Positions 1 to 64,000 of a stretch of DNA of 64,000 nucleotides are shown here, piece by piece. The notes below the pieces were generated by a model that worked only from the letters and a program-made list of their open reading frames with translations, had not been told where the DNA came from and did not search any database. The stretch is from assembly GCF_029891575.1 (NCBI RefSeq), contig NZ_JARZHF010000006.1:124001-188000 (forward strand), given 5' to 3'. The translations under genes were made by a program, and so were the position numbers. The first letter of the stretch is position 1; every line of letters begins with the position of its first letter. This DNA is from Salipaludibacillus daqingensis. GTDB taxonomy: Bacteria > Bacillota > Bacilli > Bacillales > Salisediminibacteriaceae.

Positions 1-2
1 CA

Positions 3-1133
3 GCGTCGTATTTATTCCGTGAGTTTGCGATGCCGCGTTCTGTCGTTGTCATTGCCAGTGTATTCGCAGTTATTTTAATGGTCTCGTTTAAAGTTTTGTA
101 TTTGAAACTGACTCGGGGAAATGTCATTGGCAAAGTACTATTGATTGGAAACGAAAACAATACGGCGAAACTAATTGATAAAATCAAACACCCGATGTTA
201 AAAGGAACAAAAGTAAGGCATATACAAGAAGACGCAACGATTGAGCAGATTGACTACTATCTTGAAGAATCTGATTATGTTGTGTTGTGCACCGATATAT
301 CCAAAGAAACGAAATCACAAGTCATATATCACGCGATGGAGCGAAACAAAGTCGTTTACGTTATTCCAACGCTGTATGAATTGCTACTACAGCGAGCGAC
401 GATCACGCCACTGGAGGATACGCTCGTCATGGGAGTGAAGCCATTTGGCGTCACGTGGGACAAAGTGTTTGTGAAGCGAGTCTTTGACCTCGTTTCCTCC
501 TTCATTATCCTTGTGGTCATATCACCAGTCCTACTCATTGTGTCGATTATTGTGAAGCTAGAAGATCCTAAGGGTAAGGTGATTTACTCACAAGAACGAT
601 TAGGAAAATATGACAAACCGTTTACCATTTATAAATTCCGCTCGATGGTAAGCGACGCAGAAAATAGTACAGGTCCAATTTTAGCAACGTCTAATGATGA
701 TCGTATTACGAAAGTTGGTAAGTTCATTCGTTCTACAAGACTGGACGAGCTACCGCAAATATTTAACGTAATTAAGGGAGACATGTCCCTTGTTGGTCCA
801 AGACCGGAACGGGAATTTTTTATTAAACAACTATCGCAGAAATATTACCATTACGGTTACCGAAATCGAGTACAACCAGGAATTACTGGTTACGCGCAAG
901 TAATGGGCAAGTATAGTACCCAAGTCGATGATAAGCTGAGATTTGACCTTTATTACATTCGTAATTATAGCCTTTGGTTAGATATCATTATTTTATTAAA
1001 AACGTTCCTCGTTATTTTTGACAAAACAAAAGCAGAAGGATCGGATGATAAGCCCGGTACGGATACTGGCAACGAAGATGAGAAAGATAAGTCAGAACAA
1101 AAAGAAAAATCACGCTCGAAATTGAACGTTTAA
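3..1133 (+). CDS. Priming sugar transferase (polyprenyl-phosphate sugar-1-phosphate transferase), 5' end cut by window edge
   Basis: Transfers a sugar-1-phosphate from a nucleotide sugar to undecaprenyl phosphate, the first membrane step of polysaccharide synthesis. The frame is open upstream of the ATG at 30 to the window edge and reads as protein (SYLFREFAMPRS), so the gene begins outside the window. What remains is the end of an N-terminal membrane domain, a Rossmann-like middle part, a hydrophobic hairpin (FDLVSSFIILVVISPVLL) and the bacterial sugar transferase core with KFRSM, DELPQIFNVIKGDMSLVGPRPE and the RVQPGITGYAQV segment. The C-terminus is a charged, disordered tail rich in D, E and K. 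The epimerase gene follows 30 bases later, so the two are probably cotranscribed at the end of a surface-polysaccharide operon. The sugar specificity cannot be read. Confidence 0.9.
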   Translation, partial: ASYLFREFAMPRSVVVIASVFAVILMVSFKVLYLKLTRGNVIGKVLLIGNENNTAKLIDKIKHPMLKGTKVRHIQEDATIEQIDYYLEESDYVVLCTDISKETKSQVIYHAMERNKVVYVIPTLYELLLQRATITPLEDTLVMGVKPFGVTWDKVFVKRVFDLVSSFIILVVISPVLLIVSIIVKLEDPKGKVIYSQERLGKYDKPFTIYKFRSMVSDAENSTGPILATSNDDRITKVGKFIRSTRLDELPQIFNVIKGDMSLVGPRPEREFFIKQLSQKYYHYGYRNRVQPGITGYAQVMGKYSTQVDDKLRFDLYYIRNYSLWLDIIILLKTFLVIFDKTKAEGSDDKPGTDTGNEDEKDKSEQKEKSRSKLNV

Positions 1134-1163
1134 GTAGATGAAATAACAGGGAGGACGCTTGAT

Positions 1164-2111
1164 ATGAATAAAGTACTCGTCACTGGAGGAGCCGGTTTCA
1201 TTGGTTCACACGTCACAGATCTTCTTGTGGAGAAAGGACATGAAGTTGTGATTCTTGATAACCTTTCCTCTGGAGATAAGAAAAATATTAATCCAAGCTC
1301 CCTTGTAACGTTTGTGGAAGGCGATGTGAGGGATGAGAAAACCGTATCGGAAACATTCCGTCAACACGCAACGATTGACGCTGTCGTTCATTTAGCTGCT
1401 CAGAGTAAAGTAGGGCCTTCTCTCGAAAGTCCTCAGAACGACTTGGACATTAATATTCACGGAACAGTAAACGTGCTAGAAGGAGCGAGAAAGCACAACG
1501 TGTCGAACGTCGTCTATTCATCGTCCGCAGCGGTTTATGGACATGTAGAAGTTCTTCCTGTATCAGAACAAGCCAGCGCTGCTCCTCTTTCTCCTTATGG
1601 TGTTTCCAAGCTGGCCGGAGAGGAATATGTGAAAGCGTACGGAAGGTTATATGATCTAAACGTATCCGTTCTAAGGTTTGCGAACGTGTTTGGTCCGCGG
1701 CAAAGCGCGGCGACAGAAGCCGGTGTGATTACGATTTTTATTGAGCAACTAATCGAAGGGACACAGCCAACGATTCAAGGAGACGGCAAGCAAACCCGTG
1801 ACTTCGTGTACGTGAAAGATGTTGTCCGTGCTGTAGTAGACTGCCTTGAAAAAACAGATAAGATAGCCTCACCGAATCCAGTTTATAACGTGAGTACGGA
1901 AACGATGACAAGTGTGGAAGAGTTACTGAAACAGCTTTGTTCTGCCGTTGGTGAAAATTTCGATCCATTATACGTGGAAGAGAGAAAAGGCGACATCAAA
2001 CATAGTTATTTAAGCTACAGTAAATTATCGGAAGAATTTGATTGGGCACCTGAAACCAAACTAGAAGAAGGCTTAGTAAATACGGTGGAATATTACCGAT
2101 CGCTAACTTAA
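1164..2111 (+). CDS. NAD-dependent epimerase/dehydratase (UDP-glucose 4-epimerase-like)
   Basis: Extended short-chain dehydrogenase of 315 residues that probably interconverts a UDP-hexose for polysaccharide synthesis. Visible motifs are the N-terminal dinucleotide site GGAGFIGSH, the DNLSSG acidic segment that follows beta-2, the SSSAAVYG strand and the catalytic YGVSK. The C-terminal part has the RDFVYVKDV substrate-domain motif typical of GalE and related epimerases. GGAGG 13 bases upstream supports the ATG at 1164. It lies directly after the priming transferase and before a strong terminator, so it is likely the last gene of that operon. GalE versus a related UDP-sugar epimerase cannot be decided here. 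Confidence 0.88.
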   Translation: MNKVLVTGGAGFIGSHVTDLLVEKGHEVVILDNLSSGDKKNINPSSLVTFVEGDVRDEKTVSETFRQHATIDAVVHLAAQSKVGPSLESPQNDLDINIHGTVNVLEGARKHNVSNVVYSSSAAVYGHVEVLPVSEQASAAPLSPYGVSKLAGEEYVKAYGRLYDLNVSVLRFANVFGPRQSAATEAGVITIFIEQLIEGTQPTIQGDGKQTRDFVYVKDVVRAVVDCLEKTDKIASPNPVYNVSTETMTSVEELLKQLCSAVGENFDPLYVEERKGDIKHSYLSYSKLSEEFDWAPETKLEEGLVNTVEYYRSLT

Positions 2112-2113
2112 AT

Positions 2114-2150
2114 AAACCTAGCTGCCAATGGAGGCAGCTAGGTTTTGTTT
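2114..2150 (+). terminator. Intrinsic terminator after the epimerase gene
   Basis: A perfect 13-bp stem (AAACCTAGCTGCC at 2114-2126 pairing with 2133-2145) with a 6-base loop begins 2 bases after the epimerase stop codon and is followed by a T-rich run. It ends the operon that starts left of the window, and may also serve the convergent minus-strand gene that ends at 2157. Confidence 0.9.
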
Positions 2151-2156
2151 TGTGAT

Positions 2157-3176
2157 TTATAATGCTCGATGACTAAGAGAACTTTTATTTAGCATGTAAT
2201 GATAATGTTCAGCTTTTAATAGAGCAACTTCACCTAACGCAAATTCAGGACCAGGAGTAGTATTTGTTTCAAATAAATAGATAGTACCATCTTTTTCAAT
2301 ACCAATGTCTAAACCTAATGCAGTTAGTCTAGTATCAAACATTTTTTCTAGTTTAGGTGGTAAAAACTCAGCTACTTCTTTAATTGCTGTTTTAATTCGA
2401 AGAGTAGCCATTTCGCCATAATTGGCTTTCAGGAAAGGCGTTAATTTGCTTGCGCTACCGCCACTAGAAACATTGGAAACAACTTTATTTCCACTGCCTA
2501 TCCTCACAAGGTAAATAGCCACCTCCCACAAACCTTTGCCATTTTTCTCTAACCGAATACGACAGTCAAAAGGGTCTCCACCTTTCGTACTTGAATGGAT
2601 AAACTTTTGGAAAAGGAATCGATCATAATTAATTTTTTCGAAGAAATCATATAGTTCTTCTTTAGAAAGAACCTCTTCTTTATTATCAAAAATTAATAAA
2701 TAACCATTTTCGGTTATGGAAAGCTTATATATCCCTTTTCCTCTTGAGCCATTAATTGGTTTAATAATGATTTCATTATTCTCTTCTAAAAAGCTAAAGA
2801 AAGTTTCGAAATCCTCAACTGTTTTTGAAGGGATGATTAAGTGTGAAAATTCCCCATCTTCGATTATTTTTTTATTTACAACATCCTTCGAACCTAAACG
2901 ACGATCGATAGATAAAGTGCTATGTTCTTTTAAGAAATTAATTACCTTTTTATGTCTAAAACAGTAAGAAGAAAGGTCAATAAATGGTGGAATTGGAACT
3001 TCTTTAGAAACCCATTTATTTCCGACTAACACTTGTCCGTTTATAACTTTTTTGTCAAAGTCAACATCCTCTGGAAGACAGTGAACAAAATCAATGCCAT
3101 AAGACTTCGTTGTTCTAGCTAAGAGTTTGGCGAACTTCTTAGGTTTAAGCTGGTTTCTCATATATCCTACGTACAT
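2157..3176 (-). CDS. YheC/YheD family endospore coat-associated protein (ATP-grasp)
   Basis: A 339-residue protein resembling the YheC/YheD spore-coat-associated family, which has an ATP-grasp fold. Recognisable parts are the N-terminal YVGYMRN segment, a central nucleotide-binding region with IIKPINGSRGKGIYKL (the ATP-grasp glycine-rich loop around residues 136-150) and the C-terminal metal/ATP site GLDIGIEKDGTIYLFETNTTPGPEFA. An AGGAGGT box sits about 7 bases before the ATG. The enzymatic substrate of the family is not established to my knowledge. The gene stands alone on the minus strand between the polysaccharide genes and the ABC transporter. It indicates a spore-forming host. Confidence 0.85.
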   Translation of the reverse strand: MYVGYMRNQLKPKKFAKLLARTTKSYGIDFVHCLPEDVDFDKKVINGQVLVGNKWVSKEVPIPPFIDLSSYCFRHKKVINFLKEHSTLSIDRRLGSKDVVNKKIIEDGEFSHLIIPSKTVEDFETFFSFLEENNEIIIKPINGSRGKGIYKLSITENGYLLIFDNKEEVLSKEELYDFFEKINYDRFLFQKFIHSSTKGGDPFDCRIRLEKNGKGLWEVAIYLVRIGSGNKVVSNVSSGGSASKLTPFLKANYGEMATLRIKTAIKEVAEFLPPKLEKMFDTRLTALGLDIGIEKDGTIYLFETNTTPGPEFALGEVALLKAEHYHYMLNKSSLSHRAL

Positions 3177-3485
3177 AAAAAATACCTCCTGGTTGTTTTC
3201 AAATAAACTGTAAATACATAATTAATGGCACTAAAAAATAATTTTGAATCAGTGTTCTTGTTTTTCCACTTATAGTACCTACTTTATGCAACTCGTTCCC
3301 GAAATTTTAAACCTAGTAACACAAAAGCGCGAAATACCATAAACTTTCATGATTGTTACATATTTATTAGAACAACAAAGAGATTTAGAGGGACGAAAAA
3401 TAGCTAATGTAAATGTCTTTATTTGAAACTAAACAATACTTTCTAATCCAAAGTACTCTCTCGTTGAAACTTCGATACAAATAAC

Positions 3486-3533
3486 AAAACAACAAAAACA
3501 ATACAAAACAACACAAATCAAATAAAAACACAA
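3486..3533 (+). promoter_or_regulatory. Triple direct-repeat operator upstream of the sugar ABC operon
   Basis: Three copies of an AAAACA-type repeat: AAAACAACA at 3486 and 3505 and AAAACACAA at 3525, spaced 19 and 20 bp, i.e. about two helical turns. The same arrangement, with the same spacing and roughly 40 of 46 bases identical, lies before the microcompartment operon at 10652-10698. On the other strand the repeat reads TGTTTT, similar to repeats bound by DeoR-family regulators in Firmicutes. It probably binds the DeoR-type protein encoded at 9820-10578. Confidence 0.7.
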
Positions 3534-3541
3534 AAGAAACC

Positions 3542-3570
3542 TTGTATAAAGTTTGTATATATGATATTAT
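3542..3570 (+). promoter_or_regulatory. Sigma-A-like promoter of the sugar ABC operon
   Basis: TTGTAT at 3542-3547 and TATTAT at 3565-3570 are separated by exactly 17 bases. The element sits just downstream of the triple repeat and about 70 bases before the start codon at 3641, and a candidate cre site follows it. Confidence 0.55.
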
Positions 3571-3588
3571 CACCTTAATAGTAAGAAT

Positions 3589-3602
3589 TGTAAGCGCTTT
3601 TT
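3589..3602 (+). promoter_or_regulatory. Candidate CcpA catabolite-responsive element (cre)
   Basis: TGTAAGCGCTTTTT matches the Bacillus cre core (TGNAANCGNNNNCA) except for the final CA, and has the palindromic AAGCGCTT centre. It lies about 20 bases downstream of the predicted -10 box, a position where CcpA binding usually represses. This would fit glucose repression of a sugar-uptake operon. Confidence 0.5.
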
Positions 3603-3640
3603 TAGTGGTTTGTTACAGATACTATAAGGAGGGCAAGGAA

Positions 3641-4792
3641 ATGAAAAAGGGGATTTTTGGTAAATCGTTGTTGGTTACGTTGATGGCGTCTGTTTTGTTA
3701 GTTGGTTGTGGTGATGAAAACGCAGATACAAGTGAAGCATCTGGGAATAATAATGACAATACAGAAAATAATAGTGAGAATGAAAACGCGGAAGGCAGTA
3801 TGGATGGCGTACCTGAGCGTTTTGCTGGGGATGAAGAAACAAAAATTCGTGTCATTCGTAAAATTGGAGGCGACGATCACACAGCCCAGTTTTTAGCAGG
3901 TGCTAGTGAAGAAGGTTCTTCTCTTGGTTTTGATGTAGACGTCTTTACTGCAAACGGAGATTCTGCTCGTTTCCACGATGCTATTGCTCAAGCGATAGAT
4001 GAGAACGTTGATGGACTAATTATTTCACACGGAGATGATTCAGCTACTTTTGATGCAGTGAATGAAGCACGGGAAGCGGGCATTGAAGTAGTAACTTTTG
4101 ACTCGGTTCCTGAATTAGAAGATATCGAAGGAGTAACTTCAACGTCTCAAGATGATGAAGCTCTAGCAACTCTTGCTCTCGAACAATTAGTACAAGACCA
4201 CGATGGAGAAGCAAATATTGTATATCTTTGGGTTGACGGTTTTCCACCAATGGTTCGTAGAAATAACATCTTCCAAGAATATATGGATGAATACGAAGGG
4301 TTAGTTGAAGTTGATCGGTTTGGAGTAGCGGCTGAAGATACAACTGGTCAAACACAAAACGCAGTATCAGCCATGCTTAATGCTTATCCTGAAGGAGAAA
4401 TTGACGCCATTTTTGCTACTTGGGATGCCTTCGCAATTGGAGCAGCGCGAGCTATAAATGAAGTTAATCGGAATGAAATTGATATTTATGGTATTGATGT
4501 ATCGAATGCTGACTTAGAGATTATGCAGCAAGAAGATAGCCCTTGGAAGTATACGGCAGCTGTAGATCCAAAGCAGATTGGTTCTGTAAACATGCGAATA
4601 CTTGCTAAGAAACTTGCTGGTGAAGAAACACCTGTAACGTATGACTTAGATGCGACACTCATTTCTCAAGAACAACTTCAAACGAGTGATGAAGCTGTAA
4701 ATATGGAAAGTTTACAAAATATTATTCCAGAGTGGGGTAAATCAGACGAGTTTCTTGAAGATTGGATGGAAACGCTGAAGGCTAATAACTAA
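3641..4792 (+). CDS. Sugar ABC transporter substrate-binding lipoprotein (RbsB-like)
   Basis: Periplasmic-binding-protein-type lipoprotein of 383 residues that captures a sugar for the RbsAC-like transporter encoded next. A longer reading frame exists, but the ATG at 3641 has an AAGGAGG box about 7 bases upstream and gives a proper lipoprotein signal (MKKGIFGKSLL, lipobox LVGC with Cys at about 21). A low-complexity Asn/Glu linker follows, then a type I binding-protein fold with DGLIISHGDD, GIEVVTFDSVP and DAIFATWDAFAIGA segments. Given the kinase and isomerase genes downstream, the ligand is probably 5-deoxyribose, methylthioribose or a similar pentose rather than ribose. A terminator-like hairpin directly after the gene would keep its expression above that of the membrane components. 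Confidence 0.88.
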   Translation: MKKGIFGKSLLVTLMASVLLVGCGDENADTSEASGNNNDNTENNSENENAEGSMDGVPERFAGDEETKIRVIRKIGGDDHTAQFLAGASEEGSSLGFDVDVFTANGDSARFHDAIAQAIDENVDGLIISHGDDSATFDAVNEAREAGIEVVTFDSVPELEDIEGVTSTSQDDEALATLALEQLVQDHDGEANIVYLWVDGFPPMVRRNNIFQEYMDEYEGLVEVDRFGVAAEDTTGQTQNAVSAMLNAYPEGEIDAIFATWDAFAIGAARAINEVNRNEIDIYGIDVSNADLEIMQQEDSPWKYTAAVDPKQIGSVNMRILAKKLAGEETPVTYDLDATLISQEQLQTSDEAVNMESLQNIIPEWGKSDEFLEDWMETLKANN

Positions 4793-4800
4793 ATGAGTTG

Positions 4801-4829
4801 AAGGGGGGATCCGATCTCCCCTTTTTTTT
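4801..4829 (+). terminator. Attenuating terminator between binding protein and ATPase genes
   Basis: A 10-bp stem (AAGGGGGGAT at 4801 with ATCTCCCCTT at 4814, one G-T pair) and a 3-base loop are followed by eight T. It lies between the binding-protein and ATPase genes of one operon. It is most simply read as a partial terminator that makes the binding protein more abundant than the transporter core. Confidence 0.8.
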
Positions 4830-4848
4830 GAAAGAGGTGTTATTCAGC

Positions 4849-6354
4849 ATGGCAAAAAATAAATTATCGATGACAGATATTACAATTGAATTCCCAGGGG
4901 TCAAAGCTCTTGATCAAGTCAACTTTGAAACGGAAACTGGCGTTTCCCATGCTTTAATTGGGGCGAATGGAGCTGGTAAGTCTACACTGATGAAAGTTCT
5001 TTGTGGAGCTCATGATCATTATACAGGCGAAATTTATTTAAATGGTGAAAAAGTAAGTATACGTAGCCCAAAGGATGCACAAGATTTAGGGATTCAAATC
5101 GTATACCAAGAAGTCGATACAGCATTGATACCATACCTTAGCGTAGCAGAAAATATCATGTTGAATGAAACGGTTAGCGATATGGGGAAGAAACAAGTAG
5201 TTAAATGGAAACATATATACTCAAGAGCTCAAGAAATCCTAACAAGTATGAACGTCCATGTTTCTCCCAGAAAACTAGTTAGTGAGTTATCTTTATCAGA
5301 AAAGCAAATGGTTTTAATAGCTCGTGCAATATCAAAGGAATGTAAATTTTTAATCCTTGACGAACCGACAGCTCCTCTAAGCCTTACGGAAACAGATGAA
5401 TTGTTTCAGATTGTAAACGATTTAAAAAGCCGTAATGTAGGAGTTATCTTTATTTCTCACCGAATTCCTGAACTTTTCGAAATTTGTGATGAAATAACAA
5501 TTATGCGTAATGGTAAATTCATTATTAAAGAGGATATCCAACAGACGACGATCAATCGTGTAATTGAACATATGTTAGGTCAGAAATTAGATGAGCAATT
5601 TCCACCTCGACACGCCAATATTGGAGAAGTCGTTCTTGAAACAATGAGTCTTTCTGATCGAGAGAAGATTTTCGAGATCGGAATAAACGTAAAGAAAGGT
5701 GAAATTGTTGGATTGGCAGGCCTTGTGGGAGCGGGAAAAACAGAGTTTTGTAAAGCTCTATTCGGTGTGGCAAAAAAGGTTGATGGTGACATCGTTTTAA
5801 GTGGGAAAAAAGTAAAAATACGCACCCCTTATGATGCAGTAAAGCTTGGTTTTGCGCTTGTTCCAGAAGAACGTCGAAAAGAAGGTATCTTAGTTCATGA
5901 AACGGTTGTGACTAATTTTTCAGCTGCTAGTTTAAATAACTTTTTAAAAGTATTTAGTTTTCTAGATTTTAAGTCTGAAGCTAAAAAAGCTCGTGAAATG
6001 ATTCAAAGTCTAGGGGTGAAAACCCCATCTGAACGGACGATTGTGGAGAATTTGTCTGGTGGTAACCAGCAAAAGATTGCCATTGGTAAATGGCTTGTTG
6101 CAGATGCAGAAGTTTATATTTTTGATGAGCCCACAAAAGGCGTAGACGTAGGGGCGAAACGAGATATCTTTAATTTGATAACTGCCTTAGCAGAACGAGG
6201 GAAATCTGTCATTTATGCTTCTAGTGAACTATCAGAAATCATGGGAATAAGCGATAGAATTTATGTCATGTTTGATGGAAGAATTGTGAATGAAGTGATG
6301 AAAGAAGAAACAGATGAAGAAAAATTGCTACTTTATTCAACGGGGGGAAATTAG
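4849..6354 (+). CDS. Sugar ABC transporter ATP-binding protein, two ABC domains (RbsA-like)
   Basis: Cytoplasmic ATPase of 501 residues with two fused ABC domains, the arrangement of the ribose/galactose (CUT2) importer class. The first half has Walker A GANGAGKST, a degenerate signature region (SELSLSEKQM) and Walker B FLILDEPT. The second half has the less typical Walker-A-like GLVGAGKTE, the signature LSGGNQQK and Walker B YIFDEPTKGVD. The start at 4849 is preceded by AAAGAGGTG; the upstream in-frame extension runs through the terminator hairpin and is unlikely to be translated. The permease gene follows after one base. Confidence 0.93.
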   Translation: MAKNKLSMTDITIEFPGVKALDQVNFETETGVSHALIGANGAGKSTLMKVLCGAHDHYTGEIYLNGEKVSIRSPKDAQDLGIQIVYQEVDTALIPYLSVAENIMLNETVSDMGKKQVVKWKHIYSRAQEILTSMNVHVSPRKLVSELSLSEKQMVLIARAISKECKFLILDEPTAPLSLTETDELFQIVNDLKSRNVGVIFISHRIPELFEICDEITIMRNGKFIIKEDIQQTTINRVIEHMLGQKLDEQFPPRHANIGEVVLETMSLSDREKIFEIGINVKKGEIVGLAGLVGAGKTEFCKALFGVAKKVDGDIVLSGKKVKIRTPYDAVKLGFALVPEERRKEGILVHETVVTNFSAASLNNFLKVFSFLDFKSEAKKAREMIQSLGVKTPSERTIVENLSGGNQQKIAIGKWLVADAEVYIFDEPTKGVDVGAKRDIFNLITALAERGKSVIYASSELSEIMGISDRIYVMFDGRIVNEVMKEETDEEKLLLYSTGGN

Positions 6355-6355
6355 T

Positions 6356-7354
6356 ATGAGCAATTCAAACTCAGTTGATACGAAAAAAAGCGGCCACAGC
6401 TTTGATCTATTCGACTTTATGTACAAGTATGGGACACTCATTCTCATTGTATTATTAATTATATTTTTCTCTACCATGAACCAAAACTTTTTACAGACGA
6501 GTAATCTTGTAAATATTCTTCGGTCCATTTCTATCGTAACGATTATTGGAGTTGGTATTACGATATCTTTATCTGTGGATGGTTTTGATTTATCAGTAGG
6601 GTCTGTTGCATCTCTAGCAAACGCAGTGGTCATATCTATGTTTGTTTGGTATCAACAGCCAGCTGTCATTGCAATTGGTGCAGGATTAATGGCGGCATTA
6701 CTTGTAGGTGCTTTTAATGCATTTATGATCGTGAAGGTTAAAATTCCAGATTTACTTTTGACTCTAGCAACGATGTTTATTATTCAAGGGGTGGCACTAA
6801 GCTACACGAGAGGAGCAACGATTTCTCAAAATATGATTATGTCTGATGGGACGTATGCAGAAGGACAAATTTCACCATTTTTTGCGAAACTAGGGCAAAT
6901 TCCGTGGATTATTATTATCATGCTTATCGTTGTCGTCGTCGTACATATTTTCTTGACGTACACGAAACATGGTCGGTATATGTATGTCATTGGTGGCAAT
7001 AAAGAAGCTGCTAGATTATCTGGAATACCAGTTAACAAATATAAAATATTGGCATATTTACTATCAGCTTCCTTTGCAGCCATTGGCGGAATGGTTCTAG
7101 CTTCTCGAGTAATGACGGCAGAAATTAATGCCGGTGGACCTTATTTAATGGATGCGGTAGCTGCTGCATTTATTGGTTTCGCAGTACTAGGAGCTGGAAA
7201 ACCAAATGCCTTTGGAACATTTATTGGTGCGGTTTTAATTGGAATTCTAGCAAATGGTTTAGTCATGATGTCGGTTCCTTATTATGCAATGGATATCGTC
7301 AAAGGAACTGTACTTGCTTTAGCGCTTGCATTAACATATTACAAGATTAAATAA
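6356..7354 (+). CDS. Sugar ABC transporter permease (RbsC-like)
   Basis: Membrane protein of 332 residues with about nine or ten hydrophobic segments, typical of the ribose-type permease family (BPD_transp_2). Family segments include the SVDGFDLSVGSVASLAN stretch and the C-terminal GKPNAFGTFIGAVLIGILANGLVMM. GGGGGAAATT just upstream serves the ATG at 6356. It is the fixed transmembrane partner of the ATPase and the lipoprotein, and is followed 18 bases later by the kinase gene, so import and phosphorylation are coupled in one transcript. Confidence 0.92.
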   Translation: MSNSNSVDTKKSGHSFDLFDFMYKYGTLILIVLLIIFFSTMNQNFLQTSNLVNILRSISIVTIIGVGITISLSVDGFDLSVGSVASLANAVVISMFVWYQQPAVIAIGAGLMAALLVGAFNAFMIVKVKIPDLLLTLATMFIIQGVALSYTRGATISQNMIMSDGTYAEGQISPFFAKLGQIPWIIIIMLIVVVVVHIFLTYTKHGRYMYVIGGNKEAARLSGIPVNKYKILAYLLSASFAAIGGMVLASRVMTAEINAGGPYLMDAVAAAFIGFAVLGAGKPNAFGTFIGAVLIGILANGLVMMSVPYYAMDIVKGTVLALALALTYYKIK

Positions 7355-7372
7355 GGATGGAGGGGTCTCGTA

Positions 7373-8602
7373 ATGTCCAATACAGATTTTAAAACGGAGT
7401 ACTTTACGATGAAAGAAGAGGATGTCATCCAATATGTGAAAACGGAACTTAGTTTTTTCAAAGAAGACGCAAAGCTCGAATGTAAAGAAATTGGTGATGG
7501 AAATCTGAACTATGTTTTCCTCGTTAAAGATGAAGTTCATGGAGATTCTATCATTATTAAACAAGCTGGACCGGTGGCAAGAATTTCAGACGAGTTTAAA
7601 TTATCGCCTGATAGAAACAGAATAGAAAGTGAAATATTAAAAATTCATGATGAGTTAGCAGAAGGGTTTGTTCCGAAGGTCTACCATTATGATCCGATTA
7701 TGAATTGCACGGCAATGGAAGATTTGTCTGATCATACGATTATGCGTGATGCGTTGATGAATAAAGAATCCTTCCCTTTGTTTGCAGATCATATTACAAC
7801 GTTTATGGTAAACACGTTGCTTCTAAGTTCCGATGTTGTCATGGAGCATAAAAAGAAGAAGGACTTAGTGAAGTCGTTTGTTAATCCAGAACTGTGTGAA
7901 ATTAGTGAGGATTTAGTATTTACGGAACCATTCTTTGATTGTGTTCGAAACGACGTATTTGCTGGCACTCGTGATTTCGTTGAAAAGGAAATCTGGAGTG
8001 ACGATGCCTTGAAGTTAGAGACTGCGAAACTAAAGTTTGATTTCATGGCAAATGCCCAGTCACTGATTCACGGTGACTTGCATACGGGCTCAGTGTTTAT
8101 TAAACCTGATTCAACAAAGGTGATTGATCCAGAATTTGCTTTTTATGGACCTGCTGGCTACGATGTGGGAAATGTCATTGCAAACCTCATTTTTGCTTAC
8201 GTAAATGGTGTGGTGACAATGGATGAAGGCTCTGAAAAATCAGAGTATGTAGGATTTTTAGAAAAAACGATTACCGATGTGATCGATTTATTTAATAATA
8301 AATTTAAAGTTGCTTGGGACACCTATGTAACGGAACAGACAGCAAAGTATCCAGGGTTTATGGATCATTATTTAGCATCCATTTTGAAAGATACTGCAGG
8401 AATTGCTGGTTGTGAACTGATTAGACGGACAGTTGGTCTTGCTCATGTAAAAGACTTAACATCCATTGAAAGTGCTGAAAAGAGAACAAGAGCGGAAAAG
8501 GTTTGTTTAGCTGTTGGGAAAGCATTTATTCTTGAACGGGAAAACTTACATTCTGGTGAGAATTATATGGAAATTTTGAATCAGAAGATGAACGAGATTT
8601 AA
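7373..8602 (+). CDS. mtnK: S-methyl-5-thioribose kinase homologue (5-substituted pentose kinase)
   Basis: Kinase of 409 residues in the MtnK family, which phosphorylates the C1 hydroxyl of methylthioribose with ATP. Family signatures are GDGNLNYVFLVKD near the N-terminus, SIIIKQAGP (ATP lysine), the catalytic loop SLIHGDLHTGSV and the metal-binding VIDPEFAFYGPAGYDVGN. GGAGGGG precedes the ATG. None of the other methionine-salvage genes (mtnW, mtnX, mtnB, mtnD) is nearby. The next genes instead lead to an aldolase, so the physiological substrate may be 5-deoxyribose or methylthioribose destined for cleavage. The family call is firm; the substrate is inferred. Confidence 0.88.
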   Translation: MSNTDFKTEYFTMKEEDVIQYVKTELSFFKEDAKLECKEIGDGNLNYVFLVKDEVHGDSIIIKQAGPVARISDEFKLSPDRNRIESEILKIHDELAEGFVPKVYHYDPIMNCTAMEDLSDHTIMRDALMNKESFPLFADHITTFMVNTLLLSSDVVMEHKKKKDLVKSFVNPELCEISEDLVFTEPFFDCVRNDVFAGTRDFVEKEIWSDDALKLETAKLKFDFMANAQSLIHGDLHTGSVFIKPDSTKVIDPEFAFYGPAGYDVGNVIANLIFAYVNGVVTMDEGSEKSEYVGFLEKTITDVIDLFNNKFKVAWDTYVTEQTAKYPGFMDHYLASILKDTAGIAGCELIRRTVGLAHVKDLTSIESAEKRTRAEKVCLAVGKAFILERENLHSGENYMEILNQKMNEI

Positions 8603-8620
8603 AAAAGAGGAGAGAGCGCT

Positions 8621-9688
8621 ATGGAAGGGAACGTCATTCAGTCGGTACGTCTCGATGATGCTAACGATACGTTGGTTCTTCTAGATCAAACTGTCTTACC
8701 TGAACAAATGACTTTTTTATCGTTAACAAAAGTGGAAGAAGTATGGGATGCTATCTATCATCTTAAGGTCCGGGGGGCTCCCGCTATTGGTATTGCTGCT
8801 GCGTATGGTGTTTATTTAGCGGTGAAACCGTCTAGTGCAGAAACGACAGCGGCATTTTATAAAGACTTTAAGAAGGCCAAAGCATACTTGGCTTCGTCCA
8901 GACCAACTGCCGTAAATTTATTCTGGGCTCTAGATCGGATGGAGCGTCGTTTTGTAAAGGAAATGGAAGAAAATAAAGGGCCAGTTGAAGTGAAGCATGC
9001 CCTCTATCATGAATCAGAAATGATTCGCGATGAAGATGAACAAGTTTGTAAGACAATTGGAGAACACGCACTGACTTTATTAAAGCCAAATATTGGGATA
9101 TTAACTCATTGCAATGCAGGAACAATAGCAACAGCCAAGTATGGAACGGCGTTGGCACCAATTTATTTAGGGAATGAACAAGGATATAACTTTAAAGTGT
9201 TTGCAGATGAAACAAGACCTTTATTACAAGGGGCTCGTTTAACCGCTTGGGAATTACAACAAGCGAAAGTAGATGTGACACTCATTTGTGACAACATGGC
9301 TTCTATTGTCATGAAAGAAGGGAAAATTCAGGCTGTGTTGGTCGGTTGCGACCGTGTAGCTGCCAATGGGGATACGGCAAATAAAATCGGAACATCAGGA
9401 GTTGCGATTTTAGCAAAACATTACAACATTCCATTTTACGTTTGTGCGCCGCTTTCGACGATTGATCTCGCTTGTGCAACAGGGGATGATATTGAAATTG
9501 AAAATCGTAGCGCAGAAGAAGTAACAGACAAGTGGTATGAAACACGAATGGCACCAGAAGATGTGAAAGTGTATAATCCAGCTTTTGACGTCACGGATCA
9601 TTCGTTAATTACGGCGATTGTTACAGAAAAAGGGATCGCATATCCCGGATACGAAAACAGTTTAAAAGTATTGTTCAAGGACAATTAA
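8621..9688 (+). CDS. mtnA: S-methyl-5-thioribose-1-phosphate isomerase homologue
   Basis: Isomerase of 355 residues in the MtnA/eIF2B-like family, which converts a 5-substituted ribose-1-phosphate to the ribulose-1-phosphate. Conserved elements are [13 protein letters not shown] (residues 51-63), the catalytic cysteine in [10 protein letters not shown] (Cys164) and the catalytic aspartate in [17 protein letters not shown] (Asp244), offset by four from Cys160/Asp240 of the Bacillus subtilis enzyme. The gene closes the transporter-kinase operon; a terminator follows. Its product is what a class II fuculose-type aldolase would cleave to DHAP plus an aldehyde, which fits the neighbouring operon. 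Confidence 0.9.
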
Positions 9689-9724
9689 CCAAAGGAGAGT
9701 GTCTCCAATACCGTTCTGAATTCC

Positions 9725-9765
9725 AAAAAACGAGTCAGATATATATCATTTGACTCGTTTTTTCA
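9725..9765 (+). terminator. Terminator of the transporter-kinase-isomerase operon
   Basis: A 13-bp inverted repeat (AAAAAACGAGTCA at 9725-9737 pairing with 9751-9763) encloses a loop that is itself palindromic (GATATATATC). The arms supply T runs on both strands, so it can also serve the convergent DeoR-family gene. Confidence 0.85.
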
Positions 9766-9819
9766 ATACTACCTGGATATATTCACCCTTTCGCTAGAGC
9801 GATTGGCAGCGGGAGCAGA

Positions 9820-10578
9820 TCATGCTTCATGTAAAGTAATTTGTAAATTTTCGAAAAACGTATGCCAGTCATCGGATAACGTATCGTCAACGATGACATG
9901 TTGAAAAGCATCAAAATCACATATCTTGATGAACGATGTTTTATCGAATTTAGTGTAATCAGCAATTAAAAATACTTGATTACCGTGTTTCGCTGCGATA
10001 TTTCTTACACCTGCTTGAAGCTCATTGGAATCGGTGATTCCGTGATCCATGCTGACAGACCGACATGAAATAAATGCAGCATCGTAAAAATAGTTAAGCA
10101 AGTCAGATTCCGCGGCTCGACCTAGATTTGATTGGGAAGAGCGAGAAAAAGTTCCACCAATGACAACAAGGTTGATATTCGGACTGTCGTTTAATGTATT
10201 TACAACTTTGATGGAGTTGGTAACAACGGTGAGATTTAAATTATTCAACATACTTGCGATCATGAGTGATGTTGTTGATGCGTCAAGAAAGATGGAGTCC
10301 CCACTATGAATGAAGGATAAACACTTTTTTGCAATTTTTTTCTTTCCTTCAACATGGATGTATTCTCGAAGGTTAATGTCCACATCGTTTTGGACGCCTT
10401 CAGAAATATAGGCGCCACCATAAGTTCGGGTCAGAATTCCTTCTTCTTCTAATTGTTTTAAGTCTCGTCGTATCGTTTCCTCAGTAACTTTAAACTGTTT
10501 TGTCATTTGAGCGACTGTTAAGCTCTTTTTTTCAATAATCATTTCTTTGATTTGGTTTTTTCGTTCGATGGGTAGCAT
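9820..10578 (-). CDS. DeoR-family transcriptional regulator
   Basis: Sugar-responsive regulator of 252 residues. The N-terminus has the DeoR winged helix-turn-helix (LTVAQMTKQFKVTEETIRRDLKQLEEEG, residues 19-46, with the family signature ending in RTYGGAY). The C-terminal sensor domain has the phosphosugar-isomerase-like fold, with SIFLDASTTSLMIASML and VVIGGTFSRSS. It lies between the transporter operon and the divergent microcompartment operon, and an identical triple-repeat element precedes both. It most likely controls both in response to a phosphorylated pentose intermediate. Whether it represses or activates cannot be seen. Confidence 0.9.
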   Translation of the reverse strand: MLPIERKNQIKEMIIEKKSLTVAQMTKQFKVTEETIRRDLKQLEEEGILTRTYGGAYISEGVQNDVDINLREYIHVEGKKKIAKKCLSFIHSGDSIFLDASTTSLMIASMLNNLNLTVVTNSIKVVNTLNDSPNINLVVIGGTFSRSSQSNLGRAAESDLLNYFYDAAFISCRSVSMDHGITDSNELQAGVRNIAAKHGNQVFLIADYTKFDKTSFIKICDFDAFQHVIVDDTLSDDWHTFFENLQITLHEA

Positions 10579-10651
10579 AGGTGGCTCTCCTCACTTTTAT
10601 AGATGTTTATAGGGGTATTATACCATATTGTTAAGGAGAGATGGAGGATAT

Positions 10652-10698
10652 AAAACAACAAAATCAAGATAAAACAACACAAAACCAAATAAAACATT
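10652..10698 (+). promoter_or_regulatory. Triple direct-repeat operator upstream of the microcompartment operon
   Basis: AAAACAACA at 10652 and 10671 and AAAACATT at 10691 repeat at 19 and 20 bp, the same geometry as at 3486-3533, with the bases in between also largely shared. The third copy overlaps the predicted -35 box. It lies in the divergent intergenic region between the DeoR-type gene and the aldolase gene, so it could control both directions. Confidence 0.72.
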
Positions 10699-10726
10699 GA
10701 CAAATTACGTATAAAAGAAGAAAATA
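10697..10726 (+). promoter_or_regulatory. Possible promoter of the microcompartment operon
   Basis: A consensus TTGACA at 10697-10702 overlaps the third operator repeat. The best -10 match at 17-18 bases (GAAAAT/AAAATA near 10720) is poor, so the -10 assignment is uncertain and the promoter may depend on an activator. Confidence 0.35.
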
Positions 10727-10761
10727 AAGAAAAAGAAGGATGGAAAGAGGGGAGGTTTCCC

Positions 10762-11535
10762 ATGAAGAAACCAACATATTATTCTGATTTTGAAGCGAAA
10801 AAGTTGATTTGTGATATTGGCCAGAGGGTTTACAATAAAAATTTCGTCGCAGCTAACGATGGGAATATTTCTGTGAAGTGTGGACCAGACACAATCTGGA
10901 CCACGCCAACTGGAGTAAGTAAAGGATTTATGCGTCCAGATATGATGGTGAAAATGAACCTCGATGGAAAGGTTTTATCTGGCACGTATAAACCATCTTC
11001 AGAAGTAAAGATGCATATCCGTGCATATAAAGAAAATCCAGAAATCAATGCAGTTGTACATGCTCATCCACCAGTTGCTACATCTTTTGCTATTTCAGGT
11101 GTGGAGCTTGATAAACCAATCTCACCCGAAGCTATCGTGTTATTAGGGACAGTCCCAATTGCCCCATATGCTACGCCAGGTACGGAAGAAGTGCCAGAAT
11201 CGATTGCACCGTATTGTCGCGACTACAACGCCGTGTTATTAGCGAACCATGGAGCATTAACATGGGGACGAGATTTAATCGAAGCATATTACCGGATGGA
11301 GTCGTTAGAGCATTATGCATTGATGACGATGTATTCCACGAATATTATCCAGCGAAGCAATGAATTAAATTGCACCCAAGTTTCTGACTTACTGGCCATT
11401 CGTGACAAGTTGGGCATTAAAACAGGAGGAACGCCACCATGTCATGTGGAGGAAAAGAAGGAAGAAAAAACGATCAATATCGAGCAAATTGTTGAACAAG
11501 TCACCCGGGAAGTGTTGAAGAAATATCAACGGTAA
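10762..11535 (+). CDS. Class II aldolase (fuculose-1-phosphate aldolase type) with C-terminal encapsulation peptide
   Basis: Zinc aldolase of 257 residues in the L-fuculose/rhamnulose-1-phosphate aldolase family, splitting a ketose-1-phosphate into DHAP and an aldehyde. Key residues by family comparison are Glu81 (SSEVKMH), the zinc ligands His100 and His102 (VVHAHPP) and His163 (LANHGAL). After residue about 225 the protein carries a linker and a predicted amphipathic helix, INIEQIVEQVTREVLKKY, the form of microcompartment-targeting peptide found on lumen enzymes. A GGGGAGG box precedes the ATG. As first gene of the shell operon it is the likely signature enzyme. With the MtnK/MtnA homologues the substrate would be 5-deoxyribulose-1-phosphate (aldehyde product acetaldehyde) or its methylthio analogue (methylthioacetaldehyde). 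Confidence 0.9.
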   Translation: MKKPTYYSDFEAKKLICDIGQRVYNKNFVAANDGNISVKCGPDTIWTTPTGVSKGFMRPDMMVKMNLDGKVLSGTYKPSSEVKMHIRAYKENPEINAVVHAHPPVATSFAISGVELDKPISPEAIVLLGTVPIAPYATPGTEEVPESIAPYCRDYNAVLLANHGALTWGRDLIEAYYRMESLEHYALMTMYSTNIIQRSNELNCTQVSDLLAIRDKLGIKTGGTPPCHVEEKKEEKTINIEQIVEQVTREVLKKYQR

Positions 11536-11549
11536 ATGGAGGTGCGACC

Positions 11550-13094
11550 ATGTCAATTTCTGAAGAAGCGCTTCAAAAGATTGTTCAGTCTGTCATGGAA
11601 AATGTGGAGAGGGAACTCGATGGACGAGAAGGAATCGCTCATCAAACAACTTCCTCTCCTATTATTCCGAAAAAAATGAAAGCGATTTCCTTAACTGGAA
11701 ATTCATCTTCAACTTTGAATCAAAGAGATGATGATGGTGTTTTCACAAATGTGAATGAGGCAGTCGAACAGTCAGTAAAAGCTCAAGCAACATTCGTTAA
11801 AAACATATCTCTTGATGGGCGAACAAAAGTGTTGCAAGCGATAAAAGACGTTGTTTTAAGAGAAAAAAGAGATTTGTCTGAACGCGTTGTTCAGGAGACG
11901 GGATTAGGTTCGATCGAGGATAAAGTTTTAAAACATGAGTTAGTCGTAGCAAAAACCCCAGGCGTAGAAGATTTGCGCACGGAGGCGATGTCAGGAGATA
12001 ACGGATTGACGATTGTAGAAGATGCCCCATATGGTGTGATTGTTGCAGTGACACCCGTTACAAATCCGACAACAACGATTGTGAACAATGGATTGTCGAT
12101 GATTGCTGCAGGGAACTCTGTTGTATTTAATGTCCATCCGTCATCTAAGTTAGTTTGCGGGCACTTAGTTCGTGTAATCAATCGAGCCATCGTTGATGCT
12201 GGTGGACCAGCAAACTTGATTTCAATGATAGAAGAGCCGACATTGGAGACGTTAAAAGAATTAGCAGCTCATCCGAAAGTAAGGTTACTAGTAGGAACAG
12301 GTGGGCAAGGATTGGTCCGATCCCTTTTGCAATCAGGAAAAAAAGCGATTGGCGCTGGTGCAGGAAACCCTCCCGTTATTGTGGATGAAACAGCGAATTT
12401 AGAACAAGCAGCAAAGTCGATTATTCTTGGAGCCTCATTTGATCATAATATTTTATGTATTGCAGAGAAAGAAGTTTTTGTCCTTAAAGAGGTAGCAGAT
12501 GATTTAATCTATCAATTTCTGCAACATGACGCTTATGTCTTGAATCGAGATGAGCTTGAGAAAGTGATGAATCTTGTATTGATAGAAGATAGATTAGATA
12601 AAAATGCTTCACCTGGCTGCTCCTTACAAACGAAGAAAACATATCATATATCAAAAGAATGGATTGGACAGAGTGCTAATAAGATTCTTCAGAAGATAGG
12701 CATTCGTAAAGAGAATGCGAGATTACTACTTTGTGAAGTAGACTTTGAGCATCCGTTTGTGCAACTAGAGCAGATGATGCCAGTGTTACCAATTGTTCGT
12801 GTTGATAGTTTTGAAGAAGCGGTAGATAAAGCTGTTTCTGCAGAGCATGGAAATCGACACACGGCGGTTATCCACTCCAAAAATGTGGATCGTATGTCGA
12901 CATTTGCACGTGCGATTGAAACGACAATATTTGTGAAAAATGCATCGTCATTAGCGGGTGTTGGTTTCGGTGGTGAGGGATATACAACGATGACCATTGC
13001 TGGACCGACAGGGGAAGGCGTAACGTCTGCGAGATCGTTTACTAGAAAGCGACGCTGTGTATTAGCAGAAGGCGGGTTTCGAATTATAGGATAG
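11550..13094 (+). CDS. CoA-acylating aldehyde dehydrogenase of a microcompartment (PduP/EutE type)
   Basis: Enzyme of 514 residues that oxidises an aldehyde to acyl-CoA with NAD. The catalytic cysteine is Cys303 in FDHNILCIAEKEV, as in PduP and EutE; VVAVTPVTNPTTT and GAGAGNPPVIVD are the usual cofactor-domain segments. The N-terminus (SEEALQKIVQSVMENVERE) is a short amphipathic helix followed by a variable linker, which is how this family is targeted to shells. It lies 14 bases after the aldolase and would remove the aldehyde that the aldolase releases. NADH made here needs a recycling partner; no alcohol dehydrogenase is present in the locus. Confidence 0.93.
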   Translation: MSISEEALQKIVQSVMENVERELDGREGIAHQTTSSPIIPKKMKAISLTGNSSSTLNQRDDDGVFTNVNEAVEQSVKAQATFVKNISLDGRTKVLQAIKDVVLREKRDLSERVVQETGLGSIEDKVLKHELVVAKTPGVEDLRTEAMSGDNGLTIVEDAPYGVIVAVTPVTNPTTTIVNNGLSMIAAGNSVVFNVHPSSKLVCGHLVRVINRAIVDAGGPANLISMIEEPTLETLKELAAHPKVRLLVGTGGQGLVRSLLQSGKKAIGAGAGNPPVIVDETANLEQAAKSIILGASFDHNILCIAEKEVFVLKEVADDLIYQFLQHDAYVLNRDELEKVMNLVLIEDRLDKNASPGCSLQTKKTYHISKEWIGQSANKILQKIGIRKENARLLLCEVDFEHPFVQLEQMMPVLPIVRVDSFEEAVDKAVSAEHGNRHTAVIHSKNVDRMSTFARAIETTIFVKNASSLAGVGFGGEGYTTMTIAGPTGEGVTSARSFTRKRRCVLAEGGFRIIG

Positions 13095-13109
13095 GTGCAG
13101 GTGATAAGG

Positions 13110-13439
13110 ATGAGTCAAGCACTAGGAATGCTCGAAGTCTTAGGGTTTAGTGTGGCGATGGCGGCGATGGATAAGGCGTGTAAGACGGCAGAAATTAAGA
13201 TTGAAGGCATTGATTGCAATAATCCTGTAGCAGGTGATCAAGCGCACATTCCCGTTGTTGTTCAGGTTAAGTTTTCAGGTGGAATTTCTGACGTTAAAGA
13301 AGCATTGGCTATCGCTGAGTTAGAGGCAATAAAGTATATACCGGAAAAAGACGTGATGATAAGAATGGTACCAAGCATGTCGAAAGAATTGAGTGGATTA
13401 TTGTCTCTTGGGAAAGTGAAGCGGAAGGCACCAAGGTAA
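13110..13439 (+). CDS. BMC-domain shell protein 1
   Basis: Single BMC-domain protein of 109 residues expected to form hexameric shell tiles. It starts MSQALGMLEVLGFSVAMAAMDKACK, the typical BMC first strand and helix, and has an inserted loop, GIDCNNPVAGDQAHIP, that is longer than in the other shell proteins here. The ATG at 13110 has GGTGATAAGG upstream; a GTG-type start 15 bases earlier is less likely because the family begins at this point. The basic C-terminal tail (KVKRKAPR) may face the lumen or bind cargo. Cys in the loop could in principle bind a metal, but this is not shown. Confidence 0.85.
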   Translation: MSQALGMLEVLGFSVAMAAMDKACKTAEIKIEGIDCNNPVAGDQAHIPVVVQVKFSGGISDVKEALAIAELEAIKYIPEKDVMIRMVPSMSKELSGLLSLGKVKRKAPR

Positions 13440-13451
13440 AGGAGGATGCCA

Positions 13452-13742
13452 ATGTATCAGTCTTATGGGTTTGTTGAAGTCATTGGTTATATCGCCGCAT
13501 CTGCTTGTGCCGATGCGATGGTGAAGGCCGCTTATGTAAAGGTGGACCGAGTGGAAAGGATTGGTGCCGGGTATGTCACAGTTGCGATCAAAGGGGATTT
13601 GGCTTCGGTACAAGCTGCCCTTCAAGTAGCGGAAGAAGTAGCTCATCGTTTCGGAGAGTTAGTTGTTACGAAAGTGATTGCTAGACCGTACGAGGGATGT
13701 TTAACCGTGATGGAGTCTCGTGAAGAAGGTGATGAAACATGA
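13452..13742 (+). CDS. BMC-domain shell protein 2
   Basis: Hexameric-type shell protein of about 96 residues (MYQSYGFVEVIGYIAASACADAMVKAAYVKVDRVE), with the GAGYVTVAIKGDLASVQAAL core and the C-terminal VTKVIARPYEG strand that ends most BMC-H domains. The start at 13452 has AAAGGAGG at optimal distance; the ATG at 13446 lies within that box's spacing and is unlikely. Its end overlaps the next start (ATGA), which indicates translational coupling. Confidence 0.88.
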   Translation: MYQSYGFVEVIGYIAASACADAMVKAAYVKVDRVERIGAGYVTVAIKGDLASVQAALQVAEEVAHRFGELVVTKVIARPYEGCLTVMESREEGDET

Positions 13743-14080
13743 CCAACTATGAAGCGATTGGGTTAATTGAAGTAAAGTACTTTACTATCGCCTCACAGCT
13801 GTTGGATGCAGTATGCAAAGGGACAAACGTGACGTTTCTGTCCAGTGAGAATTATTTAGGGGGACGATTAGTTACGTTGGTCATTGGTGGTGGGATTTCC
13901 GATGTAAAGGGAGCGCTTGAGTTAGTCAAAAACGTGAGTCCTGAAATTACATCGTCTTATTTGAAAGGGGCAATCTTGATAACCAACCCCGCAAAAGAAA
14001 TCATGGATTATCTCGTTTGGAAGAAAGAAGAACCGACAGGGGAAACCCTTAATTTAAAGGAGGATGAAGAAGATGAATGA
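13739..14080 (+). CDS. Divergent BMC-domain shell protein 3
   Basis: Protein of 113 residues with a divergent BMC domain: [27 protein letters not shown], then [24 protein letters not shown]. It keeps the length and strand-helix order of BMC-H but lacks the usual pore-loop pattern (KIGSG). It ends in an acidic tail, [12 protein letters not shown]. It is coupled to its neighbours by overlaps at both ends. It may be a pore variant or minor tile. Confidence 0.75.
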
Positions 14081-14348
14081 ATCAGTAGGGATGATTGAAA
14101 CAAGAGGGTTAACGGCAGCGATTGAAGCAACAGATGCCATGCTCAAAGCTGCTAATGTCGAAGTTGTGGGAAGTGAAAAGATAGGCTCTGGATTAGTTTC
14201 CGTCATTATTAAAGGGGATGTTGGTGCAGTAAAAGCGGCAACGGAAGTTGGAGCTGAAGCAGCTCAGAGAATTGGAGAGCTCGTAGCCGTTCATGTTATT
14301 CCAAGGCCGCATGATGAACTTAGCCACTTACTTCCTAAAAGTAAATAA
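14073..14348 (+). CDS. BMC-H shell protein 4 (canonical)
   Basis: Canonical BMC-H tile of 91 residues: [26 protein letters not shown], then [23 protein letters not shown] and the terminal [11 protein letters not shown]. The start is set at the ATG at 14073 because AAAGGAGG lies 9 bases before it; the ATG at 14064 would sit too close. It is a close paralogue of the next gene (roughly four of five residues shared), so the pair is a recent tandem duplication. Confidence 0.93.
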
Positions 14349-14371
14349 TACACAGTGAGGAGAATGAAATA

Positions 14372-14653
14372 ATGAACCATTCCATAGGCATGATTGAAAC
14401 GAGAGGGTTAACAGCAGCAATTGAAGCGGCAGATGCGATGTTGAAAGCAGCTAACGTAGAAATAGTAGGAAGCGAAAAGATTGGATCGGGTCTTGTGACA
14501 GTCATCGTACAAGGAGAGGTAGGCGCGGTGAAAGCTGCGATCGACGTGGGCTCGGAAGCGGTTCAGCGTTCAGGTGAGTTAGTTGCGGCCCATGTTATTC
14601 CACGTCCTCATGAAGATGTAGCAAAAATTTTACCGATGATTCAGTCATCGTAA
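14372..14653 (+). CDS. BMC-H shell protein 5 (canonical paralogue)
   Basis: 93-residue BMC-H tile ([60 protein letters not shown]) nearly identical to the preceding protein. AGGAG precedes the ATG. Together the two would form the bulk facets. The pore-loop residues (KIGSG) are the same in both. Confidence 0.93.
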
Positions 14654-14666
14654 AGGTGTGAAAGAG

Positions 14667-15338
14667 ATGGGGAAGCGTGAGGAACTCATAAGAGAGGTCG
14701 TCGCTTCGGTAGTGGATGTATTGAGAGCAGAAGGAGTGGAAGTGACGGGATCAAAAGAACTCACTGCAATGATTCCAGTGAGTGTCTCTGCCCGTCATAT
14801 CCATCTCTCGAAGGAGCATGTGGCTTATTTGTATGGAGAGGGATATGAGTTAAAGCCTTTCAAACAAATTTCTCAGCCGAATCAATACGCTTGTGAAGAG
14901 CAAGTGACGATAGAAGGACCTCGAATGTCAATCGAAAGGGTACGCATTTTAGGACCGACTCGCGGTCAGACACAGGTGGAAGTATCGAGACAGGACGCTC
15001 GAGTATTAGGGTTAGATCCTCCTGTTAGACACTCCGGTCATTTAGCTAGTTCAGCACCGATTACGATTATTGGACCAAACGGTCGACGTTTACAGTTAGA
15101 TGAAGGGTGTATGATTGCTGATCGCCATATTCACATGACCCCTAAAGATGCGCAACTGTATCGCGTTGTTGATGGGCAGAAAGTAGCAGTCGAAGTGTTT
15201 GGTGAAAAAGCGGGCGTCATGAAAAATGTGACGATCCGAGTGAAGGATACCTATGCGCTCGATATGCATATTGATACGGATGATGCCAATGCATTTATGA
15301 TTAATGGTCAAGGTAAGGTTAAGTTGATTACGGAATAA
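14667..15338 (+). CDS. pduL: PduL-type phosphate acyltransferase
   Basis: Phosphotransacylase converting acyl-CoA and phosphate to acyl-phosphate and CoA, recycling CoA inside the compartment. It has 223 residues and two PTAC repeats, with the zinc-binding histidine clusters SARHIHLS in the first and ADRHIHMTP plus LDMHIDTDDAN in the second. The N-terminus (ELIREVVASVVDVLRAEGVE) is a helix of encapsulation-peptide type. I chose the ATG at 14667 (AAAGG 10 bases upstream) over the GTG at 14658, which is only one base from the box. No acetate kinase gene lies in the window. Confidence 0.92.
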   Translation: MGKREELIREVVASVVDVLRAEGVEVTGSKELTAMIPVSVSARHIHLSKEHVAYLYGEGYELKPFKQISQPNQYACEEQVTIEGPRMSIERVRILGPTRGQTQVEVSRQDARVLGLDPPVRHSGHLASSAPITIIGPNGRRLQLDEGCMIADRHIHMTPKDAQLYRVVDGQKVAVEVFGEKAGVMKNVTIRVKDTYALDMHIDTDDANAFMINGQGKVKLITE

Positions 15339-15353
15339 CGGAGGGTGACGAAC

Positions 15354-15617
15354 ATGTTGATAGGCAAAGTAATTTCCAATGTCATTTCGAGTCGAAAGTA
15401 TGAAGGATTGCAAGGCTATAAGTTACTCGTCATTGAGTTAAAACATACGAAAGAGCCGAAGTATGTTGTTGCTGCGGATAATATCGGAGCAGGGCGAGGA
15501 GAACATGTCTTGTTGACATCGGGACAGTCAGTGCAATATGGGCTTCAGCGTGAGGCACCAATAGACATGCTCGTCATTGGAATTTTAGACAAGGAACCAG
15601 TTTTCGAAAACGAGTAA
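15354..15617 (+). CDS. EutN/CcmL-type pentameric vertex protein (BMC-P)
   Basis: 87-residue BMC-P protein that caps the shell vertices. It begins MLIGKVISNVISSRKYEGLQGYKLLVI, has VAADNIGAGRGEHVLLTSG, the hallmark of the EutN/CcmL fold, and ends in APIDMLVIGILD. GGAGGG lies 8 bases before the ATG at 15354. It is the only vertex protein in the locus. Confidence 0.94.
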   Translation: MLIGKVISNVISSRKYEGLQGYKLLVIELKHTKEPKYVVAADNIGAGRGEHVLLTSGQSVQYGLQREAPIDMLVIGILDKEPVFENE

Positions 15618-15630
15618 GGAGGCGAGGAAC

Positions 15631-16788
15631 ATGGAACATAGAACCATTCATGTATTAGCTGTAGCAGATCCAGCAGTTTTTGTGTACACAGATGAAACAC
15701 AAGAAATTATTCAAAAATATGAACAAGAAATGGCCGTTCAGATCGTGTTTGATATTGTTCCATTTGAGACTTATTATTCTCGCCTCCTTCGTTCCTTTGA
15801 AGAAGATCTCGGTTATGACGTGATGATGATTGCCGGCCATTTATGGTTAAAGGACTTTGTCAAAGCAGGTCGACTCTTCCCATTTCATCATCCGATGGAA
15901 AACGATGTGATGCCTTTGGTAAGGAAGGAAATGTATGTAGACGGAACACGGTATTTGTATCCTTCTTTTTGTGATGGGCACATTCTCGTGTATCGAAAAA
16001 GTGTCGTCGAAAAAGCATATGGTTCCTTACCGTCAATGATCGATACCGACACAATCATTGAAGCAGCAAGAGCTTGTCACGGGCATGATGGAGTTTGGAA
16101 AGGGATTGCGTTAAAGGGGGATAAGAGCGAGATATTCTTAGATTTCCTCCCGTACTTAAGGCAGGCAGGAGAAAATGTCTTCAGTGAAGAAGGAAAAAGT
16201 CTTTTTAAGCATGATAAATCTGCAGTAGAAGCACTCGACAACTATTGTTCGTTACGTGATGTTGCTGTTGAAGGGACAGAGAAGTTCGGGAATGATGATG
16301 TTCGTGAGCAGTTGCAGAAGAGAAATTGTGCGATGGCTGTGACGTGGGGTGGTCAATTAGGGTTTGTGATGGATGAACGCATGGAAGACCGTGAAGATAT
16401 TGGCTTTGCAGTCGTTCAAACAGCGTGGAATGTGACCTGGAGTTTTGCGATTCATCGATCATGTACTCAAGTGGATGACGTTCATGATTTCCTTCAGTAT
16501 TTAACGTCTCTTGGAGTAGATAAGAAAGTTGGTCGATTTGCTGGAGCACCAGTTAGAAAAAGCTCGTATGAAGCGGATCGATTGAAGTATCCATGGTATG
16601 ACGTGCAAGAGAAGTTATTGAATGAAGTAGCAGAACCCCTGCCTGTTCGTGAAAGGATGGGAGAATTCATGGAACCGTTTTATGATGAGATATGGAAGGC
16701 ATTTGTTGGAGAAAAATCAACAGTTGCTGCGATACAAGATGTTAAGTCACGTATAGAAGAACTAGAGAAAGGGAGTCCGGGCCTATGA
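15631..16788 (+). CDS. Solute-binding-protein-like protein without signal peptide
   Basis: 385 residues resembling family 1 extracellular solute-binding proteins (IIQKYEQEMAVQIVFDIVPFETYYSRLL, DVMMIAGHLWLKDFVKAGRLFPF, NCAMAVTWGGQLGF). The N-terminus (MEHRTIHVLAVADPAVFVYTD) has no Sec signal or lipobox, so the protein should stay in the cytoplasm. It sits inside the shell operon between the vertex protein and the flavoprotein, overlapping the latter by 4 bases. It could sense or buffer a pathway ligand, or be a lumen protein. No matching permease or ATPase is adjacent. Family call fair, role unknown. Confidence 0.65.
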   Translation: MEHRTIHVLAVADPAVFVYTDETQEIIQKYEQEMAVQIVFDIVPFETYYSRLLRSFEEDLGYDVMMIAGHLWLKDFVKAGRLFPFHHPMENDVMPLVRKEMYVDGTRYLYPSFCDGHILVYRKSVVEKAYGSLPSMIDTDTIIEAARACHGHDGVWKGIALKGDKSEIFLDFLPYLRQAGENVFSEEGKSLFKHDKSAVEALDNYCSLRDVAVEGTEKFGNDDVREQLQKRNCAMAVTWGGQLGFVMDERMEDREDIGFAVVQTAWNVTWSFAIHRSCTQVDDVHDFLQYLTSLGVDKKVGRFAGAPVRKSSYEADRLKYPWYDVQEKLLNEVAEPLPVRERMGEFMEPFYDEIWKAFVGEKSTVAAIQDVKSRIEELEKGSPGL

Positions 16789-18122
16789 AGTTGCTTGTAA
16801 TTGGTGGAGTAGCTGCCGGAATGTCTGCAGCTTCGAAGTTTCGACGTCTCAATAAGGAAGCAGAAATTATCGTTTATGAAAGAGGAGCATTTACGACGTA
16901 TGGTGCATGCGGATTACCTTATTATATTTCAAATGAGAATGACGACCATCAAAAAATGATAGCTCGGTCCAAAGAACAGTTTGATGAAGTAGGCATTCAA
17001 GTGAAACTTCGACACGAAGTCGTGAAGGTAGATCCTGCAAAAAAACAGCTGATGGTAAGGGACTTAGAGACGTCACAAGTATTTTTGGAGTCTTATGACC
17101 GGTTAATGATTTCTGTTGGTACAGCTCCAATCGTGCCAGATTTTCCTGGTATTGAGTTAGAGCGGATTCATCTTTTAAAAACAATGCAAAACGGATTAAA
17201 GATCAAGGGAATCATTGAGAAACCTGAAGTTCAAAACGTGACGATTGTCGGTGGAGGATACATTGGAATTGAGATGGCAGAGGCATTGACAACACAAGGG
17301 AAGGAAGTTCGTATCATTGAGATGGAGGATCGCATTCTTCGTCCATTTGACAGAGAGCTGACAGAGAAAGCAGAAAAAGAACTGATTGACCATGGCGTGT
17401 CTCTTCATTTAGACGAGCGATTGGAACGTTTTGAAGGCGATTCTTTAGGTAATGTTCGCAGTGTCATGACAAATCGCGGATCGTATGAAACGGATTTTGT
17501 ATTATTGTCACTGGGTGTTCGACCGGCGACTTCGTTTTTGAAAGGTACCGGTATTCAACTCGCTAAAAATGGGGCAATTGTCGTTGATCGAGAAATGCGA
17601 ACGAATGTAGAAGATATTTTTGCAGCAGGCGACTGTGCAGAAGTTTACCATAAGGTAAAAGAAGAGAATGATTATATTCCGTTAGGAACGAATGCCAACA
17701 AATGTGGTCGTTTAGCTGGCGCGAATATAGCGGGATCTCACGAAAAATATGTAGGCACACTTGGTAGCGCAGCGATTAAAATCTTTAACTTGGAAATGGG
17801 AAGAACCGGGCTTTCAGAACAAGAAGCAAAAGCATTAGCGATCGACTACACAACTGTTTTTGTGGAATCGATGGATCATCCAGGTTATTACCCAAATGCT
17901 ACTCAGCTATGGATTAAGTTAATTTGTGAAAAACGAAGTCGACGGTTACTAGGGGCTCAAGTTGTCGGTGAAAAAGGTGCTGTTCTTCGAGTCGACGCTT
18001 TTGCAGTAGCCATTCATGCAAAGATGACGGCAGATCAGTTTGGAATGGTTGATTTTTGTTACGCACCACCGTTTGCAGGTGTGTGGGATGCGATGCATAT
18101 TGCAAGCAATGCAGTGAAATGA
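16785..18122 (+). CDS. CoA-disulfide-reductase-like FAD/NAD(P) oxidoreductase
   Basis: Flavoprotein of 445 residues with an N-terminal FAD site (VIGGVAAGMSAASKFRR), a single redox cysteine Cys42 in YGACGLPYY, a second nucleotide site (VTIVGGGYIGIEMAEAL) and the FAD-closing DIFAAGDCAEV. This is the layout of CoA-disulfide reductase and NADH-oxidase-like enzymes, whose one cysteine forms a mixed disulfide with CoA. In this operon it may keep the private CoA pool reduced or reoxidise NADH. Its start overlaps the previous gene and its stop overlaps the region before the next, so it is embedded in the operon. Confidence 0.85.
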   Translation: MKLLVIGGVAAGMSAASKFRRLNKEAEIIVYERGAFTTYGACGLPYYISNENDDHQKMIARSKEQFDEVGIQVKLRHEVVKVDPAKKQLMVRDLETSQVFLESYDRLMISVGTAPIVPDFPGIELERIHLLKTMQNGLKIKGIIEKPEVQNVTIVGGGYIGIEMAEALTTQGKEVRIIEMEDRILRPFDRELTEKAEKELIDHGVSLHLDERLERFEGDSLGNVRSVMTNRGSYETDFVLLSLGVRPATSFLKGTGIQLAKNGAIVVDREMRTNVEDIFAAGDCAEVYHKVKEENDYIPLGTNANKCGRLAGANIAGSHEKYVGTLGSAAIKIFNLEMGRTGLSEQEAKALAIDYTTVFVESMDHPGYYPNATQLWIKLICEKRSRRLLGAQVVGEKGAVLRVDAFAVAIHAKMTADQFGMVDFCYAPPFAGVWDAMHIASNAVK

Positions 18123-18139
18123 ATGAGGAGTTGGTGACC

Positions 18140-19024
18140 GTGTCGAAGCGGATGGGATTAGAAGAAGCAGTCCAGTCATTCGTAAAGGATGGAGACGTAT
18201 TGACGTTTAGCGGAAATGCCCTTCACCGAGCGCCAATGGCATTTGTGAGAGAGTTGGTCCGGCAAAACAAGCAGCAGTTACAAGTAGCAAAAACAGCCGC
18301 TGCTCTTGATGTGGATCTCTTGTGTGCATTCGGCTTAATGGATACCGTTCATGCGGGATTTGTCAGTTATGAGACAAAGTATGGGCTTGCGAGCTATTAT
18401 CGTAAGGCGGTAGAAGCGGGACAGGTTAAAGCAAATGAACATGCGTGTTATACGGTGATCTGTGCGTTACGAGGAGCGGTAATGAATGTCCCGTTTATGC
18501 CAGTTCATGGGTTAAAATACGGAGATTTATTAGTCGAGAACGATTATTTTATGGTTGTAGAAAATCCTTTTGAAGAATCAGCTGAAGAGAATCCTGGTGA
18601 CGAAGTTGAACGAGTAACGCTCGTAAAGACGATTCGTCCGGACCTAGCTGTCATTCATGCGCATATGTGTGATGAAGAAGGGAATGCCATCATTCATGGG
18701 GCGCAATACGAGGATATATTGATTAGTCGTGCGGCGAAACGAGTGGTGATTACGGCAGAAACGGTTGTGAAAAAGGGGAAGTTGAACAGCGGCGCTGAAA
18801 AAGTAGATATTCCCGGATTTTTGGTCGATGCCGTGGTTCATGTTCCTAACGGTGCGAAACCTTGCTCGTGTGAAGGAAAGTATGATGTGCAGGACATGGA
18901 ACTTCGGACGTTTCTTGAAACGAAATCAATGGAAGATCTTCGGTCGTGGGTTAAAACTTATGAGAAGGCAGATCGATCTTTTATCGGAAAAGGGCGGAAT
19001 AGCGGAGGTGTTAGGTCGTGGTAA
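18140..19024 (+). CDS. CoA-transferase-like subunit A (GctA/IpdA family)
   Basis: 294 residues from the proposed GTG start, resembling the alpha subunit of class I CoA transferases (glutaconate CoA-transferase/IpdA group): LEEAVQSFVKDGDVLTFSGNALHRAPMAFVREL, then DLAVIHAHMCDEEGNAIIHG, and VVITAETVV. The GTG at 18140 has GAGGAG 9 bases upstream; an ATG at 18119 overlapping the previous stop is an alternative. It would pair with the next gene product. The partner lacks the usual catalytic glutamate, so the reaction may be hydrolytic or otherwise altered. Confidence 0.78.
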   Translation: MSKRMGLEEAVQSFVKDGDVLTFSGNALHRAPMAFVRELVRQNKQQLQVAKTAAALDVDLLCAFGLMDTVHAGFVSYETKYGLASYYRKAVEAGQVKANEHACYTVICALRGAVMNVPFMPVHGLKYGDLLVENDYFMVVENPFEESAEENPGDEVERVTLVKTIRPDLAVIHAHMCDEEGNAIIHGAQYEDILISRAAKRVVITAETVVKKGKLNSGAEKVDIPGFLVDAVVHVPNGAKPCSCEGKYDVQDMELRTFLETKSMEDLRSWVKTYEKADRSFIGKGRNSGGVRSW

Positions 19025-19770
19025 TGTATGAGGGCAATGTTCATTCAACAAATAAAGAATGGCAAATAAGTGATTTGATGACTTGTGTCATTGCAAGATT
19101 ACTGAAAGATCGCGAAACGGTATTTCATGGCGTTTCATCGCACCTTCCAATGGTAGCTATGCAGTTAGCTAAGCAGTTACACGCGCCAAATCTCGTACAC
19201 TTGAATATTCCAGGAGGAGTGAATCCTACAAGTTTACGAGAGACGACATATTCGTCCGCTGGTCCAGATTTGTTACGAAGCGCAGAGTCTTCTTTTTCTT
19301 TGGCTGAAGTTTTCGATCTATCTATGAGGGGAAAGTTGGATGTCGCGTTTTTAGGTGGCATTCAATTTGATGTGAAAGGAAATGTGAATGCATCGACCAT
19401 TGGCCCTTACAAAAAGCCGAAGGTAAGGCTACCAGGAGGAGCGGGAAGTGCTGTTTTAATTCCTACAGCAAAAAAAGCGATTATTTGGCGTACGAAACAT
19501 GACCGACGAACGTTTGTGGAAGACGTGGACTTTGTGACAACTCGAGGAAACTTATGGAAGATCGTAACGCCTCTTTGTGTATTTGGTTATAGGGATGGTC
19601 GATTAATGTTAGATGCCATCCATCCGAATACGACAGTAGAAGAAGTACAGGAGAATACAGGCTTTAAACTGCAATACGATCATATAGAATACACGAAAGC
19701 ACCGACGCGAGAAGAAATGGGTGTTCTCCGACGTGTTGACCCTAAAAATGTAAGGTCATTGGAATTTTAA
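19018..19770 (+). CDS. CoA-transferase-like subunit B (GctB/IpdB family)
   Basis: 250 residues of the beta-subunit type: LMTCVIARLLKDRETVFHGVSSHLPMVAMQLAK, HAPNLVHLNIPGGVNP, LDVAFLGGIQFDVKGNVNAS and LPGGAGSAVLIPTAKK. In glutaconate CoA-transferase the catalytic Glu sits in the strand after the APN/APD segment; here that strand reads NLVHLNIPGG with no Glu, which resembles the IpdB hydrolase-like branch. A GTG at 19018 (GGAGGTG 7 bases before) is taken as start; the ATG at 19024 is an alternative. It is the last gene of the shell operon, followed by a strong terminator. Confidence 0.78.
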   Translation: MVMYEGNVHSTNKEWQISDLMTCVIARLLKDRETVFHGVSSHLPMVAMQLAKQLHAPNLVHLNIPGGVNPTSLRETTYSSAGPDLLRSAESSFSLAEVFDLSMRGKLDVAFLGGIQFDVKGNVNASTIGPYKKPKVRLPGGAGSAVLIPTAKKAIIWRTKHDRRTFVEDVDFVTTRGNLWKIVTPLCVFGYRDGRLMLDAIHPNTTVEEVQENTGFKLQYDHIEYTKAPTREEMGVLRRVDPKNVRSLEF

Positions 19771-19783
19771 GTCTTTTTTACCA

Positions 19784-19835
19784 AAACCTCAGCAAGTAGA
19801 CAATGATAAGGTCTGCTTGCTGAGGTTTCTTATAT
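19784..19835 (+). terminator. Terminator of the microcompartment operon
   Basis: An 18-bp stem (19784-19801 with 19811-19828; arms AAACCTCAGCAAG... and ...CTTGCTGAGGTTT, one G-T pair) with a 9-base loop and a T-rich tail. It lies 13 bases after the stop codon of the CoA-transferase-like subunit B. Confidence 0.92.
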
Positions 19836-20032
19836 TTAGATAACCTTAATTGAAGTGAAAATGAATAACCAGATCATACTGAATTAAGGTAGGCTTTCCA
19901 ATTTGTATGCTAAATGTAAAAGAATATATTCACCTTTTATCAGTTTTTTACTAGTAGTCGTCCTTCTTAATAAAATGTGTGATATGTTATTTAAAACAGT
20001 ATTTTCAAAGCTAAAAGTAAAAGGAGAGAACG

Positions 20033-22117
20033 ATGTTAACGATTAGACAACGGGAAATGTTGAATGACTTAATAAACAACAATCATTATATTTCTATGAC
20101 GTCTTTTACTGATCGATATGATTTATCATTGAGAAGTATCCGGCAGGACTTGATTAGCTTAGAAGAGTGGTTGTTACATTCGAATATAGAGTTGGACAGG
20201 CATCGAAAGCATGGTGCTCGCTTAGTGCTTTCTGATCTAGAGAAAAAGGACTTATTGGAACGGTTGGAATCCGAACCTATTTTTTTAAGTGGATCTAATC
20301 GTAAGAGACATATGATTCTTATGATCCTTCAAGGAGATAGTGATGCATCTTCAATGGAAAAAAAGTTTGATGTCAGCCATAATACGATGCAAAATGATAT
20401 CAGTGAATTGAAGCGTTTTACTGCAAGTGATTATTGTCTCAAGTTATCCCGTTCGAAAGGGAAATTACAATTCTTCGGAGAAGAGATAAATATTAGAAGG
20501 TTATTTATTGATACATTGTTGGATTTATTTGAAGAAGAAAAACTAATGAATCTGTTTGTAACGTTCAAAATGGAAGAAACAGAAATAGAACTGATTTGGA
20601 ATCGCTATTTTAGGTTTATTGATGAAAAAGAAATTGTTCAAGTGATTCAAGGGATAGAAACAGAGTTGAATGTTGAGTATACCGGGTCTAGTTTATATCA
20701 TTTATTTATTGTCTTAGTCGTTCAATTTTCACGTATGTTTTATTCTCATTTTCTCCCCCCAGAATGGTTAAATAAGAAAGAAAAATTACTAGATACTAGT
20801 GAATATGAGGCGATCGAAAAAAACTTGAAAGCATACGTTGTAAAGTCATTATCCTGCTTCCTTCCAAAATCAGAAGTAGCTTTTTCAACATTGTATTTTA
20901 TAAGTGCGAAAAAAAAGTATGATAGTCTTAAAGGAGATATAAAATTTTTGGAATTGGCAGAACGGCTTGTTTTTGCGTTTGAGAAGAAAGGAAAAGTAAA
21001 GCTTTCGAATAAACCAAAAATCATTGAAGGATTAGCTCTTCACTTAAAACCAGCATTTCACAGAATGAAGTATGGTCTTCAAATTGAGAATGCTTTACTA
21101 GATGAATTAAAGAAAGATTACGAAGAGTATATCCTTATTGTCGAAGAGATTATCCTTGCTGAGTTTAAAGGTGTTTTTGAGTCGATCGATGAGCATGAGA
21201 TTGGTTTTTTAACAATCCATTTATGTAGTGGGATAGAAAACCGAGTGTCAACGCCAAAGAAAAAAGTTGCTATTGTTTGTAGCTCGGGAATTGGAACATC
21301 CTCATTGTTAGAAAGTTCACTAAGAAGAAAATTTCCTCAAGCATCGGTACACGGTGTTTATTCTGTCAATAAAGTTCGATCGTTAACAAAAGAAAATACA
21401 GATGTGATTCTCTCCACCGTTTCTCTTATGAATGTCGACGTTCCTTGGCTTAAGGTTAGTCCTTTTTTGAATGATTTTGAGACTTCGAAAATTCAAGAGT
21501 TACTTGGTGTCTCTCAGATGGAAGAAAAGAATGAAGTAGATGTGATAAATACTGTGAAGCAGGTTCATGAGTTAGTGAAAAAACATGCAGTAGTAGAGAA
21601 TGAGTCGAAAATGTTCCGCGAATTGTATCATTATTTCAAAGGGACAACACAACCGTCGAAAGGGAACATCACTTCTCTTTCCCATCCATCGTGTATTTTA
21701 CTTGCTCAACAGCGTTCTTCTTGGGAAAAAGTGATGGTAGAATTAAATGAATGTTTAGTTCAATTAAACAAAACAACACCCGTATACGCGGATGAATTAA
21801 TTGATTACATTACGAATCAAGATCACCATTTTTTAATTGCTGAGGGGATAGTGTTCCCTCATTTATCTAGTGATCAAGTAATAGAGAGTGGTTTCAGTAT
21901 GATGACTTGTGATCCACCAATTCTGTTTGGACCAAATGAAGATCGTGTCTGGTGGGTGATTTTGTTAGCTGCCAAAAATCCTCATGACCATTTGCCAGCA
22001 GTAGAGTTATTAATTGATGCTGTTAATAAACCAACGATTACGAATAAATTAAAAATAGAAAGCCAAACAAGTGTCATTTGGGAATGGCTAAGAGAAAGAG
22101 AGGGGGGGGTTGAATGA
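20033..22117 (+). CDS. PRD-domain transcriptional activator with EIIB- and EIIA-like domains (BglG/MtlR family)
   Basis: 694 residues with the multi-domain layout of PTS-controlled activators: an N-terminal HTH (residues 1-60), a second Mga-like HTH (70-150), two PRD domains (about 180-290 and 300-400), an EIIB-like domain with the phospho-cysteine loop CSSGIGTSS (about 410-420), and a C-terminal EIIA domain with the phospho-histidine in AEGIVFPHLSS (about 605). Its gene overlaps the following PTS IIB gene by 4 bases. Activity should be set by phosphorylation from the PTS components encoded next, so it likely activates this operon when the substrate is present. Confidence 0.92.
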   Translation: MLTIRQREMLNDLINNNHYISMTSFTDRYDLSLRSIRQDLISLEEWLLHSNIELDRHRKHGARLVLSDLEKKDLLERLESEPIFLSGSNRKRHMILMILQGDSDASSMEKKFDVSHNTMQNDISELKRFTASDYCLKLSRSKGKLQFFGEEINIRRLFIDTLLDLFEEEKLMNLFVTFKMEETEIELIWNRYFRFIDEKEIVQVIQGIETELNVEYTGSSLYHLFIVLVVQFSRMFYSHFLPPEWLNKKEKLLDTSEYEAIEKNLKAYVVKSLSCFLPKSEVAFSTLYFISAKKKYDSLKGDIKFLELAERLVFAFEKKGKVKLSNKPKIIEGLALHLKPAFHRMKYGLQIENALLDELKKDYEEYILIVEEIILAEFKGVFESIDEHEIGFLTIHLCSGIENRVSTPKKKVAIVCSSGIGTSSLLESSLRRKFPQASVHGVYSVNKVRSLTKENTDVILSTVSLMNVDVPWLKVSPFLNDFETSKIQELLGVSQMEEKNEVDVINTVKQVHELVKKHAVVENESKMFRELYHYFKGTTQPSKGNITSLSHPSCILLAQQRSSWEKVMVELNECLVQLNKTTPVYADELIDYITNQDHHFLIAEGIVFPHLSSDQVIESGFSMMTCDPPILFGPNEDRVWWVILLAAKNPHDHLPAVELLIDAVNKPTITNKLKIESQTSVIWEWLREREGGVE

Positions 22118-22410
22118 GACGTGTTCTTGTCGTGTGTTCAGGTGGACTAGGAACGAGTGTCATTTTGAAGGTGGAGTTAAAAAAAATATTCAAAGAATGG
22201 AACATTCCTGTTTATATTGAACAATCTGATGTAAGTGCTGTTGGATTTTCCAATGCAGAGATGATTATTGGAGCGAAACAGATCATTTCATCTTTACCAT
22301 CCCAGCAGAGTGTGGCATTGATTCCACTTACATATATCGCAGATAGTGCTCATATTCGAAACACGTTACTAGAAAATGATGCCTTACGAGAATGGTTGGA
22401 TGATGTATGA
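22114..22410 (+). CDS. PTS IIB component (ascorbate/galactitol type)
   Basis: 98-residue cytoplasmic phosphocarrier. VLVVCSGGLGTSVILKVEL holds the phosphorylated cysteine (Cys9) in the C-X-G-X-G-T-S loop of the SgaB/GatB class. It overlaps both neighbours by ATGA junctions, so regulator, IIB and IIC are translationally coupled. No separate IIA gene is present; the EIIA domain of the regulator or a distant protein must supply the phosphate. Confidence 0.9.
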   Translation: MRRVLVVCSGGLGTSVILKVELKKIFKEWNIPVYIEQSDVSAVGFSNAEMIIGAKQIISSLPSQQSVALIPLTYIADSAHIRNTLLENDALREWLDDV

Positions 22411-23666
22411 ATGTAACAGACCTAATTAATAGAGGGGTGTTTGGAGAGCCTGCTTTTCTATTAGGAATGGTGGCGTTTATTGGACTTATCTTAATTAAAG
22501 CTGAATTTCATGAAGTGATCAGTGGCACCGTAAAAACAATGGTTGGTTACATTCTTCTTCAAGTTGGAGCTACTGCAGCAGGAGCATCCTTGTCTAATTT
22601 AACGTTAATGATTCAAGAAGGATTTCAAGTTATTGGAATTATTCCCCATAATGAGGCGATTACTGCTCTTGTTCAAATAAACTATGGACAAGAAGTGGCC
22701 ATCATGATGTTGATTGGGATGGTAGGACATTTTTTAATTGCTCGTTTTACTCCGATAAAATATATCTTTCTATCGGGTCATCATATATTATTTATGTCTT
22801 CTGTAATTACAAGCGTATTAATGACTTCTATTTTGACGCCAACGTTAAACTATGTAGTTGGTGGAGGAGTCCTTGCCCTTTCATTATCATTGGCTCCAGC
22901 AATTTCGCAACCTTTTGTGAGAAAAACAGTAGGAAATGACCAGATTGCAATTGCTCACTTCAATAGCATTGGATATGTTCTTTCGGGAACAGTAGCCAAA
23001 TTATTTAAACCGCCGAAACAACCTTTAACCATGCCTAAATCACTTCAGAAATTGGAACCGTTAATGCATGATCATATTTTAATGATTAGCTTTTTTTCTT
23101 TTATGCTTTTCTTTATTTCGAGCTTATTCGTAGGACCAGCAATGATGCAAGAGTTATTTTCAGGACGAAACTTCTTCATTTTTTCCGTCATTCAAGCAAT
23201 GTGGTTCACAGCTGGTATGTATGTGATTTTAACAGGGGTACGAATGATGCTTTCAGAAATTGTGCCTGCTTTTAAAGGGATTGCTGAAAGGTGGATTCCA
23301 CATGCTATTCCTGCCCTTGATGCCCCAATTTTATTTACCTATGCGCCATATGCTGCCATATTCGGTTTTTTCATCAGTTTTTTTGCAGGGTTAGTTTCGA
23401 TGTTTGTAATGGCTTCCATGCAATTTACAATTATTATTCCTGGTGTCATTCCTCACTTCTTTGCTGGAGGTGCAGCAGGAGTCATTGCTTATAAAATAGG
23501 TGGCGGAAAAGGTTTGGTTGTTTCTACAGCTCTTCATGGGGTACTGATTACGGTACTTCCATTATTTTTACTAGGGTTCATGTCAGAACTGGGATTTATG
23601 AGGACGACTTATGGGGATTCTGATCTTAATATAATCGGTATATTACTAGGCTGGTTACTCCAATAA
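22407..23666 (+). CDS. PTS IIC component (UlaA/SgaT ascorbate-type permease)
   Basis: Membrane permease of 419 residues with about 11 hydrophobic segments. The protein resembles the L-ascorbate IIC family (UlaA): ILIKAEFHEVISGTVKTMVGYILLQVGA near the N-terminus, FIFSVIQAMWF and a C-terminal GGGKGLVVSTALHGVLITVLPLFL. None of the ascorbate catabolic enzymes (UlaG, UlaD, UlaE, UlaF) is encoded here. The transported sugar may therefore be different, or ascorbate catabolism lies elsewhere. Confidence 0.88.
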   Translation: MNVTDLINRGVFGEPAFLLGMVAFIGLILIKAEFHEVISGTVKTMVGYILLQVGATAAGASLSNLTLMIQEGFQVIGIIPHNEAITALVQINYGQEVAIMMLIGMVGHFLIARFTPIKYIFLSGHHILFMSSVITSVLMTSILTPTLNYVVGGGVLALSLSLAPAISQPFVRKTVGNDQIAIAHFNSIGYVLSGTVAKLFKPPKQPLTMPKSLQKLEPLMHDHILMISFFSFMLFFISSLFVGPAMMQELFSGRNFFIFSVIQAMWFTAGMYVILTGVRMMLSEIVPAFKGIAERWIPHAIPALDAPILFTYAPYAAIFGFFISFFAGLVSMFVMASMQFTIIIPGVIPHFFAGGAAGVIAYKIGGGKGLVVSTALHGVLITVLPLFLLGFMSELGFMRTTYGDSDLNIIGILLGWLLQ

Positions 23667-23770
23667 AGGGGTAACTTTTTTTTGCCGTTTCAAGTGGCAG
23701 GAACTTGGTCTATTTGTTGAAAGCGTATTCATTTATGATGAAGTTAATCTTAATTGAAGGGGGATTTACA

Positions 23771-24874
23771 TTGAAGAAATTAGCTTTTATTTTTATGGTA
23801 CTTATTTTAGGAGTGGTTATCGTTGCCTGCGGCGACAGTAATGGTAATGAAGAGGCAACAGCGGATCAAGATAACAGTAATGAACAAGAAAAGAACAATA
23901 ATGAAGAGGAAGCAACGGAAGAACAATTAGAAGGATCGTTGACGGCATATGTTGGGTTCCAAGAGGATCATGCGATCGCAGCTGTTAATCAGTTCGAAGA
24001 AGATACTGGAATTGATGTTGATATGATCCGAATGTCAGCTGGTGAAATTTTAGCTCGAGTACGTGCAGAGAAAAACAATCCACAAGCAGACATTTGGTAT
24101 GGAGGCCCTGCAGATACGTTTGTAGCAGCTCAACAAGAAGATCTATTACAACCTTATATTTCAGATGTTGCAGTAGAAGGCATTTCTGAAGAGTTCCGTG
24201 ACGAAGATGGGTATTGGACAGGAGTTTACTTAGGTCCTGTAGGATTCGCTTCGAACCAAGTTTTCTTAGATGAACACGGTCTAGAAGCACCGACGAGTTG
24301 GGAAGATTTGCTGAACCCGGTTTATGAAGATGAAATCGTGATGGCACACCCAGCATCATCAGGAACTGCTTACACGATTCTTTACACTGTACTTGAAGTA
24401 TTAGGAAAAGAAAATGAAGAAGCAGGATGGGAATACTTAGACCAACTTCATCCTCTCGTTCAGCAATATACAACAAGTGGTGCTGCACCTGGACGTATGG
24501 TTGGAATGGGTGAAGCAGCAGTAGGGATACTGTTTGCTCATGATATCATTAAATTTCAAAATGAAGGATATTCTGATCTTGTGATGACAACACCAGAAGA
24601 TGGTACTGGATTTGAAATTGGTTCCGTTTCGATCATTGATGGTGCACCAAATCCAGAGTTAGCGGAAGCATTCATTGATTGGGCTGCGGGACCTACCGCT
24701 CAAGAAGTAGGGCAGCAAACAGATAATTTCCAAAACTTAACACATCACGATGCTCAACAACCAGAGCAAGCGATAGATTTAGATGATTTGAACTTAATTG
24801 AATCTAATCCACTTCGTGCTGGAGAACTTCGACAAGAAATTATCGACAAATGGGACAACGAAGTAAATAAGTAA
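23771..24874 (+). CDS. ABC transporter substrate-binding lipoprotein (AfuA/FbpA-like), TTG start
   Basis: 367-residue lipoprotein: signal LKKLAFIFMVLILGVVIVACGD with lipobox VAC, an acidic linker, then a type II binding-protein fold (YVGFQEDHAIAAVNQFEEDTGIDVDMIRMSAGEILARV). The TTG at 23771 is preceded at 7 bases by AAGGGGG; the longer in-frame ORF lacks a site. The family includes ferric-iron and sugar-phosphate binders. The tyrosines expected in iron-binding FbpA are not evident, whereas an AHD pair with a downstream Glu (GTGFEIGSV) recalls the phosphate-coordinating residues I remember for the hexose-phosphate binder AfuA. With a phosphatase-family gene in the operon I favour a phosphorylated solute. 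Confidence 0.83.
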   Translation: MKKLAFIFMVLILGVVIVACGDSNGNEEATADQDNSNEQEKNNNEEEATEEQLEGSLTAYVGFQEDHAIAAVNQFEEDTGIDVDMIRMSAGEILARVRAEKNNPQADIWYGGPADTFVAAQQEDLLQPYISDVAVEGISEEFRDEDGYWTGVYLGPVGFASNQVFLDEHGLEAPTSWEDLLNPVYEDEIVMAHPASSGTAYTILYTVLEVLGKENEEAGWEYLDQLHPLVQQYTTSGAAPGRMVGMGEAAVGILFAHDIIKFQNEGYSDLVMTTPEDGTGFEIGSVSIIDGAPNPELAEAFIDWAAGPTAQEVGQQTDNFQNLTHHDAQQPEQAIDLDDLNLIESNPLRAGELRQEIIDKWDNEVNK

Positions 24875-24880
24875 ATAGGG

Positions 24881-24907
24881 AGGGAGACATCAAAGTGTCT
24901 CCCTTTT
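24881..24907 (+). terminator. Attenuating hairpin after the binding-protein gene
   Basis: A 9-bp stem (AGGGAGACA at 24881 with TGTCTCCCT at 24896) and a 6-base loop are followed by TTT and CC. As at 4801 it stands between a binding-protein gene and the membrane-component gene, where it would reduce expression of the downstream genes without ending the operon. Confidence 0.7.
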
Positions 24908-24928
24908 CCATAAAGGAGATTGATTCAA

Positions 24929-26647
24929 ATGCTTAGGGATTACTATCAAAACTATATTAGACCATTATTTAAGCAACCGTTGTTGTTATTGATGGTCAGT
25001 TTGATTATGCTTTCTCTCATCACATTTATTGCGTATCCTCTCTTCAAAATATTCATCGTAAGTTTTACTAGTGAGGGAAGTTTTTCTCTTGCAGGTTATC
25101 AACGTGTTTTATCTGGTGGAGAACTTTTCACTTCACTCGTGAACTCGTTAGTGTTAGCCATTATTGTAGCAACATTATCAACAGTTATTGCGTATTTTTT
25201 CGCTTATACATTTGCTTATATAGCTGTACCTTTCAAAAAAATATTTAACGGGATAGCCATTTTACCTTTGATTTCACCCCCGTTTGTTATTGCACTTTCT
25301 GCTATCTTATTATTCGGTCGTGGTGGATTTATTTCAGAAATGATCTTTGGAATTGAAAATGCAAACATTTACGGTTTACATGGCCTCGTATTAGTCCAGA
25401 CATTGAGTTTCTTTCCTGTAGGGTTTCTCGTTTTATCGGGGTTACTTCGTTCGATCAGTCCAGCTCTTGAAGAAGCAAGTGATAACTTAGGAGCAAGTCG
25501 ATGGGAAACGTTCAAAAAAGTAACGTTGCCGTTATCGATTCCTGGAATTGCAAATGCTTACCTTCTCGTTTTTATTCAGTCGATGGCTGATTTTGGTAAT
25601 CCAATGACCATCGGTGGTAACTATAATACCGTTGCAAGAGAAATTTACCTTCAAGCAGTGGGAAGCTACAATATGCAAGCTGGTGCTGCTCTTGCGATGC
25701 TGCTCTTAACTATTACACTAGTTGTTTTTTCCATTCAGAAATTTTGGGTTGGGAAGAAAAGTTATGTCACTGTAACTGGTAAACCCACTTCTGACCGTAA
25801 AATGATTGGTAAAGGTAAACTAAGAGGATTTATGATTGGTACTTGTTATTCTTTATCTGCAACAGTCATGCTTTTTTACTTATTAGTTCCTGTTGGTTCG
25901 TTTATCAGGCTGTGGGGCATTGATAACAGTTTTACTTTAGATCATTATAAGTTTGTCTTTTCGATTGGACAAAAAGCAATTGTGGATACTCTCCAACTTT
26001 CATTAATTGCTACACCTATAGGTGGACTTATAGCTATGATCATCGCCTTTTTAATAGTACGTAAAAAGTTTGCAGGAAAAAAAGCAATGGAATCGGTTAG
26101 CATGCTCTCGATTGCGATTCCTGGGACAGTTATTGGTATTTCTTATATTCTTGCATTTAATGCGCCACCACTGGCAATTACGGGAACGGCGCTAATTATT
26201 ATTGCAGCCTTTATTATTCGTTCGATGCCAATTGGTATTCGGTCTGGGATAACAGCACTTCAGCAAATTGATCCGTCCATTGAAGAAGCTTCGACAAACT
26301 TAGGAGCTAGTGGCCGAAAAACATTTTTCGCCATTGTATTACCTTTAATTAAGCCTGCATTTTTCAGTGCATTAATCTATACATTCGTGAAAAGTATGAC
26401 AGCGATGAGTGCGGTCATTTTCCTTATATCGGCTCGATACAATTTAATTACAGCCTCCATTTTATCTCAGGTAGAATCAGGGCGAATTGGTGTAGCGAGT
26501 GCTTATAGTACGTTGTTAATCATTATAATGGTAATTTCTCTCTTGTTGCTTAATTTCTCGGTTAAATTCTTTTCTTATGAAAGAAAAGCAAAAAAACGAA
26601 TGAAGAAGAATAAAATTACCACAGATTCAGCAAGCATTTCAAATTAG
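24929..26647 (+). CDS. ABC transporter permease, duplicated membrane domain (AfuB/FbpB-like)
   Basis: 572 residues with about 12 hydrophobic segments arranged as two homologous halves, each with an EAA-type loop that contacts the ATPase: EEASDNLGASRWETFKKVTLPLSIPG in the first half and EEASTNLGASGRKTFFAIVLPLIKPA in the second. Fused permeases of this kind belong to the iron/sugar-phosphate FbpB/AfuB family. The ATG at 24929 has AAAGGAG 10 bases upstream. It works with the following ATPase and the flanking lipoproteins. Confidence 0.92.
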   Translation: MLRDYYQNYIRPLFKQPLLLLMVSLIMLSLITFIAYPLFKIFIVSFTSEGSFSLAGYQRVLSGGELFTSLVNSLVLAIIVATLSTVIAYFFAYTFAYIAVPFKKIFNGIAILPLISPPFVIALSAILLFGRGGFISEMIFGIENANIYGLHGLVLVQTLSFFPVGFLVLSGLLRSISPALEEASDNLGASRWETFKKVTLPLSIPGIANAYLLVFIQSMADFGNPMTIGGNYNTVAREIYLQAVGSYNMQAGAALAMLLLTITLVVFSIQKFWVGKKSYVTVTGKPTSDRKMIGKGKLRGFMIGTCYSLSATVMLFYLLVPVGSFIRLWGIDNSFTLDHYKFVFSIGQKAIVDTLQLSLIATPIGGLIAMIIAFLIVRKKFAGKKAMESVSMLSIAIPGTVIGISYILAFNAPPLAITGTALIIIAAFIIRSMPIGIRSGITALQQIDPSIEEASTNLGASGRKTFFAIVLPLIKPAFFSALIYTFVKSMTAMSAVIFLISARYNLITASILSQVESGRIGVASAYSTLLIIIMVISLLLLNFSVKFFSYERKAKKRMKKNKITTDSASISN

Positions 26648-26674
26648 AACTTACATCTAGGAGGTTTGAGAACG

Positions 26675-27757
26675 ATGAATTCAAAATCAGTTTCCTTAAA
26701 AAATATAACGAAAGAATTTACAGATGATCAAGGTAATAAAGTAAAAGCAGTTAATGATGTGAATCTCACTATCGAGAAGGGGGAGTTTGCTACATTGTTA
26801 GGTCCTTCAGGGTGTGGTAAGACAACCACTTTAAGAATGATTGCAGGATTTGAAGAGCTTTCTTACGGAGATATATACTTTGGTGAACAAAATGTGAAAG
26901 ACGTTGCTGCAAATAAACGAGACTGTACGATGGTCTTCCAATCTTACGCGCTTTTCCCACATATGAGTGTATATGAAAATATAATTTATGGATTAAAAAT
27001 AAAAAAATTGAGTGATTCAGAACTTGATAAAAGAGTAGAGCCTGTCATAGAAATTATGAATTTGGATGTTCATCGTGATAAAATGCCAAACCAGCTATCA
27101 GGTGGTCAACAGCAACGGGTTGCATTAGCTAGAGCGCTAGTGATGGAGCCGAGTGTCTTATTATTTGATGAACCGTTATCGAACTTAGATGCAAAATTAA
27201 GGGTAACGATGCGAGATGAAATACGACGTGTCCAACAAAAAGTAGGGATTACTGCGATATATGTTACTCATGACCAATCAGAGGCAATGAGTTTAAGTGA
27301 TAAAATTGTTGTCATGAACGAGGGACGAATCGAACAAATAGGTTCAGCGATGGAGATTTATCAAAGACCAACTTCTAAATTTATTTCTGATTTTATTGGA
27401 TCTGCGAACTTTCTTCCCAGTAAAGTTTCTCAAGTAGATTCAAATCAGTTAAAAGTGATTTACAGTAATAATGAATTACTTGTATCTCAAAAAAATGCGA
27501 AAGAGTTTAAAGTAGGACAGCAAGTAGAAGTCGTTATTCGACCAGAATCCATTCATGTCAGTGATGAAGGTGATTTTGAAGGGAAGGTTGTCAAAAGCGC
27601 ATTTATGGGGCAAACTCAAGAGTATGAACTAGAGTTTAACGGTACTATTTTACAAGCCGTAGTATCGAACCCAAGTGGTGGTAAGATCTATGCAGAAGGA
27701 GAAAAAGTAGCAATTAGCTTTGCTCAGTCATCTTTGCATGTCGTTCCAAGCGCTTGA
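26675..27757 (+). CDS. ABC transporter ATP-binding protein (AfuC/FbpC/PotA-like)
   Basis: 360-residue ATPase with Walker A GPSGCGKTT, Q-loop MVFQSYALFPHMSVYEN, signature LSGGQQQRVALARAL, Walker B VLLFDEPLSNLD and the H-loop VTHDQSEA, followed by a C-terminal TOBE-like regulatory domain (VEVVIRPESIHV). AGGAGGT lies 9 bases before the ATG at 26675. It drives the two-half permease encoded just upstream. Confidence 0.94.
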   Translation: MNSKSVSLKNITKEFTDDQGNKVKAVNDVNLTIEKGEFATLLGPSGCGKTTTLRMIAGFEELSYGDIYFGEQNVKDVAANKRDCTMVFQSYALFPHMSVYENIIYGLKIKKLSDSELDKRVEPVIEIMNLDVHRDKMPNQLSGGQQQRVALARALVMEPSVLLFDEPLSNLDAKLRVTMRDEIRRVQQKVGITAIYVTHDQSEAMSLSDKIVVMNEGRIEQIGSAMEIYQRPTSKFISDFIGSANFLPSKVSQVDSNQLKVIYSNNELLVSQKNAKEFKVGQQVEVVIRPESIHVSDEGDFEGKVVKSAFMGQTQEYELEFNGTILQAVVSNPSGGKIYAEGEKVAISFAQSSLHVVPSA

Positions 27758-27777
27758 GAATGATGGAGTGATAAAAT

Positions 27778-28851
27778 ATGATTAACAAGGTGAGTTTTAC
27801 CTTAGTTTGGCTTCTATTAGTTTTCGTTCTTCTTTCAGGATGTCAAACAAAAAAGGAATCGGGTCAATTAAGTGTTTACGCTGGTATGTATCCTGATCAT
27901 GCAATTAAAGCGATGGAACAGTTTCAACGAGAAACGGGAATTCAGGTGAATTTCATCCGAATGAGTAACGGTGATATTCTTGACCACTTGCAAAATGAAT
28001 CAGAAGATCCGGTTGCTAGTGTATGGTATGGAGGGCCGGCTGACATTTTTGCTCAAGCAAAAAAAGAAGGTCTTCTTTATCCATATGTGTCACCTAATGC
28101 ATCTTTTATTCCTGATAAATATAAAAATGAAAATGGTTATTGGACCGGAATTTATGTTGGTGTCTTATCGATTGTTGCGAATCGGCAATGGCATGTTGAT
28201 AGAGGATTGGAACTCCCTCAAACGTGGAAAGATCTGTTGCGTGAAGAATACAGGAATTGGATATCTTTACCTGACCCTAGAAGCTCCGGAACAGGATACT
28301 TGTCGCTGAGTTTATTCACTCAATTATACGGTGAAAAAGAAGGGTTCGAATTTTTACATGAACTTGATAAAAATGTCTCGGAGTATACGTATTCGGGAAA
28401 TGCGAATGGTCGAAGTGTTGCAATGGGAGACAGCGCTATCTCTATCATGTTTGCGCAAGATGCGATTAAGCTCTACAAAGAAGGGTTTCGAGATATAAAT
28501 GTGATTTTTCCTAAAGATCAGACAGCTTATGAAGTTGGAGCTGTGGCGATTATTGAAAACGCGCCAGATTTAGAAGAGGCAAAAATATTTGTTGATTGGG
28601 CACTAACGAAGCAAGCACAAGAAATTGGCAAACAAGTAGGTAATTATCAACTTCTAACTCATGAGTTGGCTAATTCACCTGATGAAGCGATTGACCCATC
28701 TAGTATCCCAATTCTCGAATATGATATTTCCCAATCAGGCTCAAGTCGTAAACGGTTAATAAATCGATGGGAAATTGAGATATTCATGAATCGGATGGCT
28801 TTAAAATTCCCTGATATGGAAAGGGTAGATGAAGATGAAGCAAATAGTTGA
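27778..28851 (+). CDS. Second ABC substrate-binding lipoprotein, paralogue of the first
   Basis: 357-residue lipoprotein (signal with lipobox LSGC, Cys about 22) clearly homologous to the binding protein at 23771: shared segments include WYGGPADIF, NGYWTGIYVG, SGTGY and the GNANGRSVAMGDSAISIMFAQDAIK region. The AHD pair of the first protein is AQD here, so ligand specificity probably differs. Its end overlaps the phosphatase-family gene by 23 bases. Two binding proteins sharing one permease/ATPase is a known arrangement for widening substrate range. Confidence 0.85.
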   Translation: MINKVSFTLVWLLLVFVLLSGCQTKKESGQLSVYAGMYPDHAIKAMEQFQRETGIQVNFIRMSNGDILDHLQNESEDPVASVWYGGPADIFAQAKKEGLLYPYVSPNASFIPDKYKNENGYWTGIYVGVLSIVANRQWHVDRGLELPQTWKDLLREEYRNWISLPDPRSSGTGYLSLSLFTQLYGEKEGFEFLHELDKNVSEYTYSGNANGRSVAMGDSAISIMFAQDAIKLYKEGFRDINVIFPKDQTAYEVGAVAIIENAPDLEEAKIFVDWALTKQAQEIGKQVGNYQLLTHELANSPDEAIDPSSIPILEYDISQSGSSRKRLINRWEIEIFMNRMALKFPDMERVDEDEANS

Positions 28852-29599
28852 AACGTGGGTGTATGAAGCAGGAGAAAATATTCGTAAGAGACTAACAGAA
28901 ACGTTACAAGTGGAAACAAAGGCGCATGCAAATGATCTCGTTACGAACGTGGACCGAGAAACGGAAGAGTTTTTTGTTGGGAAAATAAAAGAATACTATC
29001 CAGATGATAAAGTGTTAGGGGAAGAAGGCATTTCAGACGAGGTAACTGATTTAACTGGGCGTGTGTGGATCATTGATCCGATTGATGGGACGATGAATTT
29101 TGTTCATCAGAAACAGTTTTTCGCCATTTCTCTAGCAGTCTACCAAGATGGTGAAGCACTATGGGGATTTGTTTATGATGTCATGCATGATGAACTTTTC
29201 TTTGCTGAACATGGGAAAGGGGCATATCTGAATGGGGAACGGCTATCTCCATTAAAGGAGGTTCCTCTTTCTGAAGCGATCATTAGTTTCAATACGGATT
29301 ACCTCTATGAAAGACCAGGACTTGAATTGATTGTGAAAAAGGCAAGAGGAATCCGTGCATATGGTGCATGCTCATTAGAAATGGCCTACGTAGCAAAAGG
29401 AAGGTTAGATGCTTTTGTGAGTGATTCCATTTCGGCATGGGATTACTGTGCTGGAAAGCTTATCGTGGAAGAAGTAGGTGGAACAGTTATTTCTCAAATA
29501 CATAATCAAGTGGAGTATTTAAAAAAAGAACAGTTGATTGTAGCGACGCCTTCCTTATTGAGTGATCTACAAAATGCTTGCCAAATACCTTCAAAGTAA
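28829..29599 (+). CDS. Inositol-monophosphatase family phosphatase
   Basis: 256 residues with the metal-dependent sugar-phosphatase signatures: GEEG (first metal ligand), IDPIDGTMNFVH (catalytic Asp cluster, about residues 84-95) and SISAWDYCAGKLIVEEVGG (C-terminal Asp). Family members dephosphorylate inositol-1-phosphate, fructose-1,6-bisphosphate, PAP or other sugar phosphates. Because it overlaps the binding-protein gene, it likely acts on the imported compound or a related one. The exact substrate cannot be told. Confidence 0.88.
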   Translation: MKMKQIVETWVYEAGENIRKRLTETLQVETKAHANDLVTNVDRETEEFFVGKIKEYYPDDKVLGEEGISDEVTDLTGRVWIIDPIDGTMNFVHQKQFFAISLAVYQDGEALWGFVYDVMHDELFFAEHGKGAYLNGERLSPLKEVPLSEAIISFNTDYLYERPGLELIVKKARGIRAYGACSLEMAYVAKGRLDAFVSDSISAWDYCAGKLIVEEVGGTVISQIHNQVEYLKKEQLIVATPSLLSDLQNACQIPSK

Positions 29600-29624
29600 A
29601 GTTGATAGCAGAGCACCGACATAA

Positions 29625-29664
29625 AAAGACCTAACCGACTTCTTCCTCGGTTAGGTCTTTCCAC
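29625..29664 (+). terminator. Bidirectional terminator between phosphatase and LCP genes
   Basis: A 14-bp stem (AAAGACCTAACCGA at 29625-29638 with 29647-29660) with an 8-base loop lies between converging genes. A and T tracts flank it on both sides, so it can stop transcription from either strand. Confidence 0.88.
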
Positions 29665-29665
29665 T

Positions 29666-30712
29666 TTATTCTCCTAGGTCTGTCCCTTCGCTTTCACTTT
29701 CAGCGGCTTCTTCATTGGAGACTCCAAAGCTTTCTGAATGTGCAATTTCTAAATGATCTCTAAAGGTATCTGAAATGTCGTTAACGGATTCATCATAAAG
29801 CTGATAGTAATAGACACCTTCAATCGTTGAATCTTCCCCTTCAAGACTTAAACTTTCGATGTTATCCAATTCACCAGCGTAGGAATGCATGCTTACCATG
29901 TTTCCAAAGCTCAAGTTCGTACTAAGGTTTCTCTCAAGACTATCCATCAGTGAACCGAAGCGAGTAATCGTCCTGAAATTAGCGGATTGCTTGATGATTG
30001 CTTCAATTACATCTTTTTGACGGTCGCCACGTCCAAGGTCGCCACGTGGATCTTGTTTTCTCATTCTTGCATAAGCAAGGGCTTCTTCGCCATTTAGCGT
30101 TTGAATCCCTTCGTCAATTTCAATTGTGCCGTACGTAGCATTATCCGTATCGCTAATTGGCATTGGCACATCGACTTCGACGCCACCAATCGTATCAACA
30201 ATTTCCATAAACGCTGTAAAATTCAATGAAACGACATAGTCAACTGGAATATCAAATAAGTTCTCCACAGTATCAATCGTCATATTCACCCCACCAAAAG
30301 CATGAGCGTGGTTAATTTTATCTTTGTTCTGTCTGCCCGGAATGTCGACATACGAGTCGCGAGGAATACTTAACATCTTGATTGTTTTCTCATCTGGATT
30401 GAACGTTGCCAGAATCATCGCATCCGTTCGTCCGGATAAATCATCTTCCCTGCTATCCAACCCTAAAAACAAGACGGATATCGGGTCATTCACTGGATCG
30501 ACGGCCACTTCACGGAATTCCGATTTGTCTCCGCGATCCAACTCTTCTTGTGACCCGCTTGTCGCACTGGAAATTTGATAAATCATGTAGGCAGCAACAC
30601 CTCCAGCGATAAGCAACACTCCAAGTAACGTAAACAACGTATATTTTACAAATCGGCGAAAAGGTGATGATTTTTTCTTGTTATTTTTATCTGATCGTTT
30701 TAAATCTGTCAA
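29666..30712 (-). CDS. LytR-CpsA-Psr (LCP) family cell-wall polymer ligase 1, TTG start
   Basis: 348 residues with a cytoplasmic basic N-terminus, one membrane anchor (FTLLGVLLIAGGVAAYMIY, about 28-46) and an extracellular LCP domain: ISVLFLGLDSRE, SGRTDAMILATFNP, MLSIPRDSYVDIPG, KINHAHAFGG and ALAYARMRKQDPRGDLGRGDRQ. LCP proteins transfer undecaprenyl-linked teichoic acids or capsule chains to peptidoglycan. The TTG at 30712 has AGGGGAG 9 bases upstream. It is very similar to the LCP protein at 37045 and ends in an acidic tail. Confidence 0.92.
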   Translation of the reverse strand: MTDLKRSDKNNKKKSSPFRRFVKYTLFTLLGVLLIAGGVAAYMIYQISSATSGSQEELDRGDKSEFREVAVDPVNDPISVLFLGLDSREDDLSGRTDAMILATFNPDEKTIKMLSIPRDSYVDIPGRQNKDKINHAHAFGGVNMTIDTVENLFDIPVDYVVSLNFTAFMEIVDTIGGVEVDVPMPISDTDNATYGTIEIDEGIQTLNGEEALAYARMRKQDPRGDLGRGDRQKDVIEAIIKQSANFRTITRFGSLMDSLERNLSTNLSFGNMVSMHSYAGELDNIESLSLEGEDSTIEGVYYYQLYDESVNDISDTFRDHLEIAHSESFGVSNEEAAESESEGTDLGE

Positions 30713-31004
30713 AGAAGGACACTCCCCTAATTTTCGGTTATGTCAAAATGGAAGCATGGTGTGAACCACTTTATTTTTACATAACTATTCAATTCCAACA
30801 AAGTAATAAGCATAAATTTTCTCAATTTTTATTATAGCATTTTTTATCCGCTAAAAGACGACACAATTTTTGACGATAATAGGAATAGAAAGTTTCGTTT
30901 TTTATGAGATTTATTTACTTTTTTAAAACTAAGGTTGAAAAGCTTGCTACAACAAGGATTAAGATGTCATTTTATTTTCTCTATTCTTCTCCTTAATTGT
31001 TAAC

Positions 31005-31345
31005 AATAACCTAATTAGAAACAATCAAGCTAATTTTATATATTTTGGTTCATTTAGTCGAAAAAACAAAGCAATTCTTACTATATACGCAGGGTAAAGT
31101 AAATATTACCAATTATATCGGAGGATCAATCATGAAAAATTTACGTTGGGGATCGCTCAGTGTTGCTTGTTTAGTGTGTTTTTATTTGGTTTAGCTAGTT
31201 TGCTAGATGTGATTTGGAAGTACTTTTTAAGTTATGGATGATTCATAGCATAAGTACAGAGAAGGATGTCTAACATGTGAAAAAAAGTAGGGTTTTTGTT
31301 TCTTACCGTTTTATTAGTTGTTGGATTTAACCTAGTTCCATCCCC
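31005..31345 (+). repeat. Diverged duplicate, copy A, of the amidase promoter/start region
   Basis: About 340 bases align with 32747-33085: a shared AT-rich leader with CAATCAAGCTAATTTTATAT, the small ORF beginning MKNLRW, and the first codons of the amidase gene. Copy A has lost bases in both reading frames (one base in the small ORF, one extra A in the poly-A after the amidase GTG), and similarity stops after GTTGGATTTA. The MDR oxidoreductase gene lies between the copies. Confidence 0.85.
31132..31241 (+). pseudogene. Broken copy of the 37-residue small ORF
   Basis: Begins MKNLRWGSLSVACL like the intact ORF at 32893, lacks one codon and then one further base, so that it stops early. The downstream DNA (LASLLDVIWKYFLSYG in the other copy) is still nearly identical, so the frameshift is recent relative to overall drift. 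Confidence 0.7.
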
Positions 31346-31521
31346 GCGGTTGTCCAAAAAAAGTTGTTAAAAACTAGACGATGTAGAAAGAAAATGTGAG
31401 TAAGGTAATCAAGAGGAATTAGTAAAGAGAATCGAGGATATACGGGACTAACGCATGCGAAAAGAGTCAAGTTAGTCTCGAACAGAGGAAGATTTACGAA
31501 CTATCATGAAAAAAACGAACC

Positions 31522-31561
31522 AGAGAGTGTCCTAAAAGTACAAGCTTTTGGGACACTCTCT
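31522..31561 (-). terminator. Terminator of the MDR oxidoreductase gene
   Basis: A 17-bp stem (AGAGAGTGTCC at the left, GGACACTCTCT at the right) with a short loop lies 10 bases after the oxidoreductase stop. On the minus strand a CGTTTTTTT run follows a few bases beyond the stem. Confidence 0.85.
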
Positions 31562-31571
31562 TTCATTAGCT

Positions 31572-32549
31572 TTAATCCACTATTTGACACACGATATTGC
31601 CGCGCACGTGGCCTTCGTTAATTTTTGAAAGGGCTTCTGGAACGGCTTCCAGTGTGACGACATCTTCTAACATTGGATCAAGCTGTTTATTTGCCGCTAA
31701 CTCTCCGACTTCCTTGGCGATATGTCCGAGGTCGGCAATTTGCCGTTCGTCGTCGCTTCGGTAAACAAATCCTAAGGCTACTTCATGAATGGAGAGGGCG
31801 AGCGATTTAGGTGCGTACTGGCTCATATCAGGAAGGTCAACGACACTTACCAGATGTCCGTTAAATGCGAGCATATCCATAGCATCTGATACTGCCTGGC
31901 CGCCAACCATGTCCATGACAATGTCGACACCGCGGCCATCCGTGTATTTATGCACTTCTTTAACAACGTTCTCCGTGTTATAGTCGATGACTTTGTTCGC
32001 GCCAAGTTTCTTAACATGGGCCGTATTTTCAGGAGAACAAGTGGTTATGATATCAAGCCCTTTCAGGTGGGCGAGCTGGATGGCAAACCCTCCAACACCA
32101 CCGGCGCCGGCTTGAATTAAAATGGTCTGTCCTTTGCGAGAAGGGACTTTTCTGTTTAGTGACTGGTAAGCCGTAAATGCAGGAGTCGGTAAAGCTGCTG
32201 CTTCATTAAAGCTCAGTCCTTCCGGTAGAGGAGCGAGCACATCTTGACGGGCGATCGAATATTCTGCGAATCCGCCTTGATGGGCAAGGCTGCCGTGGTA
32301 ATAAACCTTGTCACCGGGATGCCAATCAGTCACGTTTGCACCTGTTTTTTCCACCACACCTGCTACATCAAGTCCTGAAATGTGGGGAAACTCCCACTCT
32401 GGCAACGGATTATTTGCAAGTTTATAATCGACCGGGTTTAATCCGACCGAATGTATTTTTACAAGAACTTGGTCAGCTTCAGGTTCGGGAACGGGTACAT
32501 CCATCACTTTCAAATGACCGCCTGTTTTTTCAAGAGCTAATGCTTTCAT
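31572..32549 (-). CDS. Zinc-independent MDR-family oxidoreductase (quinone-reductase-like)
   Basis: 325-residue medium-chain dehydrogenase/reductase: an N-terminal GroES-like domain (VPVPEPEADQVLVKIHSVGLNPVDYKL), the AAALPTPAFTAYQSL hinge and the NADPH site ILIQAGAGGVGGFAIQLAHLKG. Zinc-ligand cysteines of alcohol dehydrogenases are absent, which points to the quinone oxidoreductase/enoyl reductase branch. It is a single-gene unit on the minus strand, inserted between two copies of a duplicated region. Substrate unknown. Confidence 0.88.
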   Translation of the reverse strand: MKALALEKTGGHLKVMDVPVPEPEADQVLVKIHSVGLNPVDYKLANNPLPEWEFPHISGLDVAGVVEKTGANVTDWHPGDKVYYHGSLAHQGGFAEYSIARQDVLAPLPEGLSFNEAAALPTPAFTAYQSLNRKVPSRKGQTILIQAGAGGVGGFAIQLAHLKGLDIITTCSPENTAHVKKLGANKVIDYNTENVVKEVHKYTDGRGVDIVMDMVGGQAVSDAMDMLAFNGHLVSVVDLPDMSQYAPKSLALSIHEVALGFVYRSDDERQIADLGHIAKEVGELAANKQLDPMLEDVVTLEAVPEALSKINEGHVRGNIVCQIVD

Positions 32550-32746
32550 TTCTTATTCCTCCTCGTATAAACTATCGTATTCTTTATTCGTATTCCTGTA
32601 TCAAACAACACTCAAACTAGCTTTGAAAAATCCTGTGCAAATGCCGAGGAAAGACTTTGGTATTATTTTCAAAGGAAGAGGCTTGGGCAAATGAAAGAAA
32701 GGCTAACAGGAGCATTATTATATGGATCGACAACTCCCCTTTTTGA

Positions 32747-33085
32747 TGGTAATAATAACCATATATGAAACAATCAAGCTAATTTTATATATTTTGGTTC
32801 ATTTAGTCGAAAAAACAAAGCAATTCTTACTATATACACAGGAATAAAGATACGGTAAAGTAAATATTACCAATTATATTGGAGGATTTATCATGAAGAA
32901 TTTACGTTGGGGATCGCCCGTCAGTGTCGCTTGTTTAGGTGTGTTTTTATTTGGTTTAGCTAGTTTGCTAGATGTGATTTGGAAGTACTTTTTAAGTTAT
33001 GGATGATTCATAGCATAGGAACAGAGAAGGGAGGCTAACATGTGAAAAAAGTAGGGTTTTTATTTCTTACCATGATTTTAGTTGT
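32747..33085 (+). repeat. Duplicate, copy B (intact), of the amidase promoter/start region
   Basis: Counterpart of 31005-31345. It holds an AT-rich leader, an intact 37-codon ORF with its own GGAGGA box, and the true start of the amidase gene. It has a 13-base insertion (near 32842) relative to copy A. The stretch 32550-32746 before it shows no gene. Confidence 0.85.
32893..33006 (+). CDS. Small hydrophobic protein (37 aa) upstream of the amidase
   Basis: A 37-codon ORF with GGAGGA 7 bases before its ATG. It starts MKNLRWGSPVSVACLGVF and contains one hydrophobic stretch (ACLGVFLFGLASLLDVIW), so it would be a single-pass membrane peptide. It ends 35 bases before the amidase start and is probably cotranscribed. 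A related broken copy at 31132 shows that the sequence predates the duplication. I do not recognise a family; a leader peptide or small regulator of the wall enzyme are possibilities. Confidence 0.6.
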   Translation: MKNLRWGSPVSVACLGVFLFGLASLLDVIWKYFLSYG

Positions 33086-35027
33086 TGGATTTATCATTGA
33101 AACAGGGCAAGGGTCCATCAATTTTGCTCATGCGGAGACGATGGAAAAAGGAGAGATTACTGCTTCGTCACTCAATATCCGGTCTCAACCCTCGTCAAGT
33201 TCGAGTGTGATAGGTGGGTATGCTCGGGGAGCAAAAGTGGACCTCCACGAAAAATCAGGCTCCTGGTACAAAGTTCGTTTTAACAATCGCTGGGGATACA
33301 TACACGGTAACTTTGTTAAAGTAACGAGCACAAGTAATGGGAGTAACGCTTCAAGCATTGGAAGCGGAGAAATTACGGCAACCAATCTGAATGTTAGAGC
33401 TTCAGCTTCATCGAGCGCGTCGATCATAAGTAGTGTGAGACGAGGCACGAAAGTAGACTTACTTGGAAAAAGTGGCTCATGGTACAAAATCAAAGTAGGC
33501 AGTCGTGATGGATTTATTCATGGTGACTATGTGAAAGTAACGAGTTCGAATAATTCTAGTTCTTCATCAAACCTCGGAAGCGGGGAAGTGACGGCAAGCA
33601 ACTTGAATGTACGAGCATCTGCCTCATCGAGTGCGTCGATCATTAGTAGTTTACGTCGAGGCACGAAAGTAGACTTACTAGGAAAAAGTGGCTCATGGTA
33701 TAAGATCAAAGTAGGAAGTCGCGACGGTTACATTCATAGTAACTTTGTGAAAGTATCCAGTTCATCAAGCGGATCCGACAGTTCGTCAGGAGGAAGCTCG
33801 TCATCTGATCTTGGAACAGGCGAAATAACCGCATCGAACTTAAACGTACGCGCATCTGCCTCATCGAGTGCGTCGATCATCAGTAGTTTACGTCGAGGAA
33901 CGAAAGTAGACTTACTCGGAAAAAGTGGCTCATGGTACAAGATCAAAGTAGGAAGTCGCGACGGTTACATTCATAGTAACTTTGTGAAAGCATCGACGTC
34001 ATCAAGCGGATCTGACAGTTCATCAGGAGGAAGCTCGTCATCAAATCTCGGAAGTGGGGAAGTGACGGCAAGTAACTTAAATGTTCGCGCATCTGCCTCA
34101 TCGAGTGCGTCGATCATAAGTAGTTTGCGTCGAGGAACGAAAGTAGACTTACTTGGAAAAAGTGGTTCATGGTACAAGATCAAAGTAGGCAGTCGTGATG
34201 GTTACATTCATGACAGCTTTGTGAAAGCATCGACGTCATCAAGCGGATCCGACAGCTCATCATCAACTCTTGGAAACGGTGAAGTGACGGCAACAAACTT
34301 AAACGTAAGAGCATCTGCCTCATCGAGTTCTTCCATCATAAGTAGTTTGCGTCGCGGAACGACCGTCAACCTTCATGAAAAAACAGGAAACTGGTACAAA
34401 ATCAAAGTAGGCAGTCGATGGGGATATATTCACGCTGATTACGTAAAGATGGCCAATCAGACTGGAAATAGCTCAAGTGGTTCTGGTAATTTATCTGGAA
34501 AAACCATTTTCCTTGATCCAGGTCACGGTGGTCATGATCCGGGAGCAGTTAATGGTAATATTTACGAAAAAACAATCGTACTCAACTTAAGTAATAAAGT
34601 GAAACAAGCATTGGAACGTGAAGGTGCCAAAGTCGTTATGAGCCGATCCGATGATCGTTTCATTGCCATTGGAACTCGCGTCTCCTTAGCGAATCAATCG
34701 AACGCCGATCTGTTTATAAGTATTCACGCCAATTCATTTGGAAGTTCGGCTGCTAGCGGTTCCGAAGTTCTCTATAGTGAAACTCAGTACCCAGCTCAAA
34801 GCCGCAGATTAGCAACAGAATTGCAAAAAGCAATTTCTAGTGGAATGAATATGCGAGATCGCGGCCTTGTGAAGCGGAATCTCCAAGTGCTAACTGGACC
34901 GAGGATGCCTGCTGTATTAATTGAACCAGGTTTCATGTCCAATCAATCTGATTTGAATAAACTACTGAATCAACAAGATAAAATGGCCAATGAAATTGTT
35001 AGAGGCATTAAAGCATACTATAACTAA
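33042..35027 (+). CDS. N-acetylmuramoyl-L-alanine amidase with six SH3b domains
   Basis: Secreted wall hydrolase of 661 residues. A signal peptide (residues 1-30) is followed by six SH3b domains of about 57 residues, each opening with GE(I/V)TA.(N/S)LN(V/I)R and closing with GYIH..(F/Y)VK, joined by Ser/Gly linkers. The C-terminal zinc amidase (Amidase_3, from about 486) has FLDPGHGGHDPGA, NIYEKTIVLNL, LFISIHAN and LIEPGFMSN, giving the ligands His, Glu, His and the catalytic Glu. It cleaves the bond between MurNAc and L-Ala; the SH3b repeats bind the wall. The GTG start has GGGAGG upstream. Domains 2-5 are almost identical at the DNA level. Confidence 0.95.
   Translation: MKKVGFLFLTMILVVGFIIETGQGSINFAHAETMEKGEITASSLNIRSQPSSSSSVIGGYARGAKVDLHEKSGSWYKVRFNNRWGYIHGNFVKVTSTSNGSNASSIGSGEITATNLNVRASASSSASIISSVRRGTKVDLLGKSGSWYKIKVGSRDGFIHGDYVKVTSSNNSSSSSNLGSGEVTASNLNVRASASSSASIISSLRRGTKVDLLGKSGSWYKIKVGSRDGYIHSNFVKVSSSSSGSDSSSGGSSSSDLGTGEITASNLNVRASASSSASIISSLRRGTKVDLLGKSGSWYKIKVGSRDGYIHSNFVKASTSSSGSDSSSGGSSSSNLGSGEVTASNLNVRASASSSASIISSLRRGTKVDLLGKSGSWYKIKVGSRDGYIHDSFVKASTSSSGSDSSSSTLGNGEVTATNLNVRASASSSSSIISSLRRGTTVNLHEKTGNWYKIKVGSRWGYIHADYVKMANQTGNSSSGSGNLSGKTIFLDPGHGGHDPGAVNGNIYEKTIVLNLSNKVKQALEREGAKVVMSRSDDRFIAIGTRVSLANQSNADLFISIHANSFGSSAASGSEVLYSETQYPAQSRRLATELQKAISSGMNMRDRGLVKRNLQVLTGPRMPAVLIEPGFMSNQSDLNKLLNQQDKMANEIVRGIKAYYN
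33364..34452 (+). repeat. Near-identical intragenic SH3b-coding repeats
   Basis: Five successive SH3b-coding units of about 205-237 bases (second to sixth domains) share long exact DNA stretches, for example the codons for SASSSASIISS and RRGTKVDLLGKSGSWYKIKVGSR. Unlike the first and last units, the middle four show little synonymous drift, which suggests recent tandem expansion or ongoing gene conversion. Copy number could vary between strains. Confidence 0.85.
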
Positions 35028-35037
35028 ACAATTGTTT

Positions 35038-35072
35038 AACCCGAGCATATCATTTGATGCTCGGGTTTTTTT
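35038..35072 (+). terminator. Terminator of the amidase gene
   Basis: An 11-bp stem (AACCCGAGCAT at 35038-35048 with 35057-35067) is followed by a T run, 10 bases after the stop codon. Confidence 0.92.
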
Positions 35073-35088
35073 ATACTGTGGAGCGGAT

Positions 35089-35773
35089 GCATCTTGTGAC
35101 CAAAGCGAGCTGATTCTGGCAAAAGACGGTCACAAGAGAGAGCGTCTTGTGACCGAAGCGAGCTGATTCTGGCAAAAGACGGTCACAAGAAAGAGCGTCT
35201 TGTGACCGAAGCGAGCTGATTTTGGTAAAAGACGGTCACAAGAGAGAGCGTCTTGTGCCGGTTGCGAGCTAATTTTGGCAAAAGACGGTCACAAGAGAGA
35301 GCGTCTTGTGACCGAAGCGAGTTGATTTTGGTAAAAGACGGTCACAAGAGAGAGCGTCTTGTGCCGGTTGCGAGCTAATTTTGGTAAAAGACGGTCACAA
35401 GAAAGAGCGTCTTGTGACCGAAGCGAGTTGATTTTGGTAAAAGACGGTCACAAGAGAGAGCGTCTTGTGACCGAAGCGAGTTGATTTTGGTAAAAGACGG
35501 TCACAAGAGAGAGCGTCTTGTGCCGGTTGCGAGCTAATTTTGGTAAAAGACGGTCACAAGAGAGAGCGTCTTGTGACCGAAGCGAGTTGATTTTGGTAAA
35601 AGACGGTCACAAGAGAAAGCGTCTTGTGACCGAAGCGAGTTGATTTTGGCAAAAGACGGTCACAAGAGCGCCCAGCTAGTGACCCTAAACGAGCATTTTG
35701 GCAAAAGAAAGGTCACTAGAGCGACCAACTAGTGACCCTAAACGAACATTTTAGCAAAAGAAAGGTCACTAGA
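35089..35773. repeat. Tandem array of 53-bp hairpin-forming units (11 type A + 2 type B)
   Basis: Eleven units start at 35089, 35142, 35195, 35248, 35301, 35354, 35407, 35460, 35513, 35566 and 35619, each 53 bases except the last (49); two related 53-base units follow at 35668 and 35721. In type A each unit has arms TCTTGTGACC and GGTCACAAGA about 29 bases apart. In type B the arms have changed together to CTAGTGACC and GGTCACTAG, so pairing is preserved. Three units (35248, 35354, 35513) carry a variant left arm (TCTTGTGCCG). The array lies between the terminators of two convergent genes and contains no credible coding sequence. Confidence 0.95.
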
Positions 35774-35831
35774 GCCCCCGCCAAAAGCCGCCAACTCCCC
35801 CACCCACGAATCCGCCGAAATCTCTACCAAC

Positions 35832-35864
35832 CAAAAAAAGCTCTCCTACCTAATAGGAGAGCCA
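35832..35864 (-). terminator. Terminator of the gtaB gene
   Basis: A 9-bp stem (GCTCTCCTA at 35840 with TAGGAGAGC at 35854) and 5-base loop, followed on the minus strand by seven T. It lies just past the stop codon of the minus-strand gtaB gene. Confidence 0.9.
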
Positions 35865-35885
35865 AAAACACTTTAATCTTTGCCC

Positions 35886-36773
35886 TTACTTCAAATGTCT
35901 CTTCGAAATCTCTTCTAAGTACTCCAACATGTCCTGCTTCAAATCATCACGCTGCAAGGCAAAGTCTACCGTCGCTTTGACAAATCCAAGCTTGTCTCCT
36001 ACATCGTAGCGCTTCCCACTGAACTCATAGGCAAGAACGACTTGCGTCTCATTGAGCTTTTTAATCGCATCCGTTAACTGAATTTCGTTTCCAGCACCTG
36101 GAGCAAGCTCGTCCAAAATGTCGAAAATTTCCGGACGAAGCACGTAGCGACCCATGATCGCATGGTTCGATGGGGCATCTTCTAGTTTTGGCTTTTCCAC
36201 AAGGTCTTTCACATGAATAACGCCTGGTTCGATTTCAGATGACTTCGGCGACACGATACCATATTTCGACACGTCTTCATCAGGAACAGGTTGCACGCCA
36301 ACGACGGAGGAATTGTACCGTTCGAACACATCGATTAATTGTTTCAAACAAGGTTTCCCTTCCGTTTGCACAATGTCGTCTCCTAACAGCACAGCAAACG
36401 GCTCATCGCCGATAAAGTGCTTCGCACACCCAATAGCATGTCCTAACCCTTTTGGCTCTTTCTGGCGAATGTAGTGGATATTTGCCATATTTGAAATACC
36501 TTGGATCTCTTCCAACAACGCTAACTTTTCTTTTTTCAACAACGTCTCTTCTAACTCATAAGATTTATCAAAGTGGTCTTCTATCGCACGTTTTCCTCGT
36601 CCACTAATGATAATGATATCTTCAATTCCAGAATGAATCGCTTCTTCTACAATGTACTGAATCGTTGGTTTATCGACAATTGGCAGCATTTCCTTCGGCT
36701 GTGCTTTTGTCGCCGGCAGAAATCTCGTCCCCAAGCCTGCAGCAGGGATAATCGCTTTTTTTACTTTAGGCAT
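35886..36773 (-). CDS. gtaB: UTP-glucose-1-phosphate uridylyltransferase
   Basis: 295 residues making UDP-glucose, the precursor for glycolipids, teichoic acid glucosylation and exopolysaccharide. Signatures are the N-terminal nucleotide loop [24 protein letters not shown], the [10 protein letters not shown] segment, the [10 protein letters not shown] metal-site motif and [21 protein letters not shown]. The start is set at 36773 because AAGGAG lies about 7 bases before; a frame extending 24 bases further has no such site. It stands alone on the minus strand among LCP and amidase genes and supplies the neighbouring polysaccharide clusters. Confidence 0.95.
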
Positions 36774-37044
36774 ATGACCACTCCTTTTTCTCTTCATTTC
36801 TACAATACATCCAAATATTCACAGAGGCAAGAATCTTTCGAGCAAAAAACGAGTAAAATTGACCATCAAACAACAAAATCCACCTAGGTTGTCCACTAAT
36901 CCCTATGAAACGATGAAATTCCAAAAAATAACCTTTACTAGATTCTTAAATTAGAGTAAAATTATTAGTTGAGGTTTTAACGAAAATATTCAAAATAATG
37001 ACAATAATAAATGAGCTTTTAGATACGAAAAAGGAGTGTCGACA

Positions 37045-38151
37045 GTGGCGCAATCGCGGTATGAATCGAAACAGGGAAAAGGAAAGAAACCACGTTCCAT
37101 TTTTAAAATCACGTTAATCACATTTTTAGGAGTATTTTTGTTAGCTGGTGGCGCTTTAGTTTACATGGCAACACAAGTCGCGAACGTCACATCTAGTGCG
37201 CAGCAAGATTTAGAAAGAGGAGAACGCTCAGAGTTCCGCGAGGAGAAAGTAAATCCTAGTAACGAACCAATCTCCGTTCTATTTCTTGGACTCGATACGA
37301 GAGATGAAGATTTAAGTGGACGAACAGATGCGATGGTACTCGCCACATTTAACCCTGAAGAAGGCTCGATTAAAATGTTAAATATTCCACGAGACTCCAA
37401 AGTGGAAATTGTCGGTAGATACGGCGAAGATAAAATAAACCATGCCCACGCGTTTGGTGGGATCGACATGACACTAGATACCGTAGAAAATATGCTAGAT
37501 ATTCCAGTTGATTATTTCGTATCGTTGAACTTTGACGCATTTATGGAAATTATTGATGAACTAAACGGGATTACGGTTGATTCACCAATGACTTTCACCG
37601 AAACGGATAATGCCACATACGGAACGTTAACGATCGAAGAAGGCGAGCAAATATTAAATGGCGAAGAAGCATTGGCGTATGTAAGAATGCGGAAGTCCGA
37701 TCCAGCAGGTGATTTAGGTCGAGGCGAACGCCAAAAGGAAGTCATGGAATCAGTCATTCGCGAAGTAGCTTCCTTTAGCTCGATTACGAACTTCAACTCA
37801 TTAATGGATACCGTCGGAAGAAACCTTCACATGAATATGAGTTTCAATGACATTGTCTCGATGCATTCATATGCGAATGATTTAAACAACATTGAATCAT
37901 TAAGCTTTGATGGAACAGATCTCATGCAAGATGGCGTGTATTATTATAACGTTGATGAACAGTCTTTAGAAGAAACAAGCCAGCGACTCCAGAAACATTT
38001 AGGCATCATTGATGAAATGACAGTTGCCTCTTCTGTTGAAACAGATGACGAACATGAACATGAACACGATCACGATCATGAACATGATCATGAACACAGG
38101 GAAGAAATAGACGACCAAGAGGAAACATCCACAACAGAAATTGGACAATAA
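37045..38151 (+). CDS. LCP family cell-wall polymer ligase 2 with His-rich tail
   Basis: 368 residues from the GTG at 37045 (AAGGAG 8 bases upstream). A basic N-terminus and one membrane anchor (LITFLGVFLLAGGALVYMA) precede the LCP domain, which shares ISVLFLGLDTRDEDLSGRTDAMVLATFNP, MLNIPRDSKVEIVG and ALAYVRMRKSDPAGDLGRGERQ with the protein at 29666. Expected role: attaching undecaprenyl-linked polymer to peptidoglycan. The C-terminus is unusual: an alternating stretch of His with Asp or Glu (about residues 330-350) that looks able to bind divalent metals. The two other LCP proteins here have acidic tails without His. Confidence 0.92.
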   Translation: MAQSRYESKQGKGKKPRSIFKITLITFLGVFLLAGGALVYMATQVANVTSSAQQDLERGERSEFREEKVNPSNEPISVLFLGLDTRDEDLSGRTDAMVLATFNPEEGSIKMLNIPRDSKVEIVGRYGEDKINHAHAFGGIDMTLDTVENMLDIPVDYFVSLNFDAFMEIIDELNGITVDSPMTFTETDNATYGTLTIEEGEQILNGEEALAYVRMRKSDPAGDLGRGERQKEVMESVIREVASFSSITNFNSLMDTVGRNLHMNMSFNDIVSMHSYANDLNNIESLSFDGTDLMQDGVYYYNVDEQSLEETSQRLQKHLGIIDEMTVASSVETDDEHEHEHDHDHEHDHEHREEIDDQEETSTTEIGQ

Positions 38152-38160
38152 AGAACGCCA

Positions 38161-38196
38161 AGCTGTCTCGCATATCTGCGGGGCAGTTTTTCTTTT
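38161..38196 (+). terminator. Terminator of the plus-strand LCP gene
   Basis: CTGTCTCGCA at 38163-38172 pairs with TGCGGGGCAG at 38177-38186 (including G-T pairs), followed by a T-rich run, 11 bases after the stop codon. Confidence 0.85.
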
Positions 38197-38326
38197 GCTT
38201 GGAAAAATCAAGTCGTCTCCAGGACCTGTCGCTCACCGCTTTCGGTCAAATAAAGAGAATCCGTTAGAACATCTCGTTACTAATAGAACTTCTATTTCTA
38301 TAGAAAGAACGAGCACGTTCTCCAAC

Positions 38327-38364
38327 CAAAAAAGGGCAAAGCACCATATCAAGTGCCTTGCCCT
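38327..38364 (-). terminator. Terminator of the minus-strand LCP gene
   Basis: AGGGCAAAGCAC at 38333 pairs with GTGCCTTGCCCT ending at 38364 apart from one internal mismatch; on the minus strand six T follow. It lies 15 bases beyond the stop of the gene at 38379. Confidence 0.85.
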
Positions 38365-38378
38365 AAACCTATCTACAA

Positions 38379-39341
38379 TCAGTCTTCTTCGGCTTCTTCA
38401 TCTTCATCCTCATCATTTACAACAACAGATTCCCCATCTATTCCTAAGTGAGCTTGTAACTCACCACTAATGCGTTGGCGCTCTTCATCAGGAACCATCA
38501 AGTACCAAATACCGTCAATCGTTTCTCCAGAACCTTCAATTTCATACGTTTCTTGATTATGACGAGCATCACGATAATTTGACTGCAACTTCACCATTTC
38601 ATCGAATGTTAAGTTTGTGACCATGTTTCCACCGATGGCGTCTAGAATCGATTCTGCACGTGTAATCGAACTGAATTGTGCTCCTTCTTTAATCATGCCG
38701 TTAACGATTTGACGTTGACGATCGTTTCGACCTAAATCTCCACGAGAATCTTCTTTTCTCATTCGAGCGTAAGCAAGAGCTTGATCGCCATCTAAGAAGT
38801 TTTCCCCTTCATGGAAGTCATACCCACTCTGTCTGAAATCAAAGTCATTATAGACAGTAACTCCACCTACAGAATCAACCATTTCTTTAAAACCTTCCAT
38901 ATTAACGGTTAAAAAGTAGTCTATCGGAATATCAAAGTAATTTTCTACCGTAGCGATGGCCATATCAGCACCGCCAAATGCGTATGCGTGATTGACTTTG
39001 TCTTCAAAACCACGTCCGACAATCTCCATTCGAGTGTCACGAGGTAAACTAACCATCTTCATCGATTGATCATTTGGGTTTACCGTAATAACCATCATTG
39101 TGTCCGTTCGACCAGTTGTGGACTCTTCCGCATCGACCCCTAATAGCAAAAATGACAGTGGCTCTTTTTCATCCATATTTACTTCGATGTCTCTCTTGTC
39201 GGTCTTTTCGCGGTCTAATGTCGTGTGCATCTGTGTATCGATCGTTGACTGAACTGATTTATATAAATAGAATCCATATCCGCCGACGGCCACTAGAAAC
39301 ACCAGCAACAGCGATCCGATAATAATGAATGCTTTTCTCAT
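38379..39341 (-). CDS. LCP family cell-wall polymer ligase 3
   Basis: 320 residues with a short N-terminus, a membrane anchor (FIIIGSLLLVFLVAVGGYGFYLY) and an LCP domain: LSFLLLGVDAEESTTGRTDTMMVITVNP, MVSLPRDTRMEIVG, KVNHAYAFGG and ALAYARMRKEDSRGDLGRNDRQ. It is more distant from the other two LCP proteins of the window and lies divergently next to the exopolysaccharide operon, so it is the best candidate for anchoring that polymer to peptidoglycan. AGGAGAAATGAC precedes the ATG. The tail is acidic (DEDEDEEAEED). Confidence 0.92.
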   Translation of the reverse strand: MRKAFIIIGSLLLVFLVAVGGYGFYLYKSVQSTIDTQMHTTLDREKTDKRDIEVNMDEKEPLSFLLLGVDAEESTTGRTDTMMVITVNPNDQSMKMVSLPRDTRMEIVGRGFEDKVNHAYAFGGADMAIATVENYFDIPIDYFLTVNMEGFKEMVDSVGGVTVYNDFDFRQSGYDFHEGENFLDGDQALAYARMRKEDSRGDLGRNDRQRQIVNGMIKEGAQFSSITRAESILDAIGGNMVTNLTFDEMVKLQSNYRDARHNQETYEIEGSGETIDGIWYLMVPDEERQRISGELQAHLGIDGESVVVNDEDEDEEAEED

Positions 39342-39378
39342 GTCATTTCTCCTCTTAAACGTAATTTGTTATAAGCTT

Positions 39379-39407
39379 AGTATAATGAGATTGACAAAAC
39401 TTAGCAA
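39379..39407 (-). promoter_or_regulatory. Possible promoter of the minus-strand LCP gene
   Basis: On the minus strand TTGCTA (39407-39402) and TATACT (39384-39379) are 17 bases apart, about 40 bases before the start codon. Other weak matches exist in this AT-rich divergent region. Confidence 0.4.
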
Positions 39408-39529
39408 TCTAATTTTCTATAATTTGAAAGTATTTGCCATAAACGATTTACTTTATTCCCATTTTCAGATAGCATAAGGAGAGCTAATGCCATAAATTTT
39501 GTCGATTTTACATTTTTCAGGAGGAAACC

Positions 39530-40276
39530 ATGGAAGAAACAATTAGTTTGAAAGAAATTGTAGGCACGTTAAAGAAACGACTTCGACTCATTATTATTAT
39601 AACAATCGTAGCGGTAGCATTAAGTGCTGCTGTATCTTACTTCTTATTAACACCATCCTATGCTGCTTCTACTCAACTATTAGTCAATCAATCAAAGGAA
39701 GAAGGTCAAGCCTATACGTCAGGTGATCTTCGGACAAACCTAGATTTAATTAATACGTACAATGTGATTATTACATCTCCTAGAATCATAGAACCAACGT
39801 TGGAAGAATTAAATCTTGAGCGTTCACCTGGTGCATTAAGGGATCAAATTACCGTTCGTAGTGAAGGGGATTCTCAGGTCGTATCGATCACTGTAGAGGA
39901 CGATAATCCAGCCATGGCAGTGCAAATTGCCAATACGCTTGGAACTGTTTTTCAACGAGACATTGTAGAGATTATGAACGTAGACAATGTGTCGATTTTA
40001 ACGAGTGCGGAACTATCTGAATCACCTTCCCCGGTAAGTCCAAATCCAACATTGAACATGGCGATTGCCTTTGTTGTTGGATTGATGGCGGCTGTAGGGT
40101 TAGCCTTCTTACTAGAATTCTTAGATAATACGATCAAAACAGAAGAAGATGTGGAAGACAAACTAGGAATTCCAGTTCTCGCATCGATTGCAACGATTGA
40201 TGCATCGAAAGTAACAGTGAAAGAGTTATCCCATTCAAGACGGGCAAGAACAGGACGTGAAAATCATGGCGCGTAA
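39530..40276 (+). CDS. Chain-length determinant/tyrosine-kinase modulator (Wzz type, YwqC/CapA-like)
   Basis: 248-residue membrane protein: a transmembrane helix near the N-terminus (LIIIITIVAVALSAAVSYFLL), an extracellular Wzz domain (PSYAASTQLLVNQS, ITSPRIIEPTLEEL) and a second transmembrane helix after the proline-rich ESPSPVSPNPTLN (about 165-190). In Firmicutes this protein activates a separately encoded tyrosine kinase and controls polymer length. AGGAGG lies just before the ATG. The kinase gene overlaps its end, as in ywqC-ywqD and capA-capB pairs. Confidence 0.9.
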   Translation: MEETISLKEIVGTLKKRLRLIIIITIVAVALSAAVSYFLLTPSYAASTQLLVNQSKEEGQAYTSGDLRTNLDLINTYNVIITSPRIIEPTLEELNLERSPGALRDQITVRSEGDSQVVSITVEDDNPAMAVQIANTLGTVFQRDIVEIMNVDNVSILTSAELSESPSPVSPNPTLNMAIAFVVGLMAAVGLAFLLEFLDNTIKTEEDVEDKLGIPVLASIATIDASKVTVKELSHSRRARTGRENHGA

Positions 40277-40967
40277 AAAAGGAAACCAAGAACTTTCAGA
40301 TAAACAACGAGCATTAATTACCGAATTTGATAAAAAATCGGCCATTTCTGAGCAGTTTCGTACATTGAGAACGAATATTCAATTTGCCTCGGTTGATAAA
40401 CAAATAAAAACGATGATGGTCACGTCGTCTTCCCCAGGGGAAGGGAAATCAACGGTGATTGCAAATTTAGGTGTTGTTCTCGCACAACAGCATAATAAAG
40501 TATTGATCGTCGATACGGACTTACGAAAGCCGACGGTTCACTTCACTTTCCAGTTGCCGAACCTAACAGGGTTAACAACTGTGGTGACGCAGCAAGCGAC
40601 ATTTGAAGAAGCTGTGTTGGAAACGTCTATTCCGAGATTAGATGTGCTTCCTTCAGGACCAGTTCCGCCAAACCCAAGTGAATTATTAGGTTCACGAGCA
40701 ATGAAAGAGTTTGTCAATTCTGTATCGAAACTTTATGACTACGTTGTGTTTGATGCCCCACCGGTGAATGCCGTGACAGATCCACAAATTTTGTCGCGTC
40801 TAGTAGATGGAGCTATTTTAGTTATTCGAAGTGGACAAACAGAGGATGAGCATGCGCAAAAAGCGGTTGATTCGTTGAAGAAAGTGGAAGCGAATATTTT
40901 AGGGGCAGTACTCAATGATCGCAAAATGGAAGATTCACAGTATTACTACTATTACGGAGAGGGTTAA
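40266..40967 (+). CDS. Protein-tyrosine kinase (BY-kinase, YwqD/CapB-like)
   Basis: 233-residue cytoplasmic autokinase. Motifs are Walker A SSPGEGKST, Walker A' VLIVDTDLRKPT, Walker B YVVFDAPP and a C-terminal tyrosine cluster (YYYYYGEG) that is autophosphorylated. It needs the modulator encoded just before and is reversed by the phosphatase encoded next; the cycle controls polysaccharide assembly and can activate UDP-sugar dehydrogenases, one of which is encoded at 48413. The ATG at 40266 is taken as start; a GTG at 40257 is possible. Confidence 0.92.
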   Translation: MARKKGNQELSDKQRALITEFDKKSAISEQFRTLRTNIQFASVDKQIKTMMVTSSSPGEGKSTVIANLGVVLAQQHNKVLIVDTDLRKPTVHFTFQLPNLTGLTTVVTQQATFEEAVLETSIPRLDVLPSGPVPPNPSELLGSRAMKEFVNSVSKLYDYVVFDAPPVNAVTDPQILSRLVDGAILVIRSGQTEDEHAQKAVDSLKKVEANILGAVLNDRKMEDSQYYYYYGEG

Positions 40968-41078
40968 TACTCTCTCTTTTTTCTTTTAGTTTCTGTTATC
41001 GTGAATCATGGGATTTTATTATGATTTCGTAACCTACCATATGTATCTACATAAGTTTCTTGAAAGGAGATAGGCAAG

Positions 41079-41843
41079 ATGATTGATATTCATTGTCATA
41101 TCTTACCGGGATTAGATGACGGTGCGCAAACGGAAGCGGATTTTCTTAACATGGCCAGAGCCGCAATGGAAGATGGGATCACGACAATTATAGCGACACC
41201 TCATCACCAAAATGGAAGCTATGAAAATGAGAAGCATGCGATTATGAAAGCGACACATATTGCGAATGATCTTCTTAAAGAAAACGGGTTTGATCTTACG
41301 ATCAAACCTGGACAAGAAGTTCGCATTTATGGAGAGCTGCTAGATGATTTGCAGAATGATCTCGTTTTGCCTTTGAACGATACACAGTATGTGTTTATCG
41401 AATTTCCGTCAGCGCAAGTGCCACGATTCAGTAAAAAGTTGTTATACGATTTGCAGTTAGCCGGGAAAATACCGGTCATCGTTCATCCAGAAAGAAACCA
41501 GGTGTTTATGAAGAAACCGGATATGTTATATGAATTTGTTAAAAATGGCGCATTAACACAAGTAACAGCTGCTAGTGTCGCAGGGAAGTTCGGAAAAAAG
41601 ATCAAAGAATTCTCGTTAGATTTAGTCGAAGCGAACTTGACGCATTTTGTAGCGTCGGATGCGCATAATACGACAAATCGGACGTTTCATATGACGGATG
41701 CTTATCGAGTCATTGATGAGGAGTTCGGGGGAGACCTTGTTTATTTCTTCAAAGAAAATGCTGCTTATTTGCTCGAAGGGGATCATGTCATGATCGAACC
41801 TCCTGAGAAAGTGAAGAAGAAAAAGTTATTTGGATTATTTTAG
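41079..41843 (+). CDS. PHP-domain protein-tyrosine phosphatase (YwqE/CpsB-like)
   Basis: 254 residues of the PHP metal-dependent phosphatase family. Metal ligands are visible in MIDIHCHILPGLDDGA, TPHHQNGSY, PVIVHPERN and FVASDAHNT. It dephosphorylates the tyrosine kinase encoded upstream, closing the phosphorylation cycle of the exopolysaccharide module. AAAGGAGA precedes the ATG. Confidence 0.93.
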   Translation: MIDIHCHILPGLDDGAQTEADFLNMARAAMEDGITTIIATPHHQNGSYENEKHAIMKATHIANDLLKENGFDLTIKPGQEVRIYGELLDDLQNDLVLPLNDTQYVFIEFPSAQVPRFSKKLLYDLQLAGKIPVIVHPERNQVFMKKPDMLYEFVKNGALTQVTAASVAGKFGKKIKEFSLDLVEANLTHFVASDAHNTTNRTFHMTDAYRVIDEEFGGDLVYFFKENAAYLLEGDHVMIEPPEKVKKKKLFGLF

Positions 41844-42195
41844 ACAACTTTTGTGTCTTTCGTCATCATTGCATATTAGGCAATGCTAAGAAATGGTTCA
41901 TAAAACCTAGCAAATTTGTCTATTTATTGACATGTTTATATAATAATCATATAAAATTTGTAAAATATACCTACATTTTGTCGTTGAAATATGGTAAACT
42001 TACTTAGGTAATTATAACAATTATGAAATTAAATATAAGTTTTTTGAATCAAAGGTCCTGTAGAAAAATCTACGAAACTGCTTTTGTATACTATTATCTT
42101 CCTATATCCAAACCTACTCGCACTCTAATCACACTAAATTTCATTCATAACTCTTGTTTGTATGAAGGAGAGTCCTTGTACAAGAGAAGCGAATA

Positions 42196-42235
42196 AAAAG
42201 ATACTTCAACTCTGTAAAGAGAGAAAGTATCTTTT
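42196..42235 (+). terminator. Hairpin in the leader between phosphatase and dehydratase genes
   Basis: AAAAGATACTT at 42196-42206 pairs with AAGTATCTTTT at 42225-42235. The T run is short, so termination may be partial. It lies about 350 bases after the phosphatase gene in a long noncoding stretch; between 41844 and this point I see no gene, only AT-rich DNA. Confidence 0.5.
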
Positions 42236-42353
42236 GCGTTTTATGAGGTCGCAGTCTGATAATTCAGTTCAGAATTTTGCGAAAATTGTCGAATGGTAAG
42301 TGAAAAAGTACACAATTCGACAATTGATAAGAGTATTTTGTCGAATGACAAAG

Positions 42354-42500
42354 AAATAAGGCTTTCAGGGTCATTTCTCCTATACCCTTATCAATGGAGG
42401 AAGCTCGGCTTTTCTGTGGGTTAGTTCTTTATTTAGAACGACCTTAGGCGCAATCGGTTGCCATTGGTGAAGTGTGAGGTCGGGTTTAATGCCTGTTTTA
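42354..42500 (+). ncRNA. Candidate EAR-type (exopolysaccharide-associated) leader RNA
   Basis: A noncoding, higher-GC segment with several hairpins: ATAAGG...CCCTTAT (42355-42391), GAAGC/GCTTTTC near 42400, GGTTAGTTCT...AGAACGACC (42419-42443) and GGCGCAA/TTGCC (42447-42463). It lies in the noncoding gap between the kinase module and the epsC-like gene and just before a strong terminator. The EAR antitermination RNA of Bacillus eps operons occupies the same relative position (between epsB and epsC). The identification is by position and foldedness; I cannot verify the consensus. Confidence 0.5.
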
Positions 42501-42541
42501 TAAATGATTAGAACGTTCCATATTCTCTATTACCTTCATGT

Positions 42542-42597
42542 AAAAACGTTAAACCATGATTCGACAAAAAGTGCGTGTTATGGTTTAGCGTTTTTAA
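42542..42597 (+). terminator. Strong terminator upstream of the exopolysaccharide biosynthesis genes
   Basis: A 16-bp stem (AAAAACGTTAAACCAT at 42542-42557 with 42580-42595, one G-T pair) ending in TTTTT, about 100 bases before the dehydratase start. Transcripts must read through or start beyond it, which fits control by antitermination. Confidence 0.85.
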
Positions 42598-42693
42598 CTT
42601 CAACTACTTTAAAAGCTTTAATTCAAACGCAACAATATGGAATGGCTTTTGTGGATTGTACACGACGTTAGATTAGAAAGGGGAAGATATTCG

Positions 42694-44514
42694 GTGAGTT
42701 ATAAATGGAGGTTAAGTTTATTAATAACCGTGGATTCATTAATTGTCTTATTATCGATTTATTTTAGCTACTGGTTGTTAATACCGACACAACAAATTGT
42801 TCCGATGGCTCTGTTAGTCAGTTCAGGAGCATTATTTTTCATTCATCATCTATATGCTCATTTGTTTAAGTTATATAAGAAAGTATGGTCGTATGCTAGT
42901 ATCCAAGAATTGAGTGCGATCTTTGTTGCGGTCTCGTTGTCAATTGGAACATTGGGGATTATTCAATTAATTGGATTTCAGATGCTTTATTCACGAACGT
43001 TACTTGTGACGTGGATGTTACATATCTTGTTGATTGGCGCTTCGCGCTTTTCGTGGCGATTGTATCGTGATCGAAAGCTGAAACCACAGCAAGAGCAATT
43101 ACGAACGTTAATTATTGGTGCTGGAAACGGCGGAACGATGGTAGCTAGACAGCTGCTAAACAGTGAAAAGTCGGAATTGTATCCGGTGGCGTTTATTGAC
43201 GATGATCCAGCGAAGCAACATTTAGAGATTATGAGTATTCCTGTATTAGGACGAATGAAAGCTATTCAATCTGTTGTCGAAGATAAAAAAATTGAACATA
43301 TTATTATTGCGATCCCATCGTTAGGAAAGCAAAACCTCAATGAAATTTTCACACAATGTTCGGAGTCGAAAGTGCGGACGCAAATCATGCCTTCTGTGGA
43401 AGACATTATGTCAGGGAAAGTATCTGTAAATGAAATGCGCGACGTACAAGTGGAAGATTTATTAGGTCGAGAGCCGGTAGATTTAGATACAGCGAAAATT
43501 GGTGAAAAACTAACTGGGAGAACGATTCTTGTTACTGGTGCTGGTGGATCGATCGGTTCGGAAGTGTGTCGTCAAATTGTAAAGTTTAAACCGAAGAAGC
43601 TAGTGCTACTAGGACACGGGGAAAACAGCATTTATGAAATTGAAATGGAATTGAGACCACGATATAAAGAGATTGAAATTGTGACGGAAATTGCCGATGT
43701 GCAAGATCAATACCGAATGCTTGCGGTTATGAAAAAACACCAGCCGAGAGTGATTTACCATGCAGCAGCACATAAACATGTTCCGTTAATGGAACGAAAC
43801 CCTCACGAAGCGATTAAAAATAACGTGATCGGGACAAAAAATGTTGCGGAAGCAGCTCATGAAGCGGGTGTTTATGCGTTTGTAATGGTATCAACGGATA
43901 AAGCAGTGAACCCAACGAGCGTCATGGGAGCAACAAAACGAATTGCGGAAATGATCGTGCAGCATATGAATATGATTAGTGAAACAAAATTCGTTGCCGT
44001 TCGGTTTGGGAATGTATTAGGCAGTCGCGGAAGTGTGATTCCTCTATTCAAGAAGCAAATTGAAGCGGGTGGACCGGTAACGGTAACTGATCCCGAGATG
44101 ACGCGTTATTTCATGACGATTCCGGAAGCATCCCGACTTGTATTGCAGGCAGGTTCTATAGCTGAAGGTGGCGAAACGTTTGTCCTTGATATGGGAGAGC
44201 CTGTTAAAATCGTTGATCTTGCGAAGAACTTGATTCGTTTGAGTGGGTACAAACCAGATGAGATCGAGATTCGCTATTCTGGCATGCGTCCGGGGGAGAA
44301 GTTGTTTGAAGAGTTATTAGGAGAAGACGAAGTACACAAAGAGCAAATCTACCCGATGATTTATCGAGGGAAAACCCCTCCGGTGAATGTAAATGTGATT
44401 TATGAACTGGTGGAAGATTTTCATTATATGACAAGAGAAGAAGTAAGGGAAAGGGTGCTGGATATTGCTTGGTTTAGGGTGGAGCAGTTGCGGCATTTGA
44501 GTGTGGTTAAATAG
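42694..44514 (+). CDS. Membrane-bound UDP-GlcNAc 4,6-dehydratase (EpsC/CapD/PglF-like), GTG start
   Basis: 606 residues. Four N-terminal hydrophobic segments (about 1-110) are followed by a first nucleotide-binding region (LIIGAGNGGTMVARQLL) and the catalytic SDR domain (ILVTGAGGSIGSEVCRQIV, VYHAAAHKHVPLM-type strand, STDKAVNPTSVMGATKR). The Met in place of the usual Tyr before K is characteristic of this dehydratase group. It forms UDP-4-keto-6-deoxy-GlcNAc. The GTG at 42694 with AAAGGGGA upstream is preferred to an ATG at 42637. With the aminotransferase and acetyltransferase that follow it makes a bacillosamine-type sugar. Confidence 0.92.
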   Translation: MSYKWRLSLLITVDSLIVLLSIYFSYWLLIPTQQIVPMALLVSSGALFFIHHLYAHLFKLYKKVWSYASIQELSAIFVAVSLSIGTLGIIQLIGFQMLYSRTLLVTWMLHILLIGASRFSWRLYRDRKLKPQQEQLRTLIIGAGNGGTMVARQLLNSEKSELYPVAFIDDDPAKQHLEIMSIPVLGRMKAIQSVVEDKKIEHIIIAIPSLGKQNLNEIFTQCSESKVRTQIMPSVEDIMSGKVSVNEMRDVQVEDLLGREPVDLDTAKIGEKLTGRTILVTGAGGSIGSEVCRQIVKFKPKKLVLLGHGENSIYEIEMELRPRYKEIEIVTEIADVQDQYRMLAVMKKHQPRVIYHAAAHKHVPLMERNPHEAIKNNVIGTKNVAEAAHEAGVYAFVMVSTDKAVNPTSVMGATKRIAEMIVQHMNMISETKFVAVRFGNVLGSRGSVIPLFKKQIEAGGPVTVTDPEMTRYFMTIPEASRLVLQAGSIAEGGETFVLDMGEPVKIVDLAKNLIRLSGYKPDEIEIRYSGMRPGEKLFEELLGEDEVHKEQIYPMIYRGKTPPVNVNVIYELVEDFHYMTREEVRERVLDIAWFRVEQLRHLSVVK

Positions 44515-44632
44515 GGCAGTGATTAGTTGGTTAGGGGTTAGTTGTTAAAGAGTGCATTGGACCTTCGGTCTTGCTAACCACTAAATGAATTAGAATAAAT
44601 GTTAGTATTCTCCGAGAAAGGGCGTTATAAGA

Positions 44633-45760
44633 TTGTCAACTCAGAGTATAACGAATAAGAAAATATTCCTATCATCACCACATATGAGTGATGAGGGTTA
44701 TGAAATGGAATACGTTAAAGAAGCCTTTGAAACGAACTGGATTGCTCCATTAGGTAAGAACGTCAATGAATTTGAAAAAGAATTGGCAATTAAAGTGGGA
44801 AGCAAGCATGCTGCAGCATTAAGTTCTGGTACCGCAGCGATCCATTTAGCACTAAAAGCGATTGGTGTTGGTGAAGGAGATATTGTCTTTTGCCCAACTT
44901 TAACGTTTTCTGCAACGGCGAATCCTATTATTTATCAAAATGCTAAACCAGTTTTCATAGATAGTAATGAAGAAACGTGGAATATGTGTCCTAGAGCATT
45001 AGAAGAAGCTTTCGAGAAGTATCCGAACGTTAAAGCGGTTATCGTTGTTCATCTATATGGTTTATCGGCAAATATGGATGAGATTATGAGGGTTTGTCGT
45101 CATTACAACGTGAAAGTAATTGAAGATGCAGCTGAATCACTTGGTGGTTACTATAAAGGAACTCATACAGGTACGTTTGGTGACTATGGAGTCTTTTCTT
45201 TTAATGGAAACAAAATTATTACGACTTCTGGTGGTGGTATGCTTGTTTCAAAAAATGAAGAAAGAATTGAGAAAGCTCGCTTTTGGGCAACTCAATCAAG
45301 AGACCAAGCTCGTCACTACGAGCATAGTGAATTGGGGTATAACTACCGAATGAGCAATGTGTCTGCTGGCATTGGAAGAGGGCAACTAAAAGTGTTAGAG
45401 GAAAGAGTCGCCAAGAAGAAGTATATATTTGATCATTATAAGCGTGAGCTTGGATCATTAGAAGGTGTATCGTTTATGCCAGTTAACGACTGGGATGAAC
45501 CGAACTATTGGTTGAGTAGTATGACCCTTCACGGCAAGGTGAAACCAATTGAAGTGATGAAAGCTCTCGAACTAGAAAACATTGAGGCTAGACCAATTTG
45601 GAAACCAATGCATTTACAACCGTACTTTGAAAAATACGATTATGTTGGAACGAATGTAGCGGAGAGGTTGTTTGAATATGGTGTTTGTTTGCCGAGTGAT
45701 ACGAAGATGACGGATGAGGAACTAGAACGAACAGTAAAGACTATTAAAAAGCTGTGGTGA
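44633..45760 (+). CDS. DegT/DnrJ/EryC1 sugar aminotransferase (PglE/EpsN-like), TTG start
   Basis: 375-residue PLP enzyme that aminates the 4-keto sugar. Key features are SSGTAAIHLALKAIG (PLP phosphate site), FCPTLTFSATANPI, VIEDAAESLGG and the lysine in GVFSFNGNKIITTSGGGML that binds PLP. The start is TTG with AAAGGG about 11 bases upstream. Placed between the dehydratase and the priming transferase, it supplies UDP-4-amino-4,6-dideoxy-GlcNAc to the acetyltransferase at 46408. Confidence 0.93.
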   Translation: MSTQSITNKKIFLSSPHMSDEGYEMEYVKEAFETNWIAPLGKNVNEFEKELAIKVGSKHAAALSSGTAAIHLALKAIGVGEGDIVFCPTLTFSATANPIIYQNAKPVFIDSNEETWNMCPRALEEAFEKYPNVKAVIVVHLYGLSANMDEIMRVCRHYNVKVIEDAAESLGGYYKGTHTGTFGDYGVFSFNGNKIITTSGGGMLVSKNEERIEKARFWATQSRDQARHYEHSELGYNYRMSNVSAGIGRGQLKVLEERVAKKKYIFDHYKRELGSLEGVSFMPVNDWDEPNYWLSSMTLHGKVKPIEVMKALELENIEARPIWKPMHLQPYFEKYDYVGTNVAERLFEYGVCLPSDTKMTDEELERTVKTIKKLW

Positions 45761-45765
45761 ATAAT

Positions 45766-46389
45766 ATGAAACCGAAAAAAACAGGTATTTATCAAAATTT
45801 TATAAAGAGACCAATGGATTTTGTTTTGTCATTGGCAGCGGTCGTTTTTTTTAGTCCATTACTATTGACAGTGGGGTTACTAGTTAGAACTAAGCTAGGA
45901 AGTCCTATATTGTTTAAACAAAAAAGACCAGGTCTGAATGAGAAGATTTTTATGATGTATAAATTTAGAACGATGACTGATGAAAAAGATGAGAGCGGAG
46001 AGTTATTACCTGACAGTGTCAGACTTACGAAATTCGGTAAGCTTTTGAGGTCGAGCTCTTTGGATGAATTGCCAGGGCTTTTTAATATTCTTAAGGGAGA
46101 TATGTCAATCGTAGGGCCACGTCCGTTATTAATAGAGTACTTGCCCCGTTATAGTAATCATCAACAACGTCGACATGAGGTTAGACCTGGTTTATCAGGG
46201 TTAGCACAGATTAGTGGTAGAAATGCTATCAGTTGGGAAGATAAATTTAATCTCGATGTTAATTATGTTGATAATGTAACCTTTTTAGGTGATTGGAAGA
46301 TTATTTTTCTTACATTAAAAAAAGTGTTTGTTAGAGAAGGTATTAACTCAGAGACTGCAGCGACAATGGAACCTTTCAAAGGAAATTAA
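45766..46389 (+). CDS. Priming sugar transferase (EpsL/PglC-like)
   Basis: 207 residues with one N-terminal membrane-associated hairpin (FVLSLAAVVFFSPLLLTVGLLV) and the PGT catalytic core: MMYKFRTMTDE, SSLDELPGLFNILKGDMSIVGPRPL and RPGLSGLAQISGRN. This is the short PglC-type architecture without the large N-terminal membrane domain of the transferase at the window start. It would load the diacetylated bacillosamine-type sugar onto undecaprenyl phosphate to start the repeat unit. The start is 6 bases after the aminotransferase stop. Confidence 0.93.
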   Translation: MKPKKTGIYQNFIKRPMDFVLSLAAVVFFSPLLLTVGLLVRTKLGSPILFKQKRPGLNEKIFMMYKFRTMTDEKDESGELLPDSVRLTKFGKLLRSSSLDELPGLFNILKGDMSIVGPRPLLIEYLPRYSNHQQRRHEVRPGLSGLAQISGRNAISWEDKFNLDVNYVDNVTFLGDWKIIFLTLKKVFVREGINSETAATMEPFKGN

Positions 46390-46407
46390 AGAAAGAAGGG
46401 TATTTCG

Positions 46408-47046
46408 ATGAAAAAAAACTTAGTTATTATTGGTGCAAGTGGTCATGGGAAAGTGGTAGCTGATATCGCAATAAAAATGGAACAATGGGAGAGTATCTTT
46501 TTCCTAGATGATAATACAAATATTAAATCGTCAATTGGGTTAAAGGTTATTGGAAAAGTAGACGATTATCGAAAGTATATCGATGATTGTGAGATATTTG
46601 TAGCAATTGGACATAACAAAATAAGACAAGTTATTCAAGAAGAGATTGAGGAAGCTGGAGCTACTATACCAGTGCTGATTCATCCAAGTGCAATCATTGG
46701 AACAGATGTGGTGCTTCATTCAGGAACGACGGTTATGGCTGGAGCAGTTATAAACTGTAGTACTAAAATCGGAAAAAGTTGCATCATCAATACTGGGGCT
46801 ACTGTCGATCATGATAATGTGATTGAGGATTATGTACATGTATCGCCTGGGGTTAATATAGCAGGTAATGTGAAAATTGGTAAAGGTACGTGGGTAGGAA
46901 TTGGAAGTGTAGTTAGTAATAACTTAAACATCACTAAAGAATGTACAGTTGGTGCAGGGGCTGTGGTGGTTAGAGATATTGATGAACCTGGAATTTATAT
47001 AGGGGCACCTGTAAAAAAAATAGGTTCCATGAAAATAAATGCTTAA
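46408..47046 (+). CDS. Sugar O/N-acetyltransferase, NeuD/PglD family (EpsM-like)
   Basis: 212 residues: an N-terminal nucleotide-sugar-binding half (NLVIIGASGHGKVVADIAIKM) and a C-terminal left-handed beta-helix of hexapeptide repeats (GTDVVLHSGTTVMAGAVINCS, VDHDNVIEDYVHVSPGVNIAGNVKIG, VGAGAVVVRDI). The His in DHDNVI matches the catalytic position of PglD-type enzymes, which N-acetylate UDP-4-amino sugars. It completes the bacillosamine-like pathway encoded from 42694. Confidence 0.92.
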   Translation: MKKNLVIIGASGHGKVVADIAIKMEQWESIFFLDDNTNIKSSIGLKVIGKVDDYRKYIDDCEIFVAIGHNKIRQVIQEEIEEAGATIPVLIHPSAIIGTDVVLHSGTTVMAGAVINCSTKIGKSCIINTGATVDHDNVIEDYVHVSPGVNIAGNVKIGKGTWVGIGSVVSNNLNITKECTVGAGAVVVRDIDEPGIYIGAPVKKIGSMKINA

Positions 47047-47144
47047 GTGAGTAGAAGATAACACTTGTAACAAGATAGAGTTTTTTTGGGTTTATAATAC
47101 ATGTTTGAACTTATATAGGAGCTTGTGTGAGGATGGGATAGAGG

Positions 47145-48392
47145 ATGAAAAAAAATATTTGGATTTGGAATCATTATGCAACTAATATGTTTAAAGATCA
47201 AGCAGGGAGGCATTATTCTTTTGCAGAGAATCTAATTAAAGAAGGTTATAATCCTACTGTATTTTGTGCCTCAACAGATCATTTTTCAAATGAAAATATT
47301 GATACCAATGGTAAAAAATATGTTTCAGATAAGGTTAATGGTATTCCATTTGTTTTTGTTAGGACTCCAGATTATAAGGGGAGTGGAAAGAAAAGAATTA
47401 AAAATATGCTAACATTTTATAAAAATATTTTCCCTGTAGCGAAGGAATATGCTGTAATTCATGGGAAGCCGGATGTAATTATTGCCTCCAGTGTTCATCC
47501 ACTTACTTTGGTAGCCGGAATAAAATTAGCGAAAAAATTTGATATACCTTGTATCTGTGAAGTAAGAGATTTATGGCCTGAAAGTATAGTAGCATATGGT
47601 GCTTTAAAACGAAGTAGTATTATAGCTAAATTGTTATATCAAGGTGAAAAATGGATTTATAAAAAAGCAGACTCTATCATCATGACATGGGAAGGTGGTA
47701 AAGATTATATTATTAACCAAGGATGGGACAATCAAATTGATTTAGCAAAGGTCAGTCACATCAGCAATGGAGTAGTTATTGATACATTTGATAGAAACAG
47801 TGAAGTCTACCAGATCTTTGATGCAGATTTACAAAATAAAGATTATAAGAATGTTGTTTATGCGGGTTCTATTAGAAAAGTTAATAATATTGGATTGTTA
47901 TTAGACGCAGCAAAATTAATACAGGATAAAGGGGAGACATGTATACGATTTTTAATATATGGTTCTGGCGATGAAAGTGTAATGCTTAAGAAACGGTGCG
48001 AAGACGAAGGGATCGTTAATGTTATATTCAAGGGACAAGTTGAAAAGAAATATGTGCCTTCAATTCTTAAAAAAGCTTACATAAATATATTGCATAATTC
48101 GAGTACTTCTCTTGATAGATACGGTCAAAGTCAGAACAAATTTTTTGAGTATTTGGCTGCCGGAAGATGTATTGTTCAAACATATTCAACAGGCTATAGT
48201 ATTTGCGAGCGTTCAAATTGTGGAATTAGTGCTCCTGTACAAAATGCTGAAGAGATTGCTAAGGCAGTCCTAGATGCTTGCAGTGACGACGATCAAAATC
48301 AATTGATGGGTGAAAATGCTCGAGAAGTGGCAAGTGAATTTGATTTTGAAAAGTTAACATTAAAACAGATTGGTGTTATTGAAAGTGTATAA
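47145..48392 (+). CDS. Glycosyltransferase family 4 (WbuB-like)
   Basis: 415-residue GT-B glycosyltransferase. The N-terminal half starts IWNHYATNMFKDQAGRHYSFAENLIKEGY, typical of GT4 enzymes acting on amino-sugar lipids; the C-terminal half has VYAGSIRKVNNIGLLLDAA and FFEYLAAGRCIVQTYSTG with the acidic donor-site region. It probably adds the second sugar. From this gene on the DNA is visibly more AT-rich than the upstream eps genes, marking the start of the variable cassette. GAGGATGGGATAGAGG precedes the ATG. Confidence 0.88.
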   Translation: MKKNIWIWNHYATNMFKDQAGRHYSFAENLIKEGYNPTVFCASTDHFSNENIDTNGKKYVSDKVNGIPFVFVRTPDYKGSGKKRIKNMLTFYKNIFPVAKEYAVIHGKPDVIIASSVHPLTLVAGIKLAKKFDIPCICEVRDLWPESIVAYGALKRSSIIAKLLYQGEKWIYKKADSIIMTWEGGKDYIINQGWDNQIDLAKVSHISNGVVIDTFDRNSEVYQIFDADLQNKDYKNVVYAGSIRKVNNIGLLLDAAKLIQDKGETCIRFLIYGSGDESVMLKKRCEDEGIVNVIFKGQVEKKYVPSILKKAYINILHNSSTSLDRYGQSQNKFFEYLAAGRCIVQTYSTGYSICERSNCGISAPVQNAEEIAKAVLDACSDDDQNQLMGENAREVASEFDFEKLTLKQIGVIESV

Positions 48393-48412
48393 ATGAGGAG
48401 AGAAATTAACTT

Positions 48413-49726
48413 ATGAATCTATATCGCAATATAACTAATAAAGAAGAAACAATTTCTGTAATAGGTCTTGGATATGTAGGATTGCCACTAGCTGTTGAAT
48501 TTGCAAAGAAGTTTGAGGTTGTAGGTTATGATACTAACGATAAAAAGTTGGACAAGTATCTAAATGGGATTGATGTAACTAATGAAGTAGGAGATGAAGC
48601 AGTTAAAAATACGACTCTACAATTTACAAATGAAGAAAGCAAATTAAGAGATTGTAAGTTTCATATTGTTGCAGTTCCTACTCCGATTAATAGTGATAAG
48701 ACCCCAGACTTAACACCTATAATTGGAGCAAGTAAAACAGTAGGAAGAAATCTTACTAAAGGGGCTATAGTAGTTTTTGAATCAACTGTTTACCCTGGCA
48801 CAACAGAAGAGATTTGCATACCTATTTTAGAAAATGAATCTGGTTTAAAATTTGGTATTGATTTTAAAGTGGGTTATTCACCAGAAAGAATAAATCCAGG
48901 TGATAAAATTAATACATTGACGAAAATAACTAAAGTAGTTTCTGGATCAGATCAGGACTCTCTAGAAATTATTTCGAACGTATATGAATCTATTATAGAA
49001 GCTGGAGTTCATAGAGCTGAATCAATAAAAGTGGCAGAAGCTTCAAAGGTTATTGAAAACTCACAAAGAGATATTAATATTGCTTTTATGAATGAACTTT
49101 CTATGGTTTTTAACAAAATGGATATTGATACAAAAGCAGTATTAGAAGCAGCTGGTTCTAAGTGGAACTTCCTTAAGTTTACACCTGGATTAGTAGGTGG
49201 TCATTGTATAGGTGTTGATCCATATTATTTTACGTATAAAGCTGAACAATTAGGCTATCACTCGCAAATTATTCTTGCAGGAAGAAAAATTAATGATGAT
49301 ATGGGTAAATATGTTGCTAATAACATAATAAAACAATTAATTAAAGCTGACCAGCCAGTTAAAGGCGCTAAAATAGCTATATTAGGAATTACCTTTAAAG
49401 AAGATTGTGAGGATGTTAGAAATACAAAAGTAATCGATATAATTAATGAACTTGAAGAGTTTGGTGTAGATGTATTAGTTCATGACCCATTAGCTAATAA
49501 AGAAGAAGTATGGGAAGAATATAGAATAAACTTAGTAGACAAAGATACCCTAGATAATCTTAATGGAATAGTTTTAGCGGTTGCTCATAAAGAATTTAAA
49601 GATAGTTATGATGTGGACTTCTACAAAAAATTGTATGTTGATAAAAATAAAGTTCTAATTGATTTAAAAAGTGTATTAAATAAAAAAGAATACGAAGAAA
49701 GTGGTTTTATGTATTGGAGTTTATAA
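48413..49726 (+). CDS. UDP-sugar 6-dehydrogenase (UDP-HexNAc/WbpO-TviB-like)
   Basis: 437 residues oxidising the C6 alcohol of a UDP-sugar to a uronic acid. It has an N-terminal NAD site (ISVIGLGYVGLPLAVEFAKKFEVVGYD), the VPTPINSDKTPDLTPI loop, the conserved FESTVYPGTTEE, and the catalytic cysteine in GGHCIGVDPYY. The sequence is nearer to UDP-N-acetylhexosamine dehydrogenases (TviB/WbpO) than to UDP-glucose dehydrogenase. It would give the polymer negative charge. Such enzymes are activated by BY-kinase phosphorylation in Bacillus, and a kinase is encoded at 40266. Confidence 0.92.
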   Translation: MNLYRNITNKEETISVIGLGYVGLPLAVEFAKKFEVVGYDTNDKKLDKYLNGIDVTNEVGDEAVKNTTLQFTNEESKLRDCKFHIVAVPTPINSDKTPDLTPIIGASKTVGRNLTKGAIVVFESTVYPGTTEEICIPILENESGLKFGIDFKVGYSPERINPGDKINTLTKITKVVSGSDQDSLEIISNVYESIIEAGVHRAESIKVAEASKVIENSQRDINIAFMNELSMVFNKMDIDTKAVLEAAGSKWNFLKFTPGLVGGHCIGVDPYYFTYKAEQLGYHSQIILAGRKINDDMGKYVANNIIKQLIKADQPVKGAKIAILGITFKEDCEDVRNTKVIDIINELEEFGVDVLVHDPLANKEEVWEEYRINLVDKDTLDNLNGIVLAVAHKEFKDSYDVDFYKKLYVDKNKVLIDLKSVLNKKEYEESGFMYWSL

Positions 49727-49838
49727 AATAAAACCGAAGTGAAGATAGTATGGAATTATTACAAATTGTTTTTTTGTATAATATCAATAATCCTTAATAA
49801 ATTGTAAACTTATAAAAAATACTATTGGAGATTGAAAA

Positions 49839-50966
49839 ATGAGAATTTTATATTTATGTACTTTTTATCATAGAGCTATGATTTTTCGTAATTCTATGAA
49901 TCGACTTAAACAATTAGGTCATGAAGTCAAAGCTTTTAACGCTGTAGTGAAGAATTCAAAAGTGGATGAAAAATACAAAAGTATAATGGATGATGCGGTT
50001 ATTCATAAAGAGTGTTTTAATAAATGGGATCGTTTTTTCTATTACACTAAACAAAGAAAAATATATAAATCAATCACATCATCTTGTAGTGTTGACGACT
50101 ATGATTTAATTCATTCTCACACGCTATTAAATGGTGGATATGTAGCTTACCTTATTAAAAAATACTTTGGAGTTCCTTATATAGTTTCTGTGAGAAATAC
50201 GGATATTAATATTTTCCTTAAAATCCCTATATTTGTAAGTATAGCAAATAAGATAGCTAGTAATGCGTCCGGGGTACATTTTCTGTCAGTGCCCTATAAA
50301 GAAAAATTTATTAATAAATATGTTAAAAATAGTTATAAAGAAAGCATTAACAATAAGAGTGTTGTCATTAGCAATGGATTAGAAGAATTTTGGTTAACTA
50401 ATAAAGCAGAAGTAAAGTCTCTTAGTAACAAAAAAGAAATTAGAATTTTATGTGTTGGCAAAATAGACAAAAATAAAAATTTAAAAACATCTATTAAAGC
50501 TATTAATTTATTAATTTCTAAGGGGTATAATGTAAAATTCACTATCGTTGGACAAGTAATCGATAAAAAGGTTCTTAAGGATATTCAAAAAGAAAATTTT
50601 GTAAATATTATTCATTATTTATCCAAAGAAGAACTTATTAATGTATATAGAGAAAATGATATATATGTTATGCCCTCCATTTTTGAATCATTTGGGCGTG
50701 TTTATGCTGAAGCATTAACTCAAGGATTGCCAGTAATTTATTCGCAAGGCCAAGGATTTGATGGTATCTTTGAAGACGGATGTGTTGGTTATGCAGTGCC
50801 AAGCTATAATTCTGAATATATATCGGAGAGTATATTAAAGATTTTAGACAATTATAAACTTATATCAACTAGATGTATTAATAACTCAAGTGAGTTCGAT
50901 TGGGTAAGAATTGCAGAAAAATTAAATAATTTTTATCAAGATTCATTAGAGAGAGAGAGGGAATAA
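49839..50966 (+). CDS. Glycosyltransferase (GT4-type, GT-B fold)
   Basis: 375 residues with a GT-B fold: N-terminal MRILYLCTFYHRAMIFRNSMNRLKQLGHEV, the hinge and the C-terminal donor-binding region RILCVGKIDKNKNLKTSIKAIN, YVMPSIFESFGRVYAEALTQGLPVIYS with the conserved Glu pair. It adds one sugar of the repeat unit. Donor and acceptor cannot be told. It lies 1 base before the pyruvyltransferase gene. The coding DNA is strongly AT-rich. Confidence 0.87.
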   Translation: MRILYLCTFYHRAMIFRNSMNRLKQLGHEVKAFNAVVKNSKVDEKYKSIMDDAVIHKECFNKWDRFFYYTKQRKIYKSITSSCSVDDYDLIHSHTLLNGGYVAYLIKKYFGVPYIVSVRNTDINIFLKIPIFVSIANKIASNASGVHFLSVPYKEKFINKYVKNSYKESINNKSVVISNGLEEFWLTNKAEVKSLSNKKEIRILCVGKIDKNKNLKTSIKAINLLISKGYNVKFTIVGQVIDKKVLKDIQKENFVNIIHYLSKEELINVYRENDIYVMPSIFESFGRVYAEALTQGLPVIYSQGQGFDGIFEDGCVGYAVPSYNSEYISESILKILDNYKLISTRCINNSSEFDWVRIAEKLNNFYQDSLERERE

Positions 50967-50967
50967 C

Positions 50968-52083
50968 TTGAAAGTAGCCTTAATGACATTTCATAATGCC
51001 TTAAACTATGGAGCGGCATTACAAGTGTATGCTTCTCAACAAGCAATAAATAAATTAGGTGTTGATTGTGAAATAATAAATTATGTGAATCAGTATAGGC
51101 AGGATGCTTATAGTATGAGTAATCATGTGAAAGAAAAACTAAAAAAGAAAGAATTTAAATCTGCCTTAAAGTATTGTGTAGGTAGCCTTTTTATGAATAA
51201 AAGACGTATTAAGTTTGAGAGATTTTATAAAGAAAAACTTTTAATTACAGAGAAATCTTATACCTCAAGTAGTGAACTTGAAGAAATTAATGGGAAATAT
51301 AACAAGTTTATTGTAGGTAGTGATCAAGTGTGGAATCATAGTAATAATGGGAAGGATTTTGCTTTTTTTCTGGATTTTGTTAAGGACTATAATAAAAAGA
51401 TTGCTTATTCATCAAGCTTTGGTTTGGCTACCATACCTGAAGAATTAAAAGGTAAATATACTACAAATCTAAGTCAGATAAAACACATTTCAACGAGAGA
51501 AAGTTATGGTGTTAAGTTAATTAGAGATTTAACGCGGCGAGATGCTGAACTTGTTTTAGATCCAGTATTTTTATTAGATAAAAAACATTGGGAATCTTTA
51601 ATTGAAAAGAAAAGAATAAAGGAAAAAATAATATTTTGTTACACTAATAGGCCATCTCAATTTGAGGACTTCATTTCGCAAACTGGATTTTCAATAGATG
51701 GATATAAAATTCATAAACTGACAAGCCAACTAAAAATTAAGGACTTTCTAGACACTAATGTAAAAGTTGCTTACTCAATTTCACCAATAAAATTTATTGA
51801 AACAATTGCCAAATCGGAGTTAGTCGTATCAGCATCGTTTCATTGTATTTCAATGGCGATTATTTTAAATGTTCCTTTTGTCGCTGTATTGACAGGAGAC
51901 AAGGGGAAGGACGAGAGAGTTCTAAATATTTTAAGAATTACAGGCCTTGAAGATCGTATTTTAAATGAAAGAATGACAATTAACGACATAAATAAACCAA
52001 TTAATTTTCATGATGTAGAAGAATGTATTGATGAATATAGAAAAAAATCAATAGATTATTTAAAAAATGCAATTCATAGTTAG
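50968..52083 (+). CDS. Polysaccharide pyruvyl transferase family protein
   Basis: 371 residues of the CsaB/WcaK-like family, transferring a pyruvate ketal from phosphoenolpyruvate to a sugar. It begins MKVALMTFHNALNYGAALQVYASQQAINKLG, has the conserved FIVGSDQVWNHSN and KKIAYSSSFG segments, and ends with ELVVSASFHCISMAIILNVPFVAV (the His of SFH is typical). The TTG start follows a purine-rich GAGAGAGAGGG. Pyruvylation would add further negative charge to the polymer. The MurB-like gene downstream may act on a related group. Confidence 0.87.
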   Translation: MKVALMTFHNALNYGAALQVYASQQAINKLGVDCEIINYVNQYRQDAYSMSNHVKEKLKKKEFKSALKYCVGSLFMNKRRIKFERFYKEKLLITEKSYTSSSELEEINGKYNKFIVGSDQVWNHSNNGKDFAFFLDFVKDYNKKIAYSSSFGLATIPEELKGKYTTNLSQIKHISTRESYGVKLIRDLTRRDAELVLDPVFLLDKKHWESLIEKKRIKEKIIFCYTNRPSQFEDFISQTGFSIDGYKIHKLTSQLKIKDFLDTNVKVAYSISPIKFIETIAKSELVVSASFHCISMAIILNVPFVAVLTGDKGKDERVLNILRITGLEDRILNERMTINDINKPINFHDVEECIDEYRKKSIDYLKNAIHS

Positions 52084-52208
52084 TATATAGCATCAAGGTT
52101 TTAATTAGTATTCATTGAACATATTCACACATATCTGTTTTGAGAAAGTATATTGATAAAGTTAAATCTCATAAAAATTAATTTATTTTAAAGGATGTTG
52201 TTAATGCA

Positions 52209-53066
52209 ATGAAAATTTTATCAAATGAGAGTTTGAAAAACTATACTACTGTTAAAATTGGCGGTTATGCTGAAAAACTCTATTTTCCAGAGAGCATTGA
52301 AGAGTTAAGTGATTTAATAAATCAATTATCTGAAGAGGATTATTATATTATAAGTGGCGGTTCAAATATACTAATCAATGATAAAAAAACCTATAAAAAT
52401 GTTGTTTCATTAATCAAAATGGATAATAGTGTAATGGAATTAGGAGATGGAAAGTTTTATGTTGGGGCCTCAGTTAAATTACAAAAATTAATCAACATAA
52501 TAAATAAAAAGGGTTTTGGAGGAATAGAATATTTATTTTCAGTTCCTGCGTTAGTCGGAGGTTCGGTAGCAATGAATGCCGGAAGAGGAAAGGTTCATGG
52601 CCTTTCAATTAGCGATTATATAGAAGAGGTTCGTGTATTAGATAAAGGTGTAATTAAAGTATTAAGTAAAGAAGAATGTAATTTTAAATATAGAGATTCA
52701 ATTTTTAAAAAAAATAATAATAAATTAATAGTTTTAGGAGTAACGTTTACCTTTGATAAAGGATATCCTGAAGAATTGAAGAAAATTCGACAAGAGCGGA
52801 TTAATATTAGTCAAAGCAATCAAGATGCTAGTGGATATAATTTTGGTTCTGTTTTTCGTAAACATAATCGTGTAATAATGCAAGTAATAAGAATAACTCA
52901 TCCTGGATATAAGACTGGTATGTCATTTTCTAAAAAGTCTTCTAATTGGCTAATTAATCAAGGTGAAGGTACATACTCTCAAGCAATTAGCCTGATTACT
53001 AGAGTTGAAAAGCTGCATAAAGTGATAGGACAAAAGATTATTCGAGAGGTAATAATTTGGAAGTGA
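52209..53066 (+). CDS. MurB-like UDP-N-acetylenolpyruvoylglucosamine reductase homologue in the capsule cluster
   Basis: 285-residue FAD oxidoreductase. It keeps the MurB signatures: NYTTVKIGGYAEKLYFPES, YIISGGSNILINDK (FAD loop), EYLFSVPALVGGSVAMNAGRG, the catalytic arginine region FKYRDSIF and the serine in YNFGSVFRKH, with a C-terminal Glu in IIREVIIW. Genuine MurB is normally encoded once, in the peptidoglycan genes; this AT-rich copy stands between a pyruvyl transferase and Wzy. It may reduce an enolpyruvyl group to a lactyl ether on a capsule sugar. The family call is firm; the role is an inference. Confidence 0.82.
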   Translation: MKILSNESLKNYTTVKIGGYAEKLYFPESIEELSDLINQLSEEDYYIISGGSNILINDKKTYKNVVSLIKMDNSVMELGDGKFYVGASVKLQKLINIINKKGFGGIEYLFSVPALVGGSVAMNAGRGKVHGLSISDYIEEVRVLDKGVIKVLSKEECNFKYRDSIFKKNNNKLIVLGVTFTFDKGYPEELKKIRQERINISQSNQDASGYNFGSVFRKHNRVIMQVIRITHPGYKTGMSFSKKSSNWLINQGEGTYSQAISLITRVEKLHKVIGQKIIREVIIWK

Positions 53067-53137
53067 AAATTAATAGAACCTATTAATTATGTCTAATTAG
53101 GTAATCTACATGCTTTAATTCTGTAAGGGAGCTTATT

Positions 53138-54412
53138 ATGCCTTGGAAAAATAGAGATTTGAAAATTAGTAAAATGACAATTATAACTATTCTAGGAATA
53201 AGTTTGTATAGGATAGTTTTAGATATTGTTTATTTTAATGCAGTGTCACCAATATTTGGATATACTGGGTTTCTTTCTACGTTTAGTTATGAAAAATACA
53301 TTTTATCATGGATTATTTTAATAATTTTTATCCCTTTGTTTACAGCACTAAACAATAAAAAGTCTTTATCCAGTATTATTATAATTTTATTATTTTTATT
53401 GTCCTATTTACCATTTACCACTATGGTAGCATTCCATCCATTTTCATCGTTATTTATTGTAAGCCATATTATTTATTGGTTAGTATTTTTTATTTTTTAC
53501 AAATTAATACCTACAATAAAATTTAAAACATTAAAAAATGATAAATTATCGAATTTTGTAATAAACATTATTATTTTTGTTTTTGTTGCTGTAGTTATAT
53601 ATATATCTATTCGTTATACCAGTTTTAGAATCACTTTTGATTTACTTAATGTTTATGATTCTAGAATGGATGCTAGAAGCTTTAATCTTCCAACTATGAT
53701 TTCTTATATTTATGCAGCTGCTAAAGCTGTAAATCCTGTATTAATTGTATATTACATGGCTAGAAAACAAAAACTACAAGCAGGAATTGTTACATTTATC
53801 CAATTATTAAGTTTTTCTATAAACGGATCTAAGACAGTATTTTTTACAACAGTTTTAGCAATTTTATTGTATTTAATTTTTCAAAATAAGCATAAAATAA
53901 TTTTGCCACTTATATTTTTTTCTATTAATCTTATTGCTTTACTAGAAGTATATATACTTAATAGCTTTTTAATTGTTGCTTTCGTAATTAGACGAGTATT
54001 ATTTGTTCCAAATTTACTGAACAGTTACTATTTTGATTTTTTTAGTAGTAATTCTCCAGATTACTTCAGACAAAGTTTCTTAAGACATATAGGGTTTGAA
54101 TCTCCTTACATTTCTATCGACAGTCTTATTGCTATAAAGTATTTTAATAAACCTGAAATGGCTGCTAATAATGGTTTATTTAGTGATGCTATTGCAAACT
54201 TTGGTTTTTTGGGCGTTCTTATAATGCCTCTGTTAATTGTATTTGCACTAAAGATTTTAGATGCATGTACAGAAGGATTAGATATAAAAATATTAATAAT
54301 CTCAGGTATAACACTAGCATTTATATTTGTTAGCTCATTTTTCTTTACTGTTCTTTTAACGCATGGCTTTATAGCTTTATGTTTCATATTATATTTATTA
54401 CCACGAAAATGA
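53138..54412 (+). CDS. Wzy-type polysaccharide polymerase (multi-pass membrane protein)
   Basis: 424 residues with about ten to twelve hydrophobic segments and very low sequence conservation, as expected of O-antigen/capsule polymerases. A large soluble loop (about residues 285-345, with LNSYYFDFFSSNSPDYFRQS and HIGFESPYI) is the usual periplasmic or extracellular catalytic loop. It lies where a Wzy is expected, before the flippase, and no other polymerase candidate is present. It would join repeat units on undecaprenyl diphosphate. The assignment rests on topology and context. Confidence 0.72.
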   Translation: MPWKNRDLKISKMTIITILGISLYRIVLDIVYFNAVSPIFGYTGFLSTFSYEKYILSWIILIIFIPLFTALNNKKSLSSIIIILLFLLSYLPFTTMVAFHPFSSLFIVSHIIYWLVFFIFYKLIPTIKFKTLKNDKLSNFVINIIIFVFVAVVIYISIRYTSFRITFDLLNVYDSRMDARSFNLPTMISYIYAAAKAVNPVLIVYYMARKQKLQAGIVTFIQLLSFSINGSKTVFFTTVLAILLYLIFQNKHKIILPLIFFSINLIALLEVYILNSFLIVAFVIRRVLFVPNLLNSYYFDFFSSNSPDYFRQSFLRHIGFESPYISIDSLIAIKYFNKPEMAANNGLFSDAIANFGFLGVLIMPLLIVFALKILDACTEGLDIKILIISGITLAFIFVSSFFFTVLLTHGFIALCFILYLLPRK

Positions 54413-55437
54413 AAATAATTTTACCTCAAATAGGGATAAATGAATAACTATATGATTATCTGAATATAATACTAGAATTTCACTCTTTTAAAACATGCTA
54501 TGCCTAATGAGCTTAAAAAATCTTTCGAAGAGCTTTGGAGGAGTTGAGATCCAGTATTTGGAGTGATATACGACGAGTGCGGCTTTCAGCGATCCGTTTT
54601 TGTTCTTAATCTTCTTGCTTAGGTGTAAAACGCGCTTTAGAGCACTTAATCGAATAGTACGTTTTTAACCTGTATCTTAATTTCTTGAGTCAAGTAGATA
54701 TTATCGACTAAGATACCCTTTGAGGAAACGCTGTTTCGCTCCACATAATTTTCGACAAACTTAGCATGTCGTGTCCTATGTTATTAGTACCACCTTCAAG
54801 GTAATCGAGAAATGACCATCCGTTGACAGTACTAACGGATTCTTTGCACCAAACGCTACTTTTTGAAAGCTATAAAGTTCCTAAATACCAAAGATTCTTG
54901 TAATGATTAGCACCCTCCTTAAAGGCAAGTTTTCAAAATACTTCATATTTTTTCTGCGTAGTTTAGTTGCTTCTTGATACCTTTTCAAAGCTTTCATTTG
55001 GGGTTTTCTTCTATTTGGAAAGGAAGAGATTATTTTAATGGGCTTTTTCTCGGCACGTTCTAAATTTATCTTGGGACCCCAAAATAGGCCAAGCAGTTTA
55101 TGATAGGGTGGGGAATCTGTTTAAACGTTCCAATGTTTATTTTACCTTGTCCAAAGCGTGTCTGATAAAGTTGGCTTAGACTCTCTAAATGAGATCCTTC
55201 AGTTGTTTTTGGCGTTCCTATACTTTGCATCAAGAGGTAGACAGAAATCTTCTTCAGGTAATAAAATTTGGATTTTTGAATGGTTGTAAATGGTTTAGCC
55301 CTCCATTTGCAAAGGCTTTAGGTATTTTTCTGACTTTTTATTTGTATCTAACTTCGACAAAAAGAGTAATAAAATACTAGTAACAATTGAATTTTTTAGT
55401 TATCTAGAAGTATCTAAATTTGAAGGGAGTAGGACTT
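54413..55437. other. Noncoding or decayed stretch between Wzy and the acetyltransferase
   Basis: No intact gene. The base composition of about 54530-54860 is higher in GC than the flanking cassette. The minus strand there reads fragments of protein-like sequence (for instance SALKRVLHLSKKIKNKNGSLKAALV), interrupted by stops and frameshifts, which suggests a remnant of an inserted element. I cannot assign it to a known transposase family. The 63-codon plus-strand frame at 55189 has no ribosome binding site. Confidence 0.4.
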
Positions 55438-56310
55438 ATGTTAAGTAAATGTGTGAGATACACATTGAGAAAGATACTTCGTATTCGCAAATATGAAACA
55501 ATTTCAGCGAATATAAGAAGAAGGAAAACACAGTTCGCTAAGAAAATTTATAAAAAACCAATATCAAGATCACAAATATATTCTGTATTAAAAGAACTAG
55601 GAATAAAAGAAGGAGATAATCTTCTAGTGCATGCATCTTGGAGAGATTTGTACAATTTTCAAGGCGAGCCAGACGAGTTGATAGAAGTCTTAAGACAAAT
55701 ATTAGGAGGAGAGGGCACCTTACTAATGCCGTCTTACGGACCGACAAGAAGTTATTTAGATGTAGAATGTACACCTTCTAGTGCTGGTGTATTATCCGAG
55801 ATTTTTCGATTACAACCAAATACAGTGCGAAGTGCTTGTACTCATTTTTCTATAAGTGCTAGCGGCAAGAATGCAGTTGAGTTGACAAAGGAACATATTA
55901 ATAGTGAGTATGGATTTGATCATAATTCGCCTTATTATTTGTTATCTAAATTTGATAATAGCAAAGTTTTATTTATTGGTTTAGGAAAAGAACCGACCCA
56001 AATATCATTATTTCACTGTGCTGGATATTTATTAAAAGAAAAGAATCCTGCTCTTGCAAATCTTTTGTCCTATAAATACAGGTCAACTTTAATTAAGGAT
56101 AAAATTCAATATGAAAAAGAGATGGTAATAAGAAAACCAGGACATAAAAACAATAATAAAGTATTTAAGAAAATATTAAACAGTATTAATAATAGAAAGC
56201 ATGTACGTAATTCAAATGTTGATTTTGTGTTAATAGATGCTAAAGAAGGTTTAAATAATGCGATAGAATATGCAAATAAAGGTATATATTGTTACAAAGG
56301 AATTAAATGA
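55438..56310 (+). CDS. AAC(3)-family N-acetyltransferase of the polysaccharide cluster
   Basis: 290 residues (ATG at 55438, GAAGGGAG upstream) resembling aminoglycoside N3-acetyltransferases: ILGGEGTLLMPSYGPTRSYLDVE, SAGVLSEIFRLQPNTVRSACTHFSISASG and NSPYYLLSKFDNSKVLFIGLG. Members encoded within capsule or O-antigen loci act on amino sugars of the polymer, which fits here; antibiotic resistance is not implied. The N-terminus is basic. It lies between two decayed stretches, so it may have arrived separately. Confidence 0.82.
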   Translation: MLSKCVRYTLRKILRIRKYETISANIRRRKTQFAKKIYKKPISRSQIYSVLKELGIKEGDNLLVHASWRDLYNFQGEPDELIEVLRQILGGEGTLLMPSYGPTRSYLDVECTPSSAGVLSEIFRLQPNTVRSACTHFSISASGKNAVELTKEHINSEYGFDHNSPYYLLSKFDNSKVLFIGLGKEPTQISLFHCAGYLLKEKNPALANLLSYKYRSTLIKDKIQYEKEMVIRKPGHKNNNKVFKKILNSINNRKHVRNSNVDFVLIDAKEGLNNAIEYANKGIYCYKGIK

Positions 56311-56689
56311 AATTATTATTTGAGCATACTTTAAAGATATGAGGAAACGACTGAGGTGTCATCCAAATACTCAACCTAAAGCTTTCAAAAGCCTTTCAGG
56401 AGTTTCCTTTTTTATTCATGTTCTCATTCAAAAAGTGGAAATTGAGTATTTTATTTTAGAGGTAAGATGAAAAAATCATCTCAATTTTTGATTTAGATAA
56501 ATTGATTTGATAAATTACCAAAACAGAAAAGGAGCATCCTATTTTAGCGAAGAAGGACCAAGAGAAACAACTATCAAGGTGAAATACGTTTTCCAATTCT
56601 CATGTTTAATAGTGTTTTCGATTCCTGCTTTAAATACATTTAATTAATATTTATGAAGTGTTTAAAGTTAATGGAAGTGAGGTATGTTA
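56311..56689. other. Noncoding stretch before the flippase gene
   Basis: No gene. A segment at about 56340-56400 (CTCAACCTAAAGCTTTCAAAAG region) shows weak, gapped, inverted similarity to about 54531-54570 on the other side of the acetyltransferase gene. This could be the two ends of an old insertion. The rest is AT-rich without recognisable structure. Confidence 0.35.
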
Positions 56690-57925
56690 GTGAAGAAATT
56701 ATATATTAAAAAAATAAGAAAAATCTCAGGAGACATGTTAGTAAATATATTTGCTACAATTATTCCTGTATTGGTTTTACAATTTGCCTTATTGCCAATT
56801 GTAGCAGGTAGATATGATGATGCCAACTATGGTTTAGCTTTAGTACTAATAAGCTTAATTACTATCTCAGCTCAATCATTTAGCGTTTCATTAGGAAATT
56901 CTCGTTTACTATTAAATGATACGTATGTAAAATTAAACAAGGTTGGAGACTTTAATGTTCTATTAATTGCATATTGTATTATTAATATTATTTTATTATC
57001 GATAGGAACTTATTTATATGAAGGTTTTCTGAACCCTTTAAATGTTGGATTAATAGTCTCTATATCAATATTTCAACTTGTAAGAAGGTACTTGCTAGTA
57101 TCATTTAGATTGAAAATTTATTTTAAAGGGATTCTGTATAGTAATATCATTCTAGTTATTGGCTATATGGTTGGGATGATTCTATTTTTACTTACAGATT
57201 TATGGCAACTAATATATTTAACAGGCGAATTAATAAGTTTAATTTATGTGATGATTAAAACAAAATTACTTCGTGAGCCATTTGAAATTACACAATTATT
57301 CAAAAGAACTACTAAGCATAGCCTTGTAATATTAATAGCAGCTTTACTAGGTACAGCCAATACACAAATTGACAAATTGATTTTATTTCCTATCCTAGGT
57401 GCAAAAATGGTTGCAGTTTACCACATTTCGACTTTATTTGGTAAAACTCTTTCTATGGGAGTCGCACCAATAAATAATGTATTATTAACATATTTATCTA
57501 AAATGAATCATTTTAAGATAGGATATTTTAAAATGTTGTTATTTACTGCAAGTATATTGGGGGTATTAAGCTATTATTTTGTAATTTTAGTCAGTGAGCC
57601 TATTTTAACTTTTCTATATCCATCCTATGCTCAAGAAGCTTTGGAATTAATTTATATTACTACTTCAACGGCTATAATCACAATGGTTAGCACAGTAATT
57701 AACCCTGTAATTATGAAATTTTGTAATATAACGTGGCAGATATGGTTAAATATTATAAATATTGTTACATTCGTAACGATGGCTTTTTTTCTAGTTCAAA
57801 TAAATGGTATTTTAGGCTTTTGTTATGCAGCACTTATTGCTTCCATTATAAAGCTTATAATTATGATTGCCGTATACTATAAAAAAGCTAAAACCCCTGC
57901 CGTAACAGAAAGAGCCGTCATTTAG
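56690..57925 (+). CDS. Wzx-type flippase / polysaccharide transporter
   Basis: About 411 residues with 12 hydrophobic segments, like MATE/MOP-family exporters of lipid-linked repeat units (ATIIPVLVLQFALLPIVAGRY, GTANTQIDKLILFPILGAKMVAVYHISTLFG). It would move the undecaprenyl-diphosphate repeat across the membrane to Wzy. The GTG at 56690 has AAGTGAGG about 7 bases upstream; the ATG at 56684 is closer to that box and less likely. It is the last gene of the cluster. Confidence 0.82.
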   Translation: MKKLYIKKIRKISGDMLVNIFATIIPVLVLQFALLPIVAGRYDDANYGLALVLISLITISAQSFSVSLGNSRLLLNDTYVKLNKVGDFNVLLIAYCIINIILLSIGTYLYEGFLNPLNVGLIVSISIFQLVRRYLLVSFRLKIYFKGILYSNIILVIGYMVGMILFLLTDLWQLIYLTGELISLIYVMIKTKLLREPFEITQLFKRTTKHSLVILIAALLGTANTQIDKLILFPILGAKMVAVYHISTLFGKTLSMGVAPINNVLLTYLSKMNHFKIGYFKMLLFTASILGVLSYYFVILVSEPILTFLYPSYAQEALELIYITTSTAIITMVSTVINPVIMKFCNITWQIWLNIINIVTFVTMAFFLVQINGILGFCYAALIASIIKLIIMIAVYYKKAKTPAVTERAVI

Positions 57926-57928
57926 ACC

Positions 57929-58010
57929 TGGTGCCTGTCACTACGCGGGTTTTGTAGATATATGTTTAAAGAATTGGAGATTGGGAGTTTGTGAGGAGCT
58001 TCTTAGTAGT
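57929..58010 (+). repeat. REP-like element R1
   Basis: Begins GGTGCCTGTCACTACGCGGG, continues TTTTGTAGATATATG, then AAAGAATTGGAGATTGGG. GTG...CAC forms a short palindrome. One of five related copies between 57.9 and 62.9 kb. Confidence 0.75.
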
Positions 58011-58083
58011 GGTCGTTGAAAGTTGAGGATGGGCTGTCTGAGTGGTTGTAAGTTCTCATCCTCTTTTTCGCTTTTGCGTTATA

Positions 58084-58506
58084 TTAGAGATCGTGTCTCC
58101 ATTGTTGCGAGAAGAGATGGATGCAATGGGCTGTTCTGTACATTTGTCTTTTATGGTCTTGGGTGAAGCGTTTACAATTAATTGTTTGACATTTTTTAAG
58201 GTAATGCTGGATTGATTTGCAACTTTAGGGACGGGCTCAATCTTTTATATGTTCGCAAAGAAAATCCAGTGACAGTGTTGAACAGGTTGGAAAGGCATAG
58301 ATGTTCTCGTCGGTATTAATAGCAACAGGAATTCTCTTATAGACGCCTAACTGATGAATCGCCGCAATACGCCTCCCATCATAGGAGGCTCCACCTTTTA
58401 TATAAGCTAATTCAATGAGTTGCATCGTTGTTTGCTTCAGAGAGAAGTGCGATTCTTTTTTGTTGATGGTATAAGTGCTTAATATAGTGAAAATTTGCTC
58501 GTTCAT
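58084..58506 (-). pseudogene. Truncated comK paralogue
   Basis: The frame starts MNEQIFTILSTYTINKK like the comK gene at 60082, then lacks about 30 residues found in the other copy, resumes at MQLIELAYIKGGASYDGRRIAAIHQLGVYK and NIYAFPTCS, and is frameshifted after that. The remaining C-terminal codons can still be followed in another frame down to 58084. The loss of part of the N-terminal domain makes a functional activator unlikely. Confidence 0.82.
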
Positions 58507-58796
58507 TCTTATACACATTGCTTTGTTTATAAGGACTGGTGACTGGTCACTTCCAGATTATCACTTAGAATTTTAATTATACGATATATTTAGCTAGATA
58601 GCTTTCAAGTTTTGACTTTTCCATCCCGAAGCGATTTCGTTCTTTTCTTGCTCGGAAAAAAATCATCATCTTAGTTTTTAATCCACGTGAAGAAATTGTC
58701 TACGCGATTCCATTTCCCAGTTCAAAGAGATTTTAGAAGCAGATATTACTTTTTAAGGATATAACAATTAAATAGATAAGAGATGAGGCACATACT

Positions 58797-59339
58797 ATGA
58801 AGAAAAAAATTCTTATAGCTAGTTCTTTAATTTTTCTAATTGTAATAATTATGATCACTATGTTAATAGTTTCTGCGGATATTTCAAAAGCAGGATATAT
58901 TAATGAATATATTAAAGACGAGGAAAATACTTCAAAAATGGGGGAGAATTCACACAAGTTAATTAACGATTATCCTGATTTATTTCCTACAAAAGATATT
59001 TTAAATATATTAGATTTCTATGATATGCCTATTAATAGTAAAGAGCTAGAAAAAAGTTTTTCAAAGTTCGATGGACAAATTATTTATAGAAATGGAATTA
59101 TTTATGATGCTGTAGATGTACATTGGAATGACTTTAAAGGAGAGAAAAAGCTAGTTTCTTATTTTTATGTTACAGATGCAGAAGGGTATAATTATAAGTT
59201 ATTAGACTTAGATGCTTCGCATCATGTGAAAGGTGATAAAATATCTTTTTATGGATTACCACTGGTAAAACAAACTTATAATAACAATGATGGAGGAAAT
59301 ACACGTATATTCGTTGTATTGTCGAGCTATATAGAATAA
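58797..59339 (+). CDS. Membrane-anchored protein of unknown function
   Basis: 180 residues: a basic N-terminus and one hydrophobic segment (ILIASSLIFLIVIIMITMLIVSA, about 5-27), then a soluble, acidic, outward-facing domain with LFPTKDILNILDFYDMPI and a probable beta-rich end (RIFVVLSSYIE). I do not recognise a family. It lies between the two copies of the comK region, is more AT-rich than they are, and was probably carried in separately or trapped by the duplication. GAGATGAGG precedes the ATG. Confidence 0.65.
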   Translation: MKKKILIASSLIFLIVIIMITMLIVSADISKAGYINEYIKDEENTSKMGENSHKLINDYPDLFPTKDILNILDFYDMPINSKELEKSFSKFDGQIIYRNGIIYDAVDVHWNDFKGEKKLVSYFYVTDAEGYNYKLLDLDASHHVKGDKISFYGLPLVKQTYNNNDGGNTRIFVVLSSYIE

Positions 59340-59415
59340 CCAGTACAGAACTGAATCGGAAATCCGGTGGCTGCCACTGGCCATGCGTGGTTGTATCAAA
59401 TTTCAAAATTGGATT

Positions 59416-59500
59416 CGTGCCTGTCACTTCCGGGGTTTTGTAGATATATGTCGAAAGAATTGGAGATTGGGAGTTTGTGAGGAGCTTCTTAGTAGTGGTC
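59416..59500 (+). repeat. REP-like element R2
   Basis: CGTGCCTGTCACTTCCGGGG, then TTTTGTAGATATATGTCGAA and AGAATTGGAGATTGGG. Closest to R1; part of the duplicated comK block. Confidence 0.75.
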
Positions 59501-59590
59501 GTCTAACTAAGATCGTTTCTTGTCTGAAAGTAGAGGATGGGCTGTCTGAGTGGTTGTAAGTTCTCATCCTCTTTTTCGCTTTTTGTTATA

Positions 59591-60082
59591 TTAGAGATCG
59601 TGTCTCCATTGTTGAGAGAAGAGATGGATGCAATGGGCCGTTCTGTACATTTGTCTTTTTATGGTCTTAGGTGAAGCGTTCACAATTAATTGTTTGCCAT
59701 TTGTAAAGGTAATGCTGGATTGATTTGCAACTTTAGGGACGGGCTCAATCTTTTGTATGTACGTGTAGAAAATCCACTGACAGTGAAAAAGGGTTGGTGA
59801 ACAGGTAGGGAAGGCGTAGATGTTCTCGTAGGTGTTAATAGCAACAGGCACTTTCTTATAGACGCCTAACTGCTGAATTGCGGCAATACGTCTGCCGTCA
59901 TAGGAGGCTCCACCTTTTATACAAGCTGATTCAATGAGTTGCATCGGTTTTTTATTTACGTAAAAAGTGTTGTCTACTTCGATGACAATCGTTTGGTATT
60001 CAGTGTTTGCTGCAGGGAGAAGCGCGACCGTTTTTTTGTTGATCGTATAACTGTTCAATATAGTGAAAATTTGCTCGTTCAT
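59591..60082 (-). CDS. comK: Competence transcription factor ComK homologue
   Basis: 163 residues similar to ComK, the master activator of DNA-uptake genes in Bacillus: ALLPAANTEYQTIVIEVDNTFYVNKKPMQLIESAC, IKGGASYDGRRIA (compare the family's FFGSSYAGRK), NIYAFPTCSPTLFHCQWIFYTYI, ITFTNGKQLIVNAS and QMYRTA. It is about 30 residues shorter than B. subtilis ComK at the C-terminus, the region that mediates degradation and oligomerisation there. An AGGGGTG box lies about 8 bases before the ATG. A broken second copy is at 58084. Confidence 0.88.
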   Translation of the reverse strand: MNEQIFTILNSYTINKKTVALLPAANTEYQTIVIEVDNTFYVNKKPMQLIESACIKGGASYDGRRIAAIQQLGVYKKVPVAINTYENIYAFPTCSPTLFHCQWIFYTYIQKIEPVPKVANQSSITFTNGKQLIVNASPKTIKRQMYRTAHCIHLFSQQWRHDL

Positions 60083-60448
60083 TCTTTATACACCCCTGAT
60101 TCGTTTATTAGTGGATTAGATTCTTAAATAATACTGCGTTTTTTAATGTGCGATAATAGTATAAGTGCTATAAATGAGACCGCCTAGCATCACCTCCTTG
60201 TTGTCATATAAGGATAAAAATAATAGATCATAGTTCTTCTATAAAAAGGACTCTTTGTATTTTTTTGAATGGTATTGCTCATTTATTCACAATGTTAATT
60301 GTGAAAGGATCAAATCCATGATGAAGGCCTGGTAAAGTGTGTGAACCTGCTAGTTCAGTTGAAAATGTTGATAAGCAGCAGGTACCATTTAGTGTGGGAA
60401 AGTCGTAGTGATTATAAAGGAGTGGTGAGAAGTACAAAGGGAGAAATT
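60083..60448. other. Upstream region of comK, no gene seen
   Basis: 366 bases that should hold the comK promoter on the minus strand. A CACCTCCTTG motif at about 60189 (an AAGGAGGTG box on the minus strand) has no adequate frame behind it. I see no clear AAAA-N5-TTTT K-box pair. Confidence 0.4.
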
Positions 60449-60703
60449 CTATTTTGAGTTTCTTTGAATTTCTTCTGCAATTTCATGTAGCTTCGAAGGT
60501 TCAATATCTAACCCATCGCAAATTTTGAACAAGGTAGTGAGGGTGATATTTCGTTGTCCATTTTCAATTCTACTTATATATTTTTCGTTAATATCAGACT
60601 CGTCAGTTAAGTCTTGAATCGTCATATCATTTTGTTTTCTAACGTGACGAACTGCTTTGCCGAACCATTTTAATTTTTTCTCGTGCTGTTTAGAATAATC
60701 CAT
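60449..60703 (-). CDS. XRE-family HTH transcriptional regulator
   Basis: 84-residue helix-turn-helix protein: FGKAVRHVRKQNDMTIQDLTDESDINEKYISRIENGQRNITLTTLFKICDGLDIEPSKL (residues 14-72) is a complete XRE/Cro domain with nothing else attached. AGGGGCTC lies upstream of the ATG. It stands alone; its target is unknown. Small regulators of this kind are common in accessory regions. Confidence 0.88.
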   Translation of the reverse strand: MDYSKQHEKKLKWFGKAVRHVRKQNDMTIQDLTDESDINEKYISRIENGQRNITLTTLFKICDGLDIEPSKLHEIAEEIQRNSK

Positions 60704-60806
60704 TTAAAAGAGCCCCTTCTCACTCAATTATTAAATGGATGTACATGATACTCCACATCATATATGGCACCTTTTAAAATAAATTATTATTTTTTTCTTT
60801 TTTGGT

Positions 60807-60850
60807 CTGGTGCCAGTCACTACCCGAAATATGTCGAATGATAGAGATTG
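60807..60850 (+). repeat. REP-like element R3
   Basis: CTGGTGCCAGTCACTACCCG followed by AAATATGTCGAATGATAGAGATTG. Shorter than R1 and R2 but the same pattern; left of the RAYT-type gene. Confidence 0.65.
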
Positions 60851-60915
60851 ATTTTGGATGGGGATAGGATTAAAATGATATAAAAAGAACTGATGTTCTG
60901 TGGGGAGGGATGCTC

Positions 60916-61125
60916 ATGGCTACGGTTATACTAGTATTGGGCTGAAGGGACTGGAAGGCTACAAAGTTCAAGTAGAAGTACAGTTATTGCCGGGGATTGA
61001 AGGCGTTAGTATTGTTGGGTTGCCTGATGCTTTGGTCAAAGAGTCGAAAGACCTTGTCATGTCAGCTTTGTATGCTAAAATCGTCACGTCAAGTCCAATT
61101 GAGGCGCATTCATCGAGGCAATGAA
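60916..61125 (+). pseudogene. Broken comM/yifB-type (Mg-chelatase-like) gene fragment
   Basis: From the ATG at 60916 (GGGAGGG upstream) the codons read MATV, then a 2-base insertion shifts the frame, after which SIGLKGLEGYKVQVEVQLLPG and SIVGLPDALVKESKDLVMSALYAK match the N-terminal domain of YifB/ComM, a roughly 500-residue AAA+ helicase involved in transformation. Similarity ends near 61080, 70 bases before the RAYT-type gene. Over 400 codons are missing. The remnant shows that a full-length gene once stood here and was lost by deletion or insertion. Confidence 0.8.
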
Positions 61126-61149
61126 CAAAAACGATGAGGAAGTGACAAT

Positions 61150-61713
61150 ATGGGAAGAAAGCCGCGAATATGGCAACCAAATGACTTTTATCATATCGTT
61201 TGTCGTGGCAATAGGCGAGACGCCCTCTTCAAAGAGGAAGATGATTTTCTGACTTATCTTTATATGCTCCGTAACATTTTCGAACGATACCCCTTTGAAC
61301 TCACATCCTATTGCCTCATGACGAATCACATCCATTTGCAAATGCGCTCGAAAGATCAGACGATCTCTAAAGTGATGTCGTTGATCAATAAACGCTATGC
61401 CGATTATTACAACACAAAGAATCGAGTCACAGGCCATGTTTTTGAGAAACGGTATTATGACAAAATCATTACCACAAGCGAAGGGTTACTCGAAACAAGT
61501 AAATACATTCATCTTAATCCCGTCGAAGCACATATGGTGAAACAACCTGGTGATTATCGGTGGAGCAGCTATCGTCACTACGAAGGAACTCCCACCGCAC
61601 ACACACCTTTCTTGAACATGACGATTCTCTTGGACTACTTCTCAGGAACGAGGGCAGAAAAGATGGGGAAGTATTGCGCTTACCTTGCTTCAGAAGGAAG
61701 TGCAAAGTGTTAA
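61150..61713 (+). CDS. RAYT/Y1_Tnp-type transposase (IS200-like, REP-associated)
   Basis: 187-residue HUH single-strand transposase of the TnpA_REP kind: WQPNDFYHIVCRGNRRDALFKEEDDF at the N-terminus, the metal-binding HUH motif as HIH (His60, His62) in YCLMTNHIHLQM, and the probable nucleophile Tyr119 in TSKYIHLNPVEAHMV, followed by YRWSSYRHYEG. Proteins of this family are single-copy domesticated transposases that spread REP palindromes. REP-like elements R3 and R4 flank it. GAGGAAGTGA precedes the ATG. Confidence 0.9.
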   Translation: MGRKPRIWQPNDFYHIVCRGNRRDALFKEEDDFLTYLYMLRNIFERYPFELTSYCLMTNHIHLQMRSKDQTISKVMSLINKRYADYYNTKNRVTGHVFEKRYYDKIITTSEGLLETSKYIHLNPVEAHMVKQPGDYRWSSYRHYEGTPTAHTPFLNMTILLDYFSGTRAEKMGKYCAYLASEGSAKC

Positions 61714-61737
61714 AGTTTGAAAGTGAGTTTTCAAAGG

Positions 61738-61785
61738 CTTGGTGCTAGGCACTTAACTTTGTGAATTTCTGTCGAAAAGAATCCT
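61738..61785 (+). repeat. REP-like element R4
   Basis: CTTGGTGCTAGGCACTTAAC, with a GTGC/GCAC palindrome, then TTTGTGAATTTCTGTCGAAA and AGAATCC. Divergent copy starting 25 bases after the RAYT-type gene. Confidence 0.6.
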
Positions 61786-61997
61786 AGGATCGTATGCTAT
61801 AAATATAGAAAATAGAAAACTGTCATGCGTGAAGAAGAGTATCCGATAGCCAATGATAGTGAAACTACGGAAGGGGAAGGTAGATGTAATTATGTTTCCG
61901 TTGGGAGTTAAATAAAAGGCAGGTAATGATTGTCTGTAAGTTATTATTTGTTTTTCTAGGAAGAGGAAGATCATCATTATATGATCAGTCGAAACTA

Positions 61998-62318
61998 TCA
62001 TTGCTGTGAACGTTTAGGTTCTTGCAAATACAAAACAATATTATGGTGGCCGATTTCTTCTCTAAGTTTTGAGGAGGCTTTATCCCATCTTATTAGATCA
62101 ATTTTCAAAAGAGTTTCAATATCTTCTTCGATTTTTTCGCTGAATAATCTCCAATCATAATCAGAAATTTCAGGGGCAATGATAGCAAGGTCGATGTCTG
62201 ATCGAGGTTGATGATCACCATAAGCTCTTGAGCCAAACAAACGAACCTCTTTTATATCGGGAAACTGTTGACTAATATTAATTATTTGATGACAAATAGG
62301 CTTAGGGATTCCCATCAT
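61998..62318 (-). CDS. MNT-type nucleotidyltransferase antitoxin
   Basis: 106-residue minimal nucleotidyltransferase with the GSxxYGxxxxxSDxD signature (Gly29, Ser30, Asp41, Asp43 in FGSRAYGDHQPRSDIDLAI). Members paired with a HEPN gene are antitoxins that modify the HEPN toxin by nucleotide transfer (AMPylation). Its start overlaps the end of the HEPN gene by 4 bases, so the pair is translationally coupled. Residues needed for catalysis are present. A REP-like element lies on either side of the pair. Confidence 0.88.
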   Translation of the reverse strand: MMGIPKPICHQIINISQQFPDIKEVRLFGSRAYGDHQPRSDIDLAIIAPEISDYDWRLFSEKIEEDIETLLKIDLIRWDKASSKLREEIGHHNIVLYLQEPKRSQQ

Positions 62319-62725
62319 TCATCACTCCCGTTGACTTTAGAATTGATTTTAGAAAATGTGGCCTTCATCTCTGGTAAGTAGCCTTTTATATTGTGAACAA
62401 TTAATAAAGCAGTTTCTTCATCGTACGTATGAGATGTTAAGTTTCTATCTTTCAGCATTTGTAACCAAGCTTCTTCATTTTCCAACCATCCGGCTTGAAA
62501 AGCTTCTTTCAGGGTTTCTTTTGGAGTGTTTGCTTCAATTCCTTCCGACAATAACACTCTTTTTAAGGTTTTCCAATATAACTTTATTGTGAATTCAAAT
62601 CTATGAATTGTTCCATCTACAAGGAGGCTATTGTTTAAATCCTCTTGCAAAGCTTCTTCCAATCTCTCCAGTGCTCTTTTTAAATTCTTCGTACTTTGAA
62701 TGAGTTTTCTTTCCTGATTTTCCAA
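62315..62725 (-). CDS. HEPN-domain toxin (HI0074/HepT-like)
   Basis: 136 residues of alpha-helical HEPN type: SLLVDGTIHRFEFTIKLYWKTLKRVLLSEG, EAFQAGWLENEEAWLQMLKDRNLTSHTYDEETA. The RxxxxH motif (Arg94 to His99, followed by TY) is the RNase centre in HepT toxins and the target tyrosine for antitoxin modification is adjacent. It precedes the MNT gene, the usual gene order. Older annotation calls this family nucleotidyltransferase substrate-binding protein. Confidence 0.88.
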   Translation of the reverse strand: MENQERKLIQSTKNLKRALERLEEALQEDLNNSLLVDGTIHRFEFTIKLYWKTLKRVLLSEGIEANTPKETLKEAFQAGWLENEEAWLQMLKDRNLTSHTYDEETALLIVHNIKGYLPEMKATFSKINSKVNGSDE

Positions 62726-62762
62726 TGAATTCCCTCCTCTGATCTAATTATACCTTGGACTG

Positions 62763-62830
62763 TGGTGCCTGTAACTTCCCAACTTTTGTAGATATATGTC
62801 GAAAGAATTGGAGATTCAGAGGTTGTAAGA
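62763..62830 (+). repeat. REP-like element R5
   Basis: GTGGTGCCTGTAACTTCCCA, then TTTTGTAGATATATGTCGAA and AGAATTGGAGATT. Lies upstream of the HEPN gene. Confidence 0.7.
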
Positions 62831-62971
62831 AGTCTTTAGTAATCTCCATTGTTGAGACAGGCTGTGGTAAAGTGTCGGGACTTCGTATAGAATCGAGGAG
62901 TCTGGAGACTATCCTGAGGGGGATTTTTGGTTCTGGGTTACAATAAGGCGAAAGCGTCTGTAAAGAACAGA

Positions 62972-63024
62972 TGGACGGGGCTTTTGCTTCCTTTTTGGCA
63001 GTAAAAGCCCATCCACCGTTTTTT
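62972..63024 (+). terminator. Possible terminator next to the fic gene
   Basis: GGGCTTTT near 62979 pairs with AAAAGCCC near 63003, with partial outer pairing (TGG/CCA), followed on the plus strand by CCGTTTTTT. No plus-strand gene obviously uses it; on the minus strand it lies just after the Fic stop codon. Confidence 0.4.
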
Positions 63025-63026
63025 AA

Positions 63027-63998
63027 TTACTCAGACATAATTCTAATTAAGTCATATTGATAAAATCTGCGGTTTCTTCTTCTATCGTCTCCAAATATCA
63101 TATTTAGCTGAACTAATTGCCTCAAACTTTTCCTAATAGTCGGAGCTGCTAAGTCTGTTGTTTTTTGAAGTTGGTGGACGGTGGCTATTGGACTAGAGAA
63201 CAAAGCTCCCCATACTTTTCTAGAAGCTGGTTGCTCTAATTTAGAGAGACCTTCATTAAATAATTTTTCAGCTGCATCTAATTTTCTATATTGGTGTTTA
63301 GCCATCCGTATCGTCGCATCAAGGAAAAATACAATCCAACTTTTCCAGTCAGGTTCTTTGCGTCCAATTCCACGTACTGCATTTAACATAGCGTAGTATT
63401 TGAACCTTTCTTTCTCTATCTCTTCACTCAAGAAAAAGAATGAGGAGTCAATAAGGTCGGATTGGAGGAGATATAATACCACTAAGATTCTACCTAGTCT
63501 TCCATTTCCATCTAGGAAGGGGTGAATGGACTCAAATTGTGCATGGATAACCGCTACTTTTATTAACGAATGTAATGATTCATCTTCCTTATTTTGATAC
63601 GGATGTCCGTTGATATATCTTTCAAGGTTAGTCATATATTCATCCATTAGTTGAGGTTCAGGAGGGATGTATGATGCATCTTTGATATCTTTTGTTGGAC
63701 CAATAAAGTTTTGGATTTTTCTGTATGCACCAGATGAACTAGTTGAACCCCTTGCATCTTTCATAAGCTCTATGTGCATGTCACGAATGAGTCGTTCTGT
63801 TAATGGATAACCAGTTTGGATCGCTTCCACACCCATTTTTAATGCACGTTGGTAATTTCTTACTTCTATTTTCTCCCAATCCGTTTTTTCCTCCACCTTG
63901 TCTTCAAGCATTTCACTAAATGTGACTTGAGTTCCTTCGATTCTTGTAGATTGAACAGACTCATGCAGTGTAATAAGTTGAATAAAAGATTCGTTCAC
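63027..63998 (-). CDS. Fic-domain protein (AMPylator), N-terminus at the window edge
   Basis: At least 323 residues. The Fic core motif HPFLDGNGRLGR (residues 159-170) is complete, so nucleotide transfer to a target hydroxyl is expected. An N-terminal inhibitory helix with SxxxEG (Ser17, Glu21, Gly22 in QSTRIEGTQ) marks a class II, self-inhibited Fic protein. The C-terminus holds a winged-helix-like segment (PIATVHQLQKTTDLAAPTIRKSLRQLVQLNMI). The frame begins with GTG two bases from the window end and may continue beyond it, as family members usually have a longer Fic_N region. The role is unclear: toxin-like or regulatory. Confidence 0.88.
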   Translation of the reverse strand: MNESFIQLITLHESVQSTRIEGTQVTFSEMLEDKVEEKTDWEKIEVRNYQRALKMGVEAIQTGYPLTERLIRDMHIELMKDARGSTSSSGAYRKIQNFIGPTKDIKDASYIPPEPQLMDEYMTNLERYINGHPYQNKEDESLHSLIKVAVIHAQFESIHPFLDGNGRLGRILVVLYLLQSDLIDSSFFFLSEEIEKERFKYYAMLNAVRGIGRKEPDWKSWIVFFLDATIRMAKHQYRKLDAAEKLFNEGLSKLEQPASRKVWGALFSSPIATVHQLQKTTDLAAPTIRKSLRQLVQLNMIFGDDRRRNRRFYQYDLIRIMSE

Positions 63999-64000
63999 TA

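Follow-up and report, generated by a model that had tools for sequence, protein, structure and literature searches.

Gene content and organisation of the locus

The window (the whole stretch of 64,000 nucleotides from Salipaludibacillus daqingensis that was analysed) contains at positions 3486-19770 a sugar importer, MtnK and MtnA homologues, a DeoR regulator, a class II aldolase, a CoA-acylating aldehyde dehydrogenase (AldDH), five BMC-H shell proteins, PduL and one vertex protein, followed at 15631-19770 by a solute-binding-like protein, a CoA-disulfide-reductase-like (CoADR-like) flavoprotein and a CtfA/B-like pair resembling glutaconate CoA-transferases (Table 1). Profile searches recovered every gene from the RbsABC-type importer to the vertex protein where a first-pass annotation had placed it; its text had omitted the genes at 15631-19770. 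The annotation had also described the aldolase operon as divergent. This is incorrect: both enzyme operons are on the forward strand, and the one gene on the reverse strand is that of DeoR (9820-10578), which separates them. Position 3486 is the first base of operator copy 1 and not a gene start.

Table 1. Positions in the window, strand and supporting evidence for the features of the locus.
Feature	Position	Strand	Evidence
Operator copy 1, 32-bp bipartite, ahead of the importer-mtnK-mtnA operon	3486..3517	+	
Sugar ABC substrate-binding lipoprotein (RbsB-like)	3641..4792	+	RbsB model 51.6 bits, below cut-off 337
RbsA-type importer ATPase	4849..6354	+	XylG 499.4, AraG 497.7, RbsA 493.8 bits; none above cut-off
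RbsC-type permease	6356..7354	+	Ribose permease model 196.6 bits, below cut-off 398
MtnK-family kinase (5-methylthioribose / 5-deoxyribose)	7373..8602	+	TIGR01767 454.0 bits, cut-off 275
MtnA-family 1-phosphate isomerase	8621..9688	+	TIGR00512 436.5 bits, cut-off 279
DeoR/AgaR-family regulator	9820..10578	-	AgaR model 167.7 bits, below cut-off
Operator copy 2, ahead of the aldolase-shell operon	10652..10683	+	
Class II aldolase, signature enzyme	10762..11535	+	pfam00596 (PF00596)
CoA-acylating aldehyde dehydrogenase (AldDH)	11550..13094	+	PRK15398 644.5 bits, cut-off 403; predicted N-terminal targeting helix
BMC-H shell protein 1	13095..13439	+	PF00936 43.8 bits, cut-off 24.5
BMC-H shell protein 2	13446..13742	+	PF00936 70.8 bits, cut-off 24.5
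BMC-H shell protein 3	13739..14080	+	PF00936 45.8 bits, cut-off 24.5
BMC-H shell protein 4, basal-type	14064..14348	+	PF00936 101.6 bits, cut-off 24.5; KAAN and PRPH motifs
BMC-H shell protein 5, basal-type	14372..14653	+	PF00936 106.1 bits, cut-off 24.5; KAAN and PRPH motifs
PduL phosphotransacylase	14658..15338	+	PRK15070 251.9 bits, cut-off 209; predicted N-terminal targeting helix
BMC-P vertex protein (EutN/CcmL family)	15345..15617	+	CcmL E 2.2e-16, EutN E 1.9e-12, both under NCBIfam cut-offs
Solute-binding-protein fold (SBP_bac_1), no evident signal peptide	15631..16788	+	PF01547 68.3 bits
CoADR-like flavoprotein	16785..18122	+	Best solved relative 3cgb, 404.7 bits
GctA/AibA-like subunit, CoA-transferase-family pair	18119..19024	+	
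GctB/AibB-like subunit, CoA-transferase-family pair	19018..19770	+	LNIPGG at the position of the catalytic glutamate in classical members

The RbsB-like lipoprotein has a signal sequence with a lipobox-like VLLVGCG, and its start was set by the ribosome-binding site. For the SBP_bac_1 protein, the lack of an evident signal peptide was judged by eye from the N-termini in the window and 18 listed rows, among which L069 is a fragment and L051 duplicates L067. For the BMC-H proteins we read the KAAN and PRPH motifs as marks of the basal type (PMC8217296), and PF03319 detects the vertex family at the corresponding place in relatives. The nearest solved chains of the AldDH are 5jfl/5jfm, 5jfn, 6gvs and 4c3s. 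The reported absence of a glycyl radical enzyme and of a B12 diol dehydratase holds among the locus genes but not, for the latter, for the genome, which carries one in a separate pdu-type microcompartment locus on contig C7. No alcohol dehydrogenase, which would have been a candidate for NAD recycling, was found among the genes identified at the locus.

The two operator copies are identical at 29 of 32 positions. Allowing up to three mismatches, the 32-bp pattern occurs at these two sites only in the 4.58-Mb genome (reversed-pattern control: 0), and the two upstream regions match at best in 30/34 positions of a 34-mer, compared to a maximum of 25 across 60 first-order random resamples. A promoter-like TTGACA is located at 10697, near operator copy 2. 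Judging by its position, the DeoR regulator presumably acts at both operators. The match exceeded all 60 resamples in only 4 of the 26 scored loci (window, L043, L044 and L091), thus operator sharing is not established for the family at large.

The aldolase and the predicted targeting helices

The structure model divides the 257 residues of the aldolase (DrdA: 222) into a core (~1-216), a disordered linker and a C-terminal helix (240-256). Among the NCBIfam subfamily models shown it passes no cut-off, the best being NF043034 with 133.6 versus 250. The label 'fuculose-type class II aldolase' is therefore sound with respect to the class, whereas 'fuculose-type' applies at the level of the fold. 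E81, H100, H102 and H163 are invariant in all 16 sequences, and E81 aligns with Glu76 of DrdA. By analogy with FucA chemistry, the three histidines are presumably metal ligands; together with the DrdA alignment it follows that E81 would serve as the base, so that the metal site and catalytic glutamate of a DHAP-shunt aldolase are present throughout the alignment. We rejected orthology with DrdA: the identity is 31%, DrdA ranks third by sequence and fourth by fold, and the nearest solved relatives are YgbL proteins. The specificity of the aldolase consequently rests on context, and its sequence cannot separate 5-deoxyribose from methylthioribose.

Amphipathic terminal helices, as expected for the core enzymes of a metabolosome, are predicted on the aldolase, AldDH and PduL. 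The C-terminus of CtfA likewise scored as such a helix and was left out of the count. MtnK and MtnA, on which no such helix was found, are predicted to be cytosolic. The aldolase carries a tail of 30 aa or more in 41/41 shell-linked compared to 19/51 shell-less loci, and 14 of those 19 belong to Bacilli. As the tail is kept in 19 shell-less loci it is no proof of encapsulation. The association is also clumped by phylogeny: of the independent pairs, on average 3 supported it, 0 opposed it and 3 showed no difference (median p 0.25).

Conservation across loci and genomes

Synteny was counted where the flanks of the aldolase extended for no less than 3.5 kb on the upstream and 6 kb on the downstream side. 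MtnA is found near the aldolase in 31/35 shell-linked and 34/36 shell-less loci, MtnK in 29/35 and 15/36, respectively. The same gene order is found in many genomes, spanning Bacilli, Clostridia and Spirochaetes, which indicates more than a chance arrangement. Within the family, an MtnK above the cut-off was found in 7 of 35 genomes, and in six of the seven it adjoins shell genes (one of the six, G018, has a completeness of 76%, a contamination of 6% and split frames). MtnK is absent beside the aldolase in six of the 35 shell-linked loci. In L048 and L137 it lies elsewhere in the genome, the aldolase of L137 being paired with a diol dehydratase instead; the genome of L086 has it ~12 kb off, apparently on the same contig; that of L107 has only an MtnK under the cut-off; and none was found in those of L087 and L104. 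Many small clades of the aldolase tree are repeated in the MtnK tree. The latter does not split shunt from salvage kinases cleanly, with the aldolase-linked L057 and L012 placed, like L147, outside the main clade.

We also encountered a second shell arrangement, in which the same shunt genes are accompanied by a PduS-like protein and often by a vertex-protein triplet; three of these loci additionally contain a RuBisCO-like protein. Tentatively, and with the odds somewhat against it, the 5-deoxypentose shunt may have been compartmentalised at least twice with different shell sets, and some of these RuBisCO-like proteins may isomerise methylthioribulose- or 5-deoxyribulose-1-phosphate. If so, a RuBisCO-family enzyme would serve a catabolic compartment, S-adenosylmethionine waste sugars would repeatedly have driven the evolution of bacterial organelles, and the orphan tails in Bacilli would stem from repeated shell loss.

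Proposed function and alternative explanations

We propose that the locus encodes a catabolic microcompartment for the 5-deoxypentose (DHAP) shunt, to which we assign a probability of roughly 0.8 on sequence evidence. The earlier suggestion of a shunt enclosed in a shell was largely borne out by the unique common operator, the conserved synteny, the matching clades, the terminal helices on the aldolase, AldDH and PduL, and the absence of the fucose/rhamnose isomerases and salvage enzymes searched. Both MtnK and MtnA exceed their equivalog cut-offs, as the kinase and isomerase of the shunt should; MtnK is the sole copy in the genome and MtnA its sole IF-2B family member.

5-Deoxyribose and methylthioribose are by-products of S-adenosylmethionine, formed in almost all cells and excreted by some, following cleavage of 5'-deoxyadenosine or methylthioadenosine. 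The RbsABC-type importer would take up such a 5-modified ribose released by other cells, most likely 5-deoxyribose and/or 5-methylthioribose. In the cytosol MtnK would phosphorylate C1 and MtnA would isomerise the product to the ribulose-1-phosphate, as their families suggest. This would enter the shell, where the tailed aldolase may yield DHAP and acetaldehyde (or methylthioacetaldehyde). By family, the tailed AldDH would form the acyl-CoA and the tailed PduL the acyl-phosphate, freeing CoA inside. The reactive aldehyde would thus be held within the shell until converted to acyl-phosphate, and DHAP would exit to glycolysis. The repressor of both operons, acting at the common operator, is presumably the DeoR protein.

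The substrate could be 5-methylthioribose alone, an overlapping sub-case of the shunt reading, with the shell holding methylthioacetaldehyde on its way to methylthioacetyl-CoA; the sulfur product would be handled by the CoADR-like and CtfAB-like proteins. The equivalog cut-offs passed by MtnK and MtnA are those for methylthioribose, and the thiol-disulfide flavoprotein is found in 27/35 shell-linked compared to 6/36 shell-less loci (one of the six, L097, is a distant match only and on the other strand). The RuBisCO-like proteins of the second arrangement point the same way, with a precedent in the DeepYkr RLP1 of R. palustris, which acts on methylthioribulose-1-phosphate (PMC5893883). However, the specificity constants of DrdK for 5-deoxyribose and methylthioribose are nearly equal (PMC6079011), so the equivalog scores fail to discriminate between the two. 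Furthermore, the PduL route would gain energy from acetyl-CoA, while methylthioacetyl-CoA would give only an odd thioether acid, and no sulfur-recovery enzyme was identified. We consider exclusive use of methylthioribose unlikely, at perhaps one chance in a few.

The importer type would also fit ribose, which MtnK-/MtnA-type enzymes could convert to ribulose-1-phosphate. The aldolase would then release DHAP along with glycolaldehyde, which would be oxidised to glycolyl-CoA inside the shell. For B. subtilis, a ribose side-route through the enzymes of methionine salvage has been put forward (a title cited in PMC10986504). The ribose route is improbable here, given the specificity reported for DrdK, a characterised relative, towards 5-deoxyribose and methylthioribose (PMC6079011) and the score of the substrate-binding protein far under the ribose equivalog cut-off.

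About as improbable is a PVM-type compartment that splits fuculose- or rhamnulose-1-phosphate into DHAP and lactaldehyde, with MtnK and MtnA as bystanders. The aldolase has the FucA fold, PVM compartments employ such an enzyme on both sugars (PMC4207490), and a similar substrate has been called likely for PVM-like loci (PMC8156839). Our search for this route covered the FucI and RhaA families only: RhaA is present in 1/10 genomes with a shell locus and the FucI C-terminal domain (PF02952) in 0/10, and neither was found in the window genome, which speaks against membership of the PVM/GRM5 fucose-rhamnose type. The synteny of MtnK and MtnA, the operator common to both operons and the MtnA that accompanies close shell-less relatives of the aldolase argue against bystanders as well.

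A reading of the importer-mtnK-mtnA operon as left over from methionine salvage and lying by chance beside an unrelated shell operon can practically be dismissed given the unique common operator, the synteny across the three groups named above, the MtnK genes adjoining shell genes and the lack of the salvage dioxygenase ARD in 7/10 shell genomes, the window genome included. Membership of the methionine salvage pathway was rejected on the same lack of ARD and because PF00596 yields no MtnB dehydratase in this genome, matching only the aldolase and one 45.7-bit stretch within a longer frame.

Comparison with known systems

The drdKIA genes or DHAP shunt (mtnK-mtnA-ald2) likewise cluster an MtnK-type kinase, an MtnA-type isomerase and a class II aldolase, some with sugar transporters, and DrdK, DrdI and DrdA convert 5-deoxyribose to DHAP and acetaldehyde. 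In its available sections, that description (PMC6079011) mentions no shell or PduL and does not use the term 'aldehyde dehydrogenase', whereas the window locus has all three. The SPU (sugar phosphate utilisation) BMC also produces acetaldehyde from a deoxypentose phosphate by an aldolase and oxidises it by an AldDH (PMC8217296), but it uses a DeoC-type aldolase and RpiB. Neither is among the families of the window locus, every gene of which was assigned elsewhere, and we rejected membership. PVM and GRM5 too enclose a class II aldolase that cleaves a sugar-1-phosphate to DHAP and an aldehyde (PMC4207490). Their substrate is a 6-deoxyhexose, for which the window genome has no isomerase of the searched families, and GRM5 has an extra glycyl radical enzyme, which the window locus does not.

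The closest match is the PVM-like BMC (Axen 2014, Sutter 2021), whose text description agrees with the window locus in the pfam00596 aldolase, the DeoR regulator, the ratio of five BMC-H to one BMC-P and the lack of an alcohol dehydrogenase among the identified genes. Judged by this description, the locus likely belongs to that type. The first-pass annotation knew of no described compartment with MtnK/MtnA. The shell type has probably been catalogued already as PVM-like; what is new is thus the function and not the shell. The terms 'mtn', 'thioribose' and '5-deoxy' do not occur in the main text of either PMC4207490 or PMC8217296, and we found no compartment tied to these S-adenosylmethionine by-products in the literature searched. 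We propose that the MtnK/MtnA-linked PVM-like members run the 5-deoxypentose (DHAP) shunt. If true, this would give members of a catalogued, uncharacterised organelle type a concrete substrate class and pathway and lead away from the fucose/rhamnose role presumed for them, and the shell-bearing and shell-less versions in related bacteria would form a natural experiment on the benefit of a shell to an aldolase pathway.

Gene content of the locus

The window locus (~3486-19770) is a real, conserved microcompartment locus, and its shell most likely surrounds a 5-deoxypentose (DHAP) shunt. The first-pass annotation had proposed this enclosure, and the gene content, the operator shared in this genome, the synteny, the terminal helices and the absence of the alternatives searched for all argue for it; from these observations we infer the substrate, the encapsulation and the direction of flux. 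Family searches bore out the earlier gene calls for the importer, MtnK, MtnA, aldolase, AldDH, PduL and shell genes. The first genes encode, in order, a sugar-binding lipoprotein, an RbsA-type ATPase, an RbsC-type permease, the kinase MtnK (454.0 bits against a cut-off of 275) and the isomerase MtnA (436.5 bits, cut-off 279). After MtnA, on the minus strand and placed between both operons, lies a DeoR-family regulator gene. The second operon holds a class II aldolase, a CoA-acylating AldDH, five BMC-H proteins, PduL and one vertex protein, and past the vertex gene come three further products of the operon: a solute-binding-fold protein, a flavoprotein resembling CoA-disulfide reductase and a GctAB-like pair. 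All features with coordinates are collected in the table.

Residues E81, H100, H102 and H163 of the aldolase are invariant in 16 aligned relatives, and E81 aligns to the catalytic Glu76 of DrdA. The fold neighbours YgbL, FucA and DrdA are only 24-31% identical; the aldolase therefore forms a separate branch and its specificity is read from context, not from orthology. The characterised enzymes DrdK, DrdI and DrdA convert 5-deoxyribose to DHAP and acetaldehyde and also take methylthioribose (PMC6079011).

The solute-binding-fold protein is perhaps a cytosolic sensor. Homologues of it also follow the aldolase at L110 and L118, two relatives' loci with no shell genes in the stretches taken. When we compared the GctB/AibB-like subunit with 31 homologues, an Asn-Ile pair was invariant in 32/32 at the position of AibB Cys56, where the catalytic Glu of classical CoA-transferase members presumably also lies. 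Because Asn-Ile replaces these residues, the subunit is probably something other than a classical CoA transferase.

Coordinates of features in the window and in other loci
Feature	Location	Remarks
Operator copy 1	window 3486-3517	before importer-mtnK-mtnA operon
Operator copy 2	window 10652-10683	before aldolase-shell operon
Solute-binding-protein fold	window 15631-16788	no evident signal peptide; inside shell operon
CtfB-like (GctB/AibB-like) subunit	window 19018-19770	
PTS-related genes	window 20033-23666	3' of locus; BglG-type PTS regulator (weak family matches only), PTS IIB/IIC-like frames (by eye)
Second shell locus of the window genome (L059)	C7:10001-30000	pdu type; B12 diol dehydratase 1034 bits, PduG 1011 bits
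RuBisCO-like protein	L106:8737-9969	directly before aldolase; best solved relative 3qfw, 241.6 bits
RuBisCO-like protein	L120:8775-9917	directly before aldolase
RuBisCO-like protein	L132:8808-9947	directly before aldolase
Outlying aldolase relative (51%)	L137:9995-20792	with diol-dehydratase-like set, AldDH and BMC genes

Shared operator and other regulatory signals

The best pair of 34-mers from the regions upstream of both operons was identical at 30/34 positions, compared to a maximum of 25 in 60 first-order random resamples. The two 32-base operator copies within them agree at 29 positions. Across the whole 4.58-Mb genome the operator consensus, at up to 3 mismatches, matched at these two sites only, and the reversed pattern, used as a control, gave 0 matches. 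As the consensus was derived from those same two sites, it is the absence elsewhere and the likeness of both copies that are informative. Together with the DeoR gene between the operons they make co-regulation likely as a prediction from sequence.

For the relatives we chose 27 locus pairs (the window and 26 others), 26 of which were scored, L090 having no intergenic stretch. The best 34-mer exceeded all 60 resamples in the window (30/34), L043 (26), L044 (26) and L091 (27), and did not do so in 22/26 scored loci. Operator sharing is thus seen in the window genome and hinted at in three relatives; for the family at large the signal is weak. Catabolite-repression (cre) sites were dropped, as the window matched the cre consensus used at 73 places, fewer than the 82.6 predicted from shuffled sequence. 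The promoter scan (48 matches, 44.4 in shuffled sequence) and the terminator scan (14, 10.8) were near the shuffled expectation, and we relied on them solely for the TTGACA that follows operator copy 2.

Survey of relatives

The aldolase search of 397 genomes of the host's order returned 17 genomes at E ≤1e-30. Besides the window genome, the same shell operon occurs in nine (L043-L051), with no MtnK or MtnA in the stretch taken at L048, and the aldolase stands without adjacent shell genes in the other seven (L052-L058). A scan of named genomes confirmed 560 stretches, of which the best 80 were retained. We left out of the counts L051 and L055 (contigs shared with L067 and L078), L058 (distant aldolase) and L144 (truncated locus), and the window itself, L059 and L154-L158 also lie outside the set. 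This gave 92 loci (the best 80 of 560 stretches included), 41 with BMC or EutN-family genes near the aldolase and 51 without; the near-identical Lacrimispora-type loci L089, L091, L092 and L093 were kept, so the counts are not independent.

Among loci with adequate flanks, again with the best 80 of 560 stretches included, MtnA was present in 31/35 shell-linked and 34/36 shell-less loci and MtnK in 29/35 and 15/36, respectively. On the same basis AldDH and PduL were each found in 32/35 shell-linked and 0/36 shell-less loci, and the GctAB-like pair in 27/35 versus 0/36. A profile search placed MtnK above the cut-off in 7/35 genomes of the host's family. Shell genes stand beside it in six of these (G000, the window genome, and G002, G033, G017, G021 and G018, the last being incomplete at 76%, with 6% contamination and split frames); in the seventh, G023, the stretch taken around MtnK has none. 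No MtnK above the cut-off was found in the seven other genomes of the host's genus, and the locus is therefore patchy.

The aldolase and MtnK trees (quick search, SH-aLRT support only) have many small clades in common, among them the window with L043-L045, L066/L073, L050/L065, L076-L078 with L054, and L090-L092. An MtnK clade of 59 rows has a support of 99 and leaves L147, L057 and L012 outside. The L147 kinase is 43% identical and has no MtnA within its 4.2-kb stretch. The kinases of L057 and L012 adjoin aldolases though they fall outside, so the MtnK tree does not cleanly split shunt from salvage kinases. On the aldolase tree the shell label changes 18 times, 6 of them forced by well-supported branches, which points to repeated loss, gain or transfer.

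Terminal helices and aldolase tails

The predicted aldolase structure consists of a core, a linker at 229-238 with pLDDT <50 and a helix at 240-256. Mean pLDDT was 79.3 for the top model, and the remaining four scored 58.1-66.9. Terminal helices of the aldolase, AldDH and PduL are amphipathic, with 16, 12 and 44 of 1000 shuffles, respectively, scoring as well, and the same test gave no such helix on MtnK or MtnA. The C-terminus of CtfA is amphipathic too (12 of 1000 shuffles); by judgement alone it was not counted as a targeting helix. From these helices, MtnK and MtnA would be cytosolic and the aldehyde-making and aldehyde-using enzymes would lie in the shell.

With a cut-off set after the tails had been seen, at least 30 residues past the conserved core were found in 41/41 shell-linked and 19/51 shell-less aldolases (Fisher p 9e-12 across all 92 loci, including the best 80 of 560 stretches, kinship ignored); by independent pairs, an average of 3 favoured the association and 0 opposed it, which falls short of significance. 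Non-Bacilli shell-less aldolases mostly end at most 25 residues past the core, the exceptions being L097, L102, L105, L109 and L127. Shell genes of L102 may be cut off, because a contig edge and PduL are near. The remaining 14 tailed shell-less aldolases, with targeting-type (EP-like) tails, belong to Bacilli (L052-L054, L056, L057, L068, L071, L072, L075-L078, L083, L088), and most nest among or beside shell-bearing relatives. No PF03319 vertex-protein match was found in three genomes with such an aldolase (G261, G109, G059). This suggests that shell loss left orphan targeting tails in Bacilli.

Rest of the genome and departing loci

The window genome has 4.58 Mb in 27 contigs (the window being C6:124001-188000). 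Its one IF-2B/MtnA-family gene and one MtnK are both at the window locus. The family search found no ARD, and the sole other class II aldolase-domain match (45.7 bits) sits inside a longer frame, so the genome lacks the customary outlet of methionine salvage. Neither RhaA nor the FucI C-terminal domain was found in this genome. Across ten genomes carrying the window-type shell locus, RhaA occurs in 1/10, the FucI domain in 0/10 and ARD in 3/10.

MtnA is missing nearby at L048, L086, L087 and L137, and MtnK at these four and at L104 and L107. The genomes of L048 and L086 have an importer-MtnK-MtnA cluster ~50 kb off on the same contig and ~12 kb from the aldolase, apparently on the same contig, respectively, and that of L137 has an ordinary importer-MtnK-MtnA-aldolase cluster elsewhere. 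For L107 the genome offers a kinase of only 255 bits, under the cut-off, and no MtnK was found in the genomes of L087 and L104. L087 and L137 may be true variants for another substrate. In each of G291, G350 and G331, genomes whose shunt locus is shell-less, a different shell locus (L060, L061, L062) adjoins an amidohydrolase that by eye resembles adenine deaminase.

A second shell arrangement occurs in eight loci among the best 80 of 560 stretches (L094-L096, L101, L106, L108, L120, L132). All combine MtnK/MtnA, aldolase, PduL and a PduS-like protein, and seven have AldDH (L132 does not). L094, L106, L120 and L132 have three vertex-protein matches each, as does L157, a locus outside these eight from the host's family. 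The RuBisCO-like proteins belong to L106, L120 and L132, shell-linked loci of Lachnospiraceae and Oscillospiraceae MAGs. Their top NCBIfam model was in all three cases 2,3-diketo-5-methylthiopentyl-1-phosphate enolase, far below its cut-off. We take 3qfw to be a Rhodopseudomonas palustris protein. The RLP1 of R. palustris isomerises methylthioribulose-1-phosphate (PMC5893883).

Comparison with known systems

With most subscription papers, preprints and supplements outside the search, no publication came up that links microcompartments to 5-deoxyribose, to the DHAP shunt or to methylthioribose. There is one exception: in Acetobacterium woodii a methylthioribose kinase beside a pduU-pduV pair was called 'unrelated to BMC function' (PMC7593272). 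The terms 'mtn', 'thioribose' and '5-deoxy' are absent from the main texts, supplements aside, of PMC8217296 and PMC4207490. For the PVM-like type of catalogued microcompartment a substrate similar to that of PVM has been called likely (PMC8156839). Features of the window locus agree with how the main text of PMC4207490 describes PVM-like loci.
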